From Streptomyces sp. NBC_01298 (GTDB taxonomy: Bacteria; Actinomycetota; Actinomycetes; Streptomycetales; Streptomycetaceae), in contig NZ_CP108414.1 of assembly GCF_035978755.1 (NCBI RefSeq), positions 5,394,001 to 5,458,000 of the forward strand: 64,000 bases of DNA, given 5' to 3'. The notes under the pieces were generated by a model. That model worked only from the letters and a program-made list of their open reading frames with translations, had not been told where the DNA came from and did not search any database. A program made the position numbers and the translations under genes. Every line of letters begins with the position of its first letter. The stretch's first letter is position 1. Shown piece by piece: positions 1 through 64,000 of this stretch.

Positions 1-41
1 ACGGAGCCGACGACGACTGCGGCGACCTTCGAGAGCTTCAT
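1..41 (-). CDS. Small secreted protein, N-terminus only (cut by window edge)
   Basis: An ATG at 41 (reading leftward) opens MKLSKVAAVVVGS, a lysine-containing, hydrophobic start typical of a signal peptide. It is preceded by a purine-rich GGAAGAGG that can act as the ribosome binding site. Only about 13 residues lie in the window, so the family cannot be named. Its position downstream of a chaplin/rodlin group and its signal-like start make another small exported surface protein likely, which is an inference. Confidence 0.5.
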   Translation of the reverse strand, partial: MKLSKVAAVVVGS

Positions 42-154
42 TTCAAAATCCTCTTCCAGGGGTGTCCAATGGCGGCCAGTGGCGACCGTCGCGCCACTTT
101 CGACCTGGTTAACGATTACCCGGCGCCACGGAAACGCGGAACCGAACACGGCAA

Positions 155-188
155 CGGCCGGAGAATCCGACAAGGGATTCTCCGGCCG
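155..188. terminator. 14-bp stem-loop, probable terminator of the long chaplin gene
   Basis: The arms 155-168 and 175-188 (CGGCCGGAGAATCC and its perfect complement) are separated by a 6-nt loop. They lie about 30 nt beyond the stop codon of the chaplin gene that ends at 217. On the plus strand the hairpin is followed by a run of T (attttttc), so it would be strongest in that direction. On the chaplin strand there is no U tract, which is common for Streptomyces terminators. Confidence 0.6.
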
Positions 189-216
189 ATATTTTTTCTG
201 ATTACCGGTATTGCCG

Positions 217-1323
217 TCAGGCGGCCTTGCGGGACCTGCGGTACAGAATGGCGCCGCCCAGGATCAGGGCCGAGGCCAGGGCCGCCGCGGCGCCGGGCTG
301 TCCGGCACCGGTCGCGGCCAGCTCCTGCCGCGCGGGGGCCGCGGGGACCGCCGCGACGGGGACGGCCTCGGGGGCGGGTGCCGGGGCGGGCGCGGGAACC
401 GGCGCGGGTGCCGGGGCGGGCAGCGGTGCCGGAGGCAGCGGGACCGGCAGGTCACCGGCGGGGGCCGCCGGCGGCTGGTCGACCGCGGGCACTACCGGCG
501 CCGGGTGCTCCACGACCTGGCTGCCGTGCGGGGGCATCGGCGCGGGGGCCTCCTCCACGGGCGCCGGAGCGGGGAGCGTGTGCGGAGCCTCCTCCACTAC
601 GGGCGCCGGAACGGGCTCGGGCTGCGGCGCGGGTGCCTGCTCTACGGGAGCGGGCGCGGGCGCCGGAGCGGGAGCCGGGTGCTCCGCCTCGGGCGCGGGC
701 AGCGGCTGCGGCGCGGGGGGCGCGTGCTGCGGGGCCGGCGCCGGGGGGTGCTCGGTGTGCGGCGGCTGCTCGTGCTGCGACTCGTGCTGGGGCGGGGGCT
801 CGGGCCGCTCCGGGGCGGGGTGGTCGTCGCACTCCTCCTCGCCGGAGTCTCCGTAGCCGCCCTGCGGCCCGGGTCCGTGGTCCTCGTGGCCGCCCTGCGG
901 CCCGGGTCCGTCCTCGCCGTAGCCGCCGTGCTGCTCGGGTCCGCGGTCCCCGTAGCCGCCCTCCTCGTGCCGGTCGTGCTCCTCCTGCTGATCGACGTAG
1001 CGGCGGACCTGTTCGGCCTGCTGCGGGCTGAGGTAGCGCTCGTAGTCGTGGCCGGCGTCGGAGCCGGTCGTGGTGGCGCAGTTGTTGCCCATGGCGGGGT
1101 TGAGGCCCGCTCCGGCGTCCACGGTGTTGCCGCACACGTTCGGCGCGAAGGTGATCGGTACCGAGACGCTGTTGCCGGCCAGCACGCCCGGTGAATGGGA
1201 GGCCTCGGCCATCGCCCCGGGTTGTGCGTAGGCCGCGCCGGTCGCGATGGACAGCAGGCTGGACGCGGCGGCCGCGGTGAGCACCCCCTTGCCCAGTACC
1301 TGTCGGCTCAGTACCTGTCGCAT
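217..1323 (-). CDS. Long chaplin with one chaplin domain and LAXTG sorting signal
   Basis: This 368-residue protein should be exported and covalently fixed to the cell wall, helping coat aerial hyphae with amphipathic fibres. Residues 1-33 form a signal peptide ending AYA. Residues 43-82 form a chaplin domain (SPGVLAGNSVSVP ... NVCGNT ... NPAMGNNC) with cysteines 64 and 82. A long spacer rich in His, Glu, Gly and Pro follows. Residues 335-368 are LAATG, a hydrophobic helix and the basic tail YRRSRKAA, a class E sortase substrate pattern. Known long chaplins (ChpA-C) usually carry two chaplin domains, and only one is seen here. ATG 1323 is chosen because AGGGAAGGACCC precedes it; the longer frame upstream runs through a terminator hairpin. 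Confidence 0.88.
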   Translation of the reverse strand: MRQVLSRQVLGKGVLTAAAASSLLSIATGAAYAQPGAMAEASHSPGVLAGNSVSVPITFAPNVCGNTVDAGAGLNPAMGNNCATTTGSDAGHDYERYLSPQQAEQVRRYVDQQEEHDRHEEGGYGDRGPEQHGGYGEDGPGPQGGHEDHGPGPQGGYGDSGEEECDDHPAPERPEPPPQHESQHEQPPHTEHPPAPAPQHAPPAPQPLPAPEAEHPAPAPAPAPAPVEQAPAPQPEPVPAPVVEEAPHTLPAPAPVEEAPAPMPPHGSQVVEHPAPVVPAVDQPPAAPAGDLPVPLPPAPLPAPAPAPVPAPAPAPAPEAVPVAAVPAAPARQELAATGAGQPGAAAALASALILGGAILYRRSRKAA

Positions 1324-1368
1324 GGGTCCTTCCCTGTCTACCGGCCCTGCGGCCGGTGCTGAATCGAA

Positions 1369-1408
1369 GGTGGCCTCGGAGTGCACCGCCGTGCACTCCG
1401 AGGCCACC
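1369..1408 (-). terminator. Perfect 18-bp stem-loop after the short chaplin gene
   Basis: The arms 1369-1386 and 1391-1408 are perfectly complementary (GGTGGCCTCGGAGTGCAC) with a 4-nt CGCC loop. The hairpin sits 36 nt past the stop of the chaplin gene ending at 1445 and 46 nt before the start of the long chaplin gene. It most simply ends the short chaplin transcript and insulates the long one. Confidence 0.75.
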
Positions 1409-1444
1409 CCGAGGAGGTCTGCCCTTGCGGGCACAGGCGCTTCG

Positions 1445-1678
1445 TCAGGCGTTGACGCAGGTGTTGCCGAACGCGGGGTTCAGCAGGGCGATCACGTTGA
1501 CGGTGTTGCCGCAGACGTTGACCGGGACGTGGACCGGGACCTGGAGCACGTTGCCGGACAGGACGCCCGGGGAACCGACGGCCTTGCCGTCGGCCGCCGA
1601 GTCGGCCATGGCGGGGGAGGCGGCACCGGCGGCCATCAGAATGCCGGCGGCCAGCACCACTGCCTTCTTGTACGTCAT
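1445..1678 (-). CDS. Short chaplin (ChpD-H type, two cysteines)
   Basis: This 77-residue secreted protein assembles into the hydrophobic amyloid-like layer on aerial hyphae and spores. Residues 1-25 are a signal peptide (MTYKKAVVLAAGIL ... AMA). The mature part is essentially one chaplin domain: SPGVLSGNVLQVPVHVPVNV, then CGNTVNVIALLNPAFGNTC. The paired cysteines distinguish it from ChpE, which lacks them, and make it closer to ChpH in type. The start ATG follows GGAAGGAAACG. It shares an almost identical C-terminal half with the chaplin at 2450-2704, so the two are recent paralogues or under strong constraint. Confidence 0.93.
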   Translation of the reverse strand: MTYKKAVVLAAGILMAAGAASPAMADSAADGKAVGSPGVLSGNVLQVPVHVPVNVCGNTVNVIALLNPAFGNTCVNA

Positions 1679-1851
1679 TTGTTTTCGTTTCCTTCCCGCA
1701 GAGGTCTATCCGCTGCAGGAATAACAACGAGTGGGTCCGGGAAAAGAAACCGCGGATTTTTGCGCGCCTCCGGCCAATTCACTCAGATGCCTGTGCGTCC
1801 TGAATTGTGGCCGGATTTTTCCGCGCCCTTATTCGAGTCCCGACATGCGGC

Positions 1852-1884
1852 GGGGCCGCCGCGACCCGAAGGTGCGACGGCCCC
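1852..1884 (-). terminator. Putative terminator after the rodlin gene
   Basis: GGGGCCG (1852-1858) pairs with CGGCCCC (1878-1884), and the inner part can pair further around a CGAA loop with small bulges. It lies 38 nt after the rodlin stop at 1922 and well ahead of the next gene. There is no U tract. Confidence 0.45.
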
Positions 1885-1921
1885 ACTGGTGCGGTGCTGT
1901 GTCGGCTGGCGCGGCGCTGTG

Positions 1922-2332
1922 TCAGCTGCCGGCGGAGGCGTTGCCGGACAGGACCGGGATGTTGCTGAGGATGTGCGAGAGAGCCTCGTCGCCCTTGGCC
2001 TGGGTGGAGTTCTCGGTGCACTGCTGGTTCTGCGGGCTGGACAGGACCGGGATGTCCTGGACGCCGACGTTGACCAGAGCCAGGACGGACTGGACGTTGG
2101 CCTTGGCGGGCAGGGCGATGCAGGGCTTGTTGAACGAGCCCTGGATGAGCGCCATCTGCGGGCTCATGTTGCCGTAGGTGGCCTGGTTGCCGTAGATCTG
2201 CGAGGCCCCGTTGCCGTTCACGGTGTTGATGCCGTGGTCGTTGCCGATGGCCATGGCCTGCGGGGCCATGGCGGCACCCAGACCGACGAACGAGGCGGCA
2301 ACCGCTGCGCCGGCCGCAAACTTCTTGATCAT
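1922..2332 (-). CDS. rdl: Rodlin (RdlA/RdlB family)
   Basis: This 136-residue secreted protein organises chaplin fibrils into the paired-rod (rodlet) ultrastructure of the aerial surface. Residues 1-28 are a signal peptide (MIKKFAAGAAVAASFVGLG ... AMA). The mature part has the family hallmarks IGNDHGINTVNGNG, YGNMSPQMALIQGS, a conserved cysteine pair (NKPC and QQC) and the ending LSHILSNIPVLS. The length matches known rodlins. ATG 2332 is preceded by AAAGGGACC. Its position between two short chaplins on the same strand agrees with the co-regulated chp/rdl groups of other streptomycetes. Confidence 0.93.
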   Translation of the reverse strand: MIKKFAAGAAVAASFVGLGAAMAPQAMAIGNDHGINTVNGNGASQIYGNQATYGNMSPQMALIQGSFNKPCIALPAKANVQSVLALVNVGVQDIPVLSSPQNQQCTENSTQAKGDEALSHILSNIPVLSGNASAGS

Positions 2333-2377
2333 GATGGTCCCTTTTTTGCAGGATTGCCCGTTACTCAAGCACCCGGA

Positions 2378-2406
2378 ACAACGGCGCAACCGCGGTTCGG
2401 GTTGCG
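2378..2406 (-). promoter_or_regulatory. Possible sigma-BldN-type promoter with an overlapping inverted repeat, upstream of rodlin
   Basis: Reading leftward, CGCAAC (2406-2401), a 17-nt spacer and CGTTGT (2383-2378) lie 46 nt before the rodlin start. They resemble the BldN promoter form I recall (about CGTAAC, 16 nt, CGTTGA) that drives chaplin and rodlin genes. A perfect 7-bp inverted repeat, CGCAACC (2385-2391) and GGTTGCG (2400-2406), coincides with it. This could be an operator or the terminator of the upstream chaplin gene. Confidence 0.35.
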
Positions 2407-2449
2407 TGTATTCACTCGGATGCCGAAGTTTCGGGCGGCACGGTTGACG

Positions 2450-2704
2450 TCAGGCGTTGACGCAGGTGTTGCCGAACGAGGGGTTCAGCAGGGCGATCAC
2501 GTTCACGGTGTTGCCGCAGACGTTCACCGGGACGTGGACCGGGACCTGGAGCAGGTTGCCGCTCAGGACGCCGGGGGACTCACCGGTGAAGCCGTTCGCC
2601 GTCGCGCCGCCGTCGCCGTGCGCGGAGGCGAGGCCCGCGCCGCCCATCAGCAGCGCGGTGCTCGCGACCGCCAGGGTGGCGCCGCGCACCAGCCTCTTCT
2701 TCAT
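2450..2704 (-). CDS. Short chaplin (two cysteines)
   Basis: This 84-residue secreted chaplin has a signal peptide at residues 1-28 (MKKRLVRGATLAVAS ... ASA). A short Gly/Ala linker is followed by the chaplin domain SPGVLSGNLLQVPVHVPV and NVCGNTVNVI ... NPSFGNTC. The ATG at 2704 is the first methionine in the signal peptide context, preceded by GGAAAGGAAAAAGCGAG. It is the first gene of this leftward surface-protein group and faces the divergent gene at 2879 across about 170 nt that must hold both promoters. The mature domain differs from the chaplin at 1445-1678 at only a few positions. Confidence 0.92.
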   Translation of the reverse strand: MKKRLVRGATLAVASTALLMGGAGLASAHGDGGATANGFTGESPGVLSGNLLQVPVHVPVNVCGNTVNVIALLNPSFGNTCVNA

Positions 2705-2878
2705 CTCGCTTTTTCCTTTCCGTTCGAACAATGGTGCAAGCCATAACGACCCGCCCGTCTCCAGGGTGCGTGTTATCGCCCAAAAGGCCGTATGAGCGAG
2801 TCCGGCGTGATTTCCCTCCTGACTTCTGACAAAGTTCACTCCTGTTTTGTCCCCTTGATCGAAAATGGAGACAGGGTC

Positions 2879-4000
2879 ATGGGTTCCTCCCGCAGAATCC
2901 TCGGCACGCTCGGTCTGCTGTCCTGCCTCGCACTTTCGGTGAACGTCCCCGCAGCCGGGGCCGCCGCCGCCCCGCCGGGCGTGCGGGGGCCGCTGGTCAA
3001 GGAGGCGCCCCGGGTGCCCTTCACCCAGCGTTACCAGGCGGTGCAGCACGGGGGCCTGGTCCGGGCCTCGAACTCCTCCATCGGCTGCCGCAAGGAGGAG
3101 TCCGCGCAGGCCGAGCCGTGTGCCGCGGTCAACAAGGGCGCGGCGGGGACCAACGGCGACTACGAGATGTTCTACGACGAGGTCGACAAGGACCCGGACA
3201 CCTACAACTCCACCCGGGCCGAGCTCAAGGTCCCGGCGGGCGCGAAGGTCTCGTACGCCCGGCTGTACTGGGGCGGGAACCTGCGGGTCGGCGAGCAGAA
3301 GCCGCCGGAGGACAACGGCCGGGTGCTCGTCGCCGAGCCGGGCGGCGCGTACAAGGAAGTCCTGGCCGATACGGCGATCGGGCACCGCAGCGATGCGGCC
3401 GCTGACGCCTACCAGGCCTCCGCCGACGTGACCCCGCTGGTCCGCAAGGGCGGCGCCGGGATGTGGACGGTGGCCCAGCTGAACATCGCCATGGGGCACT
3501 CGGACGCGGGTGCCTGGGGCGGCTGGACGCTGGTGGTGGCCTACGAGCACCCGCAGGAGCCGGTGCGCAGGGTCTCGATCTGGGACGGCTTCGAAGGGCT
3601 GGCCGCGGGGGCCGGCGAGGCGGCGGGCGAGACGGTGGAGCTCACCGGCCTGGACGCGGCGCCCGGAGCGCGGGGGCGGGCCGGGGTGGTCGCGTACGAC
3701 GGGGACCGCGGAACGCTCGGGGACTCACTCACGGTGACCGCCGACAGCGGTCGCCGGATCAGCCTCAGTGACGGAGAAAATCCTTTTAATGATGTTATGA
3801 ATTCCACGATCACGGAATTCGGCGATCACTCGTTCGTGCGACAGCCCGAACATATGAATAACCTCGGATATGACGCGGACGTGTTCGATCTGAGCCCCGC
3901 CCTGTCCGGTGGTGCCCGCAGCCTGACCTTCGGGTTCACGGGCGAAAACCAGGGTCATTTCCTCGGTGTGCTCTTCGTTCAGACAGACGCGCGCCGCTGA
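2879..4000 (+). CDS. Secreted protein of unknown function (DUF3344-like)
   Basis: This 373-residue exported protein has a signal peptide at about residues 1-30 (MGSSRRILGTLGLLSCLAL ... AAGA). The mature part looks like an all-beta extracellular domain, with motifs such as GTNGDYEMFYDEVDKD, AKVSYARLYWGGN, GGWTLVVAYEHP and DVFDLSPAL. I associate this pattern with proteins annotated DUF3344, but only from memory. It has no catalytic motif, transmembrane anchor or sorting signal. ATG 2879 has GGAG 8 nt upstream. Codons near 3780-3860 (aatccttttaatgatgttatg) are less GC-rich than the rest. It sits 19 nt before the polysaccharide operon and may act at the cell surface. Confidence 0.7.
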   Translation: MGSSRRILGTLGLLSCLALSVNVPAAGAAAAPPGVRGPLVKEAPRVPFTQRYQAVQHGGLVRASNSSIGCRKEESAQAEPCAAVNKGAAGTNGDYEMFYDEVDKDPDTYNSTRAELKVPAGAKVSYARLYWGGNLRVGEQKPPEDNGRVLVAEPGGAYKEVLADTAIGHRSDAAADAYQASADVTPLVRKGGAGMWTVAQLNIAMGHSDAGAWGGWTLVVAYEHPQEPVRRVSIWDGFEGLAAGAGEAAGETVELTGLDAAPGARGRAGVVAYDGDRGTLGDSLTVTADSGRRISLSDGENPFNDVMNSTITEFGDHSFVRQPEHMNNLGYDADVFDLSPALSGGARSLTFGFTGENQGHFLGVLFVQTDARR

Positions 4001-4019
4001 ACGCAGGAGACCACTCCAC

Positions 4020-5261
4020 GTGCCCACGCAGCCTTCTTCTTCTCCTTCCGCATCCCCCTCTCCCGACCCTTCTCCCGATCCCTCTCCCGCGCCGTCCCGG
4101 CCTCCGGTCGTCCTCCACCTCGTCCAGCCGGTCGAGGGCGGGGTCGCCCGCGTCGTCGTGGACCTCGTACGCGCCCAGTCCGCGGCCGGCCTGCGGACCT
4201 TCGTCGGCTGCCCGCGCGGCGGACAGCTCGCCGACGCCGCCCGCGAGGCCGGGGCCGAGGTGCTCACCTGGCGTGCCGGGCGGGCTCCCGGGCCGGGCCT
4301 GGCCGCCGAAGTGCTCGGCGCGCGCCGCCTGATCGGGCGGGTCCGGCCCGACATCCTGCACGCCCACAGCGCCAAGGCCGGACTCGCCGGGCGGCTCGCC
4401 GTGCGCGGGGCCGTCCCGACCGTCTTCCAGCCGCACGCCTGGTCCTTCGACGCCGTGGGCGGGGCCACCGCCGCGCTCGCGCTGCGCTGGGAGCGCTTCG
4501 GGGCCCGTTGGGCCGACCGGGTGCTCTGCGTCAGCGAGGCCGAACGCCGCACCGGGGAGTCCGAGGGGATCGCCGCCCGCTGGTCGGTGATCCGCAACGG
4601 CGTCGACCTCGGCCACTTCCGCCCCGGCGGCCCGGACCCCGTCCAGGACAAGGCCCGGGCGCGCGCCGAACTGCCCCTGCCCACTGCCTTCCTGGGGGAC
4701 GGACCGCTCGCCGTCTGCGTCGGCCGGCTCTGCCAGCAGAAGGGGCAGGACGTCCTGCTGCGCGCCTGGCCGGAGCTGCTCGGAGCCGTTCCCGGGGCCC
4801 GTCTCGTGCTCGTCGGGGACGGCCCCGACATGGAACGGCTGCGCCGTGGCGCCCCGCCCTCGGTCCACTTCGCGGGGGCCGCCTTCGACATCCGGCCGTG
4901 GCTTCGGGCCGCCGATCTCGTTGTACTGCCGTCGCGGTGGGAAGGCATGGCGCTCGCCCCGCTCGAAGCCATGGCCTGTGGCCGACCGGTCCTGGTCTCC
5001 GACGTCAGCGGTGCCCGCGAGAGCCTTCCGCCCGGCCAGGGGCGGCTGTGCCTGGTGGAACCGGAGGACCCGACGGCGCTGGCCAAGGCCCTGGGCGGGC
5101 TGCTCGCCGAGCCGCGGCTGCTCGCCGCACTCGGGGAGCAGGCGGAGCGGCACGCGCGGATGGAATTCGACGTGCGGCGCACCACGGACGCGGTCACCGG
5201 TCTGTATCACGAACTGCTGGGCAGGCCCCGGCCCTTGAACCAGGAGCGCATCAGCCGATGA
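4020..5261 (+). CDS. Glycosyltransferase, GT4 family (first gene of polysaccharide operon)
   Basis: This enzyme of about 413 residues should transfer a sugar from a nucleotide donor to a growing lipid-linked glycan on the cytoplasmic face. After a Pro/Ser-rich N-terminus come the acceptor-side Rossmann half (VLHLVQPVEGGVARVVVDL) and the donor-binding half (FAGAAFDIRPWLRAADLVVLPS, EGMALAPLEAMACGRPV), including the E-x7-E signature. GTG 4020 is chosen because AGGAG lies 10 nt upstream and the alternative upstream start overlaps the preceding gene. Its stop overlaps the next start as ATGA, so translation is probably coupled. The sugar specificity cannot be told from sequence. Confidence 0.85.
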   Translation: MPTQPSSSPSASPSPDPSPDPSPAPSRPPVVLHLVQPVEGGVARVVVDLVRAQSAAGLRTFVGCPRGGQLADAAREAGAEVLTWRAGRAPGPGLAAEVLGARRLIGRVRPDILHAHSAKAGLAGRLAVRGAVPTVFQPHAWSFDAVGGATAALALRWERFGARWADRVLCVSEAERRTGESEGIAARWSVIRNGVDLGHFRPGGPDPVQDKARARAELPLPTAFLGDGPLAVCVGRLCQQKGQDVLLRAWPELLGAVPGARLVLVGDGPDMERLRRGAPPSVHFAGAAFDIRPWLRAADLVVLPSRWEGMALAPLEAMACGRPVLVSDVSGARESLPPGQGRLCLVEPEDPTALAKALGGLLAEPRLLAALGEQAERHARMEFDVRRTTDAVTGLYHELLGRPRPLNQERISR

Positions 5262-6901
5262 CGATGGACAGCGCACCCGCCCGGCACACCGGGCAGGGCG
5301 GTACGGGGCCCGCCGGCGGTATCACCGGCATCACCGGCATCTCTGGTACCACCAGCGGCGCCGGGGCGACCAGTACGGCCACTAGTACGGCCACCAGTAC
5401 GGCCACCAGTACGGCCACCAGTACGGCCACCAGTACGGCCACCGGGACGGTCTCCGGCACCGGCGCCGCCGTGCGCCGTTCCGTGACCGCGATCCACCCC
5501 CCGCGCGGACCCAAGGCCGACCGCGCGCGGGCCACCGTACGGCCGAGCCGGGTGCGCCGCCGGGACGGGATCGCCCCGCTGCTGGCCGCCGACGCGTTCG
5601 CCGCCACCGCGACGGTGGCGGCGCTGCCGGGGACGGAGCTGCCCCTCGGGGCCGCCGCTCCCCTCGCACTGGCCCTGGTCGCACTGCACGCGCAGGCCGG
5701 GCTGTACCGGCCGCGGCTCGCCCCCTCCGCGCTGCTCGAACTGCCCTCGCTCGCCGGGCGGTCCGCCGCCCTGTGGTGCGGGGCCGCCGCCGTGCTGGCC
5801 GCCACCGCCCCGGGCGAGGCCCTGGGCTGGAGCGCGCTGCTCGGCGCCGTCTGCGTCCAGGTCGCCCTGGCCTGCGCGGGACGCGGCCTCGTCAACCAGC
5901 TCCGCCGCCGCACCCGTGCCCGCCGCCCCGCCTCCGCCCTGGTCGTCGGACCCGGCGCCGGGGCGAGCGCGGTCGCCGCCGCCCTGCACGGGCGCCCCGA
6001 GTACGGACTGCGCCCGGTCGGGCTCGCGGACACCGGGACCGACGGGGAGGGGGACGCGGGAGTTCCCGTACTCGCCACCCACGAGGACATCCGGCGGGCC
6101 GTGATCCAGAACTCCGTCCGGCACGCCGTCTTCACCCGCCCGCCCGAGGCAGACGAACGCACCGCCTCCCTGGTGCGGCTCTTCCACGACCACGGGTGCC
6201 GGCTCTGGCTCGCCGACCCGGCGGGCACCGCCAAGGTCACCGGGATGCGCGTCGCGCAGCCCGCCGACCAGCTGTGGGGGTACGCCGTCCAGCCGCTGCT
6301 GCCGCGCCCGGCCCGGCCGGTCGAGCGGTACGCGAAGCGGGTCATCGACTCCTCGCTCGCCGCGATCGCGCTGCTCGCCGCCGCCCCCGTGATGGGGGCC
6401 TGCGCGCTGGCCGTACGGGTCTCCGACGGGCCCGGGGTGATCTTCCGGCAGGAGCGGGTCGGCCTGTACGGACGCCCCTTCACTCTGCTGAAGTTCCGCA
6501 CCCTGCGCGCCGACGCGCACGAGTCCGCCACCCGCTGGACGGTGGCCGGCGACTGCCGGATGAGCCCGATCGGCTCCTTCCTGCGCAAGTCCTCGCTGGA
6601 CGAGCTGCCGCAGCTGTGGAACGTGGTCCGGGGTGACATGAGCCTGGTCGGTCCGCGTCCCGAACGGCCTTTCTTTGTGGCCAAGTTCAGCAGCGTGCAC
6701 CCGGGGTACGAAGCCCGGCACCGGATGCCGGTCGGCATCACCGGGCTCGCCCAGATCAACGGGCTGCGCGGGGACACCTCCATCGAGGACCGGGCCCGCT
6801 TCGACAACCACTACATCGACACCTGGTCGCTGTGGCAGGACCTGTGGATCCTGGCCCGCACCGCGGCCTCCTTCTTCCGCTTCCGGCTGGGGGGCAGCTA
6901 A
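5258..6901 (+). CDS. Polyprenyl-phosphate sugar phosphotransferase (WbaP/WcaJ type)
   Basis: This 547-residue membrane protein probably starts repeat-unit synthesis by moving a sugar-1-phosphate onto undecaprenyl phosphate. A disordered N-terminus with Ser-Thr-Ala-Thr repeats is followed by several membrane segments (about residues 115-205) and a nucleotide-fold domain. The C-terminal bacterial sugar transferase domain runs from about residue 360 (KRVIDSSLAAIAL, FRQERVGLYGRPF, LLKFRTL, SSLDELPQLWNV, SLVGPRPE, GITGLAQINGLRG). These are the core motifs of PF02397, including the Asp-Glu pair in SLDELP. It is coupled to the preceding glycosyltransferase by ATGA. The presence of such an initiator argues for a Wzx/Wzy-type export route. 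Confidence 0.88.
   Translation: MTMDSAPARHTGQGGTGPAGGITGITGISGTTSGAGATSTATSTATSTATSTATSTATSTATGTVSGTGAAVRRSVTAIHPPRGPKADRARATVRPSRVRRRDGIAPLLAADAFAATATVAALPGTELPLGAAAPLALALVALHAQAGLYRPRLAPSALLELPSLAGRSAALWCGAAAVLAATAPGEALGWSALLGAVCVQVALACAGRGLVNQLRRRTRARRPASALVVGPGAGASAVAAALHGRPEYGLRPVGLADTGTDGEGDAGVPVLATHEDIRRAVIQNSVRHAVFTRPPEADERTASLVRLFHDHGCRLWLADPAGTAKVTGMRVAQPADQLWGYAVQPLLPRPARPVERYAKRVIDSSLAAIALLAAAPVMGACALAVRVSDGPGVIFRQERVGLYGRPFTLLKFRTLRADAHESATRWTVAGDCRMSPIGSFLRKSSLDELPQLWNVVRGDMSLVGPRPERPFFVAKFSSVHPGYEARHRMPVGITGLAQINGLRGDTSIEDRARFDNHYIDTWSLWQDLWILARTAASFFRFRLGGS
5371..5442 (+). repeat. Six tandem 12-bp repeats in the sugar phosphotransferase gene
   Basis: Six copies of cagtacggccac run head to tail, with one C-to-T change in the second. 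They encode a repeated Ser-Thr-Ala-Thr in the disordered N-terminus. The unit is a multiple of three, so gain or loss of copies would keep the frame. It is a likely site of length variation between strains. Confidence 0.9.
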
Positions 6902-6904
6902 AGC

Positions 6905-8332
6905 ATGAGCCTTGCCGCACCGACGTCCCCGACGTCATGGTCCTGCCCGGACCCCGCCGATCTGCTGCGCCGGCACTGGCCGCTGCTGCCGCTCGCCGCG
7001 ACCGTACTGGCGCTCCTGATCCCCGTCCCGGCGGGTGACGCGAGCGCCTCGGGGAAGGTCGGTCCGGCCGACGCCGCCTCACTGCTGCTCGTGTTCGTCT
7101 GCGGGGTCCAGGCCCTGCGGGGCCGGGTCCGGCCGCTGAGCCCGCTGGGGGTGCTCGTCCTCGGCCTCCCGGCCGTCGGGCTCGCCGTCTCGACGGTGAC
7201 CGCGGGGGACCCGTACGCGGCCCTGCCCGGGTTCGTGCGCTACCTCCAGGTGTTCGTGCTGGTCCCGGCGGCGATCGTGCTGCTGGTGCGGGACGCCTTC
7301 GAGTTCCGGCTGGCCGCCGGGTGCTTCGTGGTGCTGGCACTGGTCCAGGGAGCGGTGGGCGTGGTGCAGTTCGCCACCCACACCGGTGCCTCCTACCAGG
7401 GCGAGGACATCCGCGCCGTGGGCACCTTCGGACCCGGGGACGTCATGGGCATGGCCACGGTCGTGGCCTACGGCCTGATCGTCGCGACGGCCGGGGCGCT
7501 GGCTCCGGGGCTGCCGGCGCGGGTCCGGCGGGCCTCGGGCACGGCCGCGCTGGTCCTGGTGCTCCCGCTGGTGCTGTCCTTCAGCCGGGGCGCGTGGATC
7601 GCGACCTTCGCCGCGGCCGGGCTGGTGATGGCCCTGGCCGGGATCCGGCGGGCCCTGAAGGTGCTGCTCGCGCTGGCCGCCGTCGGTGTGGTCCTCGTGG
7701 GCGGGTTCGGCGTCGGCTCCGCGATGGTCGCGGAGCGGCTGACCTCGATCACGCAGGTCTCCGACGCCCCCGACCAGTCGGTGACCGACCGCTACACGAT
7801 GTGGGACGCGGCCGGCTCGATGTGGCGCGAGCGGCCCGCGGTGGGGGTCGGGCTGAAGGGCTTCCCGGCCAACCGGGACTCGCACTCCGGGCTGGCGCTG
7901 TCCTCCGGCAGCGACACCGCGGGCGCGGGCCAGGGGTACGTCCGCCAGCCGCTGCTCTCCCCGCACAACATGTACCTGCTGGTGCTGAGCGAGCAGGGGC
8001 TGATCGGGCTGATCGCCCTGGCGGGCGGCTGGCTGGCCGTCCTGGTGGCGGGCCTGCGGCGGTGCCTGTCGGGCGCCGGTGCGGTGCGGGACTGCGGACT
8101 GGTCGCCATCGGCCTGCTCGTGTGGCAGCTCACCGACTTCCTCTACGCGGACATCGGGGGCCCGTCCACCGTGCTGACCGGAGTGATCATCGGGCTGGCG
8201 GCCTGGTGGGCGCTTCCCTCCGGGAGCGGGACGGGCGAGCTCGCCTCGGGCGGCCGGGCCGCCGCGGGATCCGGCCGCGGGTCGGGCGCGCCCGGCCGGG
8301 CCGCGGTCCCTGAGGGTGCGGCCGGCCGGTGA
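6905..8332 (+). CDS. O-antigen polymerase/ligase-like membrane protein (Wzy-like)
   Basis: This 475-residue protein has about ten to twelve hydrophobic segments from residue 20 to 440. It has the Wzy_C/O-antigen ligase layout: SFSRGAWIATFAAAG in one helix, then an outer loop with RYTMWDAAGSMW, GVGLKGFPANRD and the SPHNMYLLVLSEQGLIG block. It would join lipid-linked repeat units or attach finished chains outside the membrane. ATG 6905 lies 4 nt after the previous stop. The last 35 residues are a Gly/Ala-rich tail. Polymerase and ligase functions cannot be separated by sequence alone. Confidence 0.82.
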   Translation: MSLAAPTSPTSWSCPDPADLLRRHWPLLPLAATVLALLIPVPAGDASASGKVGPADAASLLLVFVCGVQALRGRVRPLSPLGVLVLGLPAVGLAVSTVTAGDPYAALPGFVRYLQVFVLVPAAIVLLVRDAFEFRLAAGCFVVLALVQGAVGVVQFATHTGASYQGEDIRAVGTFGPGDVMGMATVVAYGLIVATAGALAPGLPARVRRASGTAALVLVLPLVLSFSRGAWIATFAAAGLVMALAGIRRALKVLLALAAVGVVLVGGFGVGSAMVAERLTSITQVSDAPDQSVTDRYTMWDAAGSMWRERPAVGVGLKGFPANRDSHSGLALSSGSDTAGAGQGYVRQPLLSPHNMYLLVLSEQGLIGLIALAGGWLAVLVAGLRRCLSGAGAVRDCGLVAIGLLVWQLTDFLYADIGGPSTVLTGVIIGLAAWWALPSGSGTGELASGGRAAAGSGRGSGAPGRAAVPEGAAGR

Positions 8333-10443
8333 CGGATACGACGCCCTGGCGGCGGCCCGCAGCCGCGGCGACCGAGGTCGCCGCGGCTGCGGGCCGTCCG
8401 CCGCACCCGCCGGTGGCCCCGGTCGCGCAGACCACCGGTCCGGCCGACAGCGCGAGCCGCGTGGCCGCCTCGGGCGGACCGCTGTCCGCCGGACGCGGCG
8501 CCGCGCACGTGGGCGTTCCCGTCCCCGCCGGCGACGCCGGAGCGGGCCGTGTGGTGGCCACCGGCCGCCCGGGCCCGGGACTCGAAGGGCCTGCCGGGTC
8601 CGGGGCCGTCGGGACCGCGGCGCCGGGCACGGCGCCGGGCGACGCGGAGGCCGTGCGCCGGTCCGTACTGGGCACCGCGGCGACCGGGTCCGTACGGGCC
8701 GGGAACGGCCGGGATCCGGGTGCCCCGGCCGCGCGGGACGGCGGCCCGCGCCGGATGGCGGGGGGCGGGCGCCGGGACGGCGACCCCGACGCGACGGCCG
8801 ACGGGGCCCGGTCCGGGATCGGCGGGGCGCTCGCCAAGGCGGCCGCCGTGACCGCCGGGCTGACCGCCGCCGGGGCGGTGTTCGGGCTGGTCCGCGACCA
8901 GACCATCGCGCACCTCTTCGGAGCCGGGCACGACAGCGACGCCTTCCTCATCGCCTGGACCGTCCCCGAGATGGCCTCGACGCTGCTCATCGAGGACGCC
9001 ATGGCCCTGCTGATGGTGCCCGCCTTCAGCCACGCCCTGGCCCGCCGGGCCGCCAGCCGGGCCGGGCTCACCCGCCAGGAGGCTCGCGCGCAGGATCCCG
9101 TACGGCTGCTGGTGGGGGCCACGCTGCCGCGGCTGCTGGTGCTCCTGGCCGCCGTCGCCTCCGTGCTCGTCGTCGCCGCGCCGCTCGTCGTGGGCGTGCT
9201 CGCGCCGGGGCTGCCCGACCCCGGGCTCGCCGTCGAATGCACCCGGATGACCGCCCTGACCGTGCTGTCCTTCGGGATCGCCGGCTACTTCAGCGCCGCC
9301 CTCAGGGCGCACCGCTCCTTCGTGCCGCCCGCCGCCATCTACGTGTCGTACAACGTCGGCATCATCGGGACCATGGTCGCCCTGCACGCCCTGTGGGGAG
9401 TGCGCGCCGCCGCCGCCGGGGTCGCCGTCGGCGGAGTCCTGATGGCCCTGGTCCAACTGCCCGCCTTCATCCGCAACGTGGGCTTCGGACCGCCCCGCGC
9501 CGTGCTGGCTGCGGGTCCCCCGCGCCGCCAGCGCGACCGGGACCGGCCGACGCTGATCGCCTTCGGGGTGATCGCACCGGTCATCTTCTTCGCCGTCTTC
9601 CGGCAGTCCCAGGTCCTCGTCGAACGGTTCCTCGCCGCCTCGCTGCCGCCCGGCGCCATCTCGCACCTCAACTACGCCCAAAAAGTCGCGCAGATGCCGA
9701 TGGTGCTCTCCCTCATGATCTGCACCGTCACCTTCCCCGTCGTCGCCCAGGCCATGGCCGGCGGGGAGCGGGACAAGGCCCGCAGGCGGGTCGAGCGGGA
9801 CCTCGCGCTCGCCTCGCTCGCCGTCCTCATGGGCACCGCGCTCGTCATCGGGTACGCCCCCCAGATCATCCAAGTGCTCTTCGAACGCGGGGCGTTCACC
9901 CACGTCGACACCGAGGCCACCGCCTCCGTCATGCGGGTCTACGGGCTCGGCCTGCTCGGCCACTGCCTCGTCGGAGCGCTCTCGCGGCCCTTCTTCTCCA
10001 CCGCCCGGCCCACCTGGTTCCCGGCCCTCGCCATGGGCTCCGGACTCCTCGTCAACATCGTCGCCGGAGCCTTCGCCGTGGGCTGGTGGGGCATCTACGG
10101 GATCGCCGCCGCCAACGCCGCCGGCATCTCCACCACCGCAGCACTGCTGCTCACCGGACTCGGCTCGCGGATCATCGCCATCCAGGTCCGCCGGGTGGCC
10201 ATCAGCATCGGCCGGCTCTCCGTCGCGGCCCTCGCCGCCTGCGCCACCGGCTGGATCGCCGGCCCGATGATCCCCGACCCGCTCGTCAGCGCCGCCCTCG
10301 GCTGCCTGCTGGTCCCGGCCATGTTCGGCGCCACCGGCATGGCCATACGGGCCCTGGAGGTCACCGCCCTGCCGGGCCAGCTCGCCCAGCTCACCGCTCA
10401 CCTCACCTCCCAGCTCACCCAGAGGTTCCGCAATGTCCGCTGA
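8329..10443 (+). CDS. MurJ/MviN-like lipid flippase (Wzx-like role)
   Basis: The 704-residue product has a disordered Gly/Ala-rich N-terminus of about 160 residues. An MOP-superfamily transporter with roughly 14 helices follows. Conserved stretches include GLVRDQTIAHLFGAG, DAFLIAWTVPEMASTLL, QVLVERFLAA, LNYAQKVAQMPM, VLFERGAF and GIYGIAAANAAG, all typical of MurJ. In this operon it most likely flips lipid-linked polysaccharide units rather than lipid II. GTG 8329 overlaps the preceding stop as GTGA. A later start inside the low-complexity region cannot be excluded. Confidence 0.85.
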   Translation: MTDTTPWRRPAAAATEVAAAAGRPPHPPVAPVAQTTGPADSASRVAASGGPLSAGRGAAHVGVPVPAGDAGAGRVVATGRPGPGLEGPAGSGAVGTAAPGTAPGDAEAVRRSVLGTAATGSVRAGNGRDPGAPAARDGGPRRMAGGGRRDGDPDATADGARSGIGGALAKAAAVTAGLTAAGAVFGLVRDQTIAHLFGAGHDSDAFLIAWTVPEMASTLLIEDAMALLMVPAFSHALARRAASRAGLTRQEARAQDPVRLLVGATLPRLLVLLAAVASVLVVAAPLVVGVLAPGLPDPGLAVECTRMTALTVLSFGIAGYFSAALRAHRSFVPPAAIYVSYNVGIIGTMVALHALWGVRAAAAGVAVGGVLMALVQLPAFIRNVGFGPPRAVLAAGPPRRQRDRDRPTLIAFGVIAPVIFFAVFRQSQVLVERFLAASLPPGAISHLNYAQKVAQMPMVLSLMICTVTFPVVAQAMAGGERDKARRRVERDLALASLAVLMGTALVIGYAPQIIQVLFERGAFTHVDTEATASVMRVYGLGLLGHCLVGALSRPFFSTARPTWFPALAMGSGLLVNIVAGAFAVGWWGIYGIAAANAAGISTTAALLLTGLGSRIIAIQVRRVAISIGRLSVAALAACATGWIAGPMIPDPLVSAALGCLLVPAMFGATGMAIRALEVTALPGQLAQLTAHLTSQLTQRFRNVR

Positions 10444-11209
10444 CACCGAAACGGCGCGCCCCGCCGCGGCGGTCACCGCCCGCCGCGGCGCATCGCCGTG
10501 GGTCCTGATGTACCACTCCGTCGCCGAGTTCACCGATCCCGCCGAGGACCCGTACGGCATCACCGTCACCCCGCACGCGCTGGAGGCGCAGCTGCTGTGG
10601 CTGCGCTCCCGCGGGCTGCGCGGGGTGTCCGTCGGCGAGCTGCTGCGGGCCCGCGCCGCCGGGCGGGACGCCGGACTGGTCGGGCTGACCTTCGACGACG
10701 GCTACGCCGACTTCCTGACCCGCGCACTGCCGCTGCTGCGCCGCTACGACTGCACCGCCACCCTCTTCGTGCTGCCCGGGCGGCTCGGCGTGGACAACGT
10801 CTGGGACCCGCTGGGCCCCCGCAAGCCCCTCCTCACCGCCGAGGGCATCCGCGAAGTCGCCGCCGCCGGCCAGGAGATCGGCTCGCACGGGCTGCTCCAC
10901 CAGGACCTCACCGCGGCCCCCGACGACGTACTGCAGCAGGAGCTGCGCGGCAGCCGGGAGCTGATCCGGGAGCTGACCGGGACGCTGCCCGCCGGATTCT
11001 GCTACCCGTACGGGCACCTCGACGCCCGGGTCGTCTCCGCGACCCGGGCCGCCGGGTACGGCTACGCCTGCGCCATCGACCCGGGCCGCCTCGCCGGACC
11101 CCACGCGATGCCCCGTACGCACATCAGCCAGGCCGACGGCGGCCCCCGGCTGCGCATCAAGCAGGTGCGCCACCAGGTGCGGGAGCTGCGCCGGGCGGTG
11201 CACCTGTGA
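10433..11209 (+). CDS. Polysaccharide deacetylase (NodB domain, CE4)
   Basis: This 258-residue enzyme probably removes N- or O-acetyl groups from the glycan. The NodB motifs are visible: VLMYHSV near residue 25, metal-binding TFDDGYADF at about 85-95, the SHGLLHQDL block with the conserved His pair at about 150-160, and FCYPYGH. It has no signal peptide, so it would act on cytoplasmic, lipid-linked intermediates. It overlaps the flippase gene by 11 nt and ends in GTGA with the next gene, which places it firmly in the operon. Confidence 0.86.
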   Translation: MSADTETARPAAAVTARRGASPWVLMYHSVAEFTDPAEDPYGITVTPHALEAQLLWLRSRGLRGVSVGELLRARAAGRDAGLVGLTFDDGYADFLTRALPLLRRYDCTATLFVLPGRLGVDNVWDPLGPRKPLLTAEGIREVAAAGQEIGSHGLLHQDLTAAPDDVLQQELRGSRELIRELTGTLPAGFCYPYGHLDARVVSATRAAGYGYACAIDPGRLAGPHAMPRTHISQADGGPRLRIKQVRHQVRELRRAVHL

Positions 11210-12591
11210 GCCCCGGGAAGGTGCTGCACGTCATCACGGGACTCGGCGTCGGGGGCGCCGAGCAGCAACTACGGCTGCTGCTGCGGCACATGCCGATGCG
11301 CTGCGACGTCCTGACGCTGACCAACCCCGGGCCGGTCGCGGAGGGGCTGCGCGCGGACGGCGTACGGGTCGTCCACCTCGGGATGCGCGGCAACCGCGAC
11401 CTGGGAGCGATGCCGAAGCTGGTGAAGTTCATCCGCCGGGGCCGCTACGACCTGGTCCACACGCACCTGTACCGGGCCTGCGTGTACGGGCGCCTCGCGG
11501 CGCGGCTCGCGGGCGTGCGGGTGAGCGTGGCGACCGAACACTCCCTGGGGGCCGCCGAGATCGAGGGCCGGCCGCTCACGGGCGGCGTACGGGCCCTGTA
11601 CCTGGCGAGCGAGCGGCTGGGAGCCGCGACCGTGGCCGTGTCGGACACGGTGGCGGCCCGCCTGGAGGCCTGGGGGGTGCCGGCCGCGCGGGTGCACGTG
11701 GTCCCGAACGGGATCGAAGCCGTGCGGTTCCGCTTCGACGAGGCCGTACGGCGGGCCACCCGGACCCGGACCGGCCTGCCCGAACGGGCCTTCGTGGTCG
11801 GCGGCGTCGGCCGGCTGGTGCCGGGGAAACGCTTCGACGTCCTGGTCCGGGCGGTGGCGGCGCTGCCCGGCGCGCACCTGCTGCTGGCCGGGGACGGGCC
11901 GGAGCGGGCCGCGCTGCGCCGGCTCGCCGCCGAGCTGGGGGCGCAGAGCCGGATCCACCTGCTGGGGGAGCGGGACCCGCTGGGCGACAGCACCGACGGG
12001 CGGACCCCGGGGATCCCCGCGCTGCTCGCGGCGATGGACGTGTTCGTGTCCCCTTCGCGGGAGGAGGCCTTCGGGCTGGCGGTGATCGAGGCGCTGGCGG
12101 CGGGGCTGCCGGTGCTGCACGTCACCTGCCCGGCGATCGACGACCTGCCCGCGGCGCAGGCGCCGGGGGCGCGGCGGATCGGCACCGGCACGGAGGAACT
12201 CGTCGCGGCGCTGCGGGGGCACATGGAGGCCGGCGTCCGGCGGCTGCCGCCGCCCGGGGTGGTGCGGCGCTACGACATCGGGCGGAGCGCGGAGCAGTTG
12301 CTTCGCGTGTACGACCTCGCGATGGCCGGCTCGCCGGCCGGGTCCCGGGTAGTGGGGGCGCTGCCCGCTCCCGGCAGCGGCCCTCGGGGCGCCGCCCCGG
12401 CGGGTCCGCAGGGCGCGGCGCCGTTGCCGGGGACCAGTCCCCGGACCCCTGCTCCTCAAACGCCGGAGGGGCTGGATCTCGGCTCGGCCGATCCGGATCC
12501 GGCCCCGGCCGGAGGGGCCGCGCCGGCGGGCGTCGCGGGACGGGCCGATGACGGGCCGCCCGGGGCTGCGCGCGGCGGAGAGGCCGGCTGA
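11206..12591 (+). CDS. Glycosyltransferase, GT4 family, with repeat-derived C-terminal tail
   Basis: The first ~380 residues of this 461-residue protein are a GT4 enzyme. It opens VLHVITGLGVGGAEQQLRLLL, has HVVPNGIEAVRF at the domain junction, GGVGRLVPGKRFDVLVRA, and the donor motif FVSPSREEAFGLAVIEALAAGLPVL (E-x7-E). The last ~80 residues are Gly/Ala/Pro-rich and show no fold. They are partly encoded by a dispersed non-coding element at 12413-12477. GTG 11206 overlaps the previous stop. The original gene probably ended earlier and was extended by the element. Confidence 0.84.
   Translation: MSPGKVLHVITGLGVGGAEQQLRLLLRHMPMRCDVLTLTNPGPVAEGLRADGVRVVHLGMRGNRDLGAMPKLVKFIRRGRYDLVHTHLYRACVYGRLAARLAGVRVSVATEHSLGAAEIEGRPLTGGVRALYLASERLGAATVAVSDTVAARLEAWGVPAARVHVVPNGIEAVRFRFDEAVRRATRTRTGLPERAFVVGGVGRLVPGKRFDVLVRAVAALPGAHLLLAGDGPERAALRRLAAELGAQSRIHLLGERDPLGDSTDGRTPGIPALLAAMDVFVSPSREEAFGLAVIEALAAGLPVLHVTCPAIDDLPAAQAPGARRIGTGTEELVAALRGHMEAGVRRLPPPGVVRRYDIGRSAEQLLRVYDLAMAGSPAGSRVVGALPAPGSGPRGAAPAGPQGAAPLPGTSPRTPAPQTPEGLDLGSADPDPAPAGGAAPAGVAGRADDGPPGAARGGEAG
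12413..12477 (+). repeat. Dispersed GC-rich element, copy 1 (core CTCAAACGCCGG)
   Basis: This stretch matches 25199-25261 closely. Both begin GCGCGGCGCCGTTGCCGGGG, continue with a short GC palindrome-like part and CGGACCC, then share CCTCAAACGCCGG followed by a G-rich end. From memory this CTCAAACGCCGG core is very common in Streptomyces intergenic DNA. Here it is read through as the tail of a glycosyltransferase. Confidence 0.75.
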
Positions 12592-12662
12592 GCCGGCCGC
12601 CGCAGGGGTCCGCGGAGAAGGACCCGAACCACACCACCCGTCACCAGGAAAGAGGTACGCAC

Positions 12663-13376
12663 ATGGCGGACACCGCCGACCAGAAGAAGTCCACCCACCG
12701 GCGCCGGGTACGGCTGCTGTCGCCGCCCGTGTGGTGGCCGCTGCCCGCCGTCGCGGTGCTGGGGCTCGCCGCGGGCGGGGCGTACGGGGTACTGAAGGCG
12801 CCCGAGTACGCCGCCACCAGCTACGTCGTCGCGGTTCCCGACGACACCACCGAGCCGGCCACCGCCCTCGGCTTCGCCCAGGCCTACGCCCGCATCGCCA
12901 CGAGCAGTTCGACCCTCGCGTACGCCCAGCCCCGCGCGGGCATCAGCGTGCAGAAGCTGCGGACCCAGGTCCGCGCCGAGACCTCCCCCGAGTCCCCGAT
13001 GATCGCCGTCACCGGGACCGCGAAGAGCGCCGGCGAGGCCGCCGACATCGCCAACGCCGTGGCCGACGCCCTGTCGCTGAGCAGCAACACGGCCGCCAAG
13101 AACACCGGCGTGCAGCTGCTCCTCTTCAACCAGGCCGTCGCGCCCAGCGACCCCGCCTCCGCGTCCCCCGCCCTCAGCGGGGCGGTCGGGCTGTGCGCGG
13201 GCGGGCTGCTGGGAGGGCTGTGGCTGCTGGCCCGGCCGACGGCCGCCCGGCGGCGCGGCGAGGAGACCGCCTCGGACGCGGTGGAGAGCATCACGGAGCC
13301 CGTCGCGGAGGAGTACGCCTCGCTGCCCGCGCAGGGCGAGCCGGCCGCGGCCAAGGAGAAGGAGTCGGTGCGATGA
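12663..13376 (+). CDS. Wzz-like chain-length/co-polymerase membrane protein
   Basis: This 237-residue protein has two membrane helices, at about 22-43 and 168-190. They flank an extracytoplasmic domain that begins EYAATSYVVAVPDD and contains AQAYARIATSSSTL, VRAETSPESPMIAVTG and AADIANAVADALS. This matches polysaccharide co-polymerases of the Wzz/capsule type. The C-terminal cytoplasmic tail is acidic and has no kinase motif. It should set chain length together with the Wzy-like protein. The start follows AGGAAAGAGG at suitable distance, and a 70-nt gap separates it from the preceding gene. Confidence 0.72.
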   Translation: MADTADQKKSTHRRRVRLLSPPVWWPLPAVAVLGLAAGGAYGVLKAPEYAATSYVVAVPDDTTEPATALGFAQAYARIATSSSTLAYAQPRAGISVQKLRTQVRAETSPESPMIAVTGTAKSAGEAADIANAVADALSLSSNTAAKNTGVQLLLFNQAVAPSDPASASPALSGAVGLCAGGLLGGLWLLARPTAARRRGEETASDAVESITEPVAEEYASLPAQGEPAAAKEKESVR

Positions 13377-14515
13377 CCTCCGGCTCCGCCGGGGCCCTGT
13401 CGGTGACGCTGTGCCGCGATCCCCGGCAGTTCGCCGTGCTGGAGGAGCAGTGGAACCGGCTCGTCCGCGCCTGTCCCACCGCCACTCCCTTCCAGAGCCA
13501 TGCCTGGCTGCACTCCTGGTGGCTGTCCTACGGCAAGGACGGCCGGCTCCGCATCGTCCTGGTGCGGCGCGGGGAGGAGCTGGTCGGCGCGGCCGCGCTG
13601 ATGCTCGTACACCGGCCGATGCCGCTGCTCGTGCCCCTCGGCGGGGGCATCACCGACTACTTCGACGTGCTCGTCGCGGAGCGGTACGCCGACCAGGTCG
13701 TGCCGGCCCTGGCCAACGGTCTGCACCGGGCCGCCCGGGGCGCGGTGGTCGACCTGCGCGAGGTGCGGCCCGGGGCCGCGGCCGAAGCCGTGTACGCGGC
13801 CTGGCCGGGGATCGGCAGCAAGCTCACCGACTCCACCTGCATGGAGCTGCCCGCCGTGCCCTTCGACGAGCTGGTCAAGCGGATGCCGGCCTCCGGCGCC
13901 CAGCGGGTGCGGGCCAAGCTCCGCAAGACCGACGCGGCCGGGATCGAGGAGCACGAGGTCACCGAGCAGGAAGTGCCGCGAGCCGTACGGACCTTGCTGC
14001 GGCTGCACGAGAAGCAGTGGCGCGGCCGCGGGGTGACCCCCGAACACCTCAAGCCCCGCTTCGCCGAACACCTGACCCGGGCCACGCGGCGGATGGTGCG
14101 CGCGGGGGAGGGCCGGCTGGCCGAGTTCCGGCTCGACGGGAAGGTCGTGGCCGCCAACCTGACGCTGCTCTCGGGCGCGCTCAGCGGCGGCTACCTCTAC
14201 GGCGCCGATCCCGACCTGCGGGACCGGAAGGTGGACGTGGCCACGCTGCTGCTGCGCTACGAGGCCACCCGCGCGCTCGCCGAGGGACGCCCGGTGGTGA
14301 GCTTCCTGCGCGGCAACGAACCGTACAAGAACCACTGGCGGCCGCGGACCGTGGTCAACCAGCGCTTCCTGCTGGCCACGGCCGCGCTCGCGCCCCTGCT
14401 GCGACTGCACGAGTCGCAGGTGACGGGGCGCGAGCGGGCGGTGGACGTACTGCGGGAGGCGTTGCCGGCCGCCAGGGACTGGCGGGCGCGGCTCAACGAA
14501 CTGCGGGTCCGATGA
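13373..14515 (+). CDS. FemAB/BioF2-like acyltransferase (GNAT fold)
   Basis: This 380-residue cytoplasmic protein resembles the Acetyltransf_6 (PF13480) group found in exopolysaccharide loci. Recognisable parts are TPFQSHAWLHSWW near residue 40, GGGITDYFDV, a central block around LHEKQWRGRG, and the C-terminal GNAT-like part GYLYGADPDLRDRKVDV and SFLRGNEPYKNHW. It probably adds an acyl or aminoacyl group to a sugar of the repeat unit. Its ATG overlaps the preceding stop as ATGA. It ends the rightward operon and faces the next gene tail to tail, 14 nt away. Confidence 0.78.
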   Translation: MTSGSAGALSVTLCRDPRQFAVLEEQWNRLVRACPTATPFQSHAWLHSWWLSYGKDGRLRIVLVRRGEELVGAAALMLVHRPMPLLVPLGGGITDYFDVLVAERYADQVVPALANGLHRAARGAVVDLREVRPGAAAEAVYAAWPGIGSKLTDSTCMELPAVPFDELVKRMPASGAQRVRAKLRKTDAAGIEEHEVTEQEVPRAVRTLLRLHEKQWRGRGVTPEHLKPRFAEHLTRATRRMVRAGEGRLAEFRLDGKVVAANLTLLSGALSGGYLYGADPDLRDRKVDVATLLLRYEATRALAEGRPVVSFLRGNEPYKNHWRPRTVVNQRFLLATAALAPLLRLHESQVTGRERAVDVLREALPAARDWRARLNELRVR

Positions 14516-14529
14516 CCCGGACGCCCCGC

Positions 14530-16155
14530 CTAGAAGGGCCAGAAGCCGGACTCCTTGCCCCAGTCGACCTTGACGCAGACCGACTGCTTGCCGACCAGCT
14601 TGGAGAGCCACTCGCCGAAGTTGATCGGCACGCACCACTCCGAGCTGTTGACGGGCGGGACGGTCGGGACGGTCGGAACGGTCGGTACGGGAGGCGTCGT
14701 CGGCTTGGGCGGCTGGGACGGCTCCGGCTTCGGGACGAGCGGCGAGGGCGTCGGGGACGGGACCTCGGGGCTCGGCTTGGGCACGACCGGGCTCGGGCTG
14801 ACCTCGGGGGACGGGACCAGCGGGCTGGGATCGACCGGGCTGGGCTCGACCGGGCTCGGTTCGACCGGGCTGGGCTCGACCGGGACCTCCGGGCTCGGGA
14901 CCACGGGCGAGGGCGTCGGGACGACCGGGCTCGGGACGGCAGGACTGGGGACGGCAGGGCTCGGGCTGACCTCGGGGCTCGGGACCAGCGGGCTGGGCTC
15001 GACGGGGCTCGGCGCGACCGGGCTGGGCGCGACCGGGCTCGGGACCTCCGGGCTGGGGAGCACGACCGGCGGGGTGACCACCGGCGTCGGGATCTCGGGC
15101 GTGGGGACCTGCGGGGTCGGGATGACCGGCGTGGGCACCACGGGGGTCGGGACGACCGGGGTCGGGATGACCGGGTCGGGCCGCTGCGGGGTCAGCGCCT
15201 CGCGGAAGACCTTCGTCGAGGCCGGGTTCTGCTTGCACTGCCAGACGCCGTGCGGGCAGTAGTCGGTGATGGTGTGGTAGAGCGGCTTCTGCTTGTCGAT
15301 CCACTGCAGCATGCGCCGCACGTACTCCGGGTTGTCCCCGTTGCGGAACAGCCCCCACTCCGGGTACGAGATCTCTTTGCCGTGTGCGCGGGCGAAGTCC
15401 ACGTGCTGCTGGAGCCCGTACGGCTGGCTGATCTGGTCGTCGAAGGTCCGGCCGGGAGCCTGGTCGTACGAGTCCATCCCGACGATGTCGACCACGTCGT
15501 CGCCCGGGTAGCACTTGGTCCAGCCGATCGCGTCCGTGCCGCGGTTCGGGGTGAAATCGAACTTGAACTTCTGGCCGGGCACGGACCGCATCGTGTTGAC
15601 GACGCGCTTCCAGTACGCCTTCCAGTTCTCCGGGTCGGGCCCGCACCGGTGGGTGTACGTGGTGCCGTTCATCTCCCAGCCGAGCACGATCACGGTGTCC
15701 GGGACGCCCAGCGCCACCAGTCGTTCGGCGAGCTTCTTGAAGTGCCGGTCGTACTGGCCCTCCGCGCCCGCCCGGATCAGCTGGGCCACCTGGCGGTCGG
15801 GGATCCGGTCCTCGTTCCGCTCCTGCATGGGCACGTTGAGGACGAACATCCGGTCGTCCCGCTGGCGCCGCCACCGCGCCCAGTCGTCCAGGAAGCTGAC
15901 GCCGCCCTCGATGCCGGCCCACTGGTCGCCGGGCAGATAGGTGTGCCCGACCCGGATCTCCTTGCCGCCCAGCCAGTTCGACAGGAACGGGATGCGGGCC
16001 ACTCCGGGCGGCCCGTAGTCGAGGTAGGCGCCCATGGCGACGTCGGATCCGGTGCTCTGCTCCTCGGGGGCCGCGAGGGCGGCCCCGGTGGCGAGCAGTC
16101 CGGCCGTCACCGTTCCGATGCAGGTGCTCGCCAGTCGGCGGCGTGGTCTGGGCAT
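14530..16155 (-). CDS. Secreted GH26-like glycoside hydrolase with long Pro-rich repeat region
   Basis: This 541-residue exported protein has a signal peptide at residues 1-29. The catalytic domain (about 38-330) has two candidate catalytic glutamates in the right order for GH26 or a related clan GH-A family: GWEMNG (acid/base) and SYPEWGLF (nucleophile). It also contains YWKRVVNTMRSVPGQKFKFDF and DIVGMDSYDQ. Residues about 330-500 are Pro-rich repeats of the SPVEPSP/TPVVPTP kind. The last 40 residues form a conserved-looking cap with two cysteines (SEWCVPINFGEWLSKL ... SVCVKVDWG). ATG 16155 has GGGAG 5 nt upstream. It probably trims or releases the polysaccharide made next door. Confidence 0.75.
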   Translation of the reverse strand: MPRPRRRLASTCIGTVTAGLLATGAALAAPEEQSTGSDVAMGAYLDYGPPGVARIPFLSNWLGGKEIRVGHTYLPGDQWAGIEGGVSFLDDWARWRRQRDDRMFVLNVPMQERNEDRIPDRQVAQLIRAGAEGQYDRHFKKLAERLVALGVPDTVIVLGWEMNGTTYTHRCGPDPENWKAYWKRVVNTMRSVPGQKFKFDFTPNRGTDAIGWTKCYPGDDVVDIVGMDSYDQAPGRTFDDQISQPYGLQQHVDFARAHGKEISYPEWGLFRNGDNPEYVRRMLQWIDKQKPLYHTITDYCPHGVWQCKQNPASTKVFREALTPQRPDPVIPTPVVPTPVVPTPVIPTPQVPTPEIPTPVVTPPVVLPSPEVPSPVAPSPVAPSPVEPSPLVPSPEVSPSPAVPSPAVPSPVVPTPSPVVPSPEVPVEPSPVEPSPVEPSPVDPSPLVPSPEVSPSPVVPKPSPEVPSPTPSPLVPKPEPSQPPKPTTPPVPTVPTVPTVPPVNSSEWCVPINFGEWLSKLVGKQSVCVKVDWGKESGFWPF

Positions 16156-16287
16156 GGCGTCTCCCGAGCTTTCCTGAATCGGTGTGCTTACCAAAGACGT
16201 TAGGCATCACATCTGACGAATGGCCTGTCCGGTGACCTCTTCCTAGGCCATTCGCACGTGCGCACCCTCCCCGCTTGGTCCGACTAG

Positions 16288-17715
16288 GTGAAAGACACCG
16301 TTCCCATGCACGCGCATCGCAGCCAAGTGCCCGCAGTTCTGCTCAGACTCGATCGGAATCCGTTCCACCACGGAACCCTCGGCGCCGTCAGATCCCTTGG
16401 GCGCGCGGGTGTGGAGGTCCATGCCGTCGTCGAGGCCGGGGGAGGTCCCATGGGGCGTTCGCGCTACCTGCGCGCCGTGCATCCCGGACCCGTCGGCGGC
16501 CTCGACCCGGAGGCGCCCGAGGCGCTGCTGGAGTGCCTGACCGGGGTCTCCGAACTGATCGGCCGTCCGGCGGTGCTCATCGCCATGGACGACCTCAGCG
16601 CGATCGCGGTGTCACGGGTCGCGCCGATGCTGACGGACCGTTTCCGGATCCCCCATCAGCCCGACGACCTGCCGGCGCGGGTGGCGGACAAGGCGGAGCT
16701 GTCGCGGCTCTGCGCCCGGTGGGACGTACCGCACCCGGAGACCGTGATCCCGGCGAGCGGGGCCGAGGCGGCGGAGGCCGCGTGGCGGCTCGGGCTCCCG
16801 GTGATCGCCAAGTGGAGCCGGCCGTGGCTGCTGCCCCCGGGCACCGGCCTGCGCAGCACCACCCTGCTCCAGTCGGCCGCCGAGGCACGGCGGCTGCACG
16901 AGCGCTCGGCGGAGGCGGGCAGCAGGCTGCTGCTCCAGCGGTACCTGCCGGCCGGGCCGGACACCGACTGGTTCTTCCACGGCGCGTTCGCCCGGGGCGG
17001 GCGTCCGCTGATCACCGGGTCCGGCCGCAAGGAGCTGTCCTGGCCGGTACGGACGGGGCTGACGGCGGTCGGGCGCTGGCTGCCGGATCCGGCGGTGGAG
17101 GAGGCGGGGCTGCGGCTCGCCGAGCGGCTCGGCTACCAGGGGATCCTGGACCTGGACTTCCGCCGGGACGAGCAGGGCGTCTTCCGCCTGGTGGACTTCA
17201 ACCCGCGTCCCGGGGCGCAGTTCCGGCTCTTCACCGACGCGGGCGGCCTGGACGTGGTCCAGGCGATGTACCTGGACCTGACGGGCCAGCGGGTCCCGGA
17301 GCCGTCCGGCGGACCGGGCCGCGTCTTCGTGGCGGAGAACTACGCCCTGCTCGCGGCGGTACGGGGCCGCTCGCTCCCGCGCCGCCCCCCGGCTCCGCCC
17401 GCCGGAGCGGGCGCCGCGACCGCCCCCGCGCGCCGGGGCCGGGGCCGGGAGCGGGGGCAGGTGGAGGCGGCGTGGTTCGCCGCCGACGACCCGATGCCGT
17501 TCCTGGGGATGCTCGCCGCCTTCCTGGGGCGCGGTGCGTTCAAGGGGCTGCGGGTGCTGCGCGGGGTCCCCGAGCAGGGCCGCCGGACGGCCCGGGCGGT
17601 GGTCCGCGCCCCGCGCCAGCGGGGCCGGGAGCTGCCCCCGGCCGCCGCGGGGTCCGGCCCCCGGTCCGCTCCGCCGGAGGCCCCGGCGGAGCCGGACGAG
17701 CTGGTGACGCGGTAG
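16288..17715 (+). CDS. ATP-grasp ligase of unknown substrate
   Basis: This roughly 475-residue protein carries an ATP-grasp fold. It has an N-terminal domain (VLLRLDRNPFHHGTLGAVRSLG), a central ATP-binding region (GLPVIAKWSRPW, LLLQRYLPAGPDTDWFFHG) and the metal-binding end DLDFRRD ... LVDFNPRPGAQFRLF. Family members join a carboxylate to an amine or thiol through an acyl phosphate. The last ~100 residues are basic and disordered. The start is uncertain: GTG 16288 fits the frame, but ATG 16306 is also possible and neither has a clear binding site. It is divergent from the GH26-like gene and followed by an FAD oxidoreductase 73 nt downstream. Confidence 0.72.
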   Translation: MKDTVPMHAHRSQVPAVLLRLDRNPFHHGTLGAVRSLGRAGVEVHAVVEAGGGPMGRSRYLRAVHPGPVGGLDPEAPEALLECLTGVSELIGRPAVLIAMDDLSAIAVSRVAPMLTDRFRIPHQPDDLPARVADKAELSRLCARWDVPHPETVIPASGAEAAEAAWRLGLPVIAKWSRPWLLPPGTGLRSTTLLQSAAEARRLHERSAEAGSRLLLQRYLPAGPDTDWFFHGAFARGGRPLITGSGRKELSWPVRTGLTAVGRWLPDPAVEEAGLRLAERLGYQGILDLDFRRDEQGVFRLVDFNPRPGAQFRLFTDAGGLDVVQAMYLDLTGQRVPEPSGGPGRVFVAENYALLAAVRGRSLPRRPPAPPAGAGAATAPARRGRGRERGQVEAAWFAADDPMPFLGMLAAFLGRGAFKGLRVLRGVPEQGRRTARAVVRAPRQRGRELPPAAAGSGPRSAPPEAPAEPDELVTR

Positions 17716-17788
17716 GGCGCGGGGCGCGCCGCGTCACGCGGTGCGGTGCGGGTGGCAGTGGGCGAACCATGAGGCTGGAGGGACTGCG

Positions 17789-19063
17789 GTGACACGGATG
17801 GACGACCTCGTGGTGGTCGGAGCGGGGCCCTATGGGCTGTCGATCGCGGCCCACGCGGCCGGGGCGGGGCTCGGCGTGCGGATCCTCGGGCGGCCCATGG
17901 CCTCCTGGCGGGACCACATGCCCGAGGGCATGTACCTCAAGTCGGAGCCGTGGTCCTCCAACCTGTCGGCGCCCGACGGGCGTTACACGCTGGCCGAGTA
18001 CTGCGCGGGCCGCGGGATCGCCGCCGAACACGGAACTCCGCTGCCCATCGGGACGTTCAGCGCGTACGGGCTCTGGTTCGCCCGGCAGGCAGTACCCCCG
18101 GTGGAGGAGGCGACCGTCACCGAAGTCACCCCGCAGGGCGGGGGTTTCCTGATCCGCACCGCCGAGGGGCCGCCGCTGCTCGCCCGGACCGTCGCGCTGG
18201 CCGTGGGCGTGATGCCGTTCGTCCGGTACCCCGAGGCGCTACGGGACCTGCCCGCGGCGCACTACTCGCACAGCAGCGGCCACCGCGACCTGACCCGCTT
18301 CGCCGGCCGCGAGGTCGCCGTGCTCGGCGCCGGGCAGGCGGCCCTGGAGACCGCGGCCCTGCTCGCGGAGAGCGGGGCCCGGCCGTGCCTCGTGGCCCGG
18401 CGCTCCCGGCTGAACTGGAACACCGTCCCGCAGCCGCTGCGGCGGCCCCCGCTGCGCGCCCTGTGCGATCCGCACAGCGGCCTCGGCACCGGCTGGCGCA
18501 GCTGGGCCTGGTCCGAGCTGCCCTGGGCGGTGCGCCGGCTGCCCGCGCCGACCCGGGAGCGGATCGCCGCCACCGCGCTGGGCCCGGCCGGAGCCTGGTG
18601 GCTGCGGGAGCGCTTCGAGCGCCGGGTCCCGGTCCTGCTCGGGCACCGGCTGCGGCGGGCCGTCCCGGCGGGCGGGCGGACCCGGCTCGGGCTGTCCACC
18701 GCCGCCGGGGAGTCCGTCGTCCTGGACACCGCGCACGTGATCGCGGCGACCGGCTTCACCCCGGACCTGGCCCGGCTGGAGCTGCTCGACGCGGGGCTGC
18801 GGGCCGCGCTGGTCACCGTAGGGGAGAGCGGGACGCCGGAGCTGAGTCCCGGCTTCGAGTCCTCGTGGCCCGGGCTGTTCTTCGCGGGACTGCTGACCGC
18901 TCCCTCATTCGGCCCTTCCATGCGATTCGTGCACGGTGCCGGCTTCACGGCGGGGAGACTGGTGTCAGGAGTCCGCAAGCGTCTGGGGGCCCGGAGCCCG
19001 CTGACGGGATCCACCGGCACGCCCCGGAACGACCGGGCTCCGGCTGCCGGGCATAGAGCGTGA
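17789..19063 (+). CDS. FAD-dependent NAD(P)-binding oxidoreductase (flavin monooxygenase-like)
   Basis: This 424-residue cytoplasmic flavoprotein has an N-terminal FAD-binding motif (DLVVVGAGPYGLSIAAHA) and a second dinucleotide site (REVAVLGAGQAALETAALL). The motif HVIAATGFTPDLARL is characteristic of SidA/FMO-like enzymes. MPEGMYLKSEPWSSNLS resembles N-hydroxylating and related monooxygenases. GTG 17789 is preceded by GGAGGGA at ideal spacing; longer starts enter non-coding sequence. It follows the ATP-grasp gene and may act on the same substrate, which is an inference. Confidence 0.75.
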   Translation: MTRMDDLVVVGAGPYGLSIAAHAAGAGLGVRILGRPMASWRDHMPEGMYLKSEPWSSNLSAPDGRYTLAEYCAGRGIAAEHGTPLPIGTFSAYGLWFARQAVPPVEEATVTEVTPQGGGFLIRTAEGPPLLARTVALAVGVMPFVRYPEALRDLPAAHYSHSSGHRDLTRFAGREVAVLGAGQAALETAALLAESGARPCLVARRSRLNWNTVPQPLRRPPLRALCDPHSGLGTGWRSWAWSELPWAVRRLPAPTRERIAATALGPAGAWWLRERFERRVPVLLGHRLRRAVPAGGRTRLGLSTAAGESVVLDTAHVIAATGFTPDLARLELLDAGLRAALVTVGESGTPELSPGFESSWPGLFFAGLLTAPSFGPSMRFVHGAGFTAGRLVSGVRKRLGARSPLTGSTGTPRNDRAPAAGHRA

Positions 19064-19094
19064 GAGCCGGTCACACGACGTGAGAGGTGTCGCG

Positions 19095-19472
19095 ATGAGC
19101 GAGGAGCGCGCACAGGGCCGGGGCTGGGTGAGGATTCCGGCCAGCCGTGCGGAGCAGCCCGGTACGACGAGGGCGGCGCCCGTGCAACCGTACGCGCAGC
19201 CGCCTTACGGGCAGTCGCCGTACGGGCAGGCCTCCTCGCCGCAGGACCCGTACGCGCAGGACCTGTACGCGCAGGATCCGTACGCGCAGGGCCCGTACCC
19301 GCAGGATCCGTATCCGCAGGGCCCGTACCCGTATCCGCAGGCCCCGTACGACCCCTCGACGATCTACCTCTCCCTCGTCAAGCGCTGGCAGGAGGCCGGA
19401 CGCACCCTTCCGGGGCATCCTGACGAGGAGTGGGAGCGGCTCATTTCCCAGCCGTGCTGGCCCGGCCGTTAG
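19095..19472 (+). CDS. Small Tyr/Pro/Gln-repeat protein of unknown function
   Basis: The product is about 125 residues. After a short polar start it has a run of YAQDPYAQG/PYPQDP-type repeats (about residues 32-88), then a compact C-terminus STIYLSLVKRWQEAGRTLPG ... EEWERLISQPCW that looks folded. It has no signal peptide or membrane helix. The repeats are encoded by short near-identical DNA units. ATG 19095 follows GAGAGG. It ends 14 nt before the phosphatase gene, so the two are probably co-transcribed and may be functional partners. I do not recognise the family. Confidence 0.65.
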   Translation: MSEERAQGRGWVRIPASRAEQPGTTRAAPVQPYAQPPYGQSPYGQASSPQDPYAQDLYAQDPYAQGPYPQDPYPQGPYPYPQAPYDPSTIYLSLVKRWQEAGRTLPGHPDEEWERLISQPCWPGR

Positions 19473-19486
19473 GTGGTGTGAGTCTC

Positions 19487-21598
19487 GTGGCAGCGGCGGA
19501 GCGACGCGACAAGAGACCGGAGGGCCCCGGAAGCACGGGGGCCGCCGGGAGTCCCCTCATCGGCCCGGGCGAGCGGCTCGCGCTCAACAGCATGGGCAGC
19601 TTCGAGTGGGACCTCGGCGCCGGGACCCTGGACATGGACGAGGCCGGGAGGGCGGTCTTCGACCTGGACCCGGAGGACTTCGACGGCACCCCGGACAGCC
19701 TGGGGCTGCGGATCCCGCTCGACGATTCCGCGCGGCTCCGGGACACCGTCCAGGGTGTCCTGGACGGCGGTGAGGAGACGTACGGCCAGTACTTCACGGT
19801 GCAGCGGCGCGACGGCCGCGACCAGTGGACGCACACCCAGGGCCGGGTCCTGCGGGACGACGAGGGGCGCCCGGTGCGCATCGTCGGCATCGTCCGGGAC
19901 GCGACGGCCGAGCTCGCCCACCTCACGGTGCTGCGCAAGCTGGAGTCGGCGCGCGCCCAGCAGGCGACCATCGTGCAGCGGACCACGGAGGCCCTGTCGC
20001 GGGCGGTGACCGTCGATGACGTGACGGCCACCCTGACGGGCGCGGGGGCGCTGGAGCGGCTCGGCGTCGACGGGATGGCGCTGGGGCTGGTCGAGGGCGG
20101 CCACATCAAGATCATCGCGCTCAGCGGGGAGTCCCTGGAGATCCTCAGCGAGCGCAAGTTCACGCGGCTGGACGGCTCGCTGCCGCTGTCGCAGGCGGTG
20201 CTCACCCGGAAGGCACGTTTCGTCACCTCGCTGGCGGAGCTCGCGGGCGAGTTCCCGCTGCTCGCCGACTACCTGAGCCGCATCCAGTACGACGCGGCCG
20301 CCTACCTCCCGCTCATCGCGCAGGCCGAGGCCATCGGCGGACTGGTGCTCTTCTACCGGCGCCGCACCGACTTCAGCCCCGAGGAGCGCAACCTCTGCCT
20401 GGGCCTGGCGGGCATCGTCGCCCAGTCGCTCCAGCGGGCGCTCCTCTTCGACCAGGAGCGCGAGTTCGCCACCATGCTCCAGGCCGCCATGCTGCCGCGG
20501 CGGATCCCCGAGATCACCGGCGGGGAGATCGCGGTGCGCTACCACTCGGCCTGGAGCGGCCGCGAGGTCGGCGGGGACTGGTACGACGTCATCGCCCTGC
20601 CCCGCGACCGCGTCGGCATCGTCGTGGGCGACGTACAGGGCCACGACACGCACGCCGCCGCCATCATGGGCCAGCTCCGCATCGCGCTGCGCGCCTACGC
20701 GGGCGAGGGCCATCCGCCCTCCACCGTGCTGGCGCGCGCCTCCCGCTTCCTGGCCGAGCTGGACACCGAACGGTTCGCGACCTGCATGTACGCACAGGTG
20801 GACCTGGAGACCGGAGGCGTACGGGCGGTCCGCGCGGGCCACCTCGGACCGCTGATCCGGCACACGGACGGGCGAACGGGCTGGCCCAATGTGCGCGGCG
20901 GCCTGCCGCTCGGGCTGGCCACGGTCTTCGAGCAGGAGGAGTTCCCCGAGACCCGGCTCGACCTGGTCCCCGGCGAGACCCTGGTGCTGTGCACCGACGG
21001 GCTCGTCGAGGAACCCGGCACCGCCATCACCCAGGGCATGGAGGCCCTCGCCCACGCGGTCCGCAGCGGCCCCCAGGAGGCCGGGGCGCTCGCGGACCAC
21101 CTCTCGGACCGGCTGTGGGAGCGCTGGGGCTCCGGCGACGACGTGGCCCTGCTGGTGCTGCGCCGGGCGCCCGACCCGGGCACGCACCGGGCACCGCGCA
21201 TCCACCAGTACGTCCACCAGGCGGACCCGGAGGGGCTCTCCGAGGCCCGCTACGCCCTGCGGCAGGCGCTGCGCGACTGGGGCATGCCGGAACTCGCCGA
21301 CGACGTGGAGCTGGCGGCGGGAGAGCTGCTGGTCAACGCCCTGCTGCACACCGAAGGCGGAGCGGTGCTGACGATGGAGGTGCTGCCGGAGCCGGTCCGG
21401 CGGATCCGCCTGTGGGTCAAGGACCGCTCCAGCGTGTGGCCGCGGCGGCGCACCCCGGGGGAGTCGGCGACCACGGGGCGCGGGCTGCTGCTGGTGGACG
21501 CGCTGGCCACGCACTGGGGCGTGGAGTCCCGGGGCGACGGCAAGGCGGTGTGGTGCGAGTTCTCCGCGGCGGGCAGCGCGGCACGGAACGCCCCGTGA
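19487..21598 (+). CDS. PAS-GAF-SpoIIE phosphatase with C-terminal ATPase-like anti-sigma domain
   Basis: This roughly 703-residue signalling protein resembles the many Streptomyces PP2C-type regulators of anti-anti-sigma factors. Domains in order are PAS (about 24-141), GAF (about 148-321), SpoIIE/PP2C phosphatase (about 325-535) and a histidine-kinase-like ATPase (about 560-700). The phosphatase has GREVGGDWYDV, IVVGDVQGHD and LCTDGLVEEPG with its metal-binding aspartates. The ATPase has DVELAAGELLVNALLHTEGG and GRGLLLVDALA. The last domain resembles RsbW-type kinases, so phosphatase and kinase activities may be opposed in one chain. GTG 19487 is favoured by AGGTGG upstream; GTG 19478 is possible. 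Confidence 0.88.
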   Translation: MAAAERRDKRPEGPGSTGAAGSPLIGPGERLALNSMGSFEWDLGAGTLDMDEAGRAVFDLDPEDFDGTPDSLGLRIPLDDSARLRDTVQGVLDGGEETYGQYFTVQRRDGRDQWTHTQGRVLRDDEGRPVRIVGIVRDATAELAHLTVLRKLESARAQQATIVQRTTEALSRAVTVDDVTATLTGAGALERLGVDGMALGLVEGGHIKIIALSGESLEILSERKFTRLDGSLPLSQAVLTRKARFVTSLAELAGEFPLLADYLSRIQYDAAAYLPLIAQAEAIGGLVLFYRRRTDFSPEERNLCLGLAGIVAQSLQRALLFDQEREFATMLQAAMLPRRIPEITGGEIAVRYHSAWSGREVGGDWYDVIALPRDRVGIVVGDVQGHDTHAAAIMGQLRIALRAYAGEGHPPSTVLARASRFLAELDTERFATCMYAQVDLETGGVRAVRAGHLGPLIRHTDGRTGWPNVRGGLPLGLATVFEQEEFPETRLDLVPGETLVLCTDGLVEEPGTAITQGMEALAHAVRSGPQEAGALADHLSDRLWERWGSGDDVALLVLRRAPDPGTHRAPRIHQYVHQADPEGLSEARYALRQALRDWGMPELADDVELAAGELLVNALLHTEGGAVLTMEVLPEPVRRIRLWVKDRSSVWPRRRTPGESATTGRGLLLVDALATHWGVESRGDGKAVWCEFSAAGSAARNAP

Positions 21599-21665
21599 CC
21601 GGGTGTTCACGTCGAGTTGTGGGGCGGTGGGGGCGGGGTGATGATGCCGCCATGGAACGGATTGC

Positions 21666-21845
21666 GTGGAACCCGCCGTGCGCCGGCTGAGCAAGCGCGC
21701 GGTGACGGGAGTCCTGGCGCTGCTGCTGTGCGCGGCCGGGGCGGCGACGGCGGTGGACTGGTCGACCGGGCGTCCGGACACGGACCCCGGGTGTCAGACG
21801 GTGGCCTTCATGTCGATGACGGGCGAGGCGCCCGCGTGCCGCTGA
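21666..21845 (+). CDS. Possible small exported peptide (59 aa)
   Basis: From GTG 21666 (or GTG 21678) an open frame encodes basic residues RRLSKRAV, then a hydrophobic segment TGVLALLLCAAGAATAV, then a short polar tail with two cysteines ending EAPACR. This is the profile of a small secreted or membrane peptide. No strong ribosome binding site is seen, and the 3' end coincides with a 26-bp tandem duplication that supplies the stop codon. Coding status is uncertain. The rest of the 379-nt gap 21599-21977 shows no other gene. Confidence 0.4.
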   Translation: MEPAVRRLSKRAVTGVLALLLCAAGAATAVDWSTGRPDTDPGCQTVAFMSMTGEAPACR

Positions 21846-21868
21846 CGGGCGAGGCGCCCGTGTGCCGC
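21817..21868. repeat. Tandem 26-bp duplication
   Basis: The unit tgacgggcgaggcgcccg followed by cgtgccgc is repeated twice head to tail (21817-21842, 21843-21868) with one substitution, and a third partial copy begins. It lies at the end of the putative 59-residue peptide gene and would change its C-terminus if expanded. Confidence 0.85.
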
Positions 21869-21977
21869 TGACGGGTCCCGTCCGGCTCCGGTCGGCGGCG
21901 GCGCCCGGCTCCCGGTGGCGGCGGCTCCCGGTAGCGGCGGCTACCGGAAGGGCGTATGCGCGCACCGCGGGCGGTGT

Positions 21978-22439
21978 CTACCGGTGGTCGATCACCCGGA
22001 CCGGGCGGACGTCCTGCGCGACCGTGTCGATCGACCGGGGCAGCAGCCCGCCGCCGAAGCGGATCTCCTGCAGCTCGGCCTCGGCCAGCGCCTCGCCGGC
22101 GTGCACGGTCGGGGTGAGCCGGAGCGTGCCGTGGGCCGCCCAGTCGTGCACTTCGCCGTCGCACTGGGCGTCGCCGCCGCCGATGCTGAGGCGGACGTCC
22201 TCCTGCTCGATGGTCGCCTTGATCTGAACCGCCCCCGAGGGTGACGGGGCGGTGCAGTGGTACTCACCGAAAAGGTGGATCGTGCCGTCGGGGGCGATGT
22301 GCGCTTCCGAAGATACGTAAATGTCACTGCCGTGCATTTCACCGCCGTGGGGCGCGGCATTCGCCGGGGCGGTGAATACCGCCGTGGCGCCCAGTGCGGC
22401 GAGTGCGGCCAAGGCCATGCGGGGGCCGGTCGTGGCCAT
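21978..22439 (-). CDS. Small secreted protein (DUF6299-like)
   Basis: This 153-residue exported protein has a clear signal peptide (MATTGPRMALAALAALG ... ANAA). The compact beta-rich mature domain contains YVSSEAHIAPDGTIHLFGEYHC, QIKATIEQEDVRLSIGG, GTLRLTPTVHAGEALAEAELQEI and the ending TVAQDVRPVRVIDHR. I associate this pattern with Streptomyces proteins labelled DUF6299; no activity is known to me. Two cysteines could form a disulphide. ATG 22439 has an excellent AGGAGG. It is transcribed away from the lipoprotein gene across 174 nt. Confidence 0.75.
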   Translation of the reverse strand: MATTGPRMALAALAALGATAVFTAPANAAPHGGEMHGSDIYVSSEAHIAPDGTIHLFGEYHCTAPSPSGAVQIKATIEQEDVRLSIGGGDAQCDGEVHDWAAHGTLRLTPTVHAGEALAEAELQEIRFGGGLLPRSIDTVAQDVRPVRVIDHR

Positions 22440-22613
22440 CGTTCCTCCTGTTGGACGAGGGATGCAAGGGGTTGCGGAATTCCGCCGGAACGCATTGTGC
22501 TGGCATATGGAGGTCAATGGGTTCCGCGCGATCGTGTCGGTGTGTGCAATTTCCCGCCCGGGCGCGTGAGACTGACCGGAATACGTCCCCGAAGATCCCC
22601 GAAGGGATCCCGC

Positions 22614-23219
22614 ATGCGTCAGTCCGCTCTTGTCACGGCCGCCCTCCTCCCGCTCCTGCTCCTCGGTGTCACGGCCTGCTCCGGCGCCCCCGAAGGGGCC
22701 GCGCTCGCCCCGGCGGCGGTGCCCGCCGTGCCCGTGGACGACGGTGCGCCGGGCGTCGGGGACGATCCCGCGGCCGAGCGCGACGGGGTGACGCGGGCCG
22801 CCTCGAAGGACGCCCATGTGGGTGACTCCGTACGGGTCAGGGGCCGGGAGGTCGGCCGCCACCTCCAGGTGGTGCTGGGCGCCTACGTCGATCCTGCGGT
22901 CAGCGTCGAGAAGAACTTCGCCCCGGCGGCGGGCAAGCGCTGGGTGGCCGCCTCGATGTCGTTCGTCAACGTCGGTGGAGCCTCGTACGGGGCTCTCGGG
23001 CGCATGTGGGCGCTCGACGGCGCGGGGCAGCGCCACCCGGTGGTGCCCACGGGCGAGCTCACGACCGGCAAACCACTCGTCTTCGATTCGCTCTCGGTCG
23101 GTGAGCGGGCCGAAGGATGGGTGGTGTTCGAAATTCCGGAAAACACGCGCATCGTGCGGCTCCAGTACCAGGACGCGAACATGCTGGCGAATTCCGGAGG
23201 TGGATTCTGGGCGGTCTAG
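22614..23219 (+). CDS. Lipoprotein with DUF4352-like domain
   Basis: This 201-residue protein starts MRQSALVTAALLPLLLLGV with a lipobox-like TAC at about residue 22, so it should be lipid-anchored outside the membrane. A Pro/Ala-rich linker leads to a beta-sandwich resembling DUF4352. The recognisable motifs are VGDSVRVRG, KRWVAASMSFVNVG, DSLSVGERAEGWVVFEIPENTRIVRLQY. Such domains bind unknown ligands on the cell surface. ATG 22614 follows AAGGGATCC. The frame can be extended upstream, but that part overlaps the divergent promoter region. Confidence 0.75.
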   Translation: MRQSALVTAALLPLLLLGVTACSGAPEGAALAPAAVPAVPVDDGAPGVGDDPAAERDGVTRAASKDAHVGDSVRVRGREVGRHLQVVLGAYVDPAVSVEKNFAPAAGKRWVAASMSFVNVGGASYGALGRMWALDGAGQRHPVVPTGELTTGKPLVFDSLSVGERAEGWVVFEIPENTRIVRLQYQDANMLANSGGGFWAV

Positions 23220-23276
23220 CCCGCCCGGGTGAAACGGCGTCAAAGGGCCGGGCCGTCGGCCACTAAGGTGCGGCGC

Positions 23277-23771
23277 ATGACTTCTACCCAGGCCGAACTC
23301 GACCGCTCCAAGCTCGGCACCCTTTCGGTGCTCGCGTGGATCGGCGACCCCGAAGAGGCCCACGACATTCCCTATCTCCTCGCCTACATCCTCGGGGACG
23401 GTCCCGACGGTCCCCAGGCGAGCGAGGCGGCCGCCCGCGGGCTGCTGGAGGAGATCGGCCTGCCCATCGGCGACGTGGTGATGGACGGAGTCCGCAACCC
23501 GGCCTCCTTCCCGGTGCAGATCCTCCTGGAGGGCAACCAGATCGCGCTGACCCTGCCGGGCATGAACGCGAAGTGCATCGCCCCGCCGGAGTGGGTCAAG
23601 GCGGCGTCCGACAGCGGGCAGGCGTACTTCCTCTTCGCGACCCGCGCCTGGCCCGAGGCGGTTCCCGGACAGCCGGTCGAGGCCGAGACGCTGCAGGCGT
23701 TCGCGGGTGACACCGAGGTGCTCAACCACAGCGCCCACGCCGTGCTCGCGGTGCGGCGCCTGCAGCGCTAG
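23277..23771 (+). CDS. Small cytoplasmic protein, DUF5949-like
   Basis: This 164-residue soluble protein has no signal peptide or membrane segment. It begins MTSTQAELDRSKLGTLSVLAW and has HDIPYLLAYILGDGP, LLEEIGLPIGDVV and VQILLEGNQIALTLPGMNAKC. I tentatively compare it with the Streptomyces-restricted family DUF5949, from memory and with low certainty. ATG 23277 follows TAAGGTGCGGCGC. It ends facing the P450 gene, with 126 nt of GC-rich non-coding DNA between. Confidence 0.6.
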   Translation: MTSTQAELDRSKLGTLSVLAWIGDPEEAHDIPYLLAYILGDGPDGPQASEAAARGLLEEIGLPIGDVVMDGVRNPASFPVQILLEGNQIALTLPGMNAKCIAPPEWVKAASDSGQAYFLFATRAWPEAVPGQPVEAETLQAFAGDTEVLNHSAHAVLAVRRLQR

Positions 23772-23897
23772 GAGCCCTCGGCGCCGGGCACCACGCCCCC
23801 CGCTCCGGCCGCCGGGCTCCCAGCCCGCTCGGTGGCCGGTACGCCTCCCTCGGTCTCCTTCGGGCTCCTCCGGTCTTCTCCGGTCCTACGGGCCGGC

Positions 23898-25157
23898 CTA
23901 GGGCCGGTCGAAGGCGAAGCGCAGCGAGCGGACCCGGTTGTCGAAGCTGGAGCCGGCCAGATCCGGCAGGCCCACCGCGCGCAGTCCCACCGGGCGGGTC
24001 AGCAGCTCGCGGAAGAGCGCCTTCATCTCCACCCGGGCCAGGTGCGCGCCCAGGCAGAAGTGCGGCCCGCCGCCGCCGAACCCCAGGTGGGGATTGGGGG
24101 AGCGGGTGATGTCGAAGGCGTCCGGATCGGGGAAGACGGCCTCGTCGCGGTTGGCGGAGGCGTAGTACAGCACCACCTTGTCGCCGGGGACGAACGTGTG
24201 GCCGCTCAGGGTGTGTTCGGCGACCACGGTCCGACGGAACTGGATGATCGGCGTGGAGTGGCGGATCATCTCGTCCACAGCGCCGTCCGCGTGTGCCTCG
24301 AAGTCCGCTACCAGCAAGTCGCGTTGGTCCGGGTGGTCGGTCAGCAGGGTCAGGCCGTGGGTGATGGCGTTGCGGGTGGTCTCCACCCCGGCCACCATCA
24401 ACAGGGAAAAGAACGCGCCGAGTTGACGCGCGCCGAGCGCCTCGCCGTCCACGTTCGCGCAGACCAGGGCCGAGATCAGGTCGTCGGTCGGGTTCTCGCG
24501 CCGATCCCGCCCGATCCCCGCCACCATCCGCTGCATCCGGGCCAGGGCCCGCAGTCCGCGTCCGGGCATCCGCAGCCGGGCGGTCAGACCCCGCTCGACG
24601 CCGATGTTCTCGGAGGCGTGGTTGACGCGGTCGGCGATCTCGGCACGGTAGCGCTCCGGGATGCCCATCATGTTGCAGATGACCTCCAGGGGCAGCTTCG
24701 AGGCCACCGCCTCGACGAAATCCTCCGGCCGCCGGTCCAGTACGTCGTCCACGATGCGTGCCGCCACCGCGTGGATGTCCTCCTCGGCCGCCGCCAGCAG
24801 CCTCGGGGTGAAGGCCCGTTGCACGATCTTGCGCAGCTGCGCGTGCTCGGCGCCGTCCAGGTTGACCATCGAGTCCCCGAACAGCGCCCGCACCCAGCGG
24901 GCCGGCTCGGGCGTCGTCACCCCGGGCGCGCTGGCGAACACCTTGGGCAGCCGGCTCGCCTCCTGCACGTCCGCGTGCCGTACGAGGGCCCAGTGCCCGG
25001 CGCCTTCGGGGACGAACACGGGGGAGTCCAGGGCCCGCAGGCGGGCGAAGGCGGCCAGCCGGTGGGCGGGGGGCGCCTGCCAGAAGGCCGGGTCGGCCAA
25101 TTCCCTGCCGGGGGCTTGACCGGGGGCTGGGCCGGGGCGTTGTGCGGGGAGTGTCAT
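23898..25157 (-). CDS. Cytochrome P450 monooxygenase
   Basis: This 419-residue soluble bacterial P450 inserts oxygen into an organic substrate using electrons from a ferredoxin. Visible hallmarks are the I-helix AGVETTRN (oxygen activation), the K-helix ExxR (VDEMIRHSTPIIQFRR region) and the heme loop FGGGGPHFCLGAH with ligand Cys368. The GGGGPHFCLGAHLAR form and NPHLGFGG prefix resemble CYP124/125/142-type lipid and sterol hydroxylases more than CYP105. No ferredoxin gene lies beside it. ATG 25157 has only a weak AGG upstream. The dispersed element at 25199-25261 separates it from the upstream ltrA-like gene. Confidence 0.9.
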   Translation of the reverse strand: MTLPAQRPGPAPGQAPGRELADPAFWQAPPAHRLAAFARLRALDSPVFVPEGAGHWALVRHADVQEASRLPKVFASAPGVTTPEPARWVRALFGDSMVNLDGAEHAQLRKIVQRAFTPRLLAAAEEDIHAVAARIVDDVLDRRPEDFVEAVASKLPLEVICNMMGIPERYRAEIADRVNHASENIGVERGLTARLRMPGRGLRALARMQRMVAGIGRDRRENPTDDLISALVCANVDGEALGARQLGAFFSLLMVAGVETTRNAITHGLTLLTDHPDQRDLLVADFEAHADGAVDEMIRHSTPIIQFRRTVVAEHTLSGHTFVPGDKVVLYYASANRDEAVFPDPDAFDITRSPNPHLGFGGGGPHFCLGAHLARVEMKALFRELLTRPVGLRAVGLPDLAGSSFDNRVRSLRFAFDRP

Positions 25158-25198
25158 GGCCTGGAAACGGTGCCGGGGGCGCGGGGGTGACGGGTCCG

Positions 25199-25261
25199 GC
25201 GCGGCGCCGTTGCCGGGGGCTCCGCCCGGACCCTCGCGCCTCAAACGCCGGCCGGGGCGGA
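25199..25261 (+). repeat. Dispersed GC-rich element, copy 2 (core CTCAAACGCCGG)
   Basis: This copy matches the element at 12413-12477: same GCGCGGCGCCGTTGCCGGGG start, CCGGACCCT middle and CCTCAAACGCCGG core. The TCA within the core supplies the stop codon of the leftward ltrA-like gene at 25241. Both copies in this window therefore sit across the 3' end of a coding frame. Confidence 0.75.
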
Positions 25262-26410
25262 GGGGGCGCGGTCCGCCAGGGACATTCCGATCACCACCGT
25301 GGCCACCGCGACCAGACCCGCGTACAGGACGGCGTACGTGCCCGTCCACGAGCAGGCCAGCATCGCGAGGGCGGAGACCGGGAGGGTCAGCTGCTGGGCG
25401 AGGCCCCGCTTGAAGTGGCGGGAGTGCAGCAGCCAGACCATCAGCAGGAAGAGCGCGGTCGGGACGGTGACGGCCGCGTTCGCGGCGAGCCGCGAGATGT
25501 GGGCCTTGCCGACCGCGTGCTCGACCGCCACCTCGATGCCCGCTCCGATCGCCGCGCCCGAGGCGAAGATCAGCAGGTGTCCGTACCCCCACGGGATCGC
25601 TTCCCGGTTGGAGGTCAGGTGCTCGTGCATCGGCACCGCGAAGTAGATCCACCAGGCGGCGAAGACGATGAGCAGCCCGCCGGCGGCGATCGGCAGCAGC
25701 TCGCCCAGGGCCTCGTGCTCGTCGAGGGCGGACTTCACGGCCACGGTGCTCGCCGAGATCGTCTCGCCGAGCACGATGATGGTGAACAGGCCGTAGCGCT
25801 CCACGATGTGGTGGGCGTGCCACGGCGTCTGGTGGCCGCGCTCGGCCAGCACCGGAACCAGCAGCTCGGCGGCGGCCACGACCAGGAACAGCCAGTGCCT
25901 CATGCCGTCCGGGACGAACAGCAGGACCACCCAGCCGGCCTGGCACAGGACCAGCCCGGCGGCGTACTTCAGGGCCGCGGTGCGGGCCTCGCCGCTCTCG
26001 CCGGAGGCGGCCCGCAGCCATTGGGCGGTGAGCGCGACGCGCATGATCAGGTAGCCGATGACGGCCATCGTCCAGTCGTTCTCGTTGAACGCCCGGCCCA
26101 CGCCGGCCGCGTAGACGAGCACGCCGGCGATCTGGACGAGCGTCGCGATCCGGTACGGCACGTCGTCGCAGTCGTAGGCGGAGGCGAACCACGTGAAGTT
26201 CATCCACGCCCACCACACGCCGAAGAAGACGAAGAAGTAGTTGATCACGCCGGTGCCGGGATGTCCCTCGGCCAGCGCGTGGACGAGCTGGGCGCCCGCC
26301 TGCGCGATGGCGACGACGAAGCACAGGTCGAAGAACAGCTCCAGCGGGGTCGAGGCGCGGTGGCCCTCGTCCCGGCTGCGGGCGGTCATGGGTACGTAAA
26401 CCAGAGCCAT
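25241..26410 (-). CDS. Low temperature requirement protein A (LtrA) family membrane protein
   Basis: This 389-residue protein has about ten membrane helices and the LtrA signatures STPLELFFDLCFVVAIAQ near the start, WWAWMNFTWFASAYD, and HIVERYGLFTIIVLGETI. The family was first named from a Listeria cold-growth mutant; its molecular activity is unknown. The last residues (SLADRAPSAPAGV) and the stop come from a dispersed repeat, suggesting the original end was replaced. ATG 26410 is favoured, with ATG 26389 as an alternative. It lies 28 nt past the chelatase stop on the same strand. Confidence 0.85.
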   Translation of the reverse strand: MALVYVPMTARSRDEGHRASTPLELFFDLCFVVAIAQAGAQLVHALAEGHPGTGVINYFFVFFGVWWAWMNFTWFASAYDCDDVPYRIATLVQIAGVLVYAAGVGRAFNENDWTMAVIGYLIMRVALTAQWLRAASGESGEARTAALKYAAGLVLCQAGWVVLLFVPDGMRHWLFLVVAAAELLVPVLAERGHQTPWHAHHIVERYGLFTIIVLGETISASTVAVKSALDEHEALGELLPIAAGGLLIVFAAWWIYFAVPMHEHLTSNREAIPWGYGHLLIFASGAAIGAGIEVAVEHAVGKAHISRLAANAAVTVPTALFLLMVWLLHSRHFKRGLAQQLTLPVSALAMLACSWTGTYAVLYAGLVAVATVVIGMSLADRAPSAPAGV

Positions 26411-26438
26411 ACCGCCCAGGACACCAGCCCTACGGGGT

Positions 26439-27161
26439 TCAGCAGGCGAGGCGCGCGGCCCTCAGGGCCCGTGTGCCCCGGGCGGACTCGTACCGGCCCA
26501 GGACGAGCCGGGCGAGCCGCGGGTGGTCGGCCAGCGGCTCCGAGACCGTCCAGGCGGCCGAGGCGTTCAGGGCGCGGGTGAAGCGGCCCGGGGCCAGCAG
26601 GTGCGCGGCCACCGCGATCCGGCGGTAGCCGGCGTCCTGGAACGCGGCCAGGGCTTCGGGCACGGTCGGCCCGGCCGAGGTGAGGTAGGCGGGCAGTACG
26701 GGGACGGGGTCGCCGCTGCCCTCGAACTCCAGCAGGGCGGACAGCTGGGCCGCGCAGGCCTCCGTACCGGTGTTCCCGCCCGGGCGGGAGGAGCCGGCGC
26801 CGGCCACGACCACCGCGTCCGCCCGGGTGTACGGGCCACGGCGCCGCTCGGCCTCACGGAGCCGGCCGTGCAGGGCGCGGGCGACGTCGCGCTCGCCGCT
26901 GAGGCCCTCGGTGAGCACGCAGCCGGTGCCCTCCAGGACGGCGGGGATGTCAACGCGGCGGTGGAAACCGTCGCCGAGCAGCAGCGGGACGACCACGGCG
27001 CGCGGGTGTTCCCGTACGACCTCGGCGAGGGAGGGGCGCTGCACGTCGAGGTGCCCGACCAGCGCGTGCACCCCGCTGATGGCCTCCACGGCGGCGACGA
27101 GCCGGTCAATGGTCGCGGCGGCCTCCGGGGCCGCGCTGCCGTGGACGGCGATGACGAGCAT
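26439..27161 (-). CDS. Sirohydrochlorin chelatase-like protein (CbiX/SirB family)
   Basis: This 240-residue protein has two related halves of the chelatase fold. The first starts MLVIAVHGSAAPEA with the metal-site His, and the second has AVAAHLLAPGRF. VVPLLLGDGFHRRVDIP contains the other typical histidine. The family inserts iron or cobalt into sirohydrochlorin. Because it is divergent from the siroheme-dependent nitrite reductase, iron insertion for siroheme is the natural role. ATG 27161 follows GGGAGG by 8 nt. Confidence 0.82.
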   Translation of the reverse strand: MLVIAVHGSAAPEAAATIDRLVAAVEAISGVHALVGHLDVQRPSLAEVVREHPRAVVVPLLLGDGFHRRVDIPAVLEGTGCVLTEGLSGERDVARALHGRLREAERRRGPYTRADAVVVAGAGSSRPGGNTGTEACAAQLSALLEFEGSGDPVPVLPAYLTSAGPTVPEALAAFQDAGYRRIAVAAHLLAPGRFTRALNASAAWTVSEPLADHPRLARLVLGRYESARGTRALRAARLAC

Positions 27162-27433
27162 GTGGTCTGCCTCCCTGGTCCACCCCGTGGGTCCCCCTTC
27201 CACGCTAGGCCCGCCGCGGCTCCGGGGCAGCCTGGCCAAGGGCCCGCGCGGCAGGCCGGAGGTCCTGTGCGGAAAGGGTCGTTTCCCCGTCCCCAGGGGT
27301 CCTTTTCGGGCGTCCGGGGCCGTGGCCGCGACCTACCGTCGAAGAGTCGGAACGCATGCACGCGTGACGTCTTGGCCCGGCCGCCCTGGCCGCCCCGGGA
27401 CCGCGCGGCACAGGGACACACGGAGTGAGATCC
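27162..27433. promoter_or_regulatory. Divergent control region between chelatase and nitrite reductase
   Basis: These 272 nt must contain promoters for both genes. I see short inverted repeats, for example GGAAA and TTTCC at 27271-27286, but no confident GlnR, Rex or sigma-factor site. No open frame with coding character is present. Confidence 0.4.
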
Positions 27434-30220
27434 ATGGGGCAGACGCTGGTTGTCATCGGCCACGGCATGGTGGGGCACCGCCTGCTGGAGGCGCTCGCCG
27501 AGCGTGACGCGCTCGCCGACCCGACCCGCCCCGAGCGCGGCGGCTGGCAGGTCACCGTCCTCGCGGAGGAGGAGCGCCCCGCCTACGACCGCGTGCACCT
27601 GTCGGCGGCCTTCACCGGCTCCACCGGCGAGGAGCTGTCCCTGGTGGAGCCCGGCTTCCTGGAGAAGTACGGCATCGACCTGCGCCTCGGCGACCCGGCG
27701 GAACTGATCGACACCGCCGCCCGCACGGTCACCGCCCGCTCCGGCGACGTGCTCCGCTACGACGCCCTCGTGCTGGCGACCGGCTCCTACCCCTTCGTGC
27801 CGCCGATCGACGGCGCCGACGCCGAGGGCTGCTTCACCTACCGCACGCTCGACGACGTCGAGGCCCTGACCGCCTACGCCGCGGACCCCGGGGTCCGTAC
27901 CGGTGTCGTCATCGGCGGCGGGCTGCTCGGCCTGGAGGCGGCGGGCGCCCTGCGCACCCTCGGACTGGTGACGCACGTCGTGGAGTTCGCGCCCCGGCTG
28001 ATGCCGCTGCAGGTGGACGACGGCGGCGCTGCCGCCCTGCGGGCCACCATCGAGTCCATGGGCGTCGCCGTCCACACGGGCGTCGGCGCGGCCGGCGTGC
28101 AGATCCACCCCGACGGTCGGGCCCAGGCGCTCCGGCTGACCAGCGGCGAGGAGATCGGCTCCGACGTCGTCGTCTTCTCGGCCGGTGTGCGCCCGCGCGA
28201 CCGCCTCGCCCGCGAGTGCGGCCTGGCGGTGGGCGACCGCGGCGGGGTCGTCGTGGACGGCCACTGCCGCACCAGCGACCCGTACGTCTACGCGATCGGC
28301 GAGTGCGCGCAGACCGTAGACGGCAAGGTGTACGGCCTGGTCGCGCCCGGCTACCAGATGGCCGAGACCGTCGCCGAGGCCCTCGCGGGCGCCGGCGAGC
28401 TGACCTTCACCGGGGCCGACACCTCCACCAAGCTCAAGCTGATGGGCGCCGACGTGGCCTCCTTCGGCGACCCCTTCGCCCCCGAGGGCCGCGACGGCGC
28501 CGTCTCGGTGGTCTTCTCCGACGCCCGCGAGGGCGTCTACAAGAAGCTGCTCCTGGGCCCCGACGGCGCCCTGCTCGGCGGCATCCTGGTCGGCGACGCG
28601 GAGGCCTACGGCTCGCTGAAGCCGCACGCCGGCCGGCAGCTCCCCGCCCCGCCGGAGGCCTTCATCCTGCCGTCGAGCGAGGGCGTGGCGCTGCCCGGCG
28701 CGGACGCGCTGCCCGATGACGCGGTCGTGTGCAGCTGCCACAACATCACCAAGGGGCGGGTGCGCGAGGCGGTCGTCGCGGAGTCCCTCACCGACATCGG
28801 CGGCATCAAGAAGTGCACCAAGGCCGGTACGGGCTGCGGCGGGTGCGTCGGCACCCTCCAGGCGGTCCTGGACGCCGAACTGGCCGCCGCGGGCATCGAG
28901 AAGCCGCGCGGGCTGTGCGAGCACTTCACCCTGACCCGGGCGGAGATCTACGAGAAGATCCGCACCGAGCGCATCCGCGGCTTCAGCGAGCTGCTGGAGT
29001 CCTACGGCGAGGGCGGCGAGGGCTGCGCCGTCTGCAAGCCGGTCGTCGCGAACGTGCTCGGCACCCTCGCCCCCGACCTCGGCATCGGACACATCCTGGC
29101 GGGCGAGCAGGCGGCCCTGCAGGACTCCAACGACCTCTTCCTCGCCAACCTCCAGAAGGACGGCACCTACTCGGTCATCCCGCGCGTCGCCGGCGGCGAG
29201 ATCACGGCCGAGCAGGTCATCGCGCTGGGCGAAGTGGCCCGGGACTACGGCCTCTACACGAAGATCACCGGAGCCCAGCGCATCGGCCTCTTCGGGGTCG
29301 AGAAGGAGCAGCTGCCCGACATCTGGCGGCGCCTGGGCGGCGCCGGATTCGAGTCCGGGCAGGCGTACGGGAAGTCCCTGCGCGCGGTGAAGTCCTGCGT
29401 GGGGGCCCGCTTCTGCCGCTTCGGGCAGGGCGACTCCATCCAGCTCGCCATCGACCTGGAGCTGCGCTACCGGGGTCTGCGCACCCCGCACAAGTTCAAG
29501 GGCGGCGTCTCGGGCTGCCTGCGCGAGTGCGCGGAGGCGCGCGGCAAGGACATCGGCGTCATCGCCACCGCCAACGGCTGGAACCTCTACGTCAGCGGCA
29601 ACGGCGGCGCGACCCCGCGCCACGCCGACCTGCTGGCCTCGGACCTGAACACCGCCGAACTCTTCGCGCTGATCGACCGGTTCCTCATGTACTACATCCG
29701 CACCGGCGAGCGCCTGGAGCGGACGTCCGCCTGGCTGGAGCGGCTCGGTGGCAGCGGCGCGGGCCTGGACCACCTGAAGGCCGTCCTGATCGAGGACTCG
29801 CTCGGCCTGTGCGCGGAGCTCGAGGCGCAGATGGAGCGCCACGTGTCGGCGTACGAGGACGAGTGGTCGGCGGTCCTGGAGGACCCTGCGGCGCTGGAGC
29901 GCTTCGGGACCATGGACTTCGGAGCGGCCGAAGGCGCCGAGGGCGCGGCGCAGGCGCTGGAGCCGGGCCGCGGCCGCACCGCGGTGCTGCCGGACGGCAC
30001 GGAGGCCGCGGTCTTCAAGGACCGTGCGGGCGAGCTCTACGCGGTCGGCAACCGGGACCCCTTCTCGGGCGCCGACGTGATCGCCAACGGCATCATGGGC
30101 TCGCGCGACGGGGTGCCCGTCGTCGCCTCGCCGATGCACAAGCAGGTCTTCGACCTGCGGACGGGCATCTGCCTGGACGACCCGGAGGTGTCCCTGCCGC
30201 TGGTGGAGCTCAAGCCTTAG
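27434..30220 (+). CDS. nirB: NAD(P)H nitrite reductase large subunit fused to a NirD-like domain
   Basis: This cytoplasmic enzyme of about 928 residues reduces nitrite to ammonium. Domains in order are FAD binding (VVIGHGMVGHRLLEAL), NAD binding (VVIGGGLLGLEAAGAL), a [2Fe-2S] BFD-like domain (CSCHN from residue 433, CTKAGTGCGGC), and a siroheme/[4Fe-4S] domain. The siroheme cysteines are at about 655, 661, 695 and 699 (SCVGARFC, GCLREC). After about residue 845 a NirD-like Rieske-fold segment follows (VLPDGTEAAVFKDRAGELYAVGNRDPFSG, VASPMHKQVFDLRTG, CLDDPEVSLP), normally a separate ~110-residue subunit. Its first strands look missing, so the fusion is shortened. ATG 27434 has GGAG 8 nt upstream. 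Confidence 0.92.
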   Translation: MGQTLVVIGHGMVGHRLLEALAERDALADPTRPERGGWQVTVLAEEERPAYDRVHLSAAFTGSTGEELSLVEPGFLEKYGIDLRLGDPAELIDTAARTVTARSGDVLRYDALVLATGSYPFVPPIDGADAEGCFTYRTLDDVEALTAYAADPGVRTGVVIGGGLLGLEAAGALRTLGLVTHVVEFAPRLMPLQVDDGGAAALRATIESMGVAVHTGVGAAGVQIHPDGRAQALRLTSGEEIGSDVVVFSAGVRPRDRLARECGLAVGDRGGVVVDGHCRTSDPYVYAIGECAQTVDGKVYGLVAPGYQMAETVAEALAGAGELTFTGADTSTKLKLMGADVASFGDPFAPEGRDGAVSVVFSDAREGVYKKLLLGPDGALLGGILVGDAEAYGSLKPHAGRQLPAPPEAFILPSSEGVALPGADALPDDAVVCSCHNITKGRVREAVVAESLTDIGGIKKCTKAGTGCGGCVGTLQAVLDAELAAAGIEKPRGLCEHFTLTRAEIYEKIRTERIRGFSELLESYGEGGEGCAVCKPVVANVLGTLAPDLGIGHILAGEQAALQDSNDLFLANLQKDGTYSVIPRVAGGEITAEQVIALGEVARDYGLYTKITGAQRIGLFGVEKEQLPDIWRRLGGAGFESGQAYGKSLRAVKSCVGARFCRFGQGDSIQLAIDLELRYRGLRTPHKFKGGVSGCLRECAEARGKDIGVIATANGWNLYVSGNGGATPRHADLLASDLNTAELFALIDRFLMYYIRTGERLERTSAWLERLGGSGAGLDHLKAVLIEDSLGLCAELEAQMERHVSAYEDEWSAVLEDPAALERFGTMDFGAAEGAEGAAQALEPGRGRTAVLPDGTEAAVFKDRAGELYAVGNRDPFSGADVIANGIMGSRDGVPVVASPMHKQVFDLRTGICLDDPEVSLPLVELKP

Positions 30221-30247
30221 GGCTCTGCGGCGGCCGTACCAACGCAC

Positions 30248-30280
30248 TGTGGGCGATGGGACCTTGTCCTGTCGCCCACA
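30248..30280 (+). terminator. Stem-loop after nirB
   Basis: TGTGGGCGA (30248-30256) pairs with TCGCCCACA (30272-30280), and an inner GGAC/GTCC helix closes the loop. It begins 28 nt after the nirB stop, 140 nt before narK. There is no U tract. It most simply ends or attenuates the nirB transcript. Confidence 0.6.
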
Positions 30281-30419
30281 CGACGTTCTCCCCTGATGCG
30301 GGGCGCCCCTGTAGGCGGACCCTAAGAAGGTCAGGGCTTTCAGCTTCATTTTTCTCAACCCCTCCGAACATCCGGGCCCCTTCAAACCTTCAGGCCCCCT
30401 CGACCCTTCAGGACATGCC

Positions 30420-31841
30420 ATGAGTTCCGCCAAGCAGGACGTGCGCGCGGCGACCGCCCGGGTGCAGGCGCCGGATCCGGCGCAGTACCGCCCCGGTCGC
30501 ACCATCACCGAGTGGACGCCGGAGGACCCGTCCTTCTGGCAGACCACCGGCAAGAAGGTCGCCACCCGCAACCTGTGGATCGCGGTGCCCGCCCTGCTCG
30601 TGGCCTTCGTGGTCTGGCAGGTCTGGAGCATCACGGCGACCAACCTCAAGGACGTCGGCTTCGGCTTCTCGCAGTCCCAGCTGTTCTGGCTGACGGCGGT
30701 CCCCGGCATCACGGGCGGTACCGCCCGCATCCTGTACACCTTCATCGGCCCGATGATCGGCCAGCGCCGCTTCACCGCGGTCTCCACGGTCATCCTGATC
30801 GTGCCGCTGCTGTGGCTGGGCTTCGCGGTGCAGGACCCCACCACCTCGTACAGCACGCTGGTCGCCATCGCCGCGCTCTGCGGCATCGGCGGCGCCAACT
30901 TCTCCTCCTCCCTGGCCAACATCGGCTTCTTCTACCCGAAGCAGGAGAAGGGCAACGCGACCGGCATCAACGGCGGCCTGGGCAACCTGGGCGTCTCCGT
31001 GGTCCAGCTGCTCACCCCGATCCTGATCACCACCTCGGTGCTGGCGATCGGCTCGGGCCAGAAGAAGGCCGACGGCTCGGAGATCTACCTCCAGAACGCC
31101 GCCTTCGTCTGGGTGCCGGTCCTGATCGTCCTCGCGGCCATCGCCTGGTTCGGCCAGAACGACCTGAAGGTGGCCTCCACCCCCTTCAGCCAGCAGAAGA
31201 TCATCTTCAAGCGCAAGCACAACTGGCTGATGACCTGGCTCTACGTCGGCACCTTCGGCTCCTTCATCGGCTTCGCGGCGGCGCTTCCCCTCCTGATCAA
31301 GACCACCTTCCCGGCGTACTCCGTGGCCACCTACGCCTGGATGGGCCCGGCGCTCGGCGCCCTGGCCCGCTGGGCCGGCGGCTGGATCGCCGACAAGTTC
31401 GGCGGCGCGCGGGTGACGATCCTGTCCTTCGTGGGCATGGGCGCGTCGATCATCGGCGTGATCACCTTCCTTCCGGCGGGCTCCGACCAGGGCTCCTTCT
31501 ACGGCTTCTTCTTCTGCTTCCTGTCGGCGTTCTTCTTCTCGGGCATCGGCAACGGCTCGACCTTCCGCCAGATCCCGGTGATCTTCCGCGGCCAGCACCT
31601 CGCGGGCCTGACCGAGGGCACTCCCGAGTACGCGAAGGCCCTGAAGCAGGCCGAGATCGAGTCGGGCGCGGTGACCGGTTTCACCGCGGCCATCGCCGCC
31701 TACGGCTTCTTCTTCATCCCGGCGATGTTCGCCAACTTCGCCGTGACCAGCGCGATGTGGGGCTTCGTCGCCTTCTACGCCAGCTGCGTGGTCGTGGCCT
31801 GGTGGTTCTACGCCCGCAAGGGCGCGGAGGCCCCCAGCTAG
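30420..31841 (+). CDS. narK: Nitrate/nitrite transporter, NarK family, copy 1
   Basis: This 473-residue major facilitator protein has about 12 helices. It carries both nitrate signature motifs (NGGLGNLGVSVVQL and GIGNGSTFRQIPVIF), the loop arginines expected for anion binding, and a hydrophilic N-terminus of ~50 residues. It would move nitrate in, or exchange it for nitrite. It sits between the nitrite reductase and a dicarboxylate transporter and has a close paralogue at 41989-43422. A stretch of exactly 100 bp (31180-31279) is identical in both. ATG 30420 is preceded by TTCAGGACATGCC with a weak AGGA. Confidence 0.93.
   Translation: MSSAKQDVRAATARVQAPDPAQYRPGRTITEWTPEDPSFWQTTGKKVATRNLWIAVPALLVAFVVWQVWSITATNLKDVGFGFSQSQLFWLTAVPGITGGTARILYTFIGPMIGQRRFTAVSTVILIVPLLWLGFAVQDPTTSYSTLVAIAALCGIGGANFSSSLANIGFFYPKQEKGNATGINGGLGNLGVSVVQLLTPILITTSVLAIGSGQKKADGSEIYLQNAAFVWVPVLIVLAAIAWFGQNDLKVASTPFSQQKIIFKRKHNWLMTWLYVGTFGSFIGFAAALPLLIKTTFPAYSVATYAWMGPALGALARWAGGWIADKFGGARVTILSFVGMGASIIGVITFLPAGSDQGSFYGFFFCFLSAFFFSGIGNGSTFRQIPVIFRGQHLAGLTEGTPEYAKALKQAEIESGAVTGFTAAIAAYGFFFIPAMFANFAVTSAMWGFVAFYASCVVVAWWFYARKGAEAPS
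31180..31279 (+). repeat. 100-bp perfect duplicate shared with second narK (with 42752-42851)
   Basis: From ccccttcagccagcagaag through ttcatcggcttcgcggc the two narK genes are identical without a single silent difference, while flanking sequence diverges. The encoded segment spans the central cytoplasmic loop and start of helix 7. Confidence 0.9.
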
Positions 31842-31861
31842 ACCGTCCCTTCCTGACCCTG

Positions 31862-31884
31862 CCCGGCCGGTACCCCCGGCCGGG
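31862..31884 (+). terminator. Stem-loop after narK copy 1
   Basis: CCCGGCCGG (31862-31870) pairs perfectly with CCGGCCGGG (31876-31884) across a 5-nt loop, 20 nt after the narK stop. Confidence 0.6.
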
Positions 31885-32030
31885 TCGGCCCGGGTGTGGG
31901 TGAGGGGACGCCGCGCCGGCGGAACCCGACCCCACCCGGGCTTTTCGGTGTCCCGCCCCGCTTCCCCGGCCACGCCTGCGCCCGGGCCCCGACGCGGGCC
32001 GGGACGCACACAGACTGAAAGGCCACGTCC

Positions 32031-33350
32031 GTGCTCGGCATGTTCCTGCAACTCGGTGTCATGGTGGCGGCCATCGCCCTCGGGTCCCGCAAGGGCGGAG
32101 TGGCCATGGGGCTCTGGGGAGCCGTCGGGGTCTTCGTGCTCGCGACGTTCTTCGGGGTCACCCCCGCCGACACCTCAGGCGTCGTCGACGTCATGCTGAT
32201 CATCCTCGCGGTGATCATGGCGGCCGCCGCGATGGAGGCGGCCGGTGGCATCGACTACCTCGTCGGACTGGCCGAGAAGGCGATCCGCCGCAAGCCCAGC
32301 CGGGTGGTCTACGTGGCTCCCCTCGTCTCCTGGGCCTTCACCCTGGGCGCCGGCACCGCCCACGTCTTCTACCCCTTGCTCCCCGTGATCCACGACGTGG
32401 CCCGCGAAGGCGGCGTCCGGCCCGAGCGGCCCATCGCGGTCGCCTCCATCGCGGCCACCTTCGGTATCACCGCCTCGCCCGTCTCCGCGGCCATGGCCGC
32501 CATGATCGTGATGTTCGACGGGGGCGGCTGGAACCTGCCGCGGATCATGGCCGTCGCCGTGCCGTCCACGCTGCTCGGCGTGCTCGTCGCGGCCACCGCG
32601 CAGTCCCGGATCGGCAAGGAGCTCGGGCAGGACGCCGAGTACCTGCGCCGGCTGGCGGCCGGCGAGATCGAGGCCCCGGCCCCGGCCCCGGCCGAAGCCG
32701 CCCCGCCGCTGCGGCCGCGGGCGCGCTGGTCCGCGTACCTCTTCCTCGGCGGGACCGTCGCCGTCGTCCTCAGCGGACTCTTCCCGGCGCTGCGCCCCGA
32801 GACGGGCAAGGGACCGCTCTCGATGCCCGCCACCATCGAGATCCTGATGATGGCCGTGGCCGCGCTGATCCTGCTCCTGTGCAAGGTCGACGCCAAGCGG
32901 ATACCCGGCACGGACGTGGCCAAGTCCGGGCTCGTCGCCGTCATCGGGGTCTTCGGGCTGTCGTGGCTGGGGCTGTCCTTCATCGGCGCCAACGAGACCC
33001 GGATCACCGGCGCCCTCGGCGGGGTCGCACAGGACCACCCCTGGTTCTTCGCGATCATGCTGCTGCTCCTCTCCGCGCTGCTGTTCAGCCAGGCCACGAC
33101 CACCAAGGCGCTGATGCCCCTCGGGCTCGCCCTCGGTATCCCGGCCCCCCTCCTCATCGCGATGTGGCCCGCCGTGAACGGCTATTTCCTGCTCCCCACC
33201 TACGGCACCTTCATCGCGGCGATCAACTTCGACAGGACCGGCACCACCCGCGTCGGCCGCTTCGTCGTCAACCACTCCTTCATGCTGCCCGGCCTGATCA
33301 CCACGTGCGTCGCGGTATCCACAGGTTTCGCCCTGGTTCAGATTGTCTGA
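32031..33350 (+). CDS. Anaerobic C4-dicarboxylate transporter, DcuA/DcuB family
   Basis: This 439-residue membrane protein has about ten to eleven helices and a soluble Ala/Pro-rich loop near residue 220. Motifs VAPLVSWAFTLGAGTAHVFYPLLPVI, ASIAATFGITASPVSAAMA and NGYFLLPTYGTFIAAINFD match the Dcu family. That family exchanges fumarate, malate or aspartate for succinate during anaerobic growth of enteric bacteria. GTG 32031 has GAAAGG about 8 nt upstream; the next ATG would lose two residues only. It is separated from narK by a terminator-like hairpin, so it may have its own promoter. The family is uncommon in aerobic actinomycetes and fits the neighbouring fermentation genes. Confidence 0.88.
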   Translation: MLGMFLQLGVMVAAIALGSRKGGVAMGLWGAVGVFVLATFFGVTPADTSGVVDVMLIILAVIMAAAAMEAAGGIDYLVGLAEKAIRRKPSRVVYVAPLVSWAFTLGAGTAHVFYPLLPVIHDVAREGGVRPERPIAVASIAATFGITASPVSAAMAAMIVMFDGGGWNLPRIMAVAVPSTLLGVLVAATAQSRIGKELGQDAEYLRRLAAGEIEAPAPAPAEAAPPLRPRARWSAYLFLGGTVAVVLSGLFPALRPETGKGPLSMPATIEILMMAVAALILLLCKVDAKRIPGTDVAKSGLVAVIGVFGLSWLGLSFIGANETRITGALGGVAQDHPWFFAIMLLLLSALLFSQATTTKALMPLGLALGIPAPLLIAMWPAVNGYFLLPTYGTFIAAINFDRTGTTRVGRFVVNHSFMLPGLITTCVAVSTGFALVQIV

Positions 33351-33396
33351 CCGGTCCGAGCTCCCTCCGCCTGCTCCGTCAGACTTTTCCCAGAAT

Positions 33397-33416
33397 CTTG
33401 TGAAAGTTTTCACAAG
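33397..33416. promoter_or_regulatory. Rex operator upstream of pyruvate formate-lyase
   Basis: The sequence CTTGTGAAAG followed by TTTTCACAAG contains TTGTGAA-N4-TTCACAA. This is the operator form bound by the redox repressor Rex, which was first described in Streptomyces coelicolor and releases DNA at high NADH/NAD+. The arms 33397-33405 and 33408-33416 are perfectly complementary. The site lies about 175-195 nt before the pflB start in the 240-nt gap after the dicarboxylate transporter gene, inside the only place a pflB promoter can be. Confidence 0.85.
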
Positions 33417-33486
33417 CGCACGATGGACCTTTGACCTGCTCAAAGTGCCAGGTCAGCCGGGATGGGAGACCCTTGGGGCTGGGGAT

Positions 33487-33508
33487 CAGGGGACTTTCGG
33501 GCCCCAGC
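33487..33508. promoter_or_regulatory. Possible DevR/OsdR-like dormancy box
   Basis: CAGGGGACTTTCGGGCCCCAGC resembles the hypoxia motif I recall for DosR/DevR (GGGACT-N3-5 with a partly symmetric GTCCC/GCCC half). It matches roughly 14 of 20 positions, better in the first half. It lies 82-103 nt before the pflB start, downstream of the Rex site. Supported only by motif memory. Confidence 0.35.
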
Positions 33509-33589
33509 TCAGGACCAACGCGGCGCCAAATGATCGATCAAAAGGCGTGCAATGGAAGCAAGCAATGAGGCGATCGGAAGGTGCGGGCG

Positions 33590-35860
33590 ATGACTGCCAC
33601 CCCTGCGGAAACCACGAAGAACGGCGAGGCCTGGAACGGCTTCAAGGGCGGTCTGTGGCGCGACGCCGTCGACGTCCGCGACTTCATCCAGCAGAACTAC
33701 ACGCCGTACGAGGGTGACGACACCTTCCTCGCCGGCCCCACCGAGCGCACCACCGCCGTGTGGAAGGCGATCACGGACAAGTTCCCGGAGGAGCGCGAGA
33801 AGGGCGTCTACGACGTCTCGTACGACATCCCGTCGTCGATCACCGCGCACGCCCCCGGCTACATCGACCGCGACAAGGACCTGATCGTCGGCCTCCAGAC
33901 GGACGCCCCGCTCAAGCGCGCGATCATGCCCTACGGCGGCTGGCGCATGGTCGCCGGCGCGCTGGAGACCTACGGCTACCCGGTCTCCGACGACCTGGAG
34001 AAGGTCTTCACGGAGTACCGCAAGACCCACAACGCCGGTGTCTTCGACGCGTACACCCCCGACATCCGCGCCGCCCGCAAGGCCGGCATCGTGACCGGTC
34101 TGCCGGACGCGTACGGCCGCGGCCGCATCATCGGCGACTACCGCCGCGTGTCGCTCTACGGTGTCGACCGCCTCATCGCCGTCAAGAAGGAGGAGAAGGA
34201 GGAGATCAACTCCCTCCCCGCGGGCAACCGCTCGCTGGAGGAGACGATCCGCCTGCGCGAGGAGCTCTCCGAGCAGATCCGCGCCCTCGCCGAGCTCAAG
34301 GCGATGGCCGCCTCCTACGGGTATGACATCTCCGGCCCGGCCACCACCGGCCGCGAGGCCATCCAGTGGCTGTACTTCGCGTACCTGGCCGCCGTGAAGG
34401 AGCAGAACGGCGCGGCCATGTCGCTCGGCCGCACCTCCACCTTCATCGACGTCTACCTCCAGCGCGACATCGAGGCCGGCATCCTCACCGAGGAGCAGGC
34501 CCAGGAGCTGGTCGACGACTTCATCATCAAGCTCCGCATCGTCCGCTTCCTGCGCACCCCGGAGTACGACGAGCTCTTCTCCGGCGACCCCACCTGGGTC
34601 ACCGAGTCGATCGCCGGCATGGGCGAGGACGGCCGTCCGCTGGTCACCAAGACCTCGTTCCGCTACCTCCACACCCTCTACAACCTCGGCCCGGCCCCCG
34701 AGCCGAACATGACCGTCTTCTGGTCGCCCCAGCTGCCGCAGGGCTTCAAGGAGTTCTGCGCCCGGGTCTCCATCGACACCTCCTCGGTGCAGTACGAGTC
34801 CGACGAGCTGATGCGCCCGCGCTTCGGCGACGACACCGCCATCGCCTGCTGCGTCTCGGCGATGCCGGTCGGCAAGCAGATGCAGTTCTTCGGCGCCCGC
34901 GTGAACGTCGCCAAGACGCTGCTGTACGCGATCAACGGCGGCCGGGACGAGAAGTCCGGTGCCCAGGTCGGCCCGTCCACCGGCGCCCTCACCTCCGACG
35001 TGCTGGACTACGACGAGGTCATGGCGAAGTTCGACGAGCAGATGGAATGGCTCGCCGACACCTACGTCCACGCCCTGAACGTCATCCACTACATGCACGA
35101 CAAGTACGCCTACGAGCGCATCGAGATGGCGCTCCACGACCGCGACGTGCGCCGCACCATGGCCTGTGGCATCGCCGGCCTCTCGGTCGCCGCCGACTCG
35201 CTGGCCGCCATCAAGTACGCCAAGGTCACCGCCGTGCGCGACGAGACCGGCCTCGCCACCGACTACACCATCGACGGCGACTACCCGGCGTACGGCAACA
35301 ACGACGACCGTGTCGACTCGATCGCCGTCTGGCTGGTCGAGGAGTTCATGAAGAAGATCCGCAAGCACCCCACGTACCGCGAGGCCGAGCACACCCAGTC
35401 GGTGCTGACCATCACCTCGAACGTGGTCTACGGCAAGAAGACCGGCAACACGCCGGACGGACGCCGCGCCGGCGAGCCCTTCTCCCCGGGCGCCAACCCG
35501 ATGAACGGCCGCGACACCCACGGCTACGTCACCTCGGCGCTGTCGGTCGCGAAGCTCCCGTACGAGGACGCCGAGGACGGCATCTCGCTGACCAACACCG
35601 TCACCCCCGACGGCCTGGGCCGCACCCCCGAGGAGCGGATCAAGAACCTGGCCGGCGTCCTCGACGGCTACATGGCGGTCGACGGCTTCCACATGAACGT
35701 GAACGTGCTCAACCGCGACACGCTCATGGACGCCATGGAGCACCCGGAGAACTACCCGCAGCTCACCATCCGCGTCAGCGGATACGCGGTGAACTTCGTC
35801 CGCCTCACGCGCGCTCAGCAGCTCGACGTGCTGAACCGCACCTTCCACGGCTCTCTCTGA
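33590..35860 (+). CDS. pflB: Pyruvate formate-lyase (formate C-acetyltransferase)
   Basis: This 756-residue glycyl radical enzyme cleaves pyruvate with CoA to acetyl-CoA and formate and is inactivated by oxygen. The catalytic cysteine pair is Cys420-Cys421 ([13 protein letters not shown]). The radical glycine is Gly731 in [17 protein letters not shown], close to Gly734 of the E. coli enzyme, and the length is also typical. Substrate-site motifs such as [20 protein letters not shown] and [17 protein letters not shown] are intact, so it looks functional. ATG 33590 has GGAAGG 8 nt upstream. The gene uses very regular C/G-ending codons, a sign of potentially high expression. A Rex operator lies upstream and its activase downstream. 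Confidence 0.97.
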
Positions 35861-35882
35861 CCCTTACGAGAGCCCACGAGCA

Positions 35883-35926
35883 CGCGCGGCCCGGGGCCGG
35901 CCCTCACCCGGCCCCGGGACCGCGCG
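35883..35926 (+). terminator. Very strong stem-loop between pflB and pflA
   Basis: Arms 35890-35900 and 35908-35918 (11 bp) continue after one unpaired A (35919) into a second 7-bp helix, 35883-35889 with 35920-35926. It starts 22 nt after the pflB stop and ends 43 nt before the activase start. It could partly terminate transcription or stabilise the pflB message, so that enzyme is made in excess over activase. Confidence 0.65.
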
Positions 35927-35969
35927 TCACCAGATCAGCCCACGGAATCTGGAAGCTGGAGCACCTGCC

Positions 35970-36797
35970 ATGACCGTCCTCTTCGGTACGAGCCTCCCCG
36001 TCGGCCATGCCAACGCGATCAGCGTGAGCGCCGGCCAGACGCCCGCCGCCGCCGCGACGCAGCGGCCGAGCGAGGGCACGGTGCACTCCTGGGACCTGTC
36101 CACCGGGGTCGACGGCCCCGGGACCCGGTTCGTGACCTTCCTGTCCGGCTGCCCGCTGACCTGCCTGTACTGCCACAACCCCGACACCATGCGGATGCGC
36201 AACGGCAAGCGCACCTCGGCCGACGACGTCATCGCCGAAGCCCGCAAGTACACCAAGTTCATCTCCGCCTCCGGGGGCGGTGCCACCATCTCCGGCGGCG
36301 AACCGCTGCTCCAGCCCGTCTTCGCGGGCGAACTGCTGCACCGGATGAAGAACGACCTCGGACTGCACACCGCGCTGGACACCTCCGGCTTCCTCGGGGC
36401 CCGCGCCACCGACGCGCTGCTGCGCGACGTGGACCTGGTGCTCCTGGACATCAAGTCCTGGGACCGCGAGACGTACAAGAAGGTGACCGGCCGCCCGCTG
36501 GAGCCGACCCTGGACTTCGCCCGCCGCCTCGCCGACCTCGGCAAGGAGGTGCACCTGCGGTTCGTGCTCGTGCCGGGACTGACCGACGCCCGGGAGAACA
36601 TCGAGGGCGTCGCCGCCTTCGCGGGCGCACTCGACAACATCTCGCGGGTCGACGTACTGCCCTTCCACAAGCTAGGCGAGAGCAAGTGGGAGGCGCTCGA
36701 CATGAAGTTCACCCTCCACGACACGCCGTCGCCGACCGCCGCACAGGTCGCCGAGGCGAAGGCGATCTTCGCCGCGCAGGGACTGAACGCGGTCTGA
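35970..36797 (+). CDS. pflA: Pyruvate formate-lyase activating enzyme (radical SAM)
   Basis: This 275-residue enzyme uses S-adenosylmethionine and a [4Fe-4S] cluster to place the glycyl radical on the lyase. The cluster motif CPLTCLYC gives Cys61, Cys65 and Cys68 (C-x3-C-x2-C), followed by ISGGEPLLQP, DTSGFLG, VDLVLLDIKSW and VDVLPFHKLGESKW, all standard for PflA. An N-terminal extension of about 35 residues before TVHSWDLSTGVDGPG has no known role. Lying next to pflB with nothing else between, it should serve that enzyme. Confidence 0.96.
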   Translation: MTVLFGTSLPVGHANAISVSAGQTPAAAATQRPSEGTVHSWDLSTGVDGPGTRFVTFLSGCPLTCLYCHNPDTMRMRNGKRTSADDVIAEARKYTKFISASGGGATISGGEPLLQPVFAGELLHRMKNDLGLHTALDTSGFLGARATDALLRDVDLVLLDIKSWDRETYKKVTGRPLEPTLDFARRLADLGKEVHLRFVLVPGLTDARENIEGVAAFAGALDNISRVDVLPFHKLGESKWEALDMKFTLHDTPSPTAAQVAEAKAIFAAQGLNAV

Positions 36798-36801
36798 GGC
36801 C

Positions 36802-36834
36802 CGGGACCTCTCTACGGGACCTCCCTACGGGTCC
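36802..36834 (+). repeat. 13-bp direct repeats upstream of nitrate reductase operon
   Basis: cgggacctctcta (36802-36814) is repeated as cgggacctcccta (36815-36827), with a third partial copy cgggtcc. The array starts 4 nt after the activase stop and about 80 nt before the next operon, so it could be a regulator binding array. Confidence 0.6.
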
Positions 36835-36901
36835 GCCCGCGCCTCACTCGAACAGCGCACCCATAAGCTCCGCATAACGGGCCGAATCGGTACAGAACAC
36901 C

Positions 36902-36907
36902 TAGCGT
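36902..36907 (+). promoter_or_regulatory. Possible -10 box for a leaderless nitrate reductase operon transcript
   Basis: TAGCGT lies 6 nt before the GTG start at 36914, the usual geometry of leaderless Streptomyces transcripts. No ribosome binding site precedes that GTG. A matching -35 element is not obvious. Confidence 0.35.
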
Positions 36908-36913
36908 GGTGCT

Positions 36914-38008
36914 GTGTCCGAGCCCTCAGATGTCATCGACGCCGCGCCGCCCCCACCGGCGCCCGAGACCCCGCCGCCGGCCGGGCGGTCCGTCACCGCA
37001 CGGGCCACCCTGGCCGGCACCGTCGTCTCGCTCCTGCTCATCCTCGCGATCGTGCTCGGCAGCCGACTGCTGCGGGACTTCGACTCGGCCCTGCTGCCGT
37101 ACGCCGTCGCCACCGTCTTCCTGGCCTTCGGCGTGGCCTACCGGTACACCGTGTGGGTCTCGGCCCCCGGTGCGCGGCGCCTCTTCAAGAAGGGCATCGG
37201 CAGCTTCTGGTCGGTGGAGAACTTCCGCAAGGCGCCCACCGCCCTGCCGAAGATGATCGCCACCTACCTCGGCTTCCAGAAGTTCCTCGGCGCCCGCTCG
37301 CGCCCCCGCTGGATCGCGCACCAGCTGATGTTCTGGGGCTGCCTCCTGGCCGCGGCCATCACCTTCCCGCTGACCTGGGGCTGGTTCACCTTCACCTCGG
37401 AGAGCGGCGCGGGCCCCGGCTACGACATGCGGATCTGGGGCATCAAGGTCCTCGGCTTCGACGCGCTCAGCGTCCTGGGCTGGCTGATGTTCCACGGCCT
37501 GGACATCGCCGCCGTCCTGGTCATCCCCGGCGCCTCGTACTTCCTGTACCGGCGGATGAAGGACCGCGGCGCCATGACCGGCCAGCGCTTCGCCTACGAC
37601 CTGCTGCCGCTGATCTGTCTGATCGTCATCTCCGTGACGGGTCTGCTGCTGACCTTCTCCTCGATCTTCCTGCACGGCGGCGGATACGAGTTCCTCGCGA
37701 TCCTGCACATGGTGTCGGTGGTGTTCACCCTCATCTACATCCCGTTCGGGAAGTTCTTCCACATCGTCCAGCGCCCGGCCGCCGTCGGCATGCAGCTCTT
37801 CAAGTACACGGCCCGCCAGGACGAGCAGGTCTTCCTCTGCAAGCGCTGCGAGGAACCCATCGACACCGCCCCCTACGTGGAGAACCTGCGCGGCACGATG
37901 AAGGACCTGAAGCTCGACTTCGACGCCTGGGCCGAGTACTGCCCGCGCTGCAAGCGGGTCCTGCGCGGCAATGCCTACCTGACCCATGTCAAGAAGGGCT
38001 TCAAGTGA
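36914..38008 (+). CDS. b-type cytochrome-like membrane subunit with C-terminal zinc-ribbon-like cysteines
   Basis: This 364-residue protein has about five or six helices between residues 28 and 290. Candidate heme ligands within or beside helices are His in WIAHQLMFW, MFHGLDI, LAILHMVSV and KFFHIVQ, the number needed for two b hemes as in NarI/HdrE-type quinol oxidases. A soluble C-terminus carries CKRCEE and CPRCKR, a likely metal site. It would pass quinol electrons to the nitrate reductase encoded next, with which its stop overlaps as GTGA. I recognise the layout, not a named family. Confidence 0.75.
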   Translation: MSEPSDVIDAAPPPPAPETPPPAGRSVTARATLAGTVVSLLLILAIVLGSRLLRDFDSALLPYAVATVFLAFGVAYRYTVWVSAPGARRLFKKGIGSFWSVENFRKAPTALPKMIATYLGFQKFLGARSRPRWIAHQLMFWGCLLAAAITFPLTWGWFTFTSESGAGPGYDMRIWGIKVLGFDALSVLGWLMFHGLDIAAVLVIPGASYFLYRRMKDRGAMTGQRFAYDLLPLICLIVISVTGLLLTFSSIFLHGGGYEFLAILHMVSVVFTLIYIPFGKFFHIVQRPAAVGMQLFKYTARQDEQVFLCKRCEEPIDTAPYVENLRGTMKDLKLDFDAWAEYCPRCKRVLRGNAYLTHVKKGFK

Positions 38009-40341
38009 CCGCGACCGACCCGGGCAGGGCCGCGGCCCGGCCCGCACCCGTGCCCGTCTCCATCGACCCCTCCATCGCCCCGCCCGGCACCCGCAACTTC
38101 CGCGACGCCGGAGGCATCCCCGCCGACCAGTGGCACGCCGACCAGAACGGCGAAACCCTGGTCCCCACCCACTGCTGCTTCTGCGGGGTGCAGTGCGGGA
38201 TGTACCTGCGCGTGGACAAGGGCGGCAAGGTCTTCGGCGTGGAACCCCGCAACCACGACATCAACCGGATGCGGCTGTGCCCCAAGGGCATCAACGCCTA
38301 CCAGCAGGTCAACCACCCCGACCGGCTGACCGCCCCGCTGATGCGGCGCTCCCGGGACGAGGAGTTCAAGGAGTGCTCCTGGGACGAGGCCCTGGACTTC
38401 ACCGTCTCCGAGATCCGGCGCATCCAGGAGGCCCACGGCAACGACGCCTTCGGGCTGCTCGGCGGAGCCAGCCTGTTCTCCGAGAAGACCTACCTGGTCG
38501 GCAAGTTCGCCCGGGTCGCGCTGAAGTCCAAGCACGTCGACTACAACGGCCGCCTGTGCATGGTCAGCGCCGCCGGAGCCAACAAGCTCGCCTTCGGCAT
38601 CGACCGGGCCGGCAACCCCTTCTCCGACATCCTCCTCACCGACTGCCTGCTCATCGCCGGGTCGAACGTGGGGGAGTGCTTCCCCGTGATGACCCAGTAC
38701 CTGTGGGGTGCGCGGGACCGCGGCGCCTCGCTGATCGTGATCGACCCGCGCGAGACGGCCATCGCCCGCACCGCCGACATCCACGTCGCGCTCAAGCCCG
38801 GCACCGACTCGGCCTTCTTCAACGCCGTACTGAACGTGGTCATCGCCGAAGGCCTCACCGACGAGGCCTACATCGCCGCGCACACCACCGGCTGGGAAGA
38901 GGTCAAGAAGACCGTCGCCGAGTACCCGCCGTCGCGCTCCGCGGAGATCTGCGGGGTGCCCGCCTCGCAGATCGTCCAGGTGGCACGCGTCTTCGCCGGC
39001 GCGGACAAGGCCATGGCCTGGCACGCCCGCGGCATCGAGCACCACTCCCAGGGCGTCGAGAACTGCCTGTCCGTGATCAACCTGTGCGTGGCCACCGGCC
39101 ACATCGGCAAGCCCGGCGCCGGCTACGGCACCATCACCGGGCAGGGCAACGGACAGGGCGGCCGCGAGCACGGCCAGAAGTCCGACATGCTGCCCGGCGG
39201 CCGCTCCATCACCAACCCGGAGCACCGCAAGCAGATCTGCCAGATCTGGGGCATCGAGGAGTCCGAACTCCCCACCGCCGGCACCTCCATGATGGAGATG
39301 GTCTGGCAGATGCAGCGCAAGGAGATCCGCGGCCTCATCGGCATCTGCAACAACCCCTTCGTCTCCCTCCCCAACTACGCGGTGGTCAAGGACGGCTACG
39401 ACACCGCCGAGTTCCACGCCCAGTTCGACTTCTTCCTCTCCGAGACCGCGGCCAACGCCCACGTGGTCTTCCCCGTCACCACCTGGGCCGAGGACGAGGG
39501 CGTGATGGCCAACGCCGAGGCCCGCGTGGTCAAGCACAACAAGGCCCAGGATCCCCCCGCCGGGGTGCGCACCGACACCTGGGTCATCTGCGAACTCGCC
39601 AGGCGGCTCGGCGCCGGGAAGCACTTCGAGTTCCCCGGCTCCCGCGAGGTGTTCGAGGAGCTGCGCGTCGCCTCCGCCGGCACGGTCAACGACTACTACG
39701 GCATCACCTACGACCGGCTCGACGAGACCGGCGGGATCGCCTGGCCCTGCCCCTCCACCGAGCACCCGGGCACCCCCCGGCTGTTCGAGGACGGCAGGAC
39801 CTACCACCCCGACGGGAAGATCCACATGCAGGTCGTCGAATGGCATGCGCCCATGGACGCCTACACCGAGGAGTACCCCCTCTCCCTCACCACCGGCCGC
39901 ACCGTCGCGCACTTCCTCTCCGGCAACCAGACCCGTCGGCTCGGCGCCCTCGTCGAGCAGACCCCCCGCCCCTGGGTGGAGGTCCACCCCTCGCACGGCT
40001 TCCGCAACGGCGACCCGGTACGGGTGGTCACCCGGCGCGGCAGCGAGGTGTTCCCGGCCCTGGTCACCGAGGCGATCCGCCCCGACACCGTCTTCATCCC
40101 GTACCACTGGCCGGTCCCGACGTCCGCGAACGCCCTGACCATCGACGCCCTCGACCCCCGCTCGAAGATCCCCGAGTACAAGGTCTGCGCCGCCCGGATC
40201 GAGGCCGCCGAGCGGGTCGACGAGGTGCCCGCCCCGCCCACCCCGCCGGGTCGTGAGGCCTATCCGGAGACCCAGGTCTCCCGCACCGACCCCCTGCCGC
40301 CCACAGCCCCCCAGGGCCGTGGCACGGCGGAGAGGAGCTGA
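38005..40341 (+). CDS. Molybdopterin nitrate reductase catalytic subunit (NasA/NarB-like)
   Basis: This 778-residue member of the DMSO reductase superfamily has an N-terminal [4Fe-4S] site (Cys57-x2-Cys60-x3-Cys64 and Cys92). The likely molybdenum ligand is Cys185 in NGRLCMVSAAG. NGRLCM and GQGNGQGGREHGQ ... NPEHRKQ match assimilatory or periplasmic-type nitrate reductases. Formate dehydrogenases instead have Cys/Sec followed by His. There is no Tat signal, so it should be cytoplasmic, which fits the NarK transporter at the operon end. GTG 38005 overlaps the preceding stop. Substrate assignment is inference from motifs plus two flanking NarK genes. Confidence 0.85.
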   Translation: MTATDPGRAAARPAPVPVSIDPSIAPPGTRNFRDAGGIPADQWHADQNGETLVPTHCCFCGVQCGMYLRVDKGGKVFGVEPRNHDINRMRLCPKGINAYQQVNHPDRLTAPLMRRSRDEEFKECSWDEALDFTVSEIRRIQEAHGNDAFGLLGGASLFSEKTYLVGKFARVALKSKHVDYNGRLCMVSAAGANKLAFGIDRAGNPFSDILLTDCLLIAGSNVGECFPVMTQYLWGARDRGASLIVIDPRETAIARTADIHVALKPGTDSAFFNAVLNVVIAEGLTDEAYIAAHTTGWEEVKKTVAEYPPSRSAEICGVPASQIVQVARVFAGADKAMAWHARGIEHHSQGVENCLSVINLCVATGHIGKPGAGYGTITGQGNGQGGREHGQKSDMLPGGRSITNPEHRKQICQIWGIEESELPTAGTSMMEMVWQMQRKEIRGLIGICNNPFVSLPNYAVVKDGYDTAEFHAQFDFFLSETAANAHVVFPVTTWAEDEGVMANAEARVVKHNKAQDPPAGVRTDTWVICELARRLGAGKHFEFPGSREVFEELRVASAGTVNDYYGITYDRLDETGGIAWPCPSTEHPGTPRLFEDGRTYHPDGKIHMQVVEWHAPMDAYTEEYPLSLTTGRTVAHFLSGNQTRRLGALVEQTPRPWVEVHPSHGFRNGDPVRVVTRRGSEVFPALVTEAIRPDTVFIPYHWPVPTSANALTIDALDPRSKIPEYKVCAARIEAAERVDEVPAPPTPPGREAYPETQVSRTDPLPPTAPQGRGTAERS

Positions 40342-40347
40342 CCCGCC

Positions 40348-40947
40348 ATGATGGGCCGCACGATCTTCATCGACCCGGGTCGCTGCATCGGCTGCCAGGC
40401 GTGCGTCTCGGCCTGCCGCGAGTGCGATTCGCACCGTGGGAAGTCGATGATCCACCTCGACTACACCGAACCCGGCATGTCCGTCGCCTCCCTCCCCAGC
40501 GTCTGCATGCACTGCGAGGACCCGGTCGCACCCTGCGCCGAGGTCTGTCCCGCCGACGCGATCCTGGTGACCGCCGACGGGGTGGTCCAGCAGGCCGACA
40601 CCACCCGCTGCATCGGCTGCTCCAACTGCGTCAACGCCTGCCCCTTCGGCATCCCGAAGATCGACCTCCAGGCGAAGCTGCAGATGAAGTGCAACCTCTG
40701 CTACGACCGCACCGCCTACGGCCTCGCCCCGATGTGCGCGACCGTCTGCCCGACCGGGGCCCTCTTCTACGGAACCCTCGAAGAGCTCCAGGCGGAGCGC
40801 CCCGGGGTCCAGGTGGCCGACTCCTTCGTCTTCGGCGACGTCGTCGTCCAGACCGGGGTCGCCATGGTCGTCCCCGCCGACAAGGTCCAGTGGCCCGTCC
40901 CCGGCGGCCTCCCCGTCGTCGAGATCAACGGAAAGGACGTCCGGTGA
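40348..40947 (+). CDS. Four-cluster ferredoxin subunit (DmsB/NrfC-like)
   Basis: This 199-residue electron carrier has four cysteine groups for [4Fe-4S] clusters: CIGCQACVSAC, CMHCEDPVAPCAEVCP, CIGCSNCVNACP, and CNLCYDRTAYG followed by MCATVCP. This arrangement is that of the small subunit that wires DMSO-reductase-type enzymes to their membrane partner. It follows the catalytic gene by 6 nt with AGGAG, and its stop overlaps the Rieske start. Confidence 0.92.
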   Translation: MMGRTIFIDPGRCIGCQACVSACRECDSHRGKSMIHLDYTEPGMSVASLPSVCMHCEDPVAPCAEVCPADAILVTADGVVQQADTTRCIGCSNCVNACPFGIPKIDLQAKLQMKCNLCYDRTAYGLAPMCATVCPTGALFYGTLEELQAERPGVQVADSFVFGDVVVQTGVAMVVPADKVQWPVPGGLPVVEINGKDVR

Positions 40948-41627
40948 GCGTCACCGAGCAGCCCCCTCCACACCCAGGGCACCGGGGCGACGGCCCCGCG
41001 GACGGCGGCGCGGCCGCCGACGCCGCGATCGAGCAACTGCGCGACCGGATCAGCGCCGACTCCCTCACCACCCGCCGTGACTACCTGCGGATCGTCGCCA
41101 CCGTCTCCGGCGGCCTGGCCATCGGCGGTGTCGGCGTCGCCGCGGGCATCCTGCACCGGCACGGGGACAACGAGGGCCTGCCCGACCCGAAGAAGGTCGC
41201 CGACCTGCTGCCCCCCGGCCAGTCCGTGGCCTTCCGGTTCCCCGGCGAGGACGACCGGGCCCTGGCCGTGCGCCTCGGGGACGGCTCCCTCGTGGGCTAC
41301 TCCGCCGTCTGCACCCACCTGGCGTGCGGTGTGCTGTGGCGCGAGGACCGGGGCCCCGACGGGGAGCTGTACTGCCCCTGCCACGAGGGTGTCTTCGACG
41401 CCCGTACCGGCGAGGTGACGGCCGGTCCTCCGCCGCGCCCGCTGCCGCGGATCTACCTGACCGAGCAGGCCGACGGCAGCGTCTGGGCCGTGGCGACCGC
41501 CCGGTCGGGAGAGCAGGTGAAGGACGCGCTCTGCCGGCAGTTCGGCGACTCCCACCCGCAGGAGTCCGCCCGCCTGGGCTGCCCCGGCGCGGCCCGGGCC
41601 GGTACCACCGAGAGGAGGCCCACATGA
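40944..41627 (+). CDS. Rieske [2Fe-2S] protein with Tat-type N-terminal anchor
   Basis: This protein of about 227 residues binds a Rieske cluster through CTHLACG and CPCHEGVF (two Cys, two His). Near residue 44 the sequence TTRRDYLRIVATVSGG and a hydrophobic stretch match a twin-arginine signal that may stay as a membrane anchor, placing the cluster outside. It resembles Rieske subunits of quinol:acceptor complexes. It sits in an operon whose catalytic subunit appears cytoplasmic. GTG 40944 overlaps the previous stop as GTGA, and its own stop overlaps the next ATG. Confidence 0.9.
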   Translation: MSVTEQPPPHPGHRGDGPADGGAAADAAIEQLRDRISADSLTTRRDYLRIVATVSGGLAIGGVGVAAGILHRHGDNEGLPDPKKVADLLPPGQSVAFRFPGEDDRALAVRLGDGSLVGYSAVCTHLACGVLWREDRGPDGELYCPCHEGVFDARTGEVTAGPPPRPLPRIYLTEQADGSVWAVATARSGEQVKDALCRQFGDSHPQESARLGCPGAARAGTTERRPT

Positions 41628-41992
41628 GCGAGGCACCGCTGCCACCCCGCCCGGAGTACCACCCGGGCAGTGCCCAGCCACGGCTCAACCGGCCGGTGCG
41701 CGAGAGGTACCCGCAGATCCGCTCCACCAGCGGGTACGGGGACCCCCGGATCCGGCACACGGGCCCGGGCCCGGGAGCCGGCACCGAGCAGGAGCCCGAG
41801 CGCTCCTCCCGCCTCAACGCGCGCCTCGCCCTGGCGCTCACGGTCGTGATCGGCCAGCTCTGGGCGCTCACCGTGACCGTCAACGAGTGGATGAAGGGAA
41901 ACACCGGCACGGCCTGGTGGGGAGCGGGGTTCCTGATCCTGTCCTTCCTCGTCGTGATCGGACTGTGGCTCCTCGACCCGAAGGACCGATGA
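41624..41992 (+). CDS. Small membrane protein of the nitrate reductase operon
   Basis: This 122-residue protein has a polar, Pro/Arg-rich first half and two hydrophobic segments, about 67-88 (LNARLALALTVVIGQLWALTV) and 97-117 (WWGAGFLILSFLVVIGLWLL). I do not recognise the family. Its start (after GAGAGGAGG) and its stop both overlap neighbours as ATGA, so it is translated with the Rieske and NarK proteins. It may help assemble the membrane part of the complex. Confidence 0.75.
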   Translation: MSEAPLPPRPEYHPGSAQPRLNRPVRERYPQIRSTSGYGDPRIRHTGPGPGAGTEQEPERSSRLNARLALALTVVIGQLWALTVTVNEWMKGNTGTAWWGAGFLILSFLVVIGLWLLDPKDR

Positions 41993-43422
41993 CCATGTCG
42001 ATGCCCACGCCGACCTCGTCGGCACCCCGCAGTCACCGTGCGGAGAGCTACAAGCCCGGGGCCACCATCGCCGACTGGCGGCCCGAGGACGAGGGCTTCT
42101 GGAATTCCAAGGGCCACCGGGTCGCCCAGCGCAACCTCTGGGTCTCGATCCCCGCGCTGATGCTCGGCTTCGTGGTCTGGCAGGTCTGGTCGGTGACCGT
42201 GGTCCGGCTCAACGACGTCGGCTTCGGTTTCTCGAAGTCCCAGCTGTTCTGGCTGACCGCCATCCCCGGGATCACCGGCGGCACCTTCCGGATCCTCTAC
42301 ACCTTCATCGGGCCGATGTTCGGCGAGCGGAAGTTCACCGCCTTCAGCACGATCATCCTGGTCGGTCCGATGCTGTGGCTGGGCTTCGCGCTCCAGGACA
42401 CCGGGACGCCGTACTGGGAGCTGGCGCTGATCGCGGCCGTCTGCGGCATCGGCGGCGCGAACTTCGCCTCCTCGATGGCGAACATCGGCTTCTTCTTCCC
42501 CAAGCGGGAGAAGGGCAGCGCCAACGGCCTCAACGGCGGCCTCGGCAACCTCGGCGTGAGCGTGGTCCAACTGGTCGCCCCGCTGGTGGTCACCGCGGCG
42601 GTCCTCGGCGCCCCGGCGGGCGGACCCCAGCACGACGCGAAGAAGAACACCGACATCTGGCTGCAGAACGGCGCCTTCCTCTGGGTGCCGCTGCTGGTCA
42701 TCATGGCGCTGGCCGCCTGGTTCCTGATGAACGACCTGAAGGTGGCCGCGGCCCCCTTCAGCCAGCAGAAGATCATCTTCAAGCGCAAGCACAACTGGCT
42801 GATGACCTGGCTCTACGTCGGCACCTTCGGCTCCTTCATCGGCTTCGCGGCCGCCCTGCCGCTGCTGATCAAGAACAACTTCGAGGGGCAGGGCTACCAG
42901 GCCACCACCTACGCCTGGATCGGCCCGTTCATCGGGGCCCTCACGCGCTGGGGCGGCGGCTGGCTCTCGGACAAGATCGGCGGAGCCAGGGTCACCATCC
43001 TGTCCTTCATCGGCATGGCCGCGGCCCTCGTCGTGGTGATCTTCGCGCTGCCGTCCGGCGGCCAGGAGGGCAACTTCTGGCCCTTCTACATCGGCTTCCT
43101 GGTGGCCTTCGCCTTCTCCGGCCTGGGCAACGGCTCGACCTTCCGGCAGATCCCGGTGATCTTCCGGGACCACCACATGAAGGCGGCCGAGGGCAAGGGC
43201 CCCGAGGCGCAGGCCGCGGCGCTCAAGCAGTCGGAGATGGAGTCGGGCGCCGTCACCGGCTTCTCCTCGGCCATCGCGGCCTACGGCTTCTTCTTCATCC
43301 CGGCGATGTTCGCGGCCATGGCCGTCACCAACGCGCTGTGGATCTTCATCGGCTTCTATGCCACGTGCCTGGTGGTCTGTTACTGGTTCTACGCCCGCAA
43401 GGGCGCCGAGGCTCCCAGCTGA
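41989..43422 (+). CDS. narK: Nitrate/nitrite transporter, NarK family, copy 2
   Basis: This 477-residue major facilitator transporter is closely related to the one at 30420-31841. It has the same signature motifs (NGGLGNLGVSVVQL, GLGNGSTFRQIPVIF) and the same C-terminus (WFYARKGAEAPS). As last gene of the overlapping operon it should feed nitrate to the cytoplasmic reductase and remove nitrite. The ATG at 41989 overlaps the previous stop. A 100-bp block is identical at DNA level to copy 1, suggesting recent recombination between copies. Differences cluster in the N-terminus and in the loop after helix 6. Confidence 0.94.
   Translation: MTMSMPTPTSSAPRSHRAESYKPGATIADWRPEDEGFWNSKGHRVAQRNLWVSIPALMLGFVVWQVWSVTVVRLNDVGFGFSKSQLFWLTAIPGITGGTFRILYTFIGPMFGERKFTAFSTIILVGPMLWLGFALQDTGTPYWELALIAAVCGIGGANFASSMANIGFFFPKREKGSANGLNGGLGNLGVSVVQLVAPLVVTAAVLGAPAGGPQHDAKKNTDIWLQNGAFLWVPLLVIMALAAWFLMNDLKVAAAPFSQQKIIFKRKHNWLMTWLYVGTFGSFIGFAAALPLLIKNNFEGQGYQATTYAWIGPFIGALTRWGGGWLSDKIGGARVTILSFIGMAAALVVVIFALPSGGQEGNFWPFYIGFLVAFAFSGLGNGSTFRQIPVIFRDHHMKAAEGKGPEAQAAALKQSEMESGAVTGFSSAIAAYGFFFIPAMFAAMAVTNALWIFIGFYATCLVVCYWFYARKGAEAPS
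42752..42851 (+). repeat. 100-bp perfect duplicate shared with first narK (with 31180-31279)
   Basis: This is the second copy of the identical block. Third codon positions are identical throughout, while immediately outside the block the genes differ at many silent sites. Confidence 0.9.
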
Positions 43423-43459
43423 GCGGGGCCGGTGGCGGGGGCGGCCGTACCCTGGAGGC

Positions 43460-43687
43460 ATGAGCGACGCCCCCGCCACCGACCCGCACGCCCCGAAGTC
43501 CCCGCCGGCATCCGAGGCGGAATCCCGGCCGAAGGCCCGGCCGAAGCCGCGACTGGACTTCGGCGACCCGCTGGACCAGCAGTCCTCGGACGACACCGAC
43601 CGGGGCTGGGGCGATCGGCCGCCCGCCGGCGGAAGCGCGGCCGACCTGGCCCGCTTCCTCGACGAGAAGCCTCCGCACCACGTCTGA
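43460..43687 (+). CDS. Small hypothetical hydrophilic protein
   Basis: This 75-residue, Pro/Asp/Lys-rich, probably disordered protein starts at an ATG with CCTGGAGGC just upstream, a strong binding site. It ends SAADLARFLDEKPPHHV. No signal peptide or known motif is seen. It lies 37 nt after narK and faces mscL tail to tail. Promoter-like sequence is not evident, so it may be read from the nitrate operon. Confidence 0.6.
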   Translation: MSDAPATDPHAPKSPPASEAESRPKARPKPRLDFGDPLDQQSSDDTDRGWGDRPPAGGSAADLARFLDEKPPHHV

Positions 43688-43700
43688 CCGCGGAGCCCGC

Positions 43701-44201
43701 CTAGAGCCGGGGGCTCGGAGCGTCGGAGTGCGCGCTCCCGCCACCCGCGCCGCGCTGGGCGATCAGCTCGTCGCGGATCTCCTTGAGGACCACCAGCTCG
43801 GTGATCTCCATGGTCTCCTGGACGCCTTCCTTCGCCTTGCGGCGAGCCTCCTGCCGGGCGAGGTACTTCGACATCGGCAGCACCATGAGGAAATACACGA
43901 CCGCGGCGGTGATCAGGAAGGTCAGCGCGGCGTTGAGCACCGAGCCCCAGAGGAGCTCCACGCCCGTCGGCTTGCCGTCCGCGCCGACTCCGCAGGGGTC
44001 CTTGATGCAGCTCTTGTAGGCGTCCAGACTCTGCGTGCCGACGAGGCCGATCACCGGGCTGATCAAGCCCTTCACGACCGAATTCACGATGTTCGTGAAC
44101 GCGGCGCCGATGACCACGGCCACCGCCAGGTCGACCACGTTGCCGCGCATCAGGAAGGCCTTGAAGCCTGCCAGCACGCTCACCTTCTTCTTCTCGCTCA
44201 C
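43701..44201 (-). CDS. mscL: Large-conductance mechanosensitive channel
   Basis: This 166-residue inner membrane protein opens under membrane tension to release solutes on osmotic downshock. It has the MscL pattern: FKAFLMRGNVVDLAVAVVIGAAFTNIVNSVV (first helix), a periplasmic loop with a cysteine pair not found in E. coli (SCIKDPCG), second helix FLITAAVVYFLMVLPM, and the C-terminal helical bundle ELVVLKEIRDELIAQ. GTG 44201 is favoured by GAAAGG upstream; GTG 44204 is adjacent. Confidence 0.95.
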   Translation of the reverse strand: MSEKKKVSVLAGFKAFLMRGNVVDLAVAVVIGAAFTNIVNSVVKGLISPVIGLVGTQSLDAYKSCIKDPCGVGADGKPTGVELLWGSVLNAALTFLITAAVVYFLMVLPMSKYLARQEARRKAKEGVQETMEITELVVLKEIRDELIAQRGAGGGSAHSDAPSPRL

Positions 44202-44324
44202 CACTGAGCCTTTCTTCGTATCTGCCGAACACGGAGCCAACGGTTCCGAAAGCTACGGCAGTTTGGGTCGGGGGTGTCCAATCGACCCTCACCTCACGGT
44301 GACTTGACCGCACGTTCGTACGAT

Positions 44325-44891
44325 TCAACACAAGGTCACCGCCAGACGGGAAACGCTCCCGGCTCCCACGAGGGCCCGCGCGGTGTCCCGGGGGACGGAC
44401 AGCACCACCAGCGCCCCGCCGTCCCCAACACCAGCTTCCGGAGCGGGTACTTCGGCGACCCGGGCCCCCGCCGCCACCACCCGTGGCGGCCCGCCGCGCT
44501 CCGCGGCGACCACGTCCACCCGGTCCCCGGGCCGCAGCAGCCGCACCGTCGCCGCGTCCGCGATGCGCACCGGAGCCGACACCAGCCGCACCGCCGCCGG
44601 AGGGGGCTGCGCCGCGGGCGGAGACGAGCCCCGCGAGGCCCGCGCCTCGGTGCCGCCCACCACGAGCACGGCCGCGACGACCGCCAGCCCGGCCGCGGCC
44701 CCGCGCCGCCGGCGCCGCACCGCCCTGCGCAGCCGGTCCCCGGCCCGCCCCACGCGGAGCGGGGCGAAGAGGGGAACGGAGCGCGCGGGAGGACACGTGG
44801 CGGAGGAGGGGTGCCGGGGGACGGGGGAGGGACGCACCGGGGTGTGGACGTGAGGCGAGGAGAGCGACGGGACGCGGGAGTTCGCGGTCAT
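44325..44891 (-). CDS. SAF-domain protein (CpaB/RcpC-like)
   Basis: This protein of about 188 residues has a basic N-terminal region and one membrane helix near residue 65 (GAAAGLAVVAAVLVVGG). An extracytoplasmic SAF domain follows (RLVSAPVRIADAATVRLLRPGDRVDVVAAE), ending LVVLSVPRDTARALVGAGSVSRLAVTLC. Family members are linked to Flp pilus assembly in some bacteria. No pilus genes are present here, and the gene is instead part of a conserved actinobacterial block beside mscL and the FmdB-like gene. Confidence 0.78.
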   Translation of the reverse strand: MTANSRVPSLSSPHVHTPVRPSPVPRHPSSATCPPARSVPLFAPLRVGRAGDRLRRAVRRRRRGAAAGLAVVAAVLVVGGTEARASRGSSPPAAQPPPAAVRLVSAPVRIADAATVRLLRPGDRVDVVAAERGGPPRVVAAGARVAEVPAPEAGVGDGGALVVLSVPRDTARALVGAGSVSRLAVTLC

Positions 44892-45030
44892 GAAGGCCAC
44901 CACCAGACGGGGAGGGATCCGAAGCCCGGACCCAACGCCCGGACACCCCACACGATCCGCCGCCCCGCCGGATCCCGCTCGGACCTGTGGACCGTCCCCA
45001 GCTTGTGGATATCCCCGTCACCCGCAGGAG

Positions 45031-45786
45031 CTACAGAGAGCCGCCCGCCCCGACCCGCCGCAGCGCCGCCACCGGATCCGCGGCCCGGGTCACCGACCGC
45101 CCCACCACGACGTGCGAGGCCCCGGCCGCGAAGGCCGCCCACGGGGTGTCGGCGCGGGCGTGCCCGCCCGTCTCCCCGCCCGTCCCCGCCCCCGCCCCCG
45201 CTGCTCCCGGCAGGGTCAGCGTCACCCCCGGCGTGACGATCAGCCGATCCGGCCCCAGCAGCTCCCGCAGCGCCCCGGCCTCCCGGGGCGATCCGACGAC
45301 CCCGTCGCAGCCGGCCTCCGCCGCCAGCCGGGCCAGCCGCAGCACCTGCTCGTCGGTGCCCGCGCGGATCCCGATGTCGGCGAGGTCGCTCCCGGTCATG
45401 CTCGTGACCACCGTCAGCGCGAGCACCCGGAGCCCGGGGAACTCCCGCGCGGCCTCCACGGCGGCCGTCATGATGCCCGTACCGCCCATGGAGTGCACGG
45501 TGACCACGGAGGCGCCCAGGGCGCCCGCGGCGCGGACGGCGCCGGCCACGGAGTTCGGGATCTCGAAGAGCTTCAGGTCGAGGAAGACCTCGTGGCCCTG
45601 GTCGACGAGGCCGCGCACGAGGTCCGGCCCGGCGGCGGTCAGCAGCTCCAGCCCGACCTTGTAGAAGCCGCAGGCGCCCCCGAGACGTGCCACGAGGGCC
45701 TCGGCGGCGCCGCGGTCGTCGAAGTCGAGGGCGACGATGACCCGGCGGTCGGCGGTGCTGCCGTTCACGGCAGGGGGCTCAGCCAC
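45031..45786 (-). CDS. pyrF: Orotidine 5'-phosphate decarboxylase-like protein (type 1 PyrF family)
   Basis: This protein of about 251 residues has the OMP decarboxylase barrel: RRVIVALDFDD, FYKVGLELLTAAGP with the first catalytic Lys, FLDLKLFEIPNSV, VVTVHSMGG, GVVGSPREAGAL, IVTPGVTL and VVVGRSVTRAADP. The usual catalytic run is D-x-K-x-x-D-I-P-N; here the last Asp is Glu. The family should make UMP from OMP, but this substitution and the frequent presence of a different-type pyrF in Streptomyces leave the role open. GTG 45786 overlaps the phosphorylase stop (TAGTG). GTG 45768 is the alternative. Confidence 0.8.
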   Translation of the reverse strand: MAEPPAVNGSTADRRVIVALDFDDRGAAEALVARLGGACGFYKVGLELLTAAGPDLVRGLVDQGHEVFLDLKLFEIPNSVAGAVRAAGALGASVVTVHSMGGTGIMTAAVEAAREFPGLRVLALTVVTSMTGSDLADIGIRAGTDEQVLRLARLAAEAGCDGVVGSPREAGALRELLGPDRLIVTPGVTLTLPGAAGAGAGTGGETGGHARADTPWAAFAAGASHVVVGRSVTRAADPVAALRRVGAGGSL

Positions 45787-46619
45787 TAAGGCAGCTCGAT
45801 GCCCAGGTCCCAGCCGTCGTGGGCGTGGGTGCACAGGCAGGCGCGGGATTCCGTCGGGGGCAGGGCGGCCACCGCGTCGAAGAGGACCTCGCGCAGCCGG
45901 CCGACGTTCTCGCCGAAGACCTTGAGGACCTCGGTGTGGGAGACCCCCTCGCCCGTCTCCGCGCCCGCGTCCAGGTCCGTGACCAGCGCCATCGAGGTGT
46001 AGCAGAGCCCCAGCTCGCGCGCGAGGACCGCCTCGGGGTGGCCGGTCATGCCGACCACCGACCAGCCGGCCGCGGCGTGCCACTGCGATTCGGCGCGGGT
46101 GGAGAAGCGCGGCCCCTCGATCACGACCATGGTGCCGCCGTCCACGGGCTCCCACTCCCGCCCGCGCGCCGCCGCGAGCGCCACCGAGCGGCCCACCGGG
46201 CAGTACGGGTCGGCGAAGGTGGTGTGCACGACGTTGGGGACCGAGCCGTCGGGGAGCGGCTCCCCGTCGAAGAAGGTCTGGGCGCGGGACTTCGTACGGT
46301 CGACCAGCTGGTCGGGGACGAGCAGGGTGCCCGGGCCGTACTCGGGGCGCAGGCCGCCCACCGCGCAGGGGCCCAGCACCTGGCGGACTCCTACGGAGCG
46401 CAGCGCCCACAGGTTGGCCCGGTAGTTGATCTTGTGCGGGGGCACGGTGTGGCCGCGCCCGTGCCGGGGCAGGAAGGCCACGGTCCGGCCGGCGAGCTCG
46501 CCGAGGTAGAGGGAGTCGCTGGGGGGCCCGTAAGGCGTCTCCACCTGGATCTCGGAGACGTCCTCCAGGAAGGAGTAGAAGCCCGATCCGCCGATGACAC
46601 CGATCTCTGCATTCGCCAT
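45786..46619 (-). CDS. mtnP: S-methyl-5'-thioadenosine phosphorylase
   Basis: This 277-residue purine nucleoside phosphorylase family enzyme splits methylthioadenosine into adenine and methylthioribose phosphate for methionine salvage. It contains IGVIGGSGFYSFL, TVAFLPRHGRGHTVPPHKINYRANL, MVVIEGPRFSTRAES, WSVVGMTGHPEAVLARELGLCY and VTDLDAGAE, all diagnostic of MTA/inosine phosphorylases. In actinobacteria, close relatives may act on other nucleosides. The next gene on the strand is the PyrF-like one. Confidence 0.93.
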   Translation of the reverse strand: MANAEIGVIGGSGFYSFLEDVSEIQVETPYGPPSDSLYLGELAGRTVAFLPRHGRGHTVPPHKINYRANLWALRSVGVRQVLGPCAVGGLRPEYGPGTLLVPDQLVDRTKSRAQTFFDGEPLPDGSVPNVVHTTFADPYCPVGRSVALAAARGREWEPVDGGTMVVIEGPRFSTRAESQWHAAAGWSVVGMTGHPEAVLARELGLCYTSMALVTDLDAGAETGEGVSHTEVLKVFGENVGRLREVLFDAVAALPPTESRACLCTHAHDGWDLGIELP

Positions 46620-46705
46620 GCGGCCACCCTAACGGGGCATGTCGAAGGCCCCGCGGTCCGTGGGGACGGGCGGGGCCTCGGGCGAAGCATGAAGCGTCGG
46701 GCAGG

Positions 46706-47020
46706 TCAGGCGGCCGAGGTGCTCGACGACGAAGACGAGGAGGTCGAGGACGTCGAGGACGTCGATGTGCTCGACGACGACGCGGCCGGGGTCGCGGCGG
46801 GCGTCGAAGCCGGCTTCGAGGCAGGGGTGCTGCTCGACGAAGCGCCGCGGCTGTCGTTCCGGTAGAAACCGGAGCCCTTGAAGACGATGCCGACCGCGGA
46901 GAACACCTTCTTCAGGCGTCCGTCACAGCTCGGGCACACGGTCAGTGCGTCATCGGTGAACTTCTGCACGGCCTCAAGGCCCTCACCGCACTCGGTGCAC
47001 TGGTACTGGTAGGTCGGCAC
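46706..47020 (-). CDS. FmdB-family zinc ribbon protein
   Basis: This 104-residue protein begins with a rubredoxin-like zinc ribbon, TYQYQCTECGEGLEAVQKF ... CPSCDGRLKKVFSAVGIVFKGSGFYRND, the exact FmdB pattern (PF09723). A Ser/Thr/Pro/Ala-rich disordered tail makes up the second half. GTG 47020 has an excellent AGGAGG 6 nt upstream, deciding the start. A homologous gene sits near the 5-formyl-THF cyclo-ligase in Mycobacterium tuberculosis, supporting synteny. Function is unknown. Confidence 0.92.
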   Translation of the reverse strand: MPTYQYQCTECGEGLEAVQKFTDDALTVCPSCDGRLKKVFSAVGIVFKGSGFYRNDSRGASSSSTPASKPASTPAATPAASSSSTSTSSTSSTSSSSSSSTSAA

Positions 47021-47087
47021 GAATTTCCTCCTGGCACTCTGGCTCAATGAGTGCTAACGACGCTTCATGGTGACGTATTCCGGCGGA

Positions 47088-48428
47088 TCAGTCCACCGTC
47101 ACCGGGACTCGGTGACCCATCCCACGCTCGTTCACCTTCGTGGACGCTGCGGTGGGCGCGGCCTGTGCGGCCGGCTTGGACGAGCTGACGATCCGGCTCG
47201 GGGCCTTCGGAGCCAGCTTCGCACGCAGCGCCAGCAGGATCGCCAGAGCGAGCACGGTGGCCACCATCGGCACGAGGAACCCGTACGAGGACCCGTGCGC
47301 GTCCGTCAGGCGGCCGGCCAGGGTCACGGCTCCGGCCTGCCCGAAGGCGACGCCACCGGTGAGCCAGGTGAAGGCCTCGGTCCGCGAGGTGGCCGGGATC
47401 AGCTGCTCGATCATGGTGTAGCCGGTGATCAGCGCGGGGGCGATGCACAGACCGACGACCAGGCCGAGCGCGCCCAGCAGGATCATCGAGTTCGCGGCCC
47501 ACAGGACCGAGGCGGCCGCGGTGAGACCGATGTAGCCGAGGATCAGGCGGCGGCGCGGGCCGATCTTCCAGGCGATGGCGCCGCAGGCGATGCCGGCGAT
47601 CATGTTGCCCGCGGCGAAGACGCCGTAGAGCAGACCGTTGGCTCCCGGGTTGCCGATCTCCTCGGAGAAGGCGGCGAGCGAGACCTGCATGCCGCCGAAG
47701 ACGGCGCCGATGCCGATGAAGGCGACGATCAGGACGCGCAGGCCGTGGAACGACAGGGCCGGGGCGTGCTTCTCACCGTGCGCCGGGCGGGCGACGGGCT
47801 TGGGCTGCGTGGCGCGCTGCGCGGCGAAGAGCAGGCCGCCGATCAGGGTCAGCGCGGCCTCGGTGACCAGACCGGCCGCCGGGTTGATGCCGGTGCACAG
47901 CGCGGTGGCGAGCACCGGGCCGACGACGAAGGTGAACTCGTCGGTGACGGACTCGAACGCGGCGGCCGTGGGCAGCAGCGGGGAGCCCTCGAGCTTGGCC
48001 GCCCAGCGGGACCGGACCATGGGTCCGACCTGCGGGACGGATGCACCGGCGGGGACGGCCGCCAGTGCGAGCGCCCAGACGGGCGCACCCAGCAGCGCGA
48101 ACGCCACCAGGGAGCTGACGGCGGTGGCGTGTACGAGGGCCACCGGGACCAGGACGGCGCTCTGGCCGTGGCGGTCGATGAGCTTGCCCATGACCGGGGC
48201 GAACACGGCCATGGAGATACCGGTGAAGGCGGCGACGATGCCGGCGCTTCCGTAGGAACCGGTGGTGTGCTGGACGAGCAGCAGGATGCTGATCGTCAGC
48301 ATGCCGAAGGGGAGTCGCGCGGCGAATCCCGGGAGAACGAAGCCGAGGGCGCCGGGCGTGCGCAGGAGCTGCCCGTAGCCGGGTCGGGTGGACGTGGCGG
48401 ACTTGTCGGTCGTGACCGCGGATGTCAC
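47088..48428 (-). CDS. MFS transporter (probable efflux)
   Basis: This protein of about 446 residues has 12 hydrophobic segments. It resembles actinobacterial major facilitators of the YceL/drug-export kind. The FMLTISILLLVQHTTGSYGSAG region is the first helix pair, and VMGKLIDRHGQSAVLV is the loop 2-3 motif (G-x-L-x-D-R-x-G) typical of the superfamily. Its substrate cannot be predicted. GTG 48428 follows GGAAAGG. A long leader with two back-to-back hairpins and a 28-nt palindrome lies upstream. Confidence 0.85.
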   Translation of the reverse strand: MTSAVTTDKSATSTRPGYGQLLRTPGALGFVLPGFAARLPFGMLTISILLLVQHTTGSYGSAGIVAAFTGISMAVFAPVMGKLIDRHGQSAVLVPVALVHATAVSSLVAFALLGAPVWALALAAVPAGASVPQVGPMVRSRWAAKLEGSPLLPTAAAFESVTDEFTFVVGPVLATALCTGINPAAGLVTEAALTLIGGLLFAAQRATQPKPVARPAHGEKHAPALSFHGLRVLIVAFIGIGAVFGGMQVSLAAFSEEIGNPGANGLLYGVFAAGNMIAGIACGAIAWKIGPRRRLILGYIGLTAAASVLWAANSMILLGALGLVVGLCIAPALITGYTMIEQLIPATSRTEAFTWLTGGVAFGQAGAVTLAGRLTDAHGSSYGFLVPMVATVLALAILLALRAKLAPKAPSRIVSSSKPAAQAAPTAASTKVNERGMGHRVPVTVD

Positions 48429-48577
48429 GGCCTGGCCTTTCCGCTGCCTGGTAGAACTCCCCGTCTGCGGACGATGCGGCGCCTTGTGAGCGATCGCACC
48501 CGTACATGTGGGAGCCCCGAGAGCTGTCCTCTTGCGCAAAACCGAGTGATACCTGGGCGCCCACTGCGGGAGGGCAC

Positions 48578-48623
48578 CGCGGCCGCTTTGCGGTCGCGCC
48601 AGCTCTGCGTCAGGCAGAGTTGG
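48578..48623 (-). promoter_or_regulatory. Two back-to-back stem-loops in the MFS leader
   Basis: CGCGGCCGC (48578-48586) pairs with GCGGTCGCG (48590-48598), and CCAGCTCTGC (48599-48608) pairs with GCAGAGTTGG (48614-48623), each with one G-U pair. They abut directly and lie 150-195 nt before the start codon, so they could form a folded mRNA leader if transcription starts upstream. Confidence 0.45.
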
Positions 48624-48664
48624 TTCGATGTGTGTTCCTTAATCGTACAGGCAGATCGACCGAT

Positions 48665-48692
48665 ACGCCCTGTGATTAGGGCTACAGGGCGT
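48665..48692. promoter_or_regulatory. Perfect inverted repeat ACGCCCTGT-N10-ACAGGGCGT
   Basis: Nine-bp arms at 48665-48673 and 48684-48692 are separated by 10 nt, so arm centres are about two helical turns apart, as in many repressor operators. It lies 237-264 nt upstream of the MFS start and 100 nt after the antiporter stop. It might alternatively be a second terminator. Confidence 0.45.
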
Positions 48693-48779
48693 GTCTTCAC
48701 CTGCGATTAACTGGAACTTCGCATTCAAGCCCCACCTAAACAGGGGTGAATATGGACAGAGAGCATCGAAAATGTTGAA

Positions 48780-48796
48780 TTAGAGCGCCGCTCTAA
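48780..48796 (-). terminator. Terminator overlapping the antiporter stop codon
   Basis: TTAGAGC and GCTCTAA form a 7-bp stem with a 3-nt loop. The TAG stop of the antiporter is inside one arm. On the gene's strand the stem is followed by TTCAACATTTTCG, a modest U-rich tract. Confidence 0.55.
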
Positions 48797-50394
48797 CCGG
48801 TGCCGGAGCGCTTTCCGGACCCCTTGGCAGGCCCCTTCGCGGACCCCTTGGCAGCGCCCCTGGCCTTCGCCTTCCCGCCCGCGGACCCGGCCCCGCCGGC
48901 TTCCCCGCCGGTCCCCAGCCAGCCCGCGAGCTTGCCGCCCCGGGCCACCGCGCGCAGCCGCGCCTCGGCCGCGTCCCGTACCGGGTCCGTGGCCACCACC
49001 AGCAGCTCGTCCCCGCGCCGCAGCACGGTCGACGGCGCCGGTACGAAGCTCCGCGCGTCCCGGACGACCAGCGTGACGGAAGCCCCCGGCGGCAGCCGCA
49101 GCTCGCTCACCTCGACGCCGTGCATCCGCGAGGCGGGCGGGATCGCGAAGGACAGCAGGTGCCCGCGCAGCTTCTCCAGCGGCGCCGACTCGATGCCCAG
49201 GTCGGAGGCGGTCTCGTCGCTGTTGCCGAGCTTCAGCTTGCGCGCCAGCCAGGGCAGGGTCGGGCCCTGGACCAGGGTGTAGACGACGACCAGGACGAAG
49301 ACGATGTTGAAGACCCGCTCGCTGCCCTCGATTCCGGACACCATCGGGATGGTCGCCAGGATGATGGGCACGGCCCCGCGCAGGCCCGCCCAGGACATCA
49401 GCGCCTGCTCCTGCCAGGGCAGCCGGAAGGGCAGCAGGGAGACGAAGACCTCCAGCGGCCGGGCCACCATCGTCAGCACCAGCCCGATGATCACCGCCGG
49501 CCAGAAGTCGTGGACCAGCTCGTGCGGGGTGACCAGCAGGCCCAGCAGCACGAACATGCCGATCTGGGCGATCCAGCCGAGCCCGTCGGCGAATCCCCGG
49601 GTGGCGGGCCAGTGGGGGAGCTTCGCGTTCCCGAGCACCATCGCCGCCAGGTACACCGCGAGGAAGCCGGAGCCGTGCGCCATCGCGCCGGCCGCGTACG
49701 CGGTGATCGCGATCGCCATCACGGCGATCGGGTAGAGGCCCGAGGCGGGCAGGGCCACGTGCCGCAGCCCGTACGAGCCCAGGAAGCCCACCGCCAGGCC
49801 GATCGCGACGCCGATCGCCAGCTCCAGCGCGATCTTGCCTATGAGGACGTACCACTGGTCGACCGGTCCGACGGTCGCGAAGGCCACGACCAGGATGACG
49901 ACGGGGGCGTCGTTGAAGCCGGACTCGGCCTCCAGCACGCCCGTCACCCGGGAGGGGAGCGGGACCTTGCGCAGGACCGAGAAGACGGCCGCGGCGTCGG
50001 TCGAGGAGACGACCGCGCCGATCAGCAGGGCTTGGCGCCATTCGAGTCCGACCAGGTAGTGCGCGCCCGCCGCGGTCACGCTCACGCTGACGGCGACGCC
50101 GACCAGCGACAGCACGATCGCGGCCGGCAGGGCCGGCTTGATCTCTTTCCACTTGGTGCCCAGACCGCCCTCGGCGAGGATCACGACGAGCGCGGCGTAG
50201 CCGATCACCTGGGTCAGCTCGGCGTTGTCGAACACGACGTTGCCGATGCCGTCCTGGCCTATCGCGACACCTATGCCGAGGTAGATGAGCAGGCTGGGGA
50301 GTCCGCTGCGCGAGGAGACGCGCACCGCCGCCACGGCGACGAGCAGCACGAGCGAGCAGACCAGCAGGAGCTCATTGAGCGTGTGGACAGTCAG
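48793..50394 (-). CDS. Cation/proton antiporter, CPA1 family with TrkA-C domain
   Basis: This protein of about 533 residues has roughly 12 helices resembling NhaP2/CvrA-type potassium/proton antiporters. Visible are GLPSLLIYLGIGVAIGQDG, VVSSTDAAAVFSVLR, the ion-site LEAESGFNDAPVVI and SWAGLRGAVPIILA. A C-terminal RCK_C/TrkA-C domain (GVEVSELRLPPGASVTLVVR ... TVLRRGDELLVVA) probably senses nucleotides or ions, and a Lys/Gly/Ala-rich tail ends the protein. The homology begins at TVHTLNELLLVC. The codon there is CTG (50394) with GAGGAAAGGG 7 nt upstream, so a CTG start is proposed; ATG 50481 is the conventional alternative. Confidence 0.88.
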   Translation of the reverse strand: MTVHTLNELLLVCSLVLLVAVAAVRVSSRSGLPSLLIYLGIGVAIGQDGIGNVVFDNAELTQVIGYAALVVILAEGGLGTKWKEIKPALPAAIVLSLVGVAVSVSVTAAGAHYLVGLEWRQALLIGAVVSSTDAAAVFSVLRKVPLPSRVTGVLEAESGFNDAPVVILVVAFATVGPVDQWYVLIGKIALELAIGVAIGLAVGFLGSYGLRHVALPASGLYPIAVMAIAITAYAAGAMAHGSGFLAVYLAAMVLGNAKLPHWPATRGFADGLGWIAQIGMFVLLGLLVTPHELVHDFWPAVIIGLVLTMVARPLEVFVSLLPFRLPWQEQALMSWAGLRGAVPIILATIPMVSGIEGSERVFNIVFVLVVVYTLVQGPTLPWLARKLKLGNSDETASDLGIESAPLEKLRGHLLSFAIPPASRMHGVEVSELRLPPGASVTLVVRDARSFVPAPSTVLRRGDELLVVATDPVRDAAEARLRAVARGGKLAGWLGTGGEAGGAGSAGGKAKARGAAKGSAKGPAKGSGKRSGTG

Positions 50395-50669
50395 CGGGCG
50401 GCCCTTTCCTCGACGTGCCTGACGATGACGGAACGAGGACGTCGGACGGACGGATCGTTCCGGCAGGGGCACGGACGGCAAGTACTTCGTTACCTTACCT
50501 AATCTTTGACGCGCCCTTTACTCGATAGCCACATTGTGAAACGCCTGAGGGGCTCTGTCCTCATGACCTGTCGTCATGAGCTCGACCCCTGGCGGATCAA
50601 CGCACCCGGTCCTGCGCCTATGGTTGCTCCCAGCACTCCCAGGACCACCCTGCCCCTCTAAGGACAGCG

Positions 50670-53522
50670 ATGCCCGCCAACGAAACCGCCCCTTCCGTCA
50701 AGAAGAAGGGACGACGCGCCCGTCTGATCGTGCTCGTCCTGGTCCTGGCGCTCTTCGCTGGCCTCGGGTACGGGGCGTACTGGAGCGTGGACAGCGTGCG
50801 GGCCTCGTTCCCGCAGACCACCGGCTCCCTGAAGGTGCCCGGCCTGACCGGGCCCGTCGACGTCAAGCGCGACGCCAACGGAATCCCCCAGCTGTACGCC
50901 GACTCCGACGAGGACCTCTTCCGCGCGCAGGGCTTCGTGCACGCGCAGGACCGGTTCTGGGAGATGGACGTACGCCGCCACATGACCTCCGGGCGGCTCT
51001 CCGAGATGTTCGGCTCCGGCCAGGTCGAGACGGACGCCTTCCTGCGCACGCTCGGCTGGCGCCAGGTCGCGCAGCAGGAGTACGACACCAAGCTGTCGGC
51101 CGACACCAAGAAGTACCTGCGGGCCTACGCCGACGGGGTCAACGCGTACCTCAAGGACAAGTCCGGCAAGGACCTCTCCGTCGAGCACGCCGCCCTCAAG
51201 CTCAGCGACGACTACCAGCCCGAGCAGTGGACCCCGGTCGACTCGGTGGCCTGGCTCAAGGCGATGGCCTGGGACCTGCGCGGCAACATGCAGGACGAGA
51301 TCGACCGCGCGCTGATGACGGGCAAGCTCTCGCAGGCGCAGATCAACGACCTCTACCCGCCGTACCCCTTCGACCGGAACCGTCCGATCGTCGAGGGCGG
51401 CACCGTCAAGGGCGGCAAGTACACCCCCGCGGCCGCTCCCGGCTCCGGCAGCCCGGTGGGCTCCACCACCGGCGGGCAGGGCACCACCACCGGCTCGCAG
51501 GTCTCCTCGCGGACGACCGGGCAGACCACCGGCGAGACCGGCCTGGCCGGCAACGCCACCGCCCAGGGCGCGACCGTGGGCCTGCGCAGCTCGCTCAGCG
51601 CGCTGGCGAGCACCCTCGACACGATCCCCGCGATCCTCGGCCCGGCCGGCAGCGGCATCGGCTCGAACTCCTGGGTCGTCGCCGGCAAGTACACGACCAC
51701 CGGCAAGCCGCTGCTCGCGAACGACCCGCACCTCTCCCCCCAGCTGCCCTCGGTCTGGTACCAGATGGGCCTGCACTGCCGGGCGGCCTCGGCCGCGTGC
51801 CAGTACGACGTGGCCGGCTACACCTTCTCCGGCATGCCGGGCGTGGTCATCGGCCACAACGCCGACATCGCCTGGGGCATGACCAACCTCGGCGCCGACG
51901 TGACCGACCTCTACCTGGAGCAGGTCAAGCCCGAGGGCTACGTCTACGACGGCAAGACGCTCCCCTTCACCACCCGCGAAGAGGTCATCAAGATCGCCGG
52001 CGGCGGTGAGAAGAAGATCACCGTGCGGTCCACCAACAACGGCCCGCTGATCTCCGACCGCAGCGACGAGATCGCCACGGTCGGCTCCCGCGCCCCCGTG
52101 AGCAGCGCCGCCCCCGACCGCGGCAGCGGCTACGGCGTCTCCCTGCGCTGGACCGCGCTGGACCCGGGCAAGTCGATGGACGCGGTCTTCAAGCTCGACC
52201 GGGCCAAGAACTTCCAGGAGTTCCGCACCGCGGCCCGCGACTTCGAGGTCCCCTCGCAGAACCTGATCTACGCCGACAACAAGGGCGCCAACGGCAACAT
52301 CGGCTACCAGGCCCCCGGCCGCATCCCGATGCGCACCAACGGCGACGGCAAGATGCCGGCCCCCGGCTGGGACTCCAAGTACGCCTGGAAGGGCGGCAAG
52401 GACGGCAACGCCGGCTACGTCCCGCAGGACGAGATGCCGTGGGCGCTCAACCCGGACCGCGGCTTCATCGTGACCGCGAACCAGGCCGTCACCGAGACCG
52501 GTCAGGGCAAGTACCCGTACGTGCTGACGACCGACTGGGGCTACGGCGCCCGCAGTCAGCGGATCAACGACCTCATCGAGGCGAAGATCAAGGACAGCGG
52601 GAAGATCTCCACCGACGACATGCGCACCATGCAGATGGACAACAGCAGCGAGATCGCCGCGCTGCTGACCCCGATGCTGGCCAAGATCGACGTCTCGGAC
52701 CCGGACGTCCGCTCCGCGCAGAAGCTGCTGGAGGGCTGGAACTACACCCAGGAGCCCGACTCGGCGGCCGCCGCGTACTTCAACGCGGTCTGGCGCAACA
52801 TCCTCAAGCTGGCCTTCGGCGACAAGATGCCCAAGGAGCTGCGGGTCGAGGGCAGCTGCATGAACGTCCCCGAGTCGACGACCGGCCCGGCCGACGACCT
52901 CGTGACGATGGTCCGCGAATGCGGTGAGCGCGCCTCCGACTCGGCGCAGCCGGACGGCGGGGACCGCTGGTTCGAGGTGGTCCGCCGCCTGGTCAAGGAC
53001 GAGGACTCGGCCTGGTGGCAGGCGCCCGCCGTCGGCCGCACCGTGGCCGCCACCACCACCCGCGACCAGCTCTTCGCGCGGGCCATGAAGGACGCCCGCT
53101 GGGAGCTGACCGCCAAGCTCGGCAAGGACCAGTCGACCTGGAGCTGGGGCCGCATGCACCAGCTGATGCTGAAGAACCAGACGATCGGCACCGAGGGCCC
53201 CGGCTACCTCCAGTGGCTCCTCAACCGCGGCCCCTGGAACCTGGGCGGCGGCGAGGCCACCGTCAACGCGACCGGCTGGAACGCCTCCAGCGGGTACGGG
53301 GTCACCTGGGTGCCGTCGATGCGGATGGTCGTGAACCTCGCCGACTTCGACAAGTCCCGCTGGATCAACCTGACGGGCGCCTCGGGGCACGCGTACCACG
53401 ACCACTACACGGACCAGACCTCGCTGTGGGCCAAGGGCGAACTGCTCGACTGGCCCTTCGGGAAGGACGCCGTGGACAAGGCCACGATCGACACCCTGAC
53501 CCTCCAGCCCGAGGGTTCGTGA
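50670..53522 (+). CDS. Penicillin acylase family Ntn-hydrolase
   Basis: This 950-residue exported or membrane-anchored amidase has one N-terminal helix (RLIVLVLVLALFAGLGYGAYW) after a basic segment. An alpha-chain region follows, starting VDVKRDANGIPQLYADSDEDLFRAQGFVHAQDRF. The Gly/Ser/Thr-rich linker at about 255-300 is where autoprocessing enzymes have a spacer peptide. The mature beta chain should begin at Ser332 (GIG|SNSWVVAG), the N-terminal nucleophile. Substrates of such Streptomyces enzymes include acyl-homoserine lactones, lipopeptides and beta-lactams; none can be chosen here. ATG 50670 follows AAGGA. Confidence 0.93.
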   Translation: MPANETAPSVKKKGRRARLIVLVLVLALFAGLGYGAYWSVDSVRASFPQTTGSLKVPGLTGPVDVKRDANGIPQLYADSDEDLFRAQGFVHAQDRFWEMDVRRHMTSGRLSEMFGSGQVETDAFLRTLGWRQVAQQEYDTKLSADTKKYLRAYADGVNAYLKDKSGKDLSVEHAALKLSDDYQPEQWTPVDSVAWLKAMAWDLRGNMQDEIDRALMTGKLSQAQINDLYPPYPFDRNRPIVEGGTVKGGKYTPAAAPGSGSPVGSTTGGQGTTTGSQVSSRTTGQTTGETGLAGNATAQGATVGLRSSLSALASTLDTIPAILGPAGSGIGSNSWVVAGKYTTTGKPLLANDPHLSPQLPSVWYQMGLHCRAASAACQYDVAGYTFSGMPGVVIGHNADIAWGMTNLGADVTDLYLEQVKPEGYVYDGKTLPFTTREEVIKIAGGGEKKITVRSTNNGPLISDRSDEIATVGSRAPVSSAAPDRGSGYGVSLRWTALDPGKSMDAVFKLDRAKNFQEFRTAARDFEVPSQNLIYADNKGANGNIGYQAPGRIPMRTNGDGKMPAPGWDSKYAWKGGKDGNAGYVPQDEMPWALNPDRGFIVTANQAVTETGQGKYPYVLTTDWGYGARSQRINDLIEAKIKDSGKISTDDMRTMQMDNSSEIAALLTPMLAKIDVSDPDVRSAQKLLEGWNYTQEPDSAAAAYFNAVWRNILKLAFGDKMPKELRVEGSCMNVPESTTGPADDLVTMVRECGERASDSAQPDGGDRWFEVVRRLVKDEDSAWWQAPAVGRTVAATTTRDQLFARAMKDARWELTAKLGKDQSTWSWGRMHQLMLKNQTIGTEGPGYLQWLLNRGPWNLGGGEATVNATGWNASSGYGVTWVPSMRMVVNLADFDKSRWINLTGASGHAYHDHYTDQTSLWAKGELLDWPFGKDAVDKATIDTLTLQPEGS

Positions 53523-53531
53523 CGATCGCGC

Positions 53532-54143
53532 TCAAGCGCTGAAGCGGAGCACCCCCGACGGGGTGGCCACCGCCTGAACGGGGTGGTCGTGCGGTTCCTC
53601 CGGGACCCGCGCGACCACCTCGTCGTCGTAGAGCAGCACGACCAGCGCGGGATGCGCCCCGGCGCGCTCCAGCCGCTCCAGCACCCGGTCGTACGAGCCT
53701 CCGCCCCGGCCGAGCCGCATCCCCCGCCGGTCCACGGCCAGTCCGGGCAGCAGGACGGTGTCGGCGCCGGTCACCGCGTCCGGCCCGAGGCGGGGCCCGG
53801 CGGGCTCCAGGAGCCGCATCTTCCCCGGGTGCGCGGCCTCGGCCAGGCTCTCCGGGCCTTCGTACGCAGCCCAGTCGAGGTCGTTGTCGGGCAGCAGGAC
53901 GGGCAGCAGCACGCGGGTGCCGGCCGCCCGGAGGGCGTCGAGCAGTTCGTGGGTGCCGGGTTCGGAGCCGATGGAGACGTAGGCGGCCACGGTCCGGGCG
54001 GAGCCGAGTTCGGGCAGGCGCAGCGCGGTGCGGGAGAGGGCGCCGGCCGTGGTGCGCAGGGTGTCGGCGGACAAGGCGCGGCGGGCCGAGAGGAGTTGCC
54101 GGCGCAGCTCCGTCTTGGCCCTCGAAGGCTGGTTCTCCGTCAT
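53532..54143 (-). CDS. 5-formyltetrahydrofolate cyclo-ligase
   Basis: This 203-residue enzyme converts 5-formyl-THF to 5,10-methenyl-THF with ATP. Motifs are KTELRRQLLSARRAL (N-terminal ATP-site basic region), VAAYVSIGSEPGT, LLPVLLPDNDLDW, and the signature VLLPGLAVDRRGMRLGRGGGSYDRVLE. It is divergent from galU and the arrangement is the same as in mycobacteria. ATG 54143 follows GGGAGACGAGCC. Confidence 0.94.
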   Translation of the reverse strand: MTENQPSRAKTELRRQLLSARRALSADTLRTTAGALSRTALRLPELGSARTVAAYVSIGSEPGTHELLDALRAAGTRVLLPVLLPDNDLDWAAYEGPESLAEAAHPGKMRLLEPAGPRLGPDAVTGADTVLLPGLAVDRRGMRLGRGGGSYDRVLERLERAGAHPALVVLLYDDEVVARVPEEPHDHPVQAVATPSGVLRFSA

Positions 54144-54235
54144 GGCTGGCTCGTCTCCCTTTCTATCCGGGTAAAGCTGATCATGTTCATCTGAACCTCA
54201 CGTGGCTCTCATCGCGAGCGACTATCGTTCCGCCC

Positions 54236-55138
54236 ATGACTCAGTTGCACCCCGTGATCAAAAAGGCCGTCATCCCGGCCGCGGGCCTCGGCACTCGGTT
54301 CCTTCCCGCAACCAAGGCGACACCCAAGGAAATGCTTCCTGTGGTGGACAAGCCGGCCATCCAGTACGTCGTCGAGGAGGCCGTGTCGGCCGGCCTCGAC
54401 GACATTCTCATGATCACGGGCCGTAACAAGCGCGCCCTCGAAGACCACTTCGACCGCAACTACGAGCTGGAGTCGGCGCTCATCGCCAAGGGCGACGACG
54501 ACAAGCTCAAGAAGGTCCAGGAGTCCAGCGACCTGGCCACCATGCACTACGTCCGCCAGGGCGACCCCCGGGGCCTGGGCCACGCCGTGCTGTGCGCCGA
54601 GCCGCACGTCGGCGACGAGCCCTTCGCCGTCCTCCTCGGCGACGACCTCATCGACCCCCGCGACCCGCTGCTGCGCCGGATGACGGAGATCCAGCAGCGC
54701 GCCGGCGGCACCGTCGTCGCGCTGATGGAGGTCGATCCCTCCCAGGTCCACCTCTACGGCTGCGCCGCGGTCGAGCCCACCGACGAGGCGGACGTGGTCC
54801 GCATCACCGGTCTCGTGGAGAAGCCGGACGCCGCGGACGCGCCCAGCAATTACGCGGTCATCGGACGATACGTACTCGATCCGGCGATCTTCGGCATACT
54901 GCGTGAGACCGAGCCGGGCCGCGGCAACGAGATCCAGCTGACCGACGCCCTGCAGAAGCTGGCCGCGGACGAGACCGTCGGCGGCCCGGTGCACGGCGTG
55001 GTCTTCCGGGGCCGCCGCTACGACACCGGGGACCGCGGGGACTACCTGCGGGCCATCGTCCGACTCGCGTGCGAGCGTGAGGACCTGGGCCCGGAGTTCC
55101 GCACCTGGCTTCACCATTACGTCACGGAGGAGATGTAG
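54236..55138 (+). CDS. galU: UTP-glucose-1-phosphate uridylyltransferase
   Basis: This 300-residue nucleotidyltransferase makes UDP-glucose, a precursor for trehalose, glycogen-related and cell-surface glycans, including possibly the polysaccharide made by the operon at 4020-14515. It has KAVIPAAGLGTRFLPATKATPKEMLPVVDKPAIQYVVEEA, the classic GalU N-terminus, then RQGDPRGLGHAVLCAEPHVGDEPFAVLLGDDL and the VEKP sugar-binding region. It heads a run of same-strand genes (moeA, moaC, mog, rimJ-like). Confidence 0.96.
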   Translation: MTQLHPVIKKAVIPAAGLGTRFLPATKATPKEMLPVVDKPAIQYVVEEAVSAGLDDILMITGRNKRALEDHFDRNYELESALIAKGDDDKLKKVQESSDLATMHYVRQGDPRGLGHAVLCAEPHVGDEPFAVLLGDDLIDPRDPLLRRMTEIQQRAGGTVVALMEVDPSQVHLYGCAAVEPTDEADVVRITGLVEKPDAADAPSNYAVIGRYVLDPAIFGILRETEPGRGNEIQLTDALQKLAADETVGGPVHGVVFRGRRYDTGDRGDYLRAIVRLACEREDLGPEFRTWLHHYVTEEM

Positions 55139-55142
55139 GACC

Positions 55143-56486
55143 TTGAGCAAGCCCGAAGCAGCGCAGGACACCGACCCCCAGCGACTCTGGTCGGTGGACG
55201 AGCACCTGGCGGACGTCCTGGCCACGGTCCGGCCGCTGGAGCCCATCGAGCTCCAGCTGCTGGACGCCCAGGGCTGTGTCCTGGTCGAGGACGTCACCGT
55301 GCCCGTCGCCCTGCCGCCCTTCGACAACAGCTCGATGGACGGGTACGCCGTCCGGACCGCCGACGTCCAGGGCGCCAGCGAGGAGTTCCCCGCGGTGCTG
55401 ACGGTCATCGGGGACGTGGCGGCCGGTGACGGCGAGCTGCCGACCGTCGGCCCCGGCCAGGCCGCCCGGATCATGACCGGCGCTCCGCTGCCCCCCGGCG
55501 CGGAAGCCGTCGTACCGGTCGAGTGGACCGACGGCGGCACGGGCGGCGGCGCCGCCTCGGGGATGACCCCCGCCAGCGAGTCGCCCGAGGGCGCCGCGGG
55601 CGAGGTACGGGTCCACCGCCCCGCCGAGGCGCGGGCGCACGTCCGCTCGCGCGGCAGCGACGTACAGGCCGGGGACCTCGCGCTCGCCGCGGGCACGGTC
55701 CTCGGGCCGCCGCAGATCGCCCTGCTGGCCGCCATCGGGCGGGGCACCGTACGGGTGCGTCCGCGCCCGCGCGTGGTCGTGCTGTCCACCGGCAGCGAGC
55801 TGGTGCAGCCCGGCGAGGCCCTGGCGCCCGGCACGATCTACGACTCCAACAGCTTCGCCCTCGCCGCCGCGGCGCGGGACGCCGGAGCCATCGCCTACCG
55901 GGTCGGAGCCGTCGCCGACGACGCCGACACCCTGCGCTCCACCATCGAGGACCAGCTCATCCGGGCCGACCTGCTCGTCACCACGGGCGGGGTCAGCGTC
56001 GGCGCGTACGACGTGGTCAAGGAGGCCCTCACGGACCTCTCCACGGGTGACGACGATGTGGACGGCGCCGGGATCGACTTCCGCAAGCTCGCCATGCAGC
56101 CCGGCAAGCCCCAGGGGTTCGGCACCATCGGCCCCGACCACACCCCGCTGCTGGCCCTGCCCGGAAACCCGGTCTCCTCCTACGTCTCCTTCGAGCTGTT
56201 CGTGCGCCCCGCGATCCGCGCCCTCATGGGCCTGCCCGCCTCCGAGGTCAGCCGGCCGAGCGTGCGCGCGGTGCTCAAGGCGGACAAGGCGATCGGCTCC
56301 CCGGCCGGCCGCCGGCAGTTCCTGCGCGGCAAGTACGACGCCCAGAGCGGCACGGTCAGCCCGGTCGGCGGAGCGGGCTCGCACCTGATCGCCGCGCTGG
56401 CGCACGCCGACTCGCTGATGGTCGTACCGGAGGACGTGACCTCGGTGGAGCCCGGGGCCGAGCTGGAAGTGGTCCTGCTCGGCTGA
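55143..56486 (+). CDS. moeA: Molybdopterin molybdotransferase MoeA / gephyrin-like Glp
   Basis: This protein of about 447 residues has the MoeA domains: SVDEHLADVLATV, LPPFDNSSMDGYAVR, GQAARIMTGAPLPPGAEAVVPVE, LVTTGGVSVGAYDVVKEAL and LALPGNPVSSYVSFELF. It inserts molybdate into adenylated molybdopterin, which the molybdenum nitrate reductase in this window would need. In actinobacteria the copy between galU and a rimJ-like gene has also been described as Glp, an FtsZ-binding division protein. The gene order here is that one. The start appears to be TTG 55143 with AGGA directly before it. Confidence 0.92.
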   Translation: MSKPEAAQDTDPQRLWSVDEHLADVLATVRPLEPIELQLLDAQGCVLVEDVTVPVALPPFDNSSMDGYAVRTADVQGASEEFPAVLTVIGDVAAGDGELPTVGPGQAARIMTGAPLPPGAEAVVPVEWTDGGTGGGAASGMTPASESPEGAAGEVRVHRPAEARAHVRSRGSDVQAGDLALAAGTVLGPPQIALLAAIGRGTVRVRPRPRVVVLSTGSELVQPGEALAPGTIYDSNSFALAAAARDAGAIAYRVGAVADDADTLRSTIEDQLIRADLLVTTGGVSVGAYDVVKEALTDLSTGDDDVDGAGIDFRKLAMQPGKPQGFGTIGPDHTPLLALPGNPVSSYVSFELFVRPAIRALMGLPASEVSRPSVRAVLKADKAIGSPAGRRQFLRGKYDAQSGTVSPVGGAGSHLIAALAHADSLMVVPEDVTSVEPGAELEVVLLG

Positions 56487-56559
56487 GGTCGGGCCGATGC
56501 GGGTAGCGTGTTGCACCACACAGGCCCTTGCGGGGCCCGGACGGGAGCGGCACGCAGAT

Positions 56560-57096
56560 ATGGCAGCGACTTCCCGGGGGGAAACCCCCGGACCCCCTCA
56601 GCAGAGCAGCGCCGGCGGCGCCGCCGGCACCAGGCTGACGCACATCGACGAGGCCGGCGCGGCCCGGATGGTCGACGTCTCGGCGAAGGACGTCACCACC
56701 CGGACGGCGCGGGCCAGCGGCCGCGTGCTCGTCTCTCCCCGGGTCATCGAACTGCTGCGGGGCGAGGGCGTGCCCAAGGGCGACGCCCTCGCCACCGCGC
56801 GGATCGCCGGGATCATGGGGGCGAAGAAGACCCCCGACCTGATCCCGCTGTGCCACCCGCTGGCCGTCTCCGGGGTGAAGGTGGACCTGAAGGTCACCGA
56901 CGACGCCGTCGAGATCCTCGCCACCGTCAAGACCACGGACCGTACGGGCGTCGAGATGGAGGCGCTGACCGCCGTCGCGGTCGCCGGGCTCACCGTCATC
57001 GACATGGTCAAGGCCGTCGACAAGGGCGCGGTCATCACCGACGTCCGGGTCGAGGAGAAGACGGGCGGCAAGTCCGGCGACTGGGCGCGCTCGTGA
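56560..57096 (+). CDS. moaC: Cyclic pyranopterin monophosphate synthase
   Basis: The product is about 178 residues, with an extra ~20-residue disordered N-terminus. It converts the MoaA product to cyclic pyranopterin in molybdenum cofactor synthesis. Motifs are LTHIDEAGAARMVDVSAKDVT, GIMGAKKTPDLIPLCHPLAVSG, TTDRTGVEMEALTAVAVA and the C-terminal EKTGGKSGDW. Its stop overlaps the mog start as GTGA. The start is not certain; ATG 56560 was chosen as the first methionine near a GGGAG. Confidence 0.94.
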   Translation: MAATSRGETPGPPQQSSAGGAAGTRLTHIDEAGAARMVDVSAKDVTTRTARASGRVLVSPRVIELLRGEGVPKGDALATARIAGIMGAKKTPDLIPLCHPLAVSGVKVDLKVTDDAVEILATVKTTDRTGVEMEALTAVAVAGLTVIDMVKAVDKGAVITDVRVEEKTGGKSGDWARS

Positions 57097-57677
57097 ACGC
57101 CCCGCGCGGCGGCGAGGTCCACAGCCACGCACACGCCCCCGAGGCGGCCCCCGCGACGCCCGCCGCCCCGGCGCTGCGCGCGCTGGTGGTCACGGCCTCG
57201 AACCGGGCCTCCCAGGGCGTCTACGCGGACAAGGGCGGCCCGGTCCTCGCCGAGGGCCTGAGCGCGCTCGGCTTCGCGGTGGACGGCCCGCGCGTGGTCC
57301 CCGACGGGAACCCCGTGGAGGCGGCCCTGCGCGAGGGCGTGGCCGCCGGGTACGACGTCATCCTGACCACCGGCGGCACCGGCATCTCGCCGACCGACCG
57401 GACCCCCGACGCCACCGCCCGGGTACTGGACTACGAGATCCCGGGCATCCCGCAGGCGATCCGCGCCGAGTCCCTGGCGAAGGTGCCCACCGCGGCCCTG
57501 TCCCGGGGGCTGGCGGGCGTGGCCGGACACACCCTGATCGTGAACCTGCCCGGTTCCACCGGCGGCGTCCGCGACGGGATCGCGGTCCTGTCCTGCGTCC
57601 TGCTGCACGCCGTGGACCAGATCCGCGGCGGCGACCACCCTCGTCCCGAGGGCAGACCGCCGGGGAGCGCGAGCTGA
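57093..57677 (+). CDS. mog: Molybdopterin adenylyltransferase (MogA/MoaB family)
   Basis: The product is about 194 residues, with a His-rich N-terminal extension (GGEVHSHAHAPEA). The catalytic core has LVVTASNRASQGVYADKGGP, VILTTGGTGISPTDRTPDAT, ALSRGLAGVAGHTLIVNLPGSTGG. It activates molybdopterin with ATP before MoeA inserts molybdate. It is coupled to moaC and to the GNAT gene that follows, whose CTGA overlap shares its stop. Confidence 0.93.
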   Translation: MNAPRGGEVHSHAHAPEAAPATPAAPALRALVVTASNRASQGVYADKGGPVLAEGLSALGFAVDGPRVVPDGNPVEAALREGVAAGYDVILTTGGTGISPTDRTPDATARVLDYEIPGIPQAIRAESLAKVPTAALSRGLAGVAGHTLIVNLPGSTGGVRDGIAVLSCVLLHAVDQIRGGDHPRPEGRPPGSAS

Positions 57678-58315
57678 ACGGCCCCTCCTGGCCGGTGGTG
57701 CTGGCGGACGGCGATGTCACGCTCCGGCCGATAAAACTGCGGGACCAGGCCGCCTGGCGCGAGGTCAACCGCCGCAACCGCGACTGGCTGCGGCCCTGGG
57801 AGGCGACGATCCCGCCGCCCGCGCCCTGGGGGCCGGTGATCCAGCGGCCGACCTACCGTCAGATGGTGCGCCACCTGCGGGCGGAGGCGAACGCGGGGCG
57901 CATGCTGCCCTTCGTCATCGAGTACCAGGGCCGGCTGGTCGGCCAGTTGACGGTCGCCGGGATCACCTGGGGCTCGATGTGCGCGGGCCACGTGGGCTAC
58001 TGGGTGGACCGGGACGTGGCGGGCCGCGGGGTGATGCCCACGGCGGTCGCGCTGGCGGTGGACCACTGCTTCGCGAAGGTCGGTCTGCACCGGATCGAGG
58101 TGTGCATCCGCCCGGAGAACGGTCCGAGCCGGCGGGTGGTGGAGAAGCTCGGCTTCCGCGAGGAGGGACTGCGCCCGCGGTACCTGCACATCGACGGAGC
58201 CTGGCGCGATCACCTCGTGTACGCGCTGACGGCGGAGGAGGCGCGCGAGGGGCTGCTGCGCCGCTGGCACCGCGAACGTCATCCGTCCGGTCCATCCACG
58301 CCGTCCGGACAATAG
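57674..58315 (+). CDS. RimJ/RimL-type GNAT acetyltransferase
   Basis: This roughly 213-residue N-acetyltransferase has the RimJ pattern: VTLRPIKLRDQAAWREVNRRNRDWLRPWE, GYWVDRDVAGRGVMPTAVALAVDHCF (acetyl-CoA loop) and LHRIEVCIRPENGPSRRVVEKLGFREEG. The conserved region begins before the first GTG (57695). A CTG at 57674, overlapping the mog stop as CTGA and preceded by GGGGAG at 6 nt, is therefore the likely start. A homologue follows moeA in mycobacteria. Confidence 0.88.
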   Translation: MNGPSWPVVLADGDVTLRPIKLRDQAAWREVNRRNRDWLRPWEATIPPPAPWGPVIQRPTYRQMVRHLRAEANAGRMLPFVIEYQGRLVGQLTVAGITWGSMCAGHVGYWVDRDVAGRGVMPTAVALAVDHCFAKVGLHRIEVCIRPENGPSRRVVEKLGFREEGLRPRYLHIDGAWRDHLVYALTAEEAREGLLRRWHRERHPSGPSTPSGQ

Positions 58316-58472
58316 AAATCCGATATCTGTTCGAATTCTTTCGCGCAATGACCGATTCGCCCATAACCTGATCCGAAGAATCACAAAAAAAGTCCGTGAT
58401 ATCAGCGAGATCGTGCGACACGCCGTCCCAATTGGCGGATCCGCCCGGCCGCGCCCCTCTACGGTGTGGGGT

Positions 58473-59483
58473 GTGAGCAGCAGCGGCCTCATCTACGCAG
58501 TCATTGTCGGGGCCTGGGCCGCCTACTTGGTGCCCATGTGGCTCCGGAGGCAGGACGAGCTGAACGAAGCCCGTCCGACGGAACGCTTCTCCACCGCCAT
58601 CCGGCTGCTTTCCGGCCGGGCGGGAATGGAGCGCCGTTACGCCAAGGGACTGCGTGAGCGCGGTGACGAGGAGGCGCAGCCCCAGCCCCCCGCGGACCCG
58701 GACGCCGCGACGGAAACGGTGAAACCCGTGGACGCCGCCGACGCCCGGGCGGTCGTCGTGCCCCCGCCGACCCGCGCCGAGCCGAGATCGACCGCCTCCG
58801 ATCGGGCCGACCGCGCGGAGCGGGCCCGCCGCGAACAGCGACTCGTCGTCCTGGCCCGCCGCCGGCGCACCACCGCGCTGCTCTTCCTGATCTTCACCTT
58901 CGGCGCGGTCGCCGCCGCCGTCGGCGGACTCCAGTACCTGTGGGCCCCGGCCGTCCCCGCCCTGCTGCTGAGCGCGTACATCGTGCACCTGCGGGTCCAG
59001 GAGCGACGCCGCTACGAGTTCACCATGGACCGGCGCCGCGCCGAGGCGGCCGCCCGCCACCTGCGCGAGAACCGCCCGCGCCGCCGGGAGTCCGAGGCGT
59101 CGGCCGGCTCCGACCCGGACCCCGCGCCACCCGTCTCCCCGCAGGAGGCCGGCCGGCGCGCCCTGGTCGAGCAGACCGACCACGCGGAGTGGGTGGACCA
59201 GCAGCGCGAGCGCGAACGCGGCCCCGCCCGAGGTGACAGCTGGGAGCCCGTACCGGTGCCGCTGCCCACGTACGTGACGGCCCCGGTCGCCCCCCGCGCC
59301 ACCGGCCCGGCGACCCCGGACCCCTGGAGCGCGACCCGCTCCAGCACGGCCGAGCCGACGGAACCCCGCCTGCGCGCCCAGCCGTCCACCCCGTCGCCGC
59401 GCCCCCGCCCGCGCGACGCGGCCCGTACGCCGCTCTTCGACCAGTACGAGGGCGACGAACGCCCGCGCGCCGCGAACGAGTGA
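58473..59483 (+). CDS. sepX: SepX/GlpR-like membrane protein (cell division)
   Basis: This protein of about 336 residues has one helix at the extreme N-terminus (SGLIYAVIVGAWAAYLVPMW), a long charged cytoplasmic stretch, then two adjacent helices near residues 131-172 (TTALLFLIFTFGAVAAAVGG, APAVPALLLSAYIVHL) and a Pro/Arg-rich tail. Size, layout and position after moeA and the rimJ-like gene match SepX of Streptomyces and, as I recall, GlpR of Corynebacterium, the membrane partner of Glp. It would act at septa. GTG 58473 has TACGGT 7 nt upstream and no binding site, suggesting a leaderless message. Identification rests on layout and synteny. Confidence 0.72.
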   Translation: MSSSGLIYAVIVGAWAAYLVPMWLRRQDELNEARPTERFSTAIRLLSGRAGMERRYAKGLRERGDEEAQPQPPADPDAATETVKPVDAADARAVVVPPPTRAEPRSTASDRADRAERARREQRLVVLARRRRTTALLFLIFTFGAVAAAVGGLQYLWAPAVPALLLSAYIVHLRVQERRRYEFTMDRRRAEAAARHLRENRPRRRESEASAGSDPDPAPPVSPQEAGRRALVEQTDHAEWVDQQRERERGPARGDSWEPVPVPLPTYVTAPVAPRATGPATPDPWSATRSSTAEPTEPRLRAQPSTPSPRPRPRDAARTPLFDQYEGDERPRAANE

Positions 59484-59518
59484 TCGATGACCTGCGCGGA
59501 CGCTCCCCGATACCGGTT

Positions 59519-59547
59519 TTGGAGCACCCGCGAGGGGATGCTAATGT
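59519..59547 (+). promoter_or_regulatory. Promoter of the tRNA-Ala gene
   Basis: TTGGAG (59519-59524), a 17-nt spacer and TAATGT (59542-59547) form a good -35/-10 pair. Transcription would start near 59554, just before the tRNA 5' end at 59562. Confidence 0.75.
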
Positions 59548-59561
59548 TTCACACGTCGCAA

Positions 59562-59635
59562 GGGCCTGTGGCGCAGTCTGGTAGCGCACCTCGTTCGCAT
59601 CGAGGGGGTCTGGGGTTCAAATCCCCACAGGTCCA
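59562..59635 (+). tRNA. tRNA-Ala (anticodon CGC)
   Basis: The 74-nt cloverleaf is complete. Acceptor stem GGGCCTG pairs with CAGGTCC with one G-U, the D stem is GCGC/GCGC, and the anticodon stem is CCTCG/CGAGG with loop TTCGCAT. The T stem is TGGGG/CCCCA with loop TTCAAAT, and the discriminator is A. The anticodon CGC reads GCG alanine codons. CCA is not encoded. Confidence 0.96.
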
Positions 59636-59675
59636 CAAACGACAGTTCACGGGTTGCTCCCGAGAACGGTGACGA

Positions 59676-59707
59676 GATCCCGTCCGATCGAAAGATCGGG
59701 CGGGATC
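59676..59707 (+). terminator. Terminator of the tRNA gene
   Basis: GATCCCGTCCGATC pairs with GATCGGGCGGGATC (14 bp, one G-U) around a GAAA tetraloop, 40 nt past the tRNA, followed by TTCGTCGTTTC. Confidence 0.85.
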
Positions 59708-59751
59708 TTCGTCGTTTCGGGGGTCGTTGGCCCGACAGCCCGGGATTCCTC

Positions 59752-60279
59752 GTGCCGTTTCACGACGTGGAACGTGAAGCGCGACGCCACCGGGCGACCG
59801 GGCGGTTCGGCGATGTCCGAGTGGACGATGCCTTCCTGCAGTTCTGGTTACGTCCGCTGGGACTGCAGGCGATCAACTTCATGGGCGGGGGCCGGACCGG
59901 GCGCCGACTGCCCTTCGTGGTCGAGCCCGAGGTGCTCCATCGGGAGCGGGGCCGGATCGTCTGGCACCCGGGTGTGGTGCGGGGGCCGAGCGGGCTGTTC
60001 TGCTCCCTGGAGGTCCGAGCGGAAGGCGGCGCGGAGACGGAACTCCTCGGTGCCGGGTGGCAGCTGGGTGACCGCCCCGAGAACGCTCCGCTGCCGATCG
60101 GGATCACGGCCGAGTCCGGCGAGTCCCTTCCCGGGACGTCCACGACCGTACTCGGCGGGGAACGGGCCCTGCGGACATACGGCTGGGTCACCCCGCAACA
60201 CAGTCCGGACCTGCGCCTCCACTACGAGGTGCCCCCGCTCGGCGTACACGTCGTCCGCGACGTCCGTGCCGCCCCGTAG
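59752..60279 (+). CDS. Hypothetical protein with a TTA codon
   Basis: This 175-residue soluble protein of no family I recognise contains DAFLQFWLRPLGLQAINFMGGGRTGRRLPFVVEPE, GRIVWHPGVVRGPSGLFCSLEV and a Pro-rich C-terminus. Starts and stops fit one open frame with G/C-rich third positions, supporting coding. Codon 33 (59848-59850) is TTA, read only by the developmentally controlled bldA tRNA in Streptomyces. GTG 59752 lacks an obvious binding site. The location beside a tRNA and an integrase remnant suggests accessory DNA. Confidence 0.55.
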   Translation: MPFHDVEREARRHRATGRFGDVRVDDAFLQFWLRPLGLQAINFMGGGRTGRRLPFVVEPEVLHRERGRIVWHPGVVRGPSGLFCSLEVRAEGGAETELLGAGWQLGDRPENAPLPIGITAESGESLPGTSTTVLGGERALRTYGWVTPQHSPDLRLHYEVPPLGVHVVRDVRAAP

Positions 60280-60482
60280 CGGCAGAATCCGGCGCCGATC
60301 AGCCGCACTGCCCTGTGAAGACCGGGCGTTCCACGCTCCGCCACCTTCTCGAAGTAGACCTTCACGTGGTCAGACGTTCTCGAACCACGCGTGGTCCCCC
60401 CGGTCTTCGTCATGGCGTCCATGAGGGCGGCGGGGCGCCGCGCCCGCGGGAGCGGGCGGTGCGGGCGCGGGCACGGGGCCGG

Positions 60483-60983
60483 CTAGGCCGGGTTCAGGGG
60501 CTTCGTCATGCAGCGGCTGGAGTCGTGGAAGCGGTAGTGGCCGAATTTGGCGTCCGTCAGGGTGTAGCCCTCGGAGAGGTAGAGGGCGATGGCCTCGGGC
60601 TGCTGGTCGCCGGTTTCCAGGGCCATGCGCAGGCGGCCGGCCGCGCGGGCGTCCGCTTCGAGGGCGGCGAGGATGCGGCGGGCCAGGCCCAGGCCGCGGG
60701 CCTCGGGTATCACGTACATGCGCTTCAGCTCGGCGTCGCCGTCCGAGTAGCCCTCGTCGTTCGCCTCGTGGCCGCGCCACCCGCCGCTGGCCACCGGCGC
60801 GCCCGAAGCGTCGTAGGCGAGGAGGTAGAGGCCGCTCGGCGGGACGAACATCGCCGGGTCGAGGAAGGTTTCGTCGCCCTCGCCCTCGTAGCGCTCCTGG
60901 TATTCGATCTGCACTTGGTCGTTGAGCTTGACCGCGTCCGGGTGGTCGTACGACACGGCGCGGAGCTGGATCTCCTGAGACAT
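60483..60983 (-). CDS. GNAT family N-acetyltransferase
   Basis: This 166-residue acetyltransferase has ELKRMYVIPEARGLGLARRILAALEADARAAG (acetyl-CoA binding loop R/Q-x-x-G-x-G/A) and a C-terminal ALYLSEGYTLTDAKFGHYRFHDSSRCMTKPL. GWRGHEANDEGYSDGDAELK precedes the core strand. The substrate is unknown. The ATG at 60983 follows GGCTGTTCCG without a strong binding site. The 203 nt between 60280 and 60482 hold no gene that I can support. Confidence 0.85.
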   Translation of the reverse strand: MSQEIQLRAVSYDHPDAVKLNDQVQIEYQERYEGEGDETFLDPAMFVPPSGLYLLAYDASGAPVASGGWRGHEANDEGYSDGDAELKRMYVIPEARGLGLARRILAALEADARAAGRLRMALETGDQQPEAIALYLSEGYTLTDAKFGHYRFHDSSRCMTKPLNPA

Positions 60984-61080
60984 CGGAACAGCCTACGGGT
61001 CACGGCTCACTGCCCGAGTGGTGCGGCCCGGGGCCGGGGCTCCGGAGCGGCACGTGGCGGGCCCCCGGAGGGCGCGTCCG

Positions 61081-61329
61081 CTATTTGCCCTTCAGGATTT
61101 GATCGACGCGACCGGTCGAGAGGCTCAGTCGCTCAGCGATCTCTCGCAGCTTGAGGGTCTTGCGCAGCTCCGTCACATCGTCCGCGCGAATCCTGCGCAG
61201 GTCCCCTTGTGCCTCCCGCAGGGAGCCGAGCAGTTCGGTCACCGCGACTGCACGCTCCGCACCGCCGGGCATGGCGCGCACGGCTTCGATGGCCGTGCGG
61301 AGGAGAACGGCGGGGGCCTGAGTGTCCAT
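61081..61329 (-). CDS. Small helix-turn-helix protein divergent from integrase remnant
   Basis: This 82-residue all-helical protein ends in a sigma-like helix-turn-helix, ELRKTLKLREIAERLSLSTGRVDQILKGK. Similar small proteins often sit beside Streptomyces serine integrases and may control them or direct excision. That role is inferred from position. It starts at ATG 61329 with GGCATGGACA context and no strong binding site. About 140 nt separate it from the integrase start. Confidence 0.65.
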   Translation of the reverse strand: MDTQAPAVLLRTAIEAVRAMPGGAERAVAVTELLGSLREAQGDLRRIRADDVTELRKTLKLREIAERLSLSTGRVDQILKGK

Positions 61330-61467
61330 GCCGGAGATTCTAGCCACCTGCGAGCGGCAGCCTTCTAGGCCTCTTGAATATTTTTCTAGTGCTCTATAAA
61401 TTTGAAACAGGAGGGCGTCGCGGGAGCTGGTTTACCTTGCGTGCCCGCGAGTAGGGGAGGGATGCGC

Positions 61468-62753
61468 GTGACGCGTGCGCCGGTCGACTTGTCCGGGCTT
61501 GAGTCCTACGTCGGCTACATCAGGGTCTCGACGTGGAAGGAAGAGATGATTTCCCCCGAGCTGCAGAGGGTGGGGATCGAGGACTGGGCCCGCCGTACGG
61601 GACGTCGAATCGTCGGGTGGATCGTCGATCTCGACCAGACCGGCCGTACTTCAACCGCAAGGTCATGGAAGCCATCGCCATGGTCGAGAAGGGTGAGGCA
61701 ACCGAGCGGATCGACGCCCGGACGGCATCCGGCCGCCTCCAGCGGGGCGTCCTGTTCGAGTTCGCGGCCTACGAGTCCGACAAGCTCGGTGAGCAATGGC
61801 GCGAGACCCACGACCACCGCCGCTACAAGCTGGGGGTCCCTGCTACAGGCCGGCCCCGCAGTGGTTACATCTGGCACCCGCGTCGGCTGGCCGACGGCAA
61901 CGGTGGGGGGACCGTTCAGAACGAGCGGTACGAACCCGACCTCGCCGGCGACGCGCCCGCGTATGCGGAGGTGTATCGGCGCTTCGTCGGCGGCACGTCG
62001 TTCTACGCCCTGTGTGGCTGGCTCAATACCCACGGGTTCCTCACGGTGCGAGGAAACCCGTGGAGCGTCCAAGTACTCATGCGGTACATGGACTCCGGTT
62101 TCCCGGCCGGTCTGCTGCGTGTGCACGACCCGAAATGCGCGTGTGGGGAGAGCGGCACCTGTCCCCATCACATCTTCGCGCCCGGCGCGCACGAGGAACT
62201 GATCTCGTCGGAACTGTGGCAGCAGTACCAGGACGAACGCGACAGCAGGCGCAAGATGCAACCGCGCTCCGTTAGATCTCTCTATCCGCTCACCAACCTT
62301 GCCAAGTGTGATCAGTGCCGTGGCACTGCCCCGGTGGAGTCGAGGGACCGCAAGGGCCCGGACGGGCAGAAGCAACTCGTACGGGGTTACTCCTACTGCT
62401 GTGGCCGACGCTCGGTGACGAGTACGCATGGGTGCCCCGGCTTCTGGGTTCGGCGGTCCGTGGTCGAGGGTGAGCTGCACGACTGGATCGTCCGCGAAGC
62501 GGAGAAAATGACCGTAGGCGAGGCGAGGCTTGATCGCGCCGACTTTGAGCCCTTGATCGTCCGGCTGGCGCAGGAGTGGGGCGTGCTCTTGGACTCCGAG
62601 AAGAACGCGCTGCTCAAGCGGCTCGTTCGTCGAGTTGCCTTCAGGCGGGGAGAAGGGGCGCCTGTGATCGCCAACGTGCATCCGCTGTGGGAGGCGGACC
62701 CTTGGGCCGATGGTGGTGAGACGAGCAGCCGCTCGGATGGTGCCGCCGAGTAG
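61468..62753 (+). pseudogene. Large serine recombinase (site-specific integrase), degraded
   Basis: The first frame encodes the resolvase start YVGYIRVSTWKEEMISPELQ ... IVDLDQTGR with the catalytic Ser. Near 61648 one base appears lost, since CGT-AC-TTC restores CGT-AAC-TTC. The reading then continues in another frame (YFNRKVMEAIAMVEKGEAT). About 30-40 residues expected next, including the arginine motif like KYSRFGR, are missing near 61702. The recombinase domain (YIWHPRR ... GYSYCCGRR, zinc ribbon cysteines CDQC) is readable to the end, but the usual long coiled-coil part also looks shortened. GTG 61468 has GGGGAGG upstream. Confidence 0.85.
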
Positions 62754-62788
62754 GCTGTTCCCGTTTTGTGCGATGTGGGGAGCATGTC

Positions 62789-63592
62789 TTGATCACTGTG
62801 ACGTCCGTAAACGTGAACGGAATCCGCGCCGCCGCCAAGAAGGGGTTCTCGCCCTGGCTGGCCGGGTCGGACGCCGACGTCGTCTGCCTGCAGGAAGTGC
62901 GGGCCGAGGAGGGGCAGATTCCGGACGAGGTGCGGGCGCCCGAGGGGTGGCACACCGTGTTCGCGCCGGCCGCCGCCAAGGGGCGGGCCGGGGTCGCGGT
63001 GTACACGCGGCGGGAGCCGGAGCGGGTGCAGATCGGCTTCGGGAGTGACGAGTTCGACACCAGCGGGCGGTACCTGGAGATCGACCTGCCGGGTGTGACC
63101 GTCGCCAGTCTTTACCTGCCCTCCGGGGAGGCGGGGACCGAGAAGCAGGACGAGAAGTACCGGTTCATGGGGGAGTTCCTCCTGTATCTGCAGGAGCTCA
63201 AGGTGCGGGCCGCCGCGGACGGGCGCGAGGTCGTCGTCTGTGGTGACTGGAACATCTGCCACCAGGAAGCCGACCTGAAGAACTGGAAGACCAACCGGAA
63301 GAACGCCGGATTCCTGCCCGAGGAGCGCGAGTGGCTCGGGCAGGTGTACGACACCGCCGGGTACGTGGACGTGGTGCGCAGCCTGCACCCGGACACCGAG
63401 GGGCCGTACTCCTGGTGGTCCTACCGCGGGCGGGCCTTCGACAACGACGCCGGCTGGCGGATCGACCTGCAGGTGGCCACGCCGGGGCTGGCGGCCAAGG
63501 CCGTCAAGGCCTTCGTGGAGCGGGCCGAGACGCACCCCGAGCGGTGGTCCGACCACGCGCCCGTGACCGTGGTCTACGAGCTCGGCGTCTGA
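62789..63592 (+). CDS. xthA: Exodeoxyribonuclease III
   Basis: This protein of about 267 residues is an AP endonuclease/3'-exonuclease for base excision repair. It has ITVTSVNVNGIRAAAKKGF with the metal-site Asn, VVCLQEVRAEEGQ with the metal-site Glu, YLPSGEA, VVCGDWNICHQEADLKN, and the ending RWSDHAPVTVVYEL with the catalytic Asp-His. TTG 62789 with GGGGAG at 7 nt gives the N-terminus expected from homologues. The stop overlaps the convergent regulator gene by 19 nt. Confidence 0.94.
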   Translation: MITVTSVNVNGIRAAAKKGFSPWLAGSDADVVCLQEVRAEEGQIPDEVRAPEGWHTVFAPAAAKGRAGVAVYTRREPERVQIGFGSDEFDTSGRYLEIDLPGVTVASLYLPSGEAGTEKQDEKYRFMGEFLLYLQELKVRAAADGREVVVCGDWNICHQEADLKNWKTNRKNAGFLPEEREWLGQVYDTAGYVDVVRSLHPDTEGPYSWWSYRGRAFDNDAGWRIDLQVATPGLAAKAVKAFVERAETHPERWSDHAPVTVVYELGV

Positions 63593-64000
63593 CCCGACGG
63601 GGGGAGCGAGGGGCCCGGTGGGCGCAGGCGGTCCATGGACATCGTGAGTTCCGCCTCGACCACGCTCTTGGCCAGGGGGCGCAGGCGCGGGACGGCTTCC
63701 TCCGAGATGTGGACGGAGATGAGCTCCGTGAACAGGGCCGCCATCGCGTCCGTGTGCGCGCGGACCCGGCGGCCCGCCTCCAGGACGGCCGAGAGCGGTA
63801 CGCCCTCGCGGACCAGCGCCGAGGAGACGTCCAGGAGCCGGCGGCTGACGTGGACGATCTCCTCGCCGTCGGTGGCGAGGTAGCCGAGGTCGAGCGAGGC
63901 CGCCAGGTTCTCCGGGGTGACCTCGCCCTCGAAGTAGTCGGCGAGGGCCTCGGGCGTGAGGCGGACCGGGGTCTCCTCCGACCAGCCGATGCCGAGCAGC
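63574..64000 (-). CDS. MerR-like transcriptional regulator, C-terminal part (cut by window edge)
   Basis: A leftward frame enters from the window edge (first full codon at 63999) and stops at 63574. It reads LLGIGWSEETPVRLTPEAL, then YFEGEVTPENLAASLDLGYL, VSRRLLDVSSALVREGVPLSAVL and LRPLAKSVVEAELTMSMDRL. I recognise this as the ligand-sensing half of an actinobacterial MerR-type regulator, from memory; the DNA-binding half is outside the window. It overlaps xthA tail to tail by 19 nt. Confidence 0.65.
   Translation of the reverse strand, partial: LLGIGWSEETPVRLTPEALADYFEGEVTPENLAASLDLGYLATDGEEIVHVSRRLLDVSSALVREGVPLSAVLEAGRRVRAHTDAMAALFTELISVHISEEAVPRLRPLAKSVVEAELTMSMDRLRPPGPSLPPSGQTPSS

Follow-up and report, generated by a model that had tools for sequence, protein, structure and literature searches.

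A mosaic locus in Streptomyces sp. NBC_01298 combines pyruvate formate-lyase genes under predicted Rex control with a five-gene molybdoenzyme operon

The locus described here, in a 64-kb stretch of the genome of Streptomyces sp. NBC_01298 that was analysed as a whole (the window), is a mosaic at the conserved LtrA/MscL position and not a single fixed module. With moderate confidence, we read it as two units: the pflBA genes of a pyruvate formate-lyase (PFL)-AdhE fermentation predicted to be controlled by Rex, and a five-gene operon predicted to encode a membrane-bound nitrate reductase. Every gene at the locus has an open frame and a strong match to its family (Table 1), and those named in an earlier sequence-only reading of this DNA (CbiX, NirB, two NarK, Dcu, PflB, PflA and a molybdopterin enzyme) lie where it had placed them. 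Its "molybdenum reductase operon" is present too, as five genes with Rieske and NarI-like subunits that had been overlooked.

Table 1. Features of the locus, with adhE from elsewhere in the genome.
Feature	Position	Strand	Basis
CbiX-type chelatase (probably serves NirB siroheme)	26439..27239	-	Pfam CbiX 76.1 bits, cut-off 22
nirB, NADH nitrite reductase (predicted)	27425..30220	+	TIGR02374 960 bits, cut-off 578
narK1, nitrate/nitrite transporter	30420..31841	+	TIGR00886 313.6 bits, cut-off 311.7
DcuA/DcuB-type C4-dicarboxylate transporter, full length	32031..33350	+	TIGR00770 454.1 bits, cut-off 331.35; PF03605 413.1, cut-off 27
Perfect Rex operator 5' of pflB (predicted)	33398..33415	.	TTGTGAAN4TTCACAA pattern
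OsdR/DevR-like box (hypoxia)	33489..33504	.	1 mismatch to GGGACYWWNGGYCC; weak in this genome
pflB, pyruvate formate-lyase	33581..35860	+	TIGR01255 1195.5 bits, cut-off 994.2; ATG likely 33590
pflA, radical-SAM activase of PflB	35970..36797	+	TIGR02493 287.5 bits, cut-off 231.75; CxxxCxxC at residue 61
Promoter-like element before Mo operon	36874..36907	+	ATAACGGG ... CCTAGCGT, window sequence
NarI-like membrane cytochrome b (predicted)	36914..38008	+	C-terminal CxxC...CxxC part
Mo catalytic subunit, NasA/NapA type	38005..40341	+	no hydrophobic export signal seen
4Fe-4S electron-transfer subunit	40348..40947	+	17 Cys; Fer4_11 70.2 bits; best PDB match FDH-N beta 1kqf_B
Rieske 2Fe-2S subunit with twin-arginine signal-anchor	40944..41627	+	CTHLAC...CPCH, TRRDYLRIV
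DUF6755-like small membrane protein	41624..41992	+	two hydrophobic stretches; PF20540 23.8 bits
narK2, nitrate/nitrite transporter	41989..43422	+	TIGR00886 324 bits (longer frame from 41887), cut-off 311.7
adhE	L240:4871-7639, outside window		NF010378 1369.9 bits, cut-off 951

Two samples served for comparison. The named loci are the best 80 of 501 from a scan of genome contigs, and since by title they are all Streptomyces except one [Kitasatospora] papulosa, they are silent on distant named hosts. Counts from them and from a set of 100 genomes were never summed, because the two sets partly overlap. Left-side gene counts are based on the 67 named Streptomyces loci whose left flank was long enough, and the Rex operator comparison on 33 loci with and 35 without pflB, 12 of the 80 having been excluded for a short left flank.

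PflB carries RVSGY at residue 731 and a Cys-Cys pair at 423, which we take to be the glycyl-radical motif (RV[AS]GY) and the active cysteines of PFL, and its top PDB match is E. coli PFL (1h16). The enzyme had been called unusual in such actinomycetes, which is not borne out by its presence above the curated cut-off in 28 of the 100 genomes searched (this genome counted). The predicted Rex operator begins 192 bp before the pflB ATG; it is the sole match to the Rex pattern in the window at up to three mismatches (0.11 expected) and one of only three perfect sites in the 9.7 Mb of the genome, where the reversed control pattern gave no match at up to one mismatch. One rex-type gene was found in the genome, adjoining a one-mismatch operator identical in letters to the S. 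avermitilis rex operator. Among the named loci (best 80 of 501), a perfect operator lies 192-252 bp 5' of pflB in 16 of 33 Streptomyces loci, in eight spacer versions, and in none of the 35 loci without pflB; the operator letters are held across pflB loci while the spacers drift. By the position of this operator close 5' of the gene, pflB would be a member of the Rex regulon. The operator, its recurrence in relatives and its second copy at adhE support the oxygen-poor role proposed earlier for pflBA.

The same 18-mer is repeated 5' of adhE, elsewhere in this genome. A Rex operator precedes adhE in seven of the 20 genomes with AdhE (five perfect, two with one mismatch), and 17 of these 20 also carry PFL. 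Across the 100 genomes, 17 have both enzymes, 11 PFL alone, three AdhE alone and 69 neither (Fisher p 2.5e-9, uncorrected for relatedness). The operators at pflB and adhE, together with this co-occurrence, lead us to predict a PFL-AdhE pathway under Rex control in this Streptomyces. The sequence-only reading contained no link of PFL to AdhE. In S. aureus, Rex governs both pflB and adhE (PMC2883068); the operator TTGTGAAN4TTCACAA, both targets and Rex as a sensor of NADH/NAD+ are common to the two cases, which differ in the Streptomyces host, in that most relatives have an OsdR/DevR-like box close to pflB, and in that Rex binding is here a prediction. The literature searched, subscription papers and preprints being outside its scope, gave no description of Rex acting on pfl or adhE in Streptomyces.

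A DevR/OsdR-type regulator may also act at pflB, and this genome has a DevR-like regulator inside a stress-protein cluster. A matrix built from 25 published OsdR sites scored the window's box at 11.0, against 13.3-17.8 for the published sites, and did not single it out; for this reason only a position-conserved OsdR-like pattern was used. Among the named loci (best 80 of 501), this pattern occurs in 28 of 35 pflB upstream regions, a count that serves as a contrast and not as an independent test because the pattern was picked after inspecting those regions, and in none of the upstream regions of MscL (0/68), PNP (0/61) or MFS (0/49) genes. In the same loci it is also found 5' of LtrA (6/37), narK1 (7/36) and nirB (4/8), and before just 1 of 79 Mo operons. 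A related pattern counted genome-wide showed no enrichment. In S. coelicolor and S. lividans, a putative PFL (SCO0206), NarK and Nar2 are reported to belong to the OsdR/DevR hypoxia regulon or to rise with OsdR (PMC5069765, PMC6302529); an OsdR site listed at narG2, AGGGACCTTCGGCCCC, resembles the boxes at pflB in relatives; and a table puts the S. lividans PFL next to osdR, a pflA fragment there being termed a putative pseudogene. Unlike S. lividans PFL, pflBA here lies at another locus, with a Rex operator and adjoining the Mo operon. FNR-type sites (4 matches at up to two mismatches vs 1.95 expected) were dropped, and a palindrome search returned mostly palindromes in coding regions.

All five genes of the Mo operon are present in 74 of 75 Streptomyces loci (best 80 of 501), and it is largely kept in distant Actinomycetota, where 19 of 20 loci have its first four genes. 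Its first product may share the ligand pattern, with paired heme-ligand histidines, and the fold of NarI. A Foldseek search found nothing at E 0.001 or better and placed the first NarI chain at rank 25, behind mostly receptors; the protein had no Pfam match at E 0.05 and no PDB sequence match at E 1. NCBI often labels this cytochrome "MFS transporter". Position 37153 was rejected as the start of the Mo subunit, since the codons before about 38005 run through the membrane protein gene (36914-38008) in a different frame, and no domain match starts earlier than that point. The Rieske protein has an RR motif in 14/14 Streptomyces proteins checked, and RR with a hydrophobic stretch in 16/16 distant ones. 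The fifth product falls below the DUF6755 cut-off of 27. The operon likely encodes a nitrate-reducing membrane complex of an apparently undescribed kind, to judge from its sequences; no description of the five genes was found in the literature searched, which had the scope given above.

The Mo subunit has, by its active-site residues, the character of nitrate reductases and not of formate dehydrogenase, in agreement with the predicted nitrate role that had been proposed: Cys-Met replaces Cys/Sec-His and TGQ replaces RGQ, as in NapA (2jim). All operon-type rows have Met after the Mo-binding Cys except L069 (Cys-Thr), and Thr before GQ, Ala in L069, where formate dehydrogenases have Arg; these catalytic residues are held over distant lineages. 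The subunit scored 237.4 bits for NapA (TIGR01706, cut-off 930.55), and its top NCBIfam match is assimilatory NasC (NF047855), at 772.7 bits under a cut-off of 1100. This match, together with the motifs DYNGR(L/F)CM.SAA and TGQGNGQGGREHG common to the subunit and another NasA-like protein of this genome, and with the adjoining nirB and CbiX genes, is what one would expect if the operon served nitrogen assimilation, with a NasA-type reductase drawing on quinol instead of NADH, NirBD forming ammonium, and pflBA an unrelated neighbour. We consider this unlikely, if worth keeping in mind, as a separate NasA-like gene stands at C1:6220086, a NirB-like gene occurs at just 12 of 67 named loci (best 80 of 501; some cut by the locus end), and membrane and Rieske subunits would be unusual in Nas enzymes.

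A bolder form of the nitrate reading, which we hold to be distinctly unlikely as a whole, is a respiratory nitrate reductase of a new class, where an outer-face Rieske protein and a NarI-like cytochrome would split menaquinol's two electrons, a formerly assimilatory subunit would be catalytic, more protons would be pumped than by NarGHI, and the enzyme would be coupled in hypoxic Streptomyces to the Rex-switched PFL-AdhE fermentation.

It is improbable that the operon encodes a formate dehydrogenase oxidising the formate of PFL and passing electrons to the quinone pool. It does adjoin pflA, the top three PDB matches of the Mo subunit by score are formate dehydrogenases or an FdhF subunit, and the 4Fe-4S subunit is nearest FDH-N beta; however, the formate dehydrogenase alpha score (TIGR01591) of 571 bits is under the cut-off of 666.25, Met and Thr stand where His and Arg are expected, and no pfl gene adjoins the Mo operon in 27 of the 67 Streptomyces loci (best 80 of 501).

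Improbable too is the earlier proposal that the 17 kb act as a single co-regulated module for survival, dicarboxylate exchange included. The full set is together here, and nearly so in L031 and L124, and in 32 of the 67 Streptomyces loci (best 80 of 501) pflBA immediately precedes the Mo operon; neither pfl gene is found in 27. The two units are separable: PFL adjoins the Mo operon in only six of the 28 PFL genomes (this genome counted), while one has it at this site with no Mo operon and 21 have it elsewhere. Their upstream elements differ, the Mo operon having its own conserved promoter-like one, of which a similar spaced form was aligned in up to 24 loci without pflA (best 80 of 501). The genes nirB, CbiX and Dcu are variable members of the block. 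NirB has a C-terminal fused NirD-like Rieske_2 domain (residues 842-926); a CbiX-like gene is present at 8 of 67 named loci and NarK 5' of the Mo operon at 34 of 67 (best 80 of 501). The narK2 start is likely near 41989, not 41887, and the two NarK proteins are 65% identical. Dcu transporters, assigned here by two family scores above cut-off, are unusual as had been stated, with PF03605 in two of 100 genomes (this genome counted), and their exchange of dicarboxylates is no general part of the block: of five loci with Dcu at this site, the gene is full length in the window and L124 and shortened in L031, L126 and L195. Further full-length Streptomyces relatives of Dcu are in databases, their gene context not seen. 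These remnants, and pflA, whole or partial, without intact pflB at 8 of 67 named loci (best 80 of 501), might suggest a decaying relic with gene loss well under way and little in use, which is very improbable given the open genes here with strong family matches, the Rex operator letters held despite spacer drift, and the catalytic residues held in distant lineages.

The favoured membrane-bound nitrate reductase resembles NarGHI in its predicted layout, with a cytoplasmic Mo subunit, an iron-sulfur subunit and a NarI-like cytochrome b, and differs in that the Mo subunit is of NasA/NapA type, not NarG, in the additional Tat-type Rieske and DUF6755-like proteins, and in having no NarJ-like gene between its five genes. 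This genome also carries narG and narI elsewhere: the NarG model (TIGR01580) matches above cut-off at C1:3325959, outside the window, and the only NarI match (TIGR00351) is at C1:3331865, with none at the Mo operon. With NasC, NasA and NapA the Mo subunit has in common Cys-Met at the Mo site, the TGQ motif and no NarG features; unlike them, it has membrane and Rieske partners and no export signal was seen. Haloarchaeal Nar is coupled with Rieske and cytochrome b proteins. In S. coelicolor, Nar1 is reported to be tied to bcc-aa3 in Q-cycle coupled nitrate reduction (PMC7931247). The link of nitrate reduction to a Rieske protein is the likeness to these systems; unlike in them, the Rieske gene lies within the reductase operon and the cytochrome is NarI-like, not QcrB-like.

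Together, the two units suggest the following course, which builds on the genes, operators, active-site residues, co-occurrence and kept gene order seen here, while its enzyme activities, subunit assembly, topology, electron path and regulation are predictions. As oxygen falls, NADH would rise and Rex would leave the operators at pflB and adhE, with possible added activation at pflB by a DevR/OsdR-type regulator. Acetyl-CoA and formate would be formed from pyruvate by PFL, and the acetyl-CoA turned to ethanol by AdhE, which would restore NAD+. Meanwhile nitrate would enter through NarK, and menaquinol electrons would pass through cytochrome b and the iron-sulfur subunit to a cytoplasmic Mo site, in a complex presumably assembled from the NasA/NapA-type Mo subunit, iron-sulfur protein, NarI-like cytochrome b, Tat-exported Rieske and DUF6755-like protein. 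The resulting nitrite would either be exported or serve NirBD for the formation of ammonium.

Streptomyces are usually regarded as obligate aerobes that can do no more than survive when oxygen is absent; a PFL-AdhE pathway switched by Rex, if true, would be a concrete fermentation route in part of the genus. Many Streptomyces and distant Actinomycetota share the Mo operon, yet annotation often lists its cytochrome as an MFS transporter. Should the complex reduce nitrate, soil nitrogen cycling would have one more nitrate-reducing enzyme, which would be overlooked or misinterpreted in surveys that rely on NarG, NapA or NasA models.

Every gene that the sequence-only reading had listed between 26439 and 43422 was found in the block, in the layout given in the table. 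From 36914 to 43422 neighbouring genes overlap by a few bases or have gaps within 6 bases, an operon-like arrangement. The Mo subunit has an open frame from 37153, but its gene starts near 38005, and the stretch ahead of that position is a membrane protein encoded in another frame.

Features of the block and Rex sites of the genome (bare coordinates, window; L-numbers, loci or stretches compared; C1, coordinates in the own genome)
Feature	Position	Strand	Remark
CbiX chelatase	left end of block		divergent from the + strand genes
nirBD-narK1-dcu-pflB-pflA-(cytochrome b, Mo subunit, 4Fe-4S, Rieske, DUF6755-like)-narK2		+	gene order; Mo operon in brackets
Rex operator at pflB	33398-33415		perfect; 192 bp ahead of likely pflB ATG
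Conserved AACGG...CCTAnsGT element	36874-36907		ends 6 bases ahead of the Mo operon's first codon
Cytochrome b (predicted)	36914-38008		no Pfam domain found
Penicillin amidase-family gene	50670-53522		large gene (810.8 bits) close to the block but not related to it
Perfect Rex site	L239:4822-4839 (C1:1241821)		start of frame of a DoxX-like gene
Perfect Rex site	L240:4793-4810 (C1:7056792)		18 letters identical to pflB site; upstream of adhE
adhE	L240:4871-7639		1.6 Mb from pflB
DevR-like regulator and phosphoketolase	L273:15841-19659		adjacent genes; phosphoketolase with OsdR-type box

The block, which the same reading had taken for one anaerobic physiological module, is a mosaic. When pfl neighbourhoods were compared across the 28 genomes with pyruvate formate-lyase (PFL) over the cut-off (100 searched, own genome counted), PFL adjoined the Mo operon in 6, occupied that site in the absence of the operon in one (L037), and was located elsewhere in 21. 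Three of these 21 stretches are short (L039, L044, L059), and an orthologue search of their genomes turned up no close counterpart to the Mo subunit. Within the genus, Mo subunit orthologues of at least 86% identity were present in 15 of 61 genomes, own genome counted. Gene order across Streptomyces, counted over related genomes, likewise spoke against a single module: among the 67 loci with at least 8.5 kb of left flank (from 80 named Mo-operon loci, the best 80 of 501), pflBA precedes the Mo operon in 32, pflA is whole or partial without pflB in seven, both genes are partial in one, and neither is present in 27. NirB was found to the left in 12 of these 67 loci, LtrA in 35 and a full-length Dcu transporter in one. 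To the right, among the 70 of the best 80 loci with enough flank, 60 carry MscL, 62 carry PNP and 64 carry the MFS gene. These flank counts identify the LtrA-MscL interval as a conserved site, where the Mo operon is the more constant element and pfl, narK, nirB and dcu vary. At L125, L129, L130, L164, L182, L199 and L200 (also L136), a whole or partial pflA lies beside the Mo operon with pflB gone or broken; this leftover pflA is a trace of PFL loss. At the block site, L124 carries a full-length Dcu, and the copies in L031, L126 and L195 are truncated. By protein match, databases contain further full-length Streptomyces relatives of the window protein, at least 14 of them named and 72-95% identical among the matches listed.

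The cytochrome of the Mo operon had matches in 30 of 396 phylum genomes, 23 of them strong (3 from the same genus and 20 from outside the class). The Mo subunit follows in all 20 loci outside the class, and the 4Fe-4S and Rieske genes are also present in 19, the remaining locus (L108) ending within the Mo subunit; in L115 the Mo and 4Fe-4S genes are each split in two pieces. A DUF6755-like gene follows directly in 10 of the 20, and a NarK-like gene lies nearby in six. No same-class genome outside the genus was among the 30 matches, in a sample whose same-class genomes are only partly listed, which makes horizontal transfer or repeated loss likely. The 120 relatives listed are, where named by NCBI, mostly called 'MFS transporter', likely a widespread misannotation of a predicted cytochrome. 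The position of the conserved element before this gene suggests that the operon transcript would be nearly leaderless.

A DevR/OsdR-like box adjoins the Rex operator at pflB, the window site being weak. The pattern GGGACYWWNGGYCC, one mismatch allowed, was found in 28 of 35 regions upstream of pflB, and in none upstream of MscL (0/68), PNP (0/61), the MFS gene (0/49) or the Mo subunit (0/79); frequencies were 1/79 for cytochrome b, 7/36 for narK1, 4/8 for nirB and 6/37 for LtrA, and 0.6-3.1% in shuffled sequences. The genome encodes a DevR-like response regulator (its match to M. tuberculosis DevR 3c3w has E 5.5e-75, the runner-up 2.5e-41) within a universal stress protein cluster, where at least two OsdR-like boxes lie upstream of genes. 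In L273, the phosphoketolase next to a DevR-like regulator may offer another route for carbon at low oxygen. That a Streptomyces PFL can be expressed in connection with hypoxia is already known, since the putative PFL SCO0206 is described as rising with OsdR in S. lividans (PMC6302529).

With up to three mismatches allowed, the Rex operator pattern has one match in the window, and the whole genome contains three perfect sites, against none for the reversed control pattern, even with one mismatch allowed. A one-mismatch site beside the sole rex-type gene found has the same letters as the S. avermitilis rex operator, described as footprinted in PMC5355995, and another matches the cydA1 operator given there. 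A perfect operator lies 192-252 bp upstream of pflB in 16 of 33 named pflB loci, with eight different spacers, and in none of 35 named loci without pflB; these 68 loci contain no further perfect site. In the 27 other PFL genomes, the region upstream of pflB carries a perfect site in four and a one-mismatch site in one; in L042 a one-mismatch site 2.7 kb upstream of pflB lies upstream of adhE, and two genomes with PFL fragments had no Rex site. AdhE was found in 20 of the 100 genomes (E 1e-150; G057 partial), 17 of which also have PFL (Fisher p 2.5e-9, uncorrected for relatedness). A Rex operator stands a short way upstream of adhE in seven of these 20, and in three genomes (G002, G026, G090) the match coordinates place adhE and pfl less than 1 kb apart. 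The same two Rex targets, pflB and adhE, are reported for Staphylococcus aureus in PMC2883068. Taken with these sites and this co-occurrence, that likeness makes a predicted Rex-switched PFL-AdhE pathway the simplest reading.
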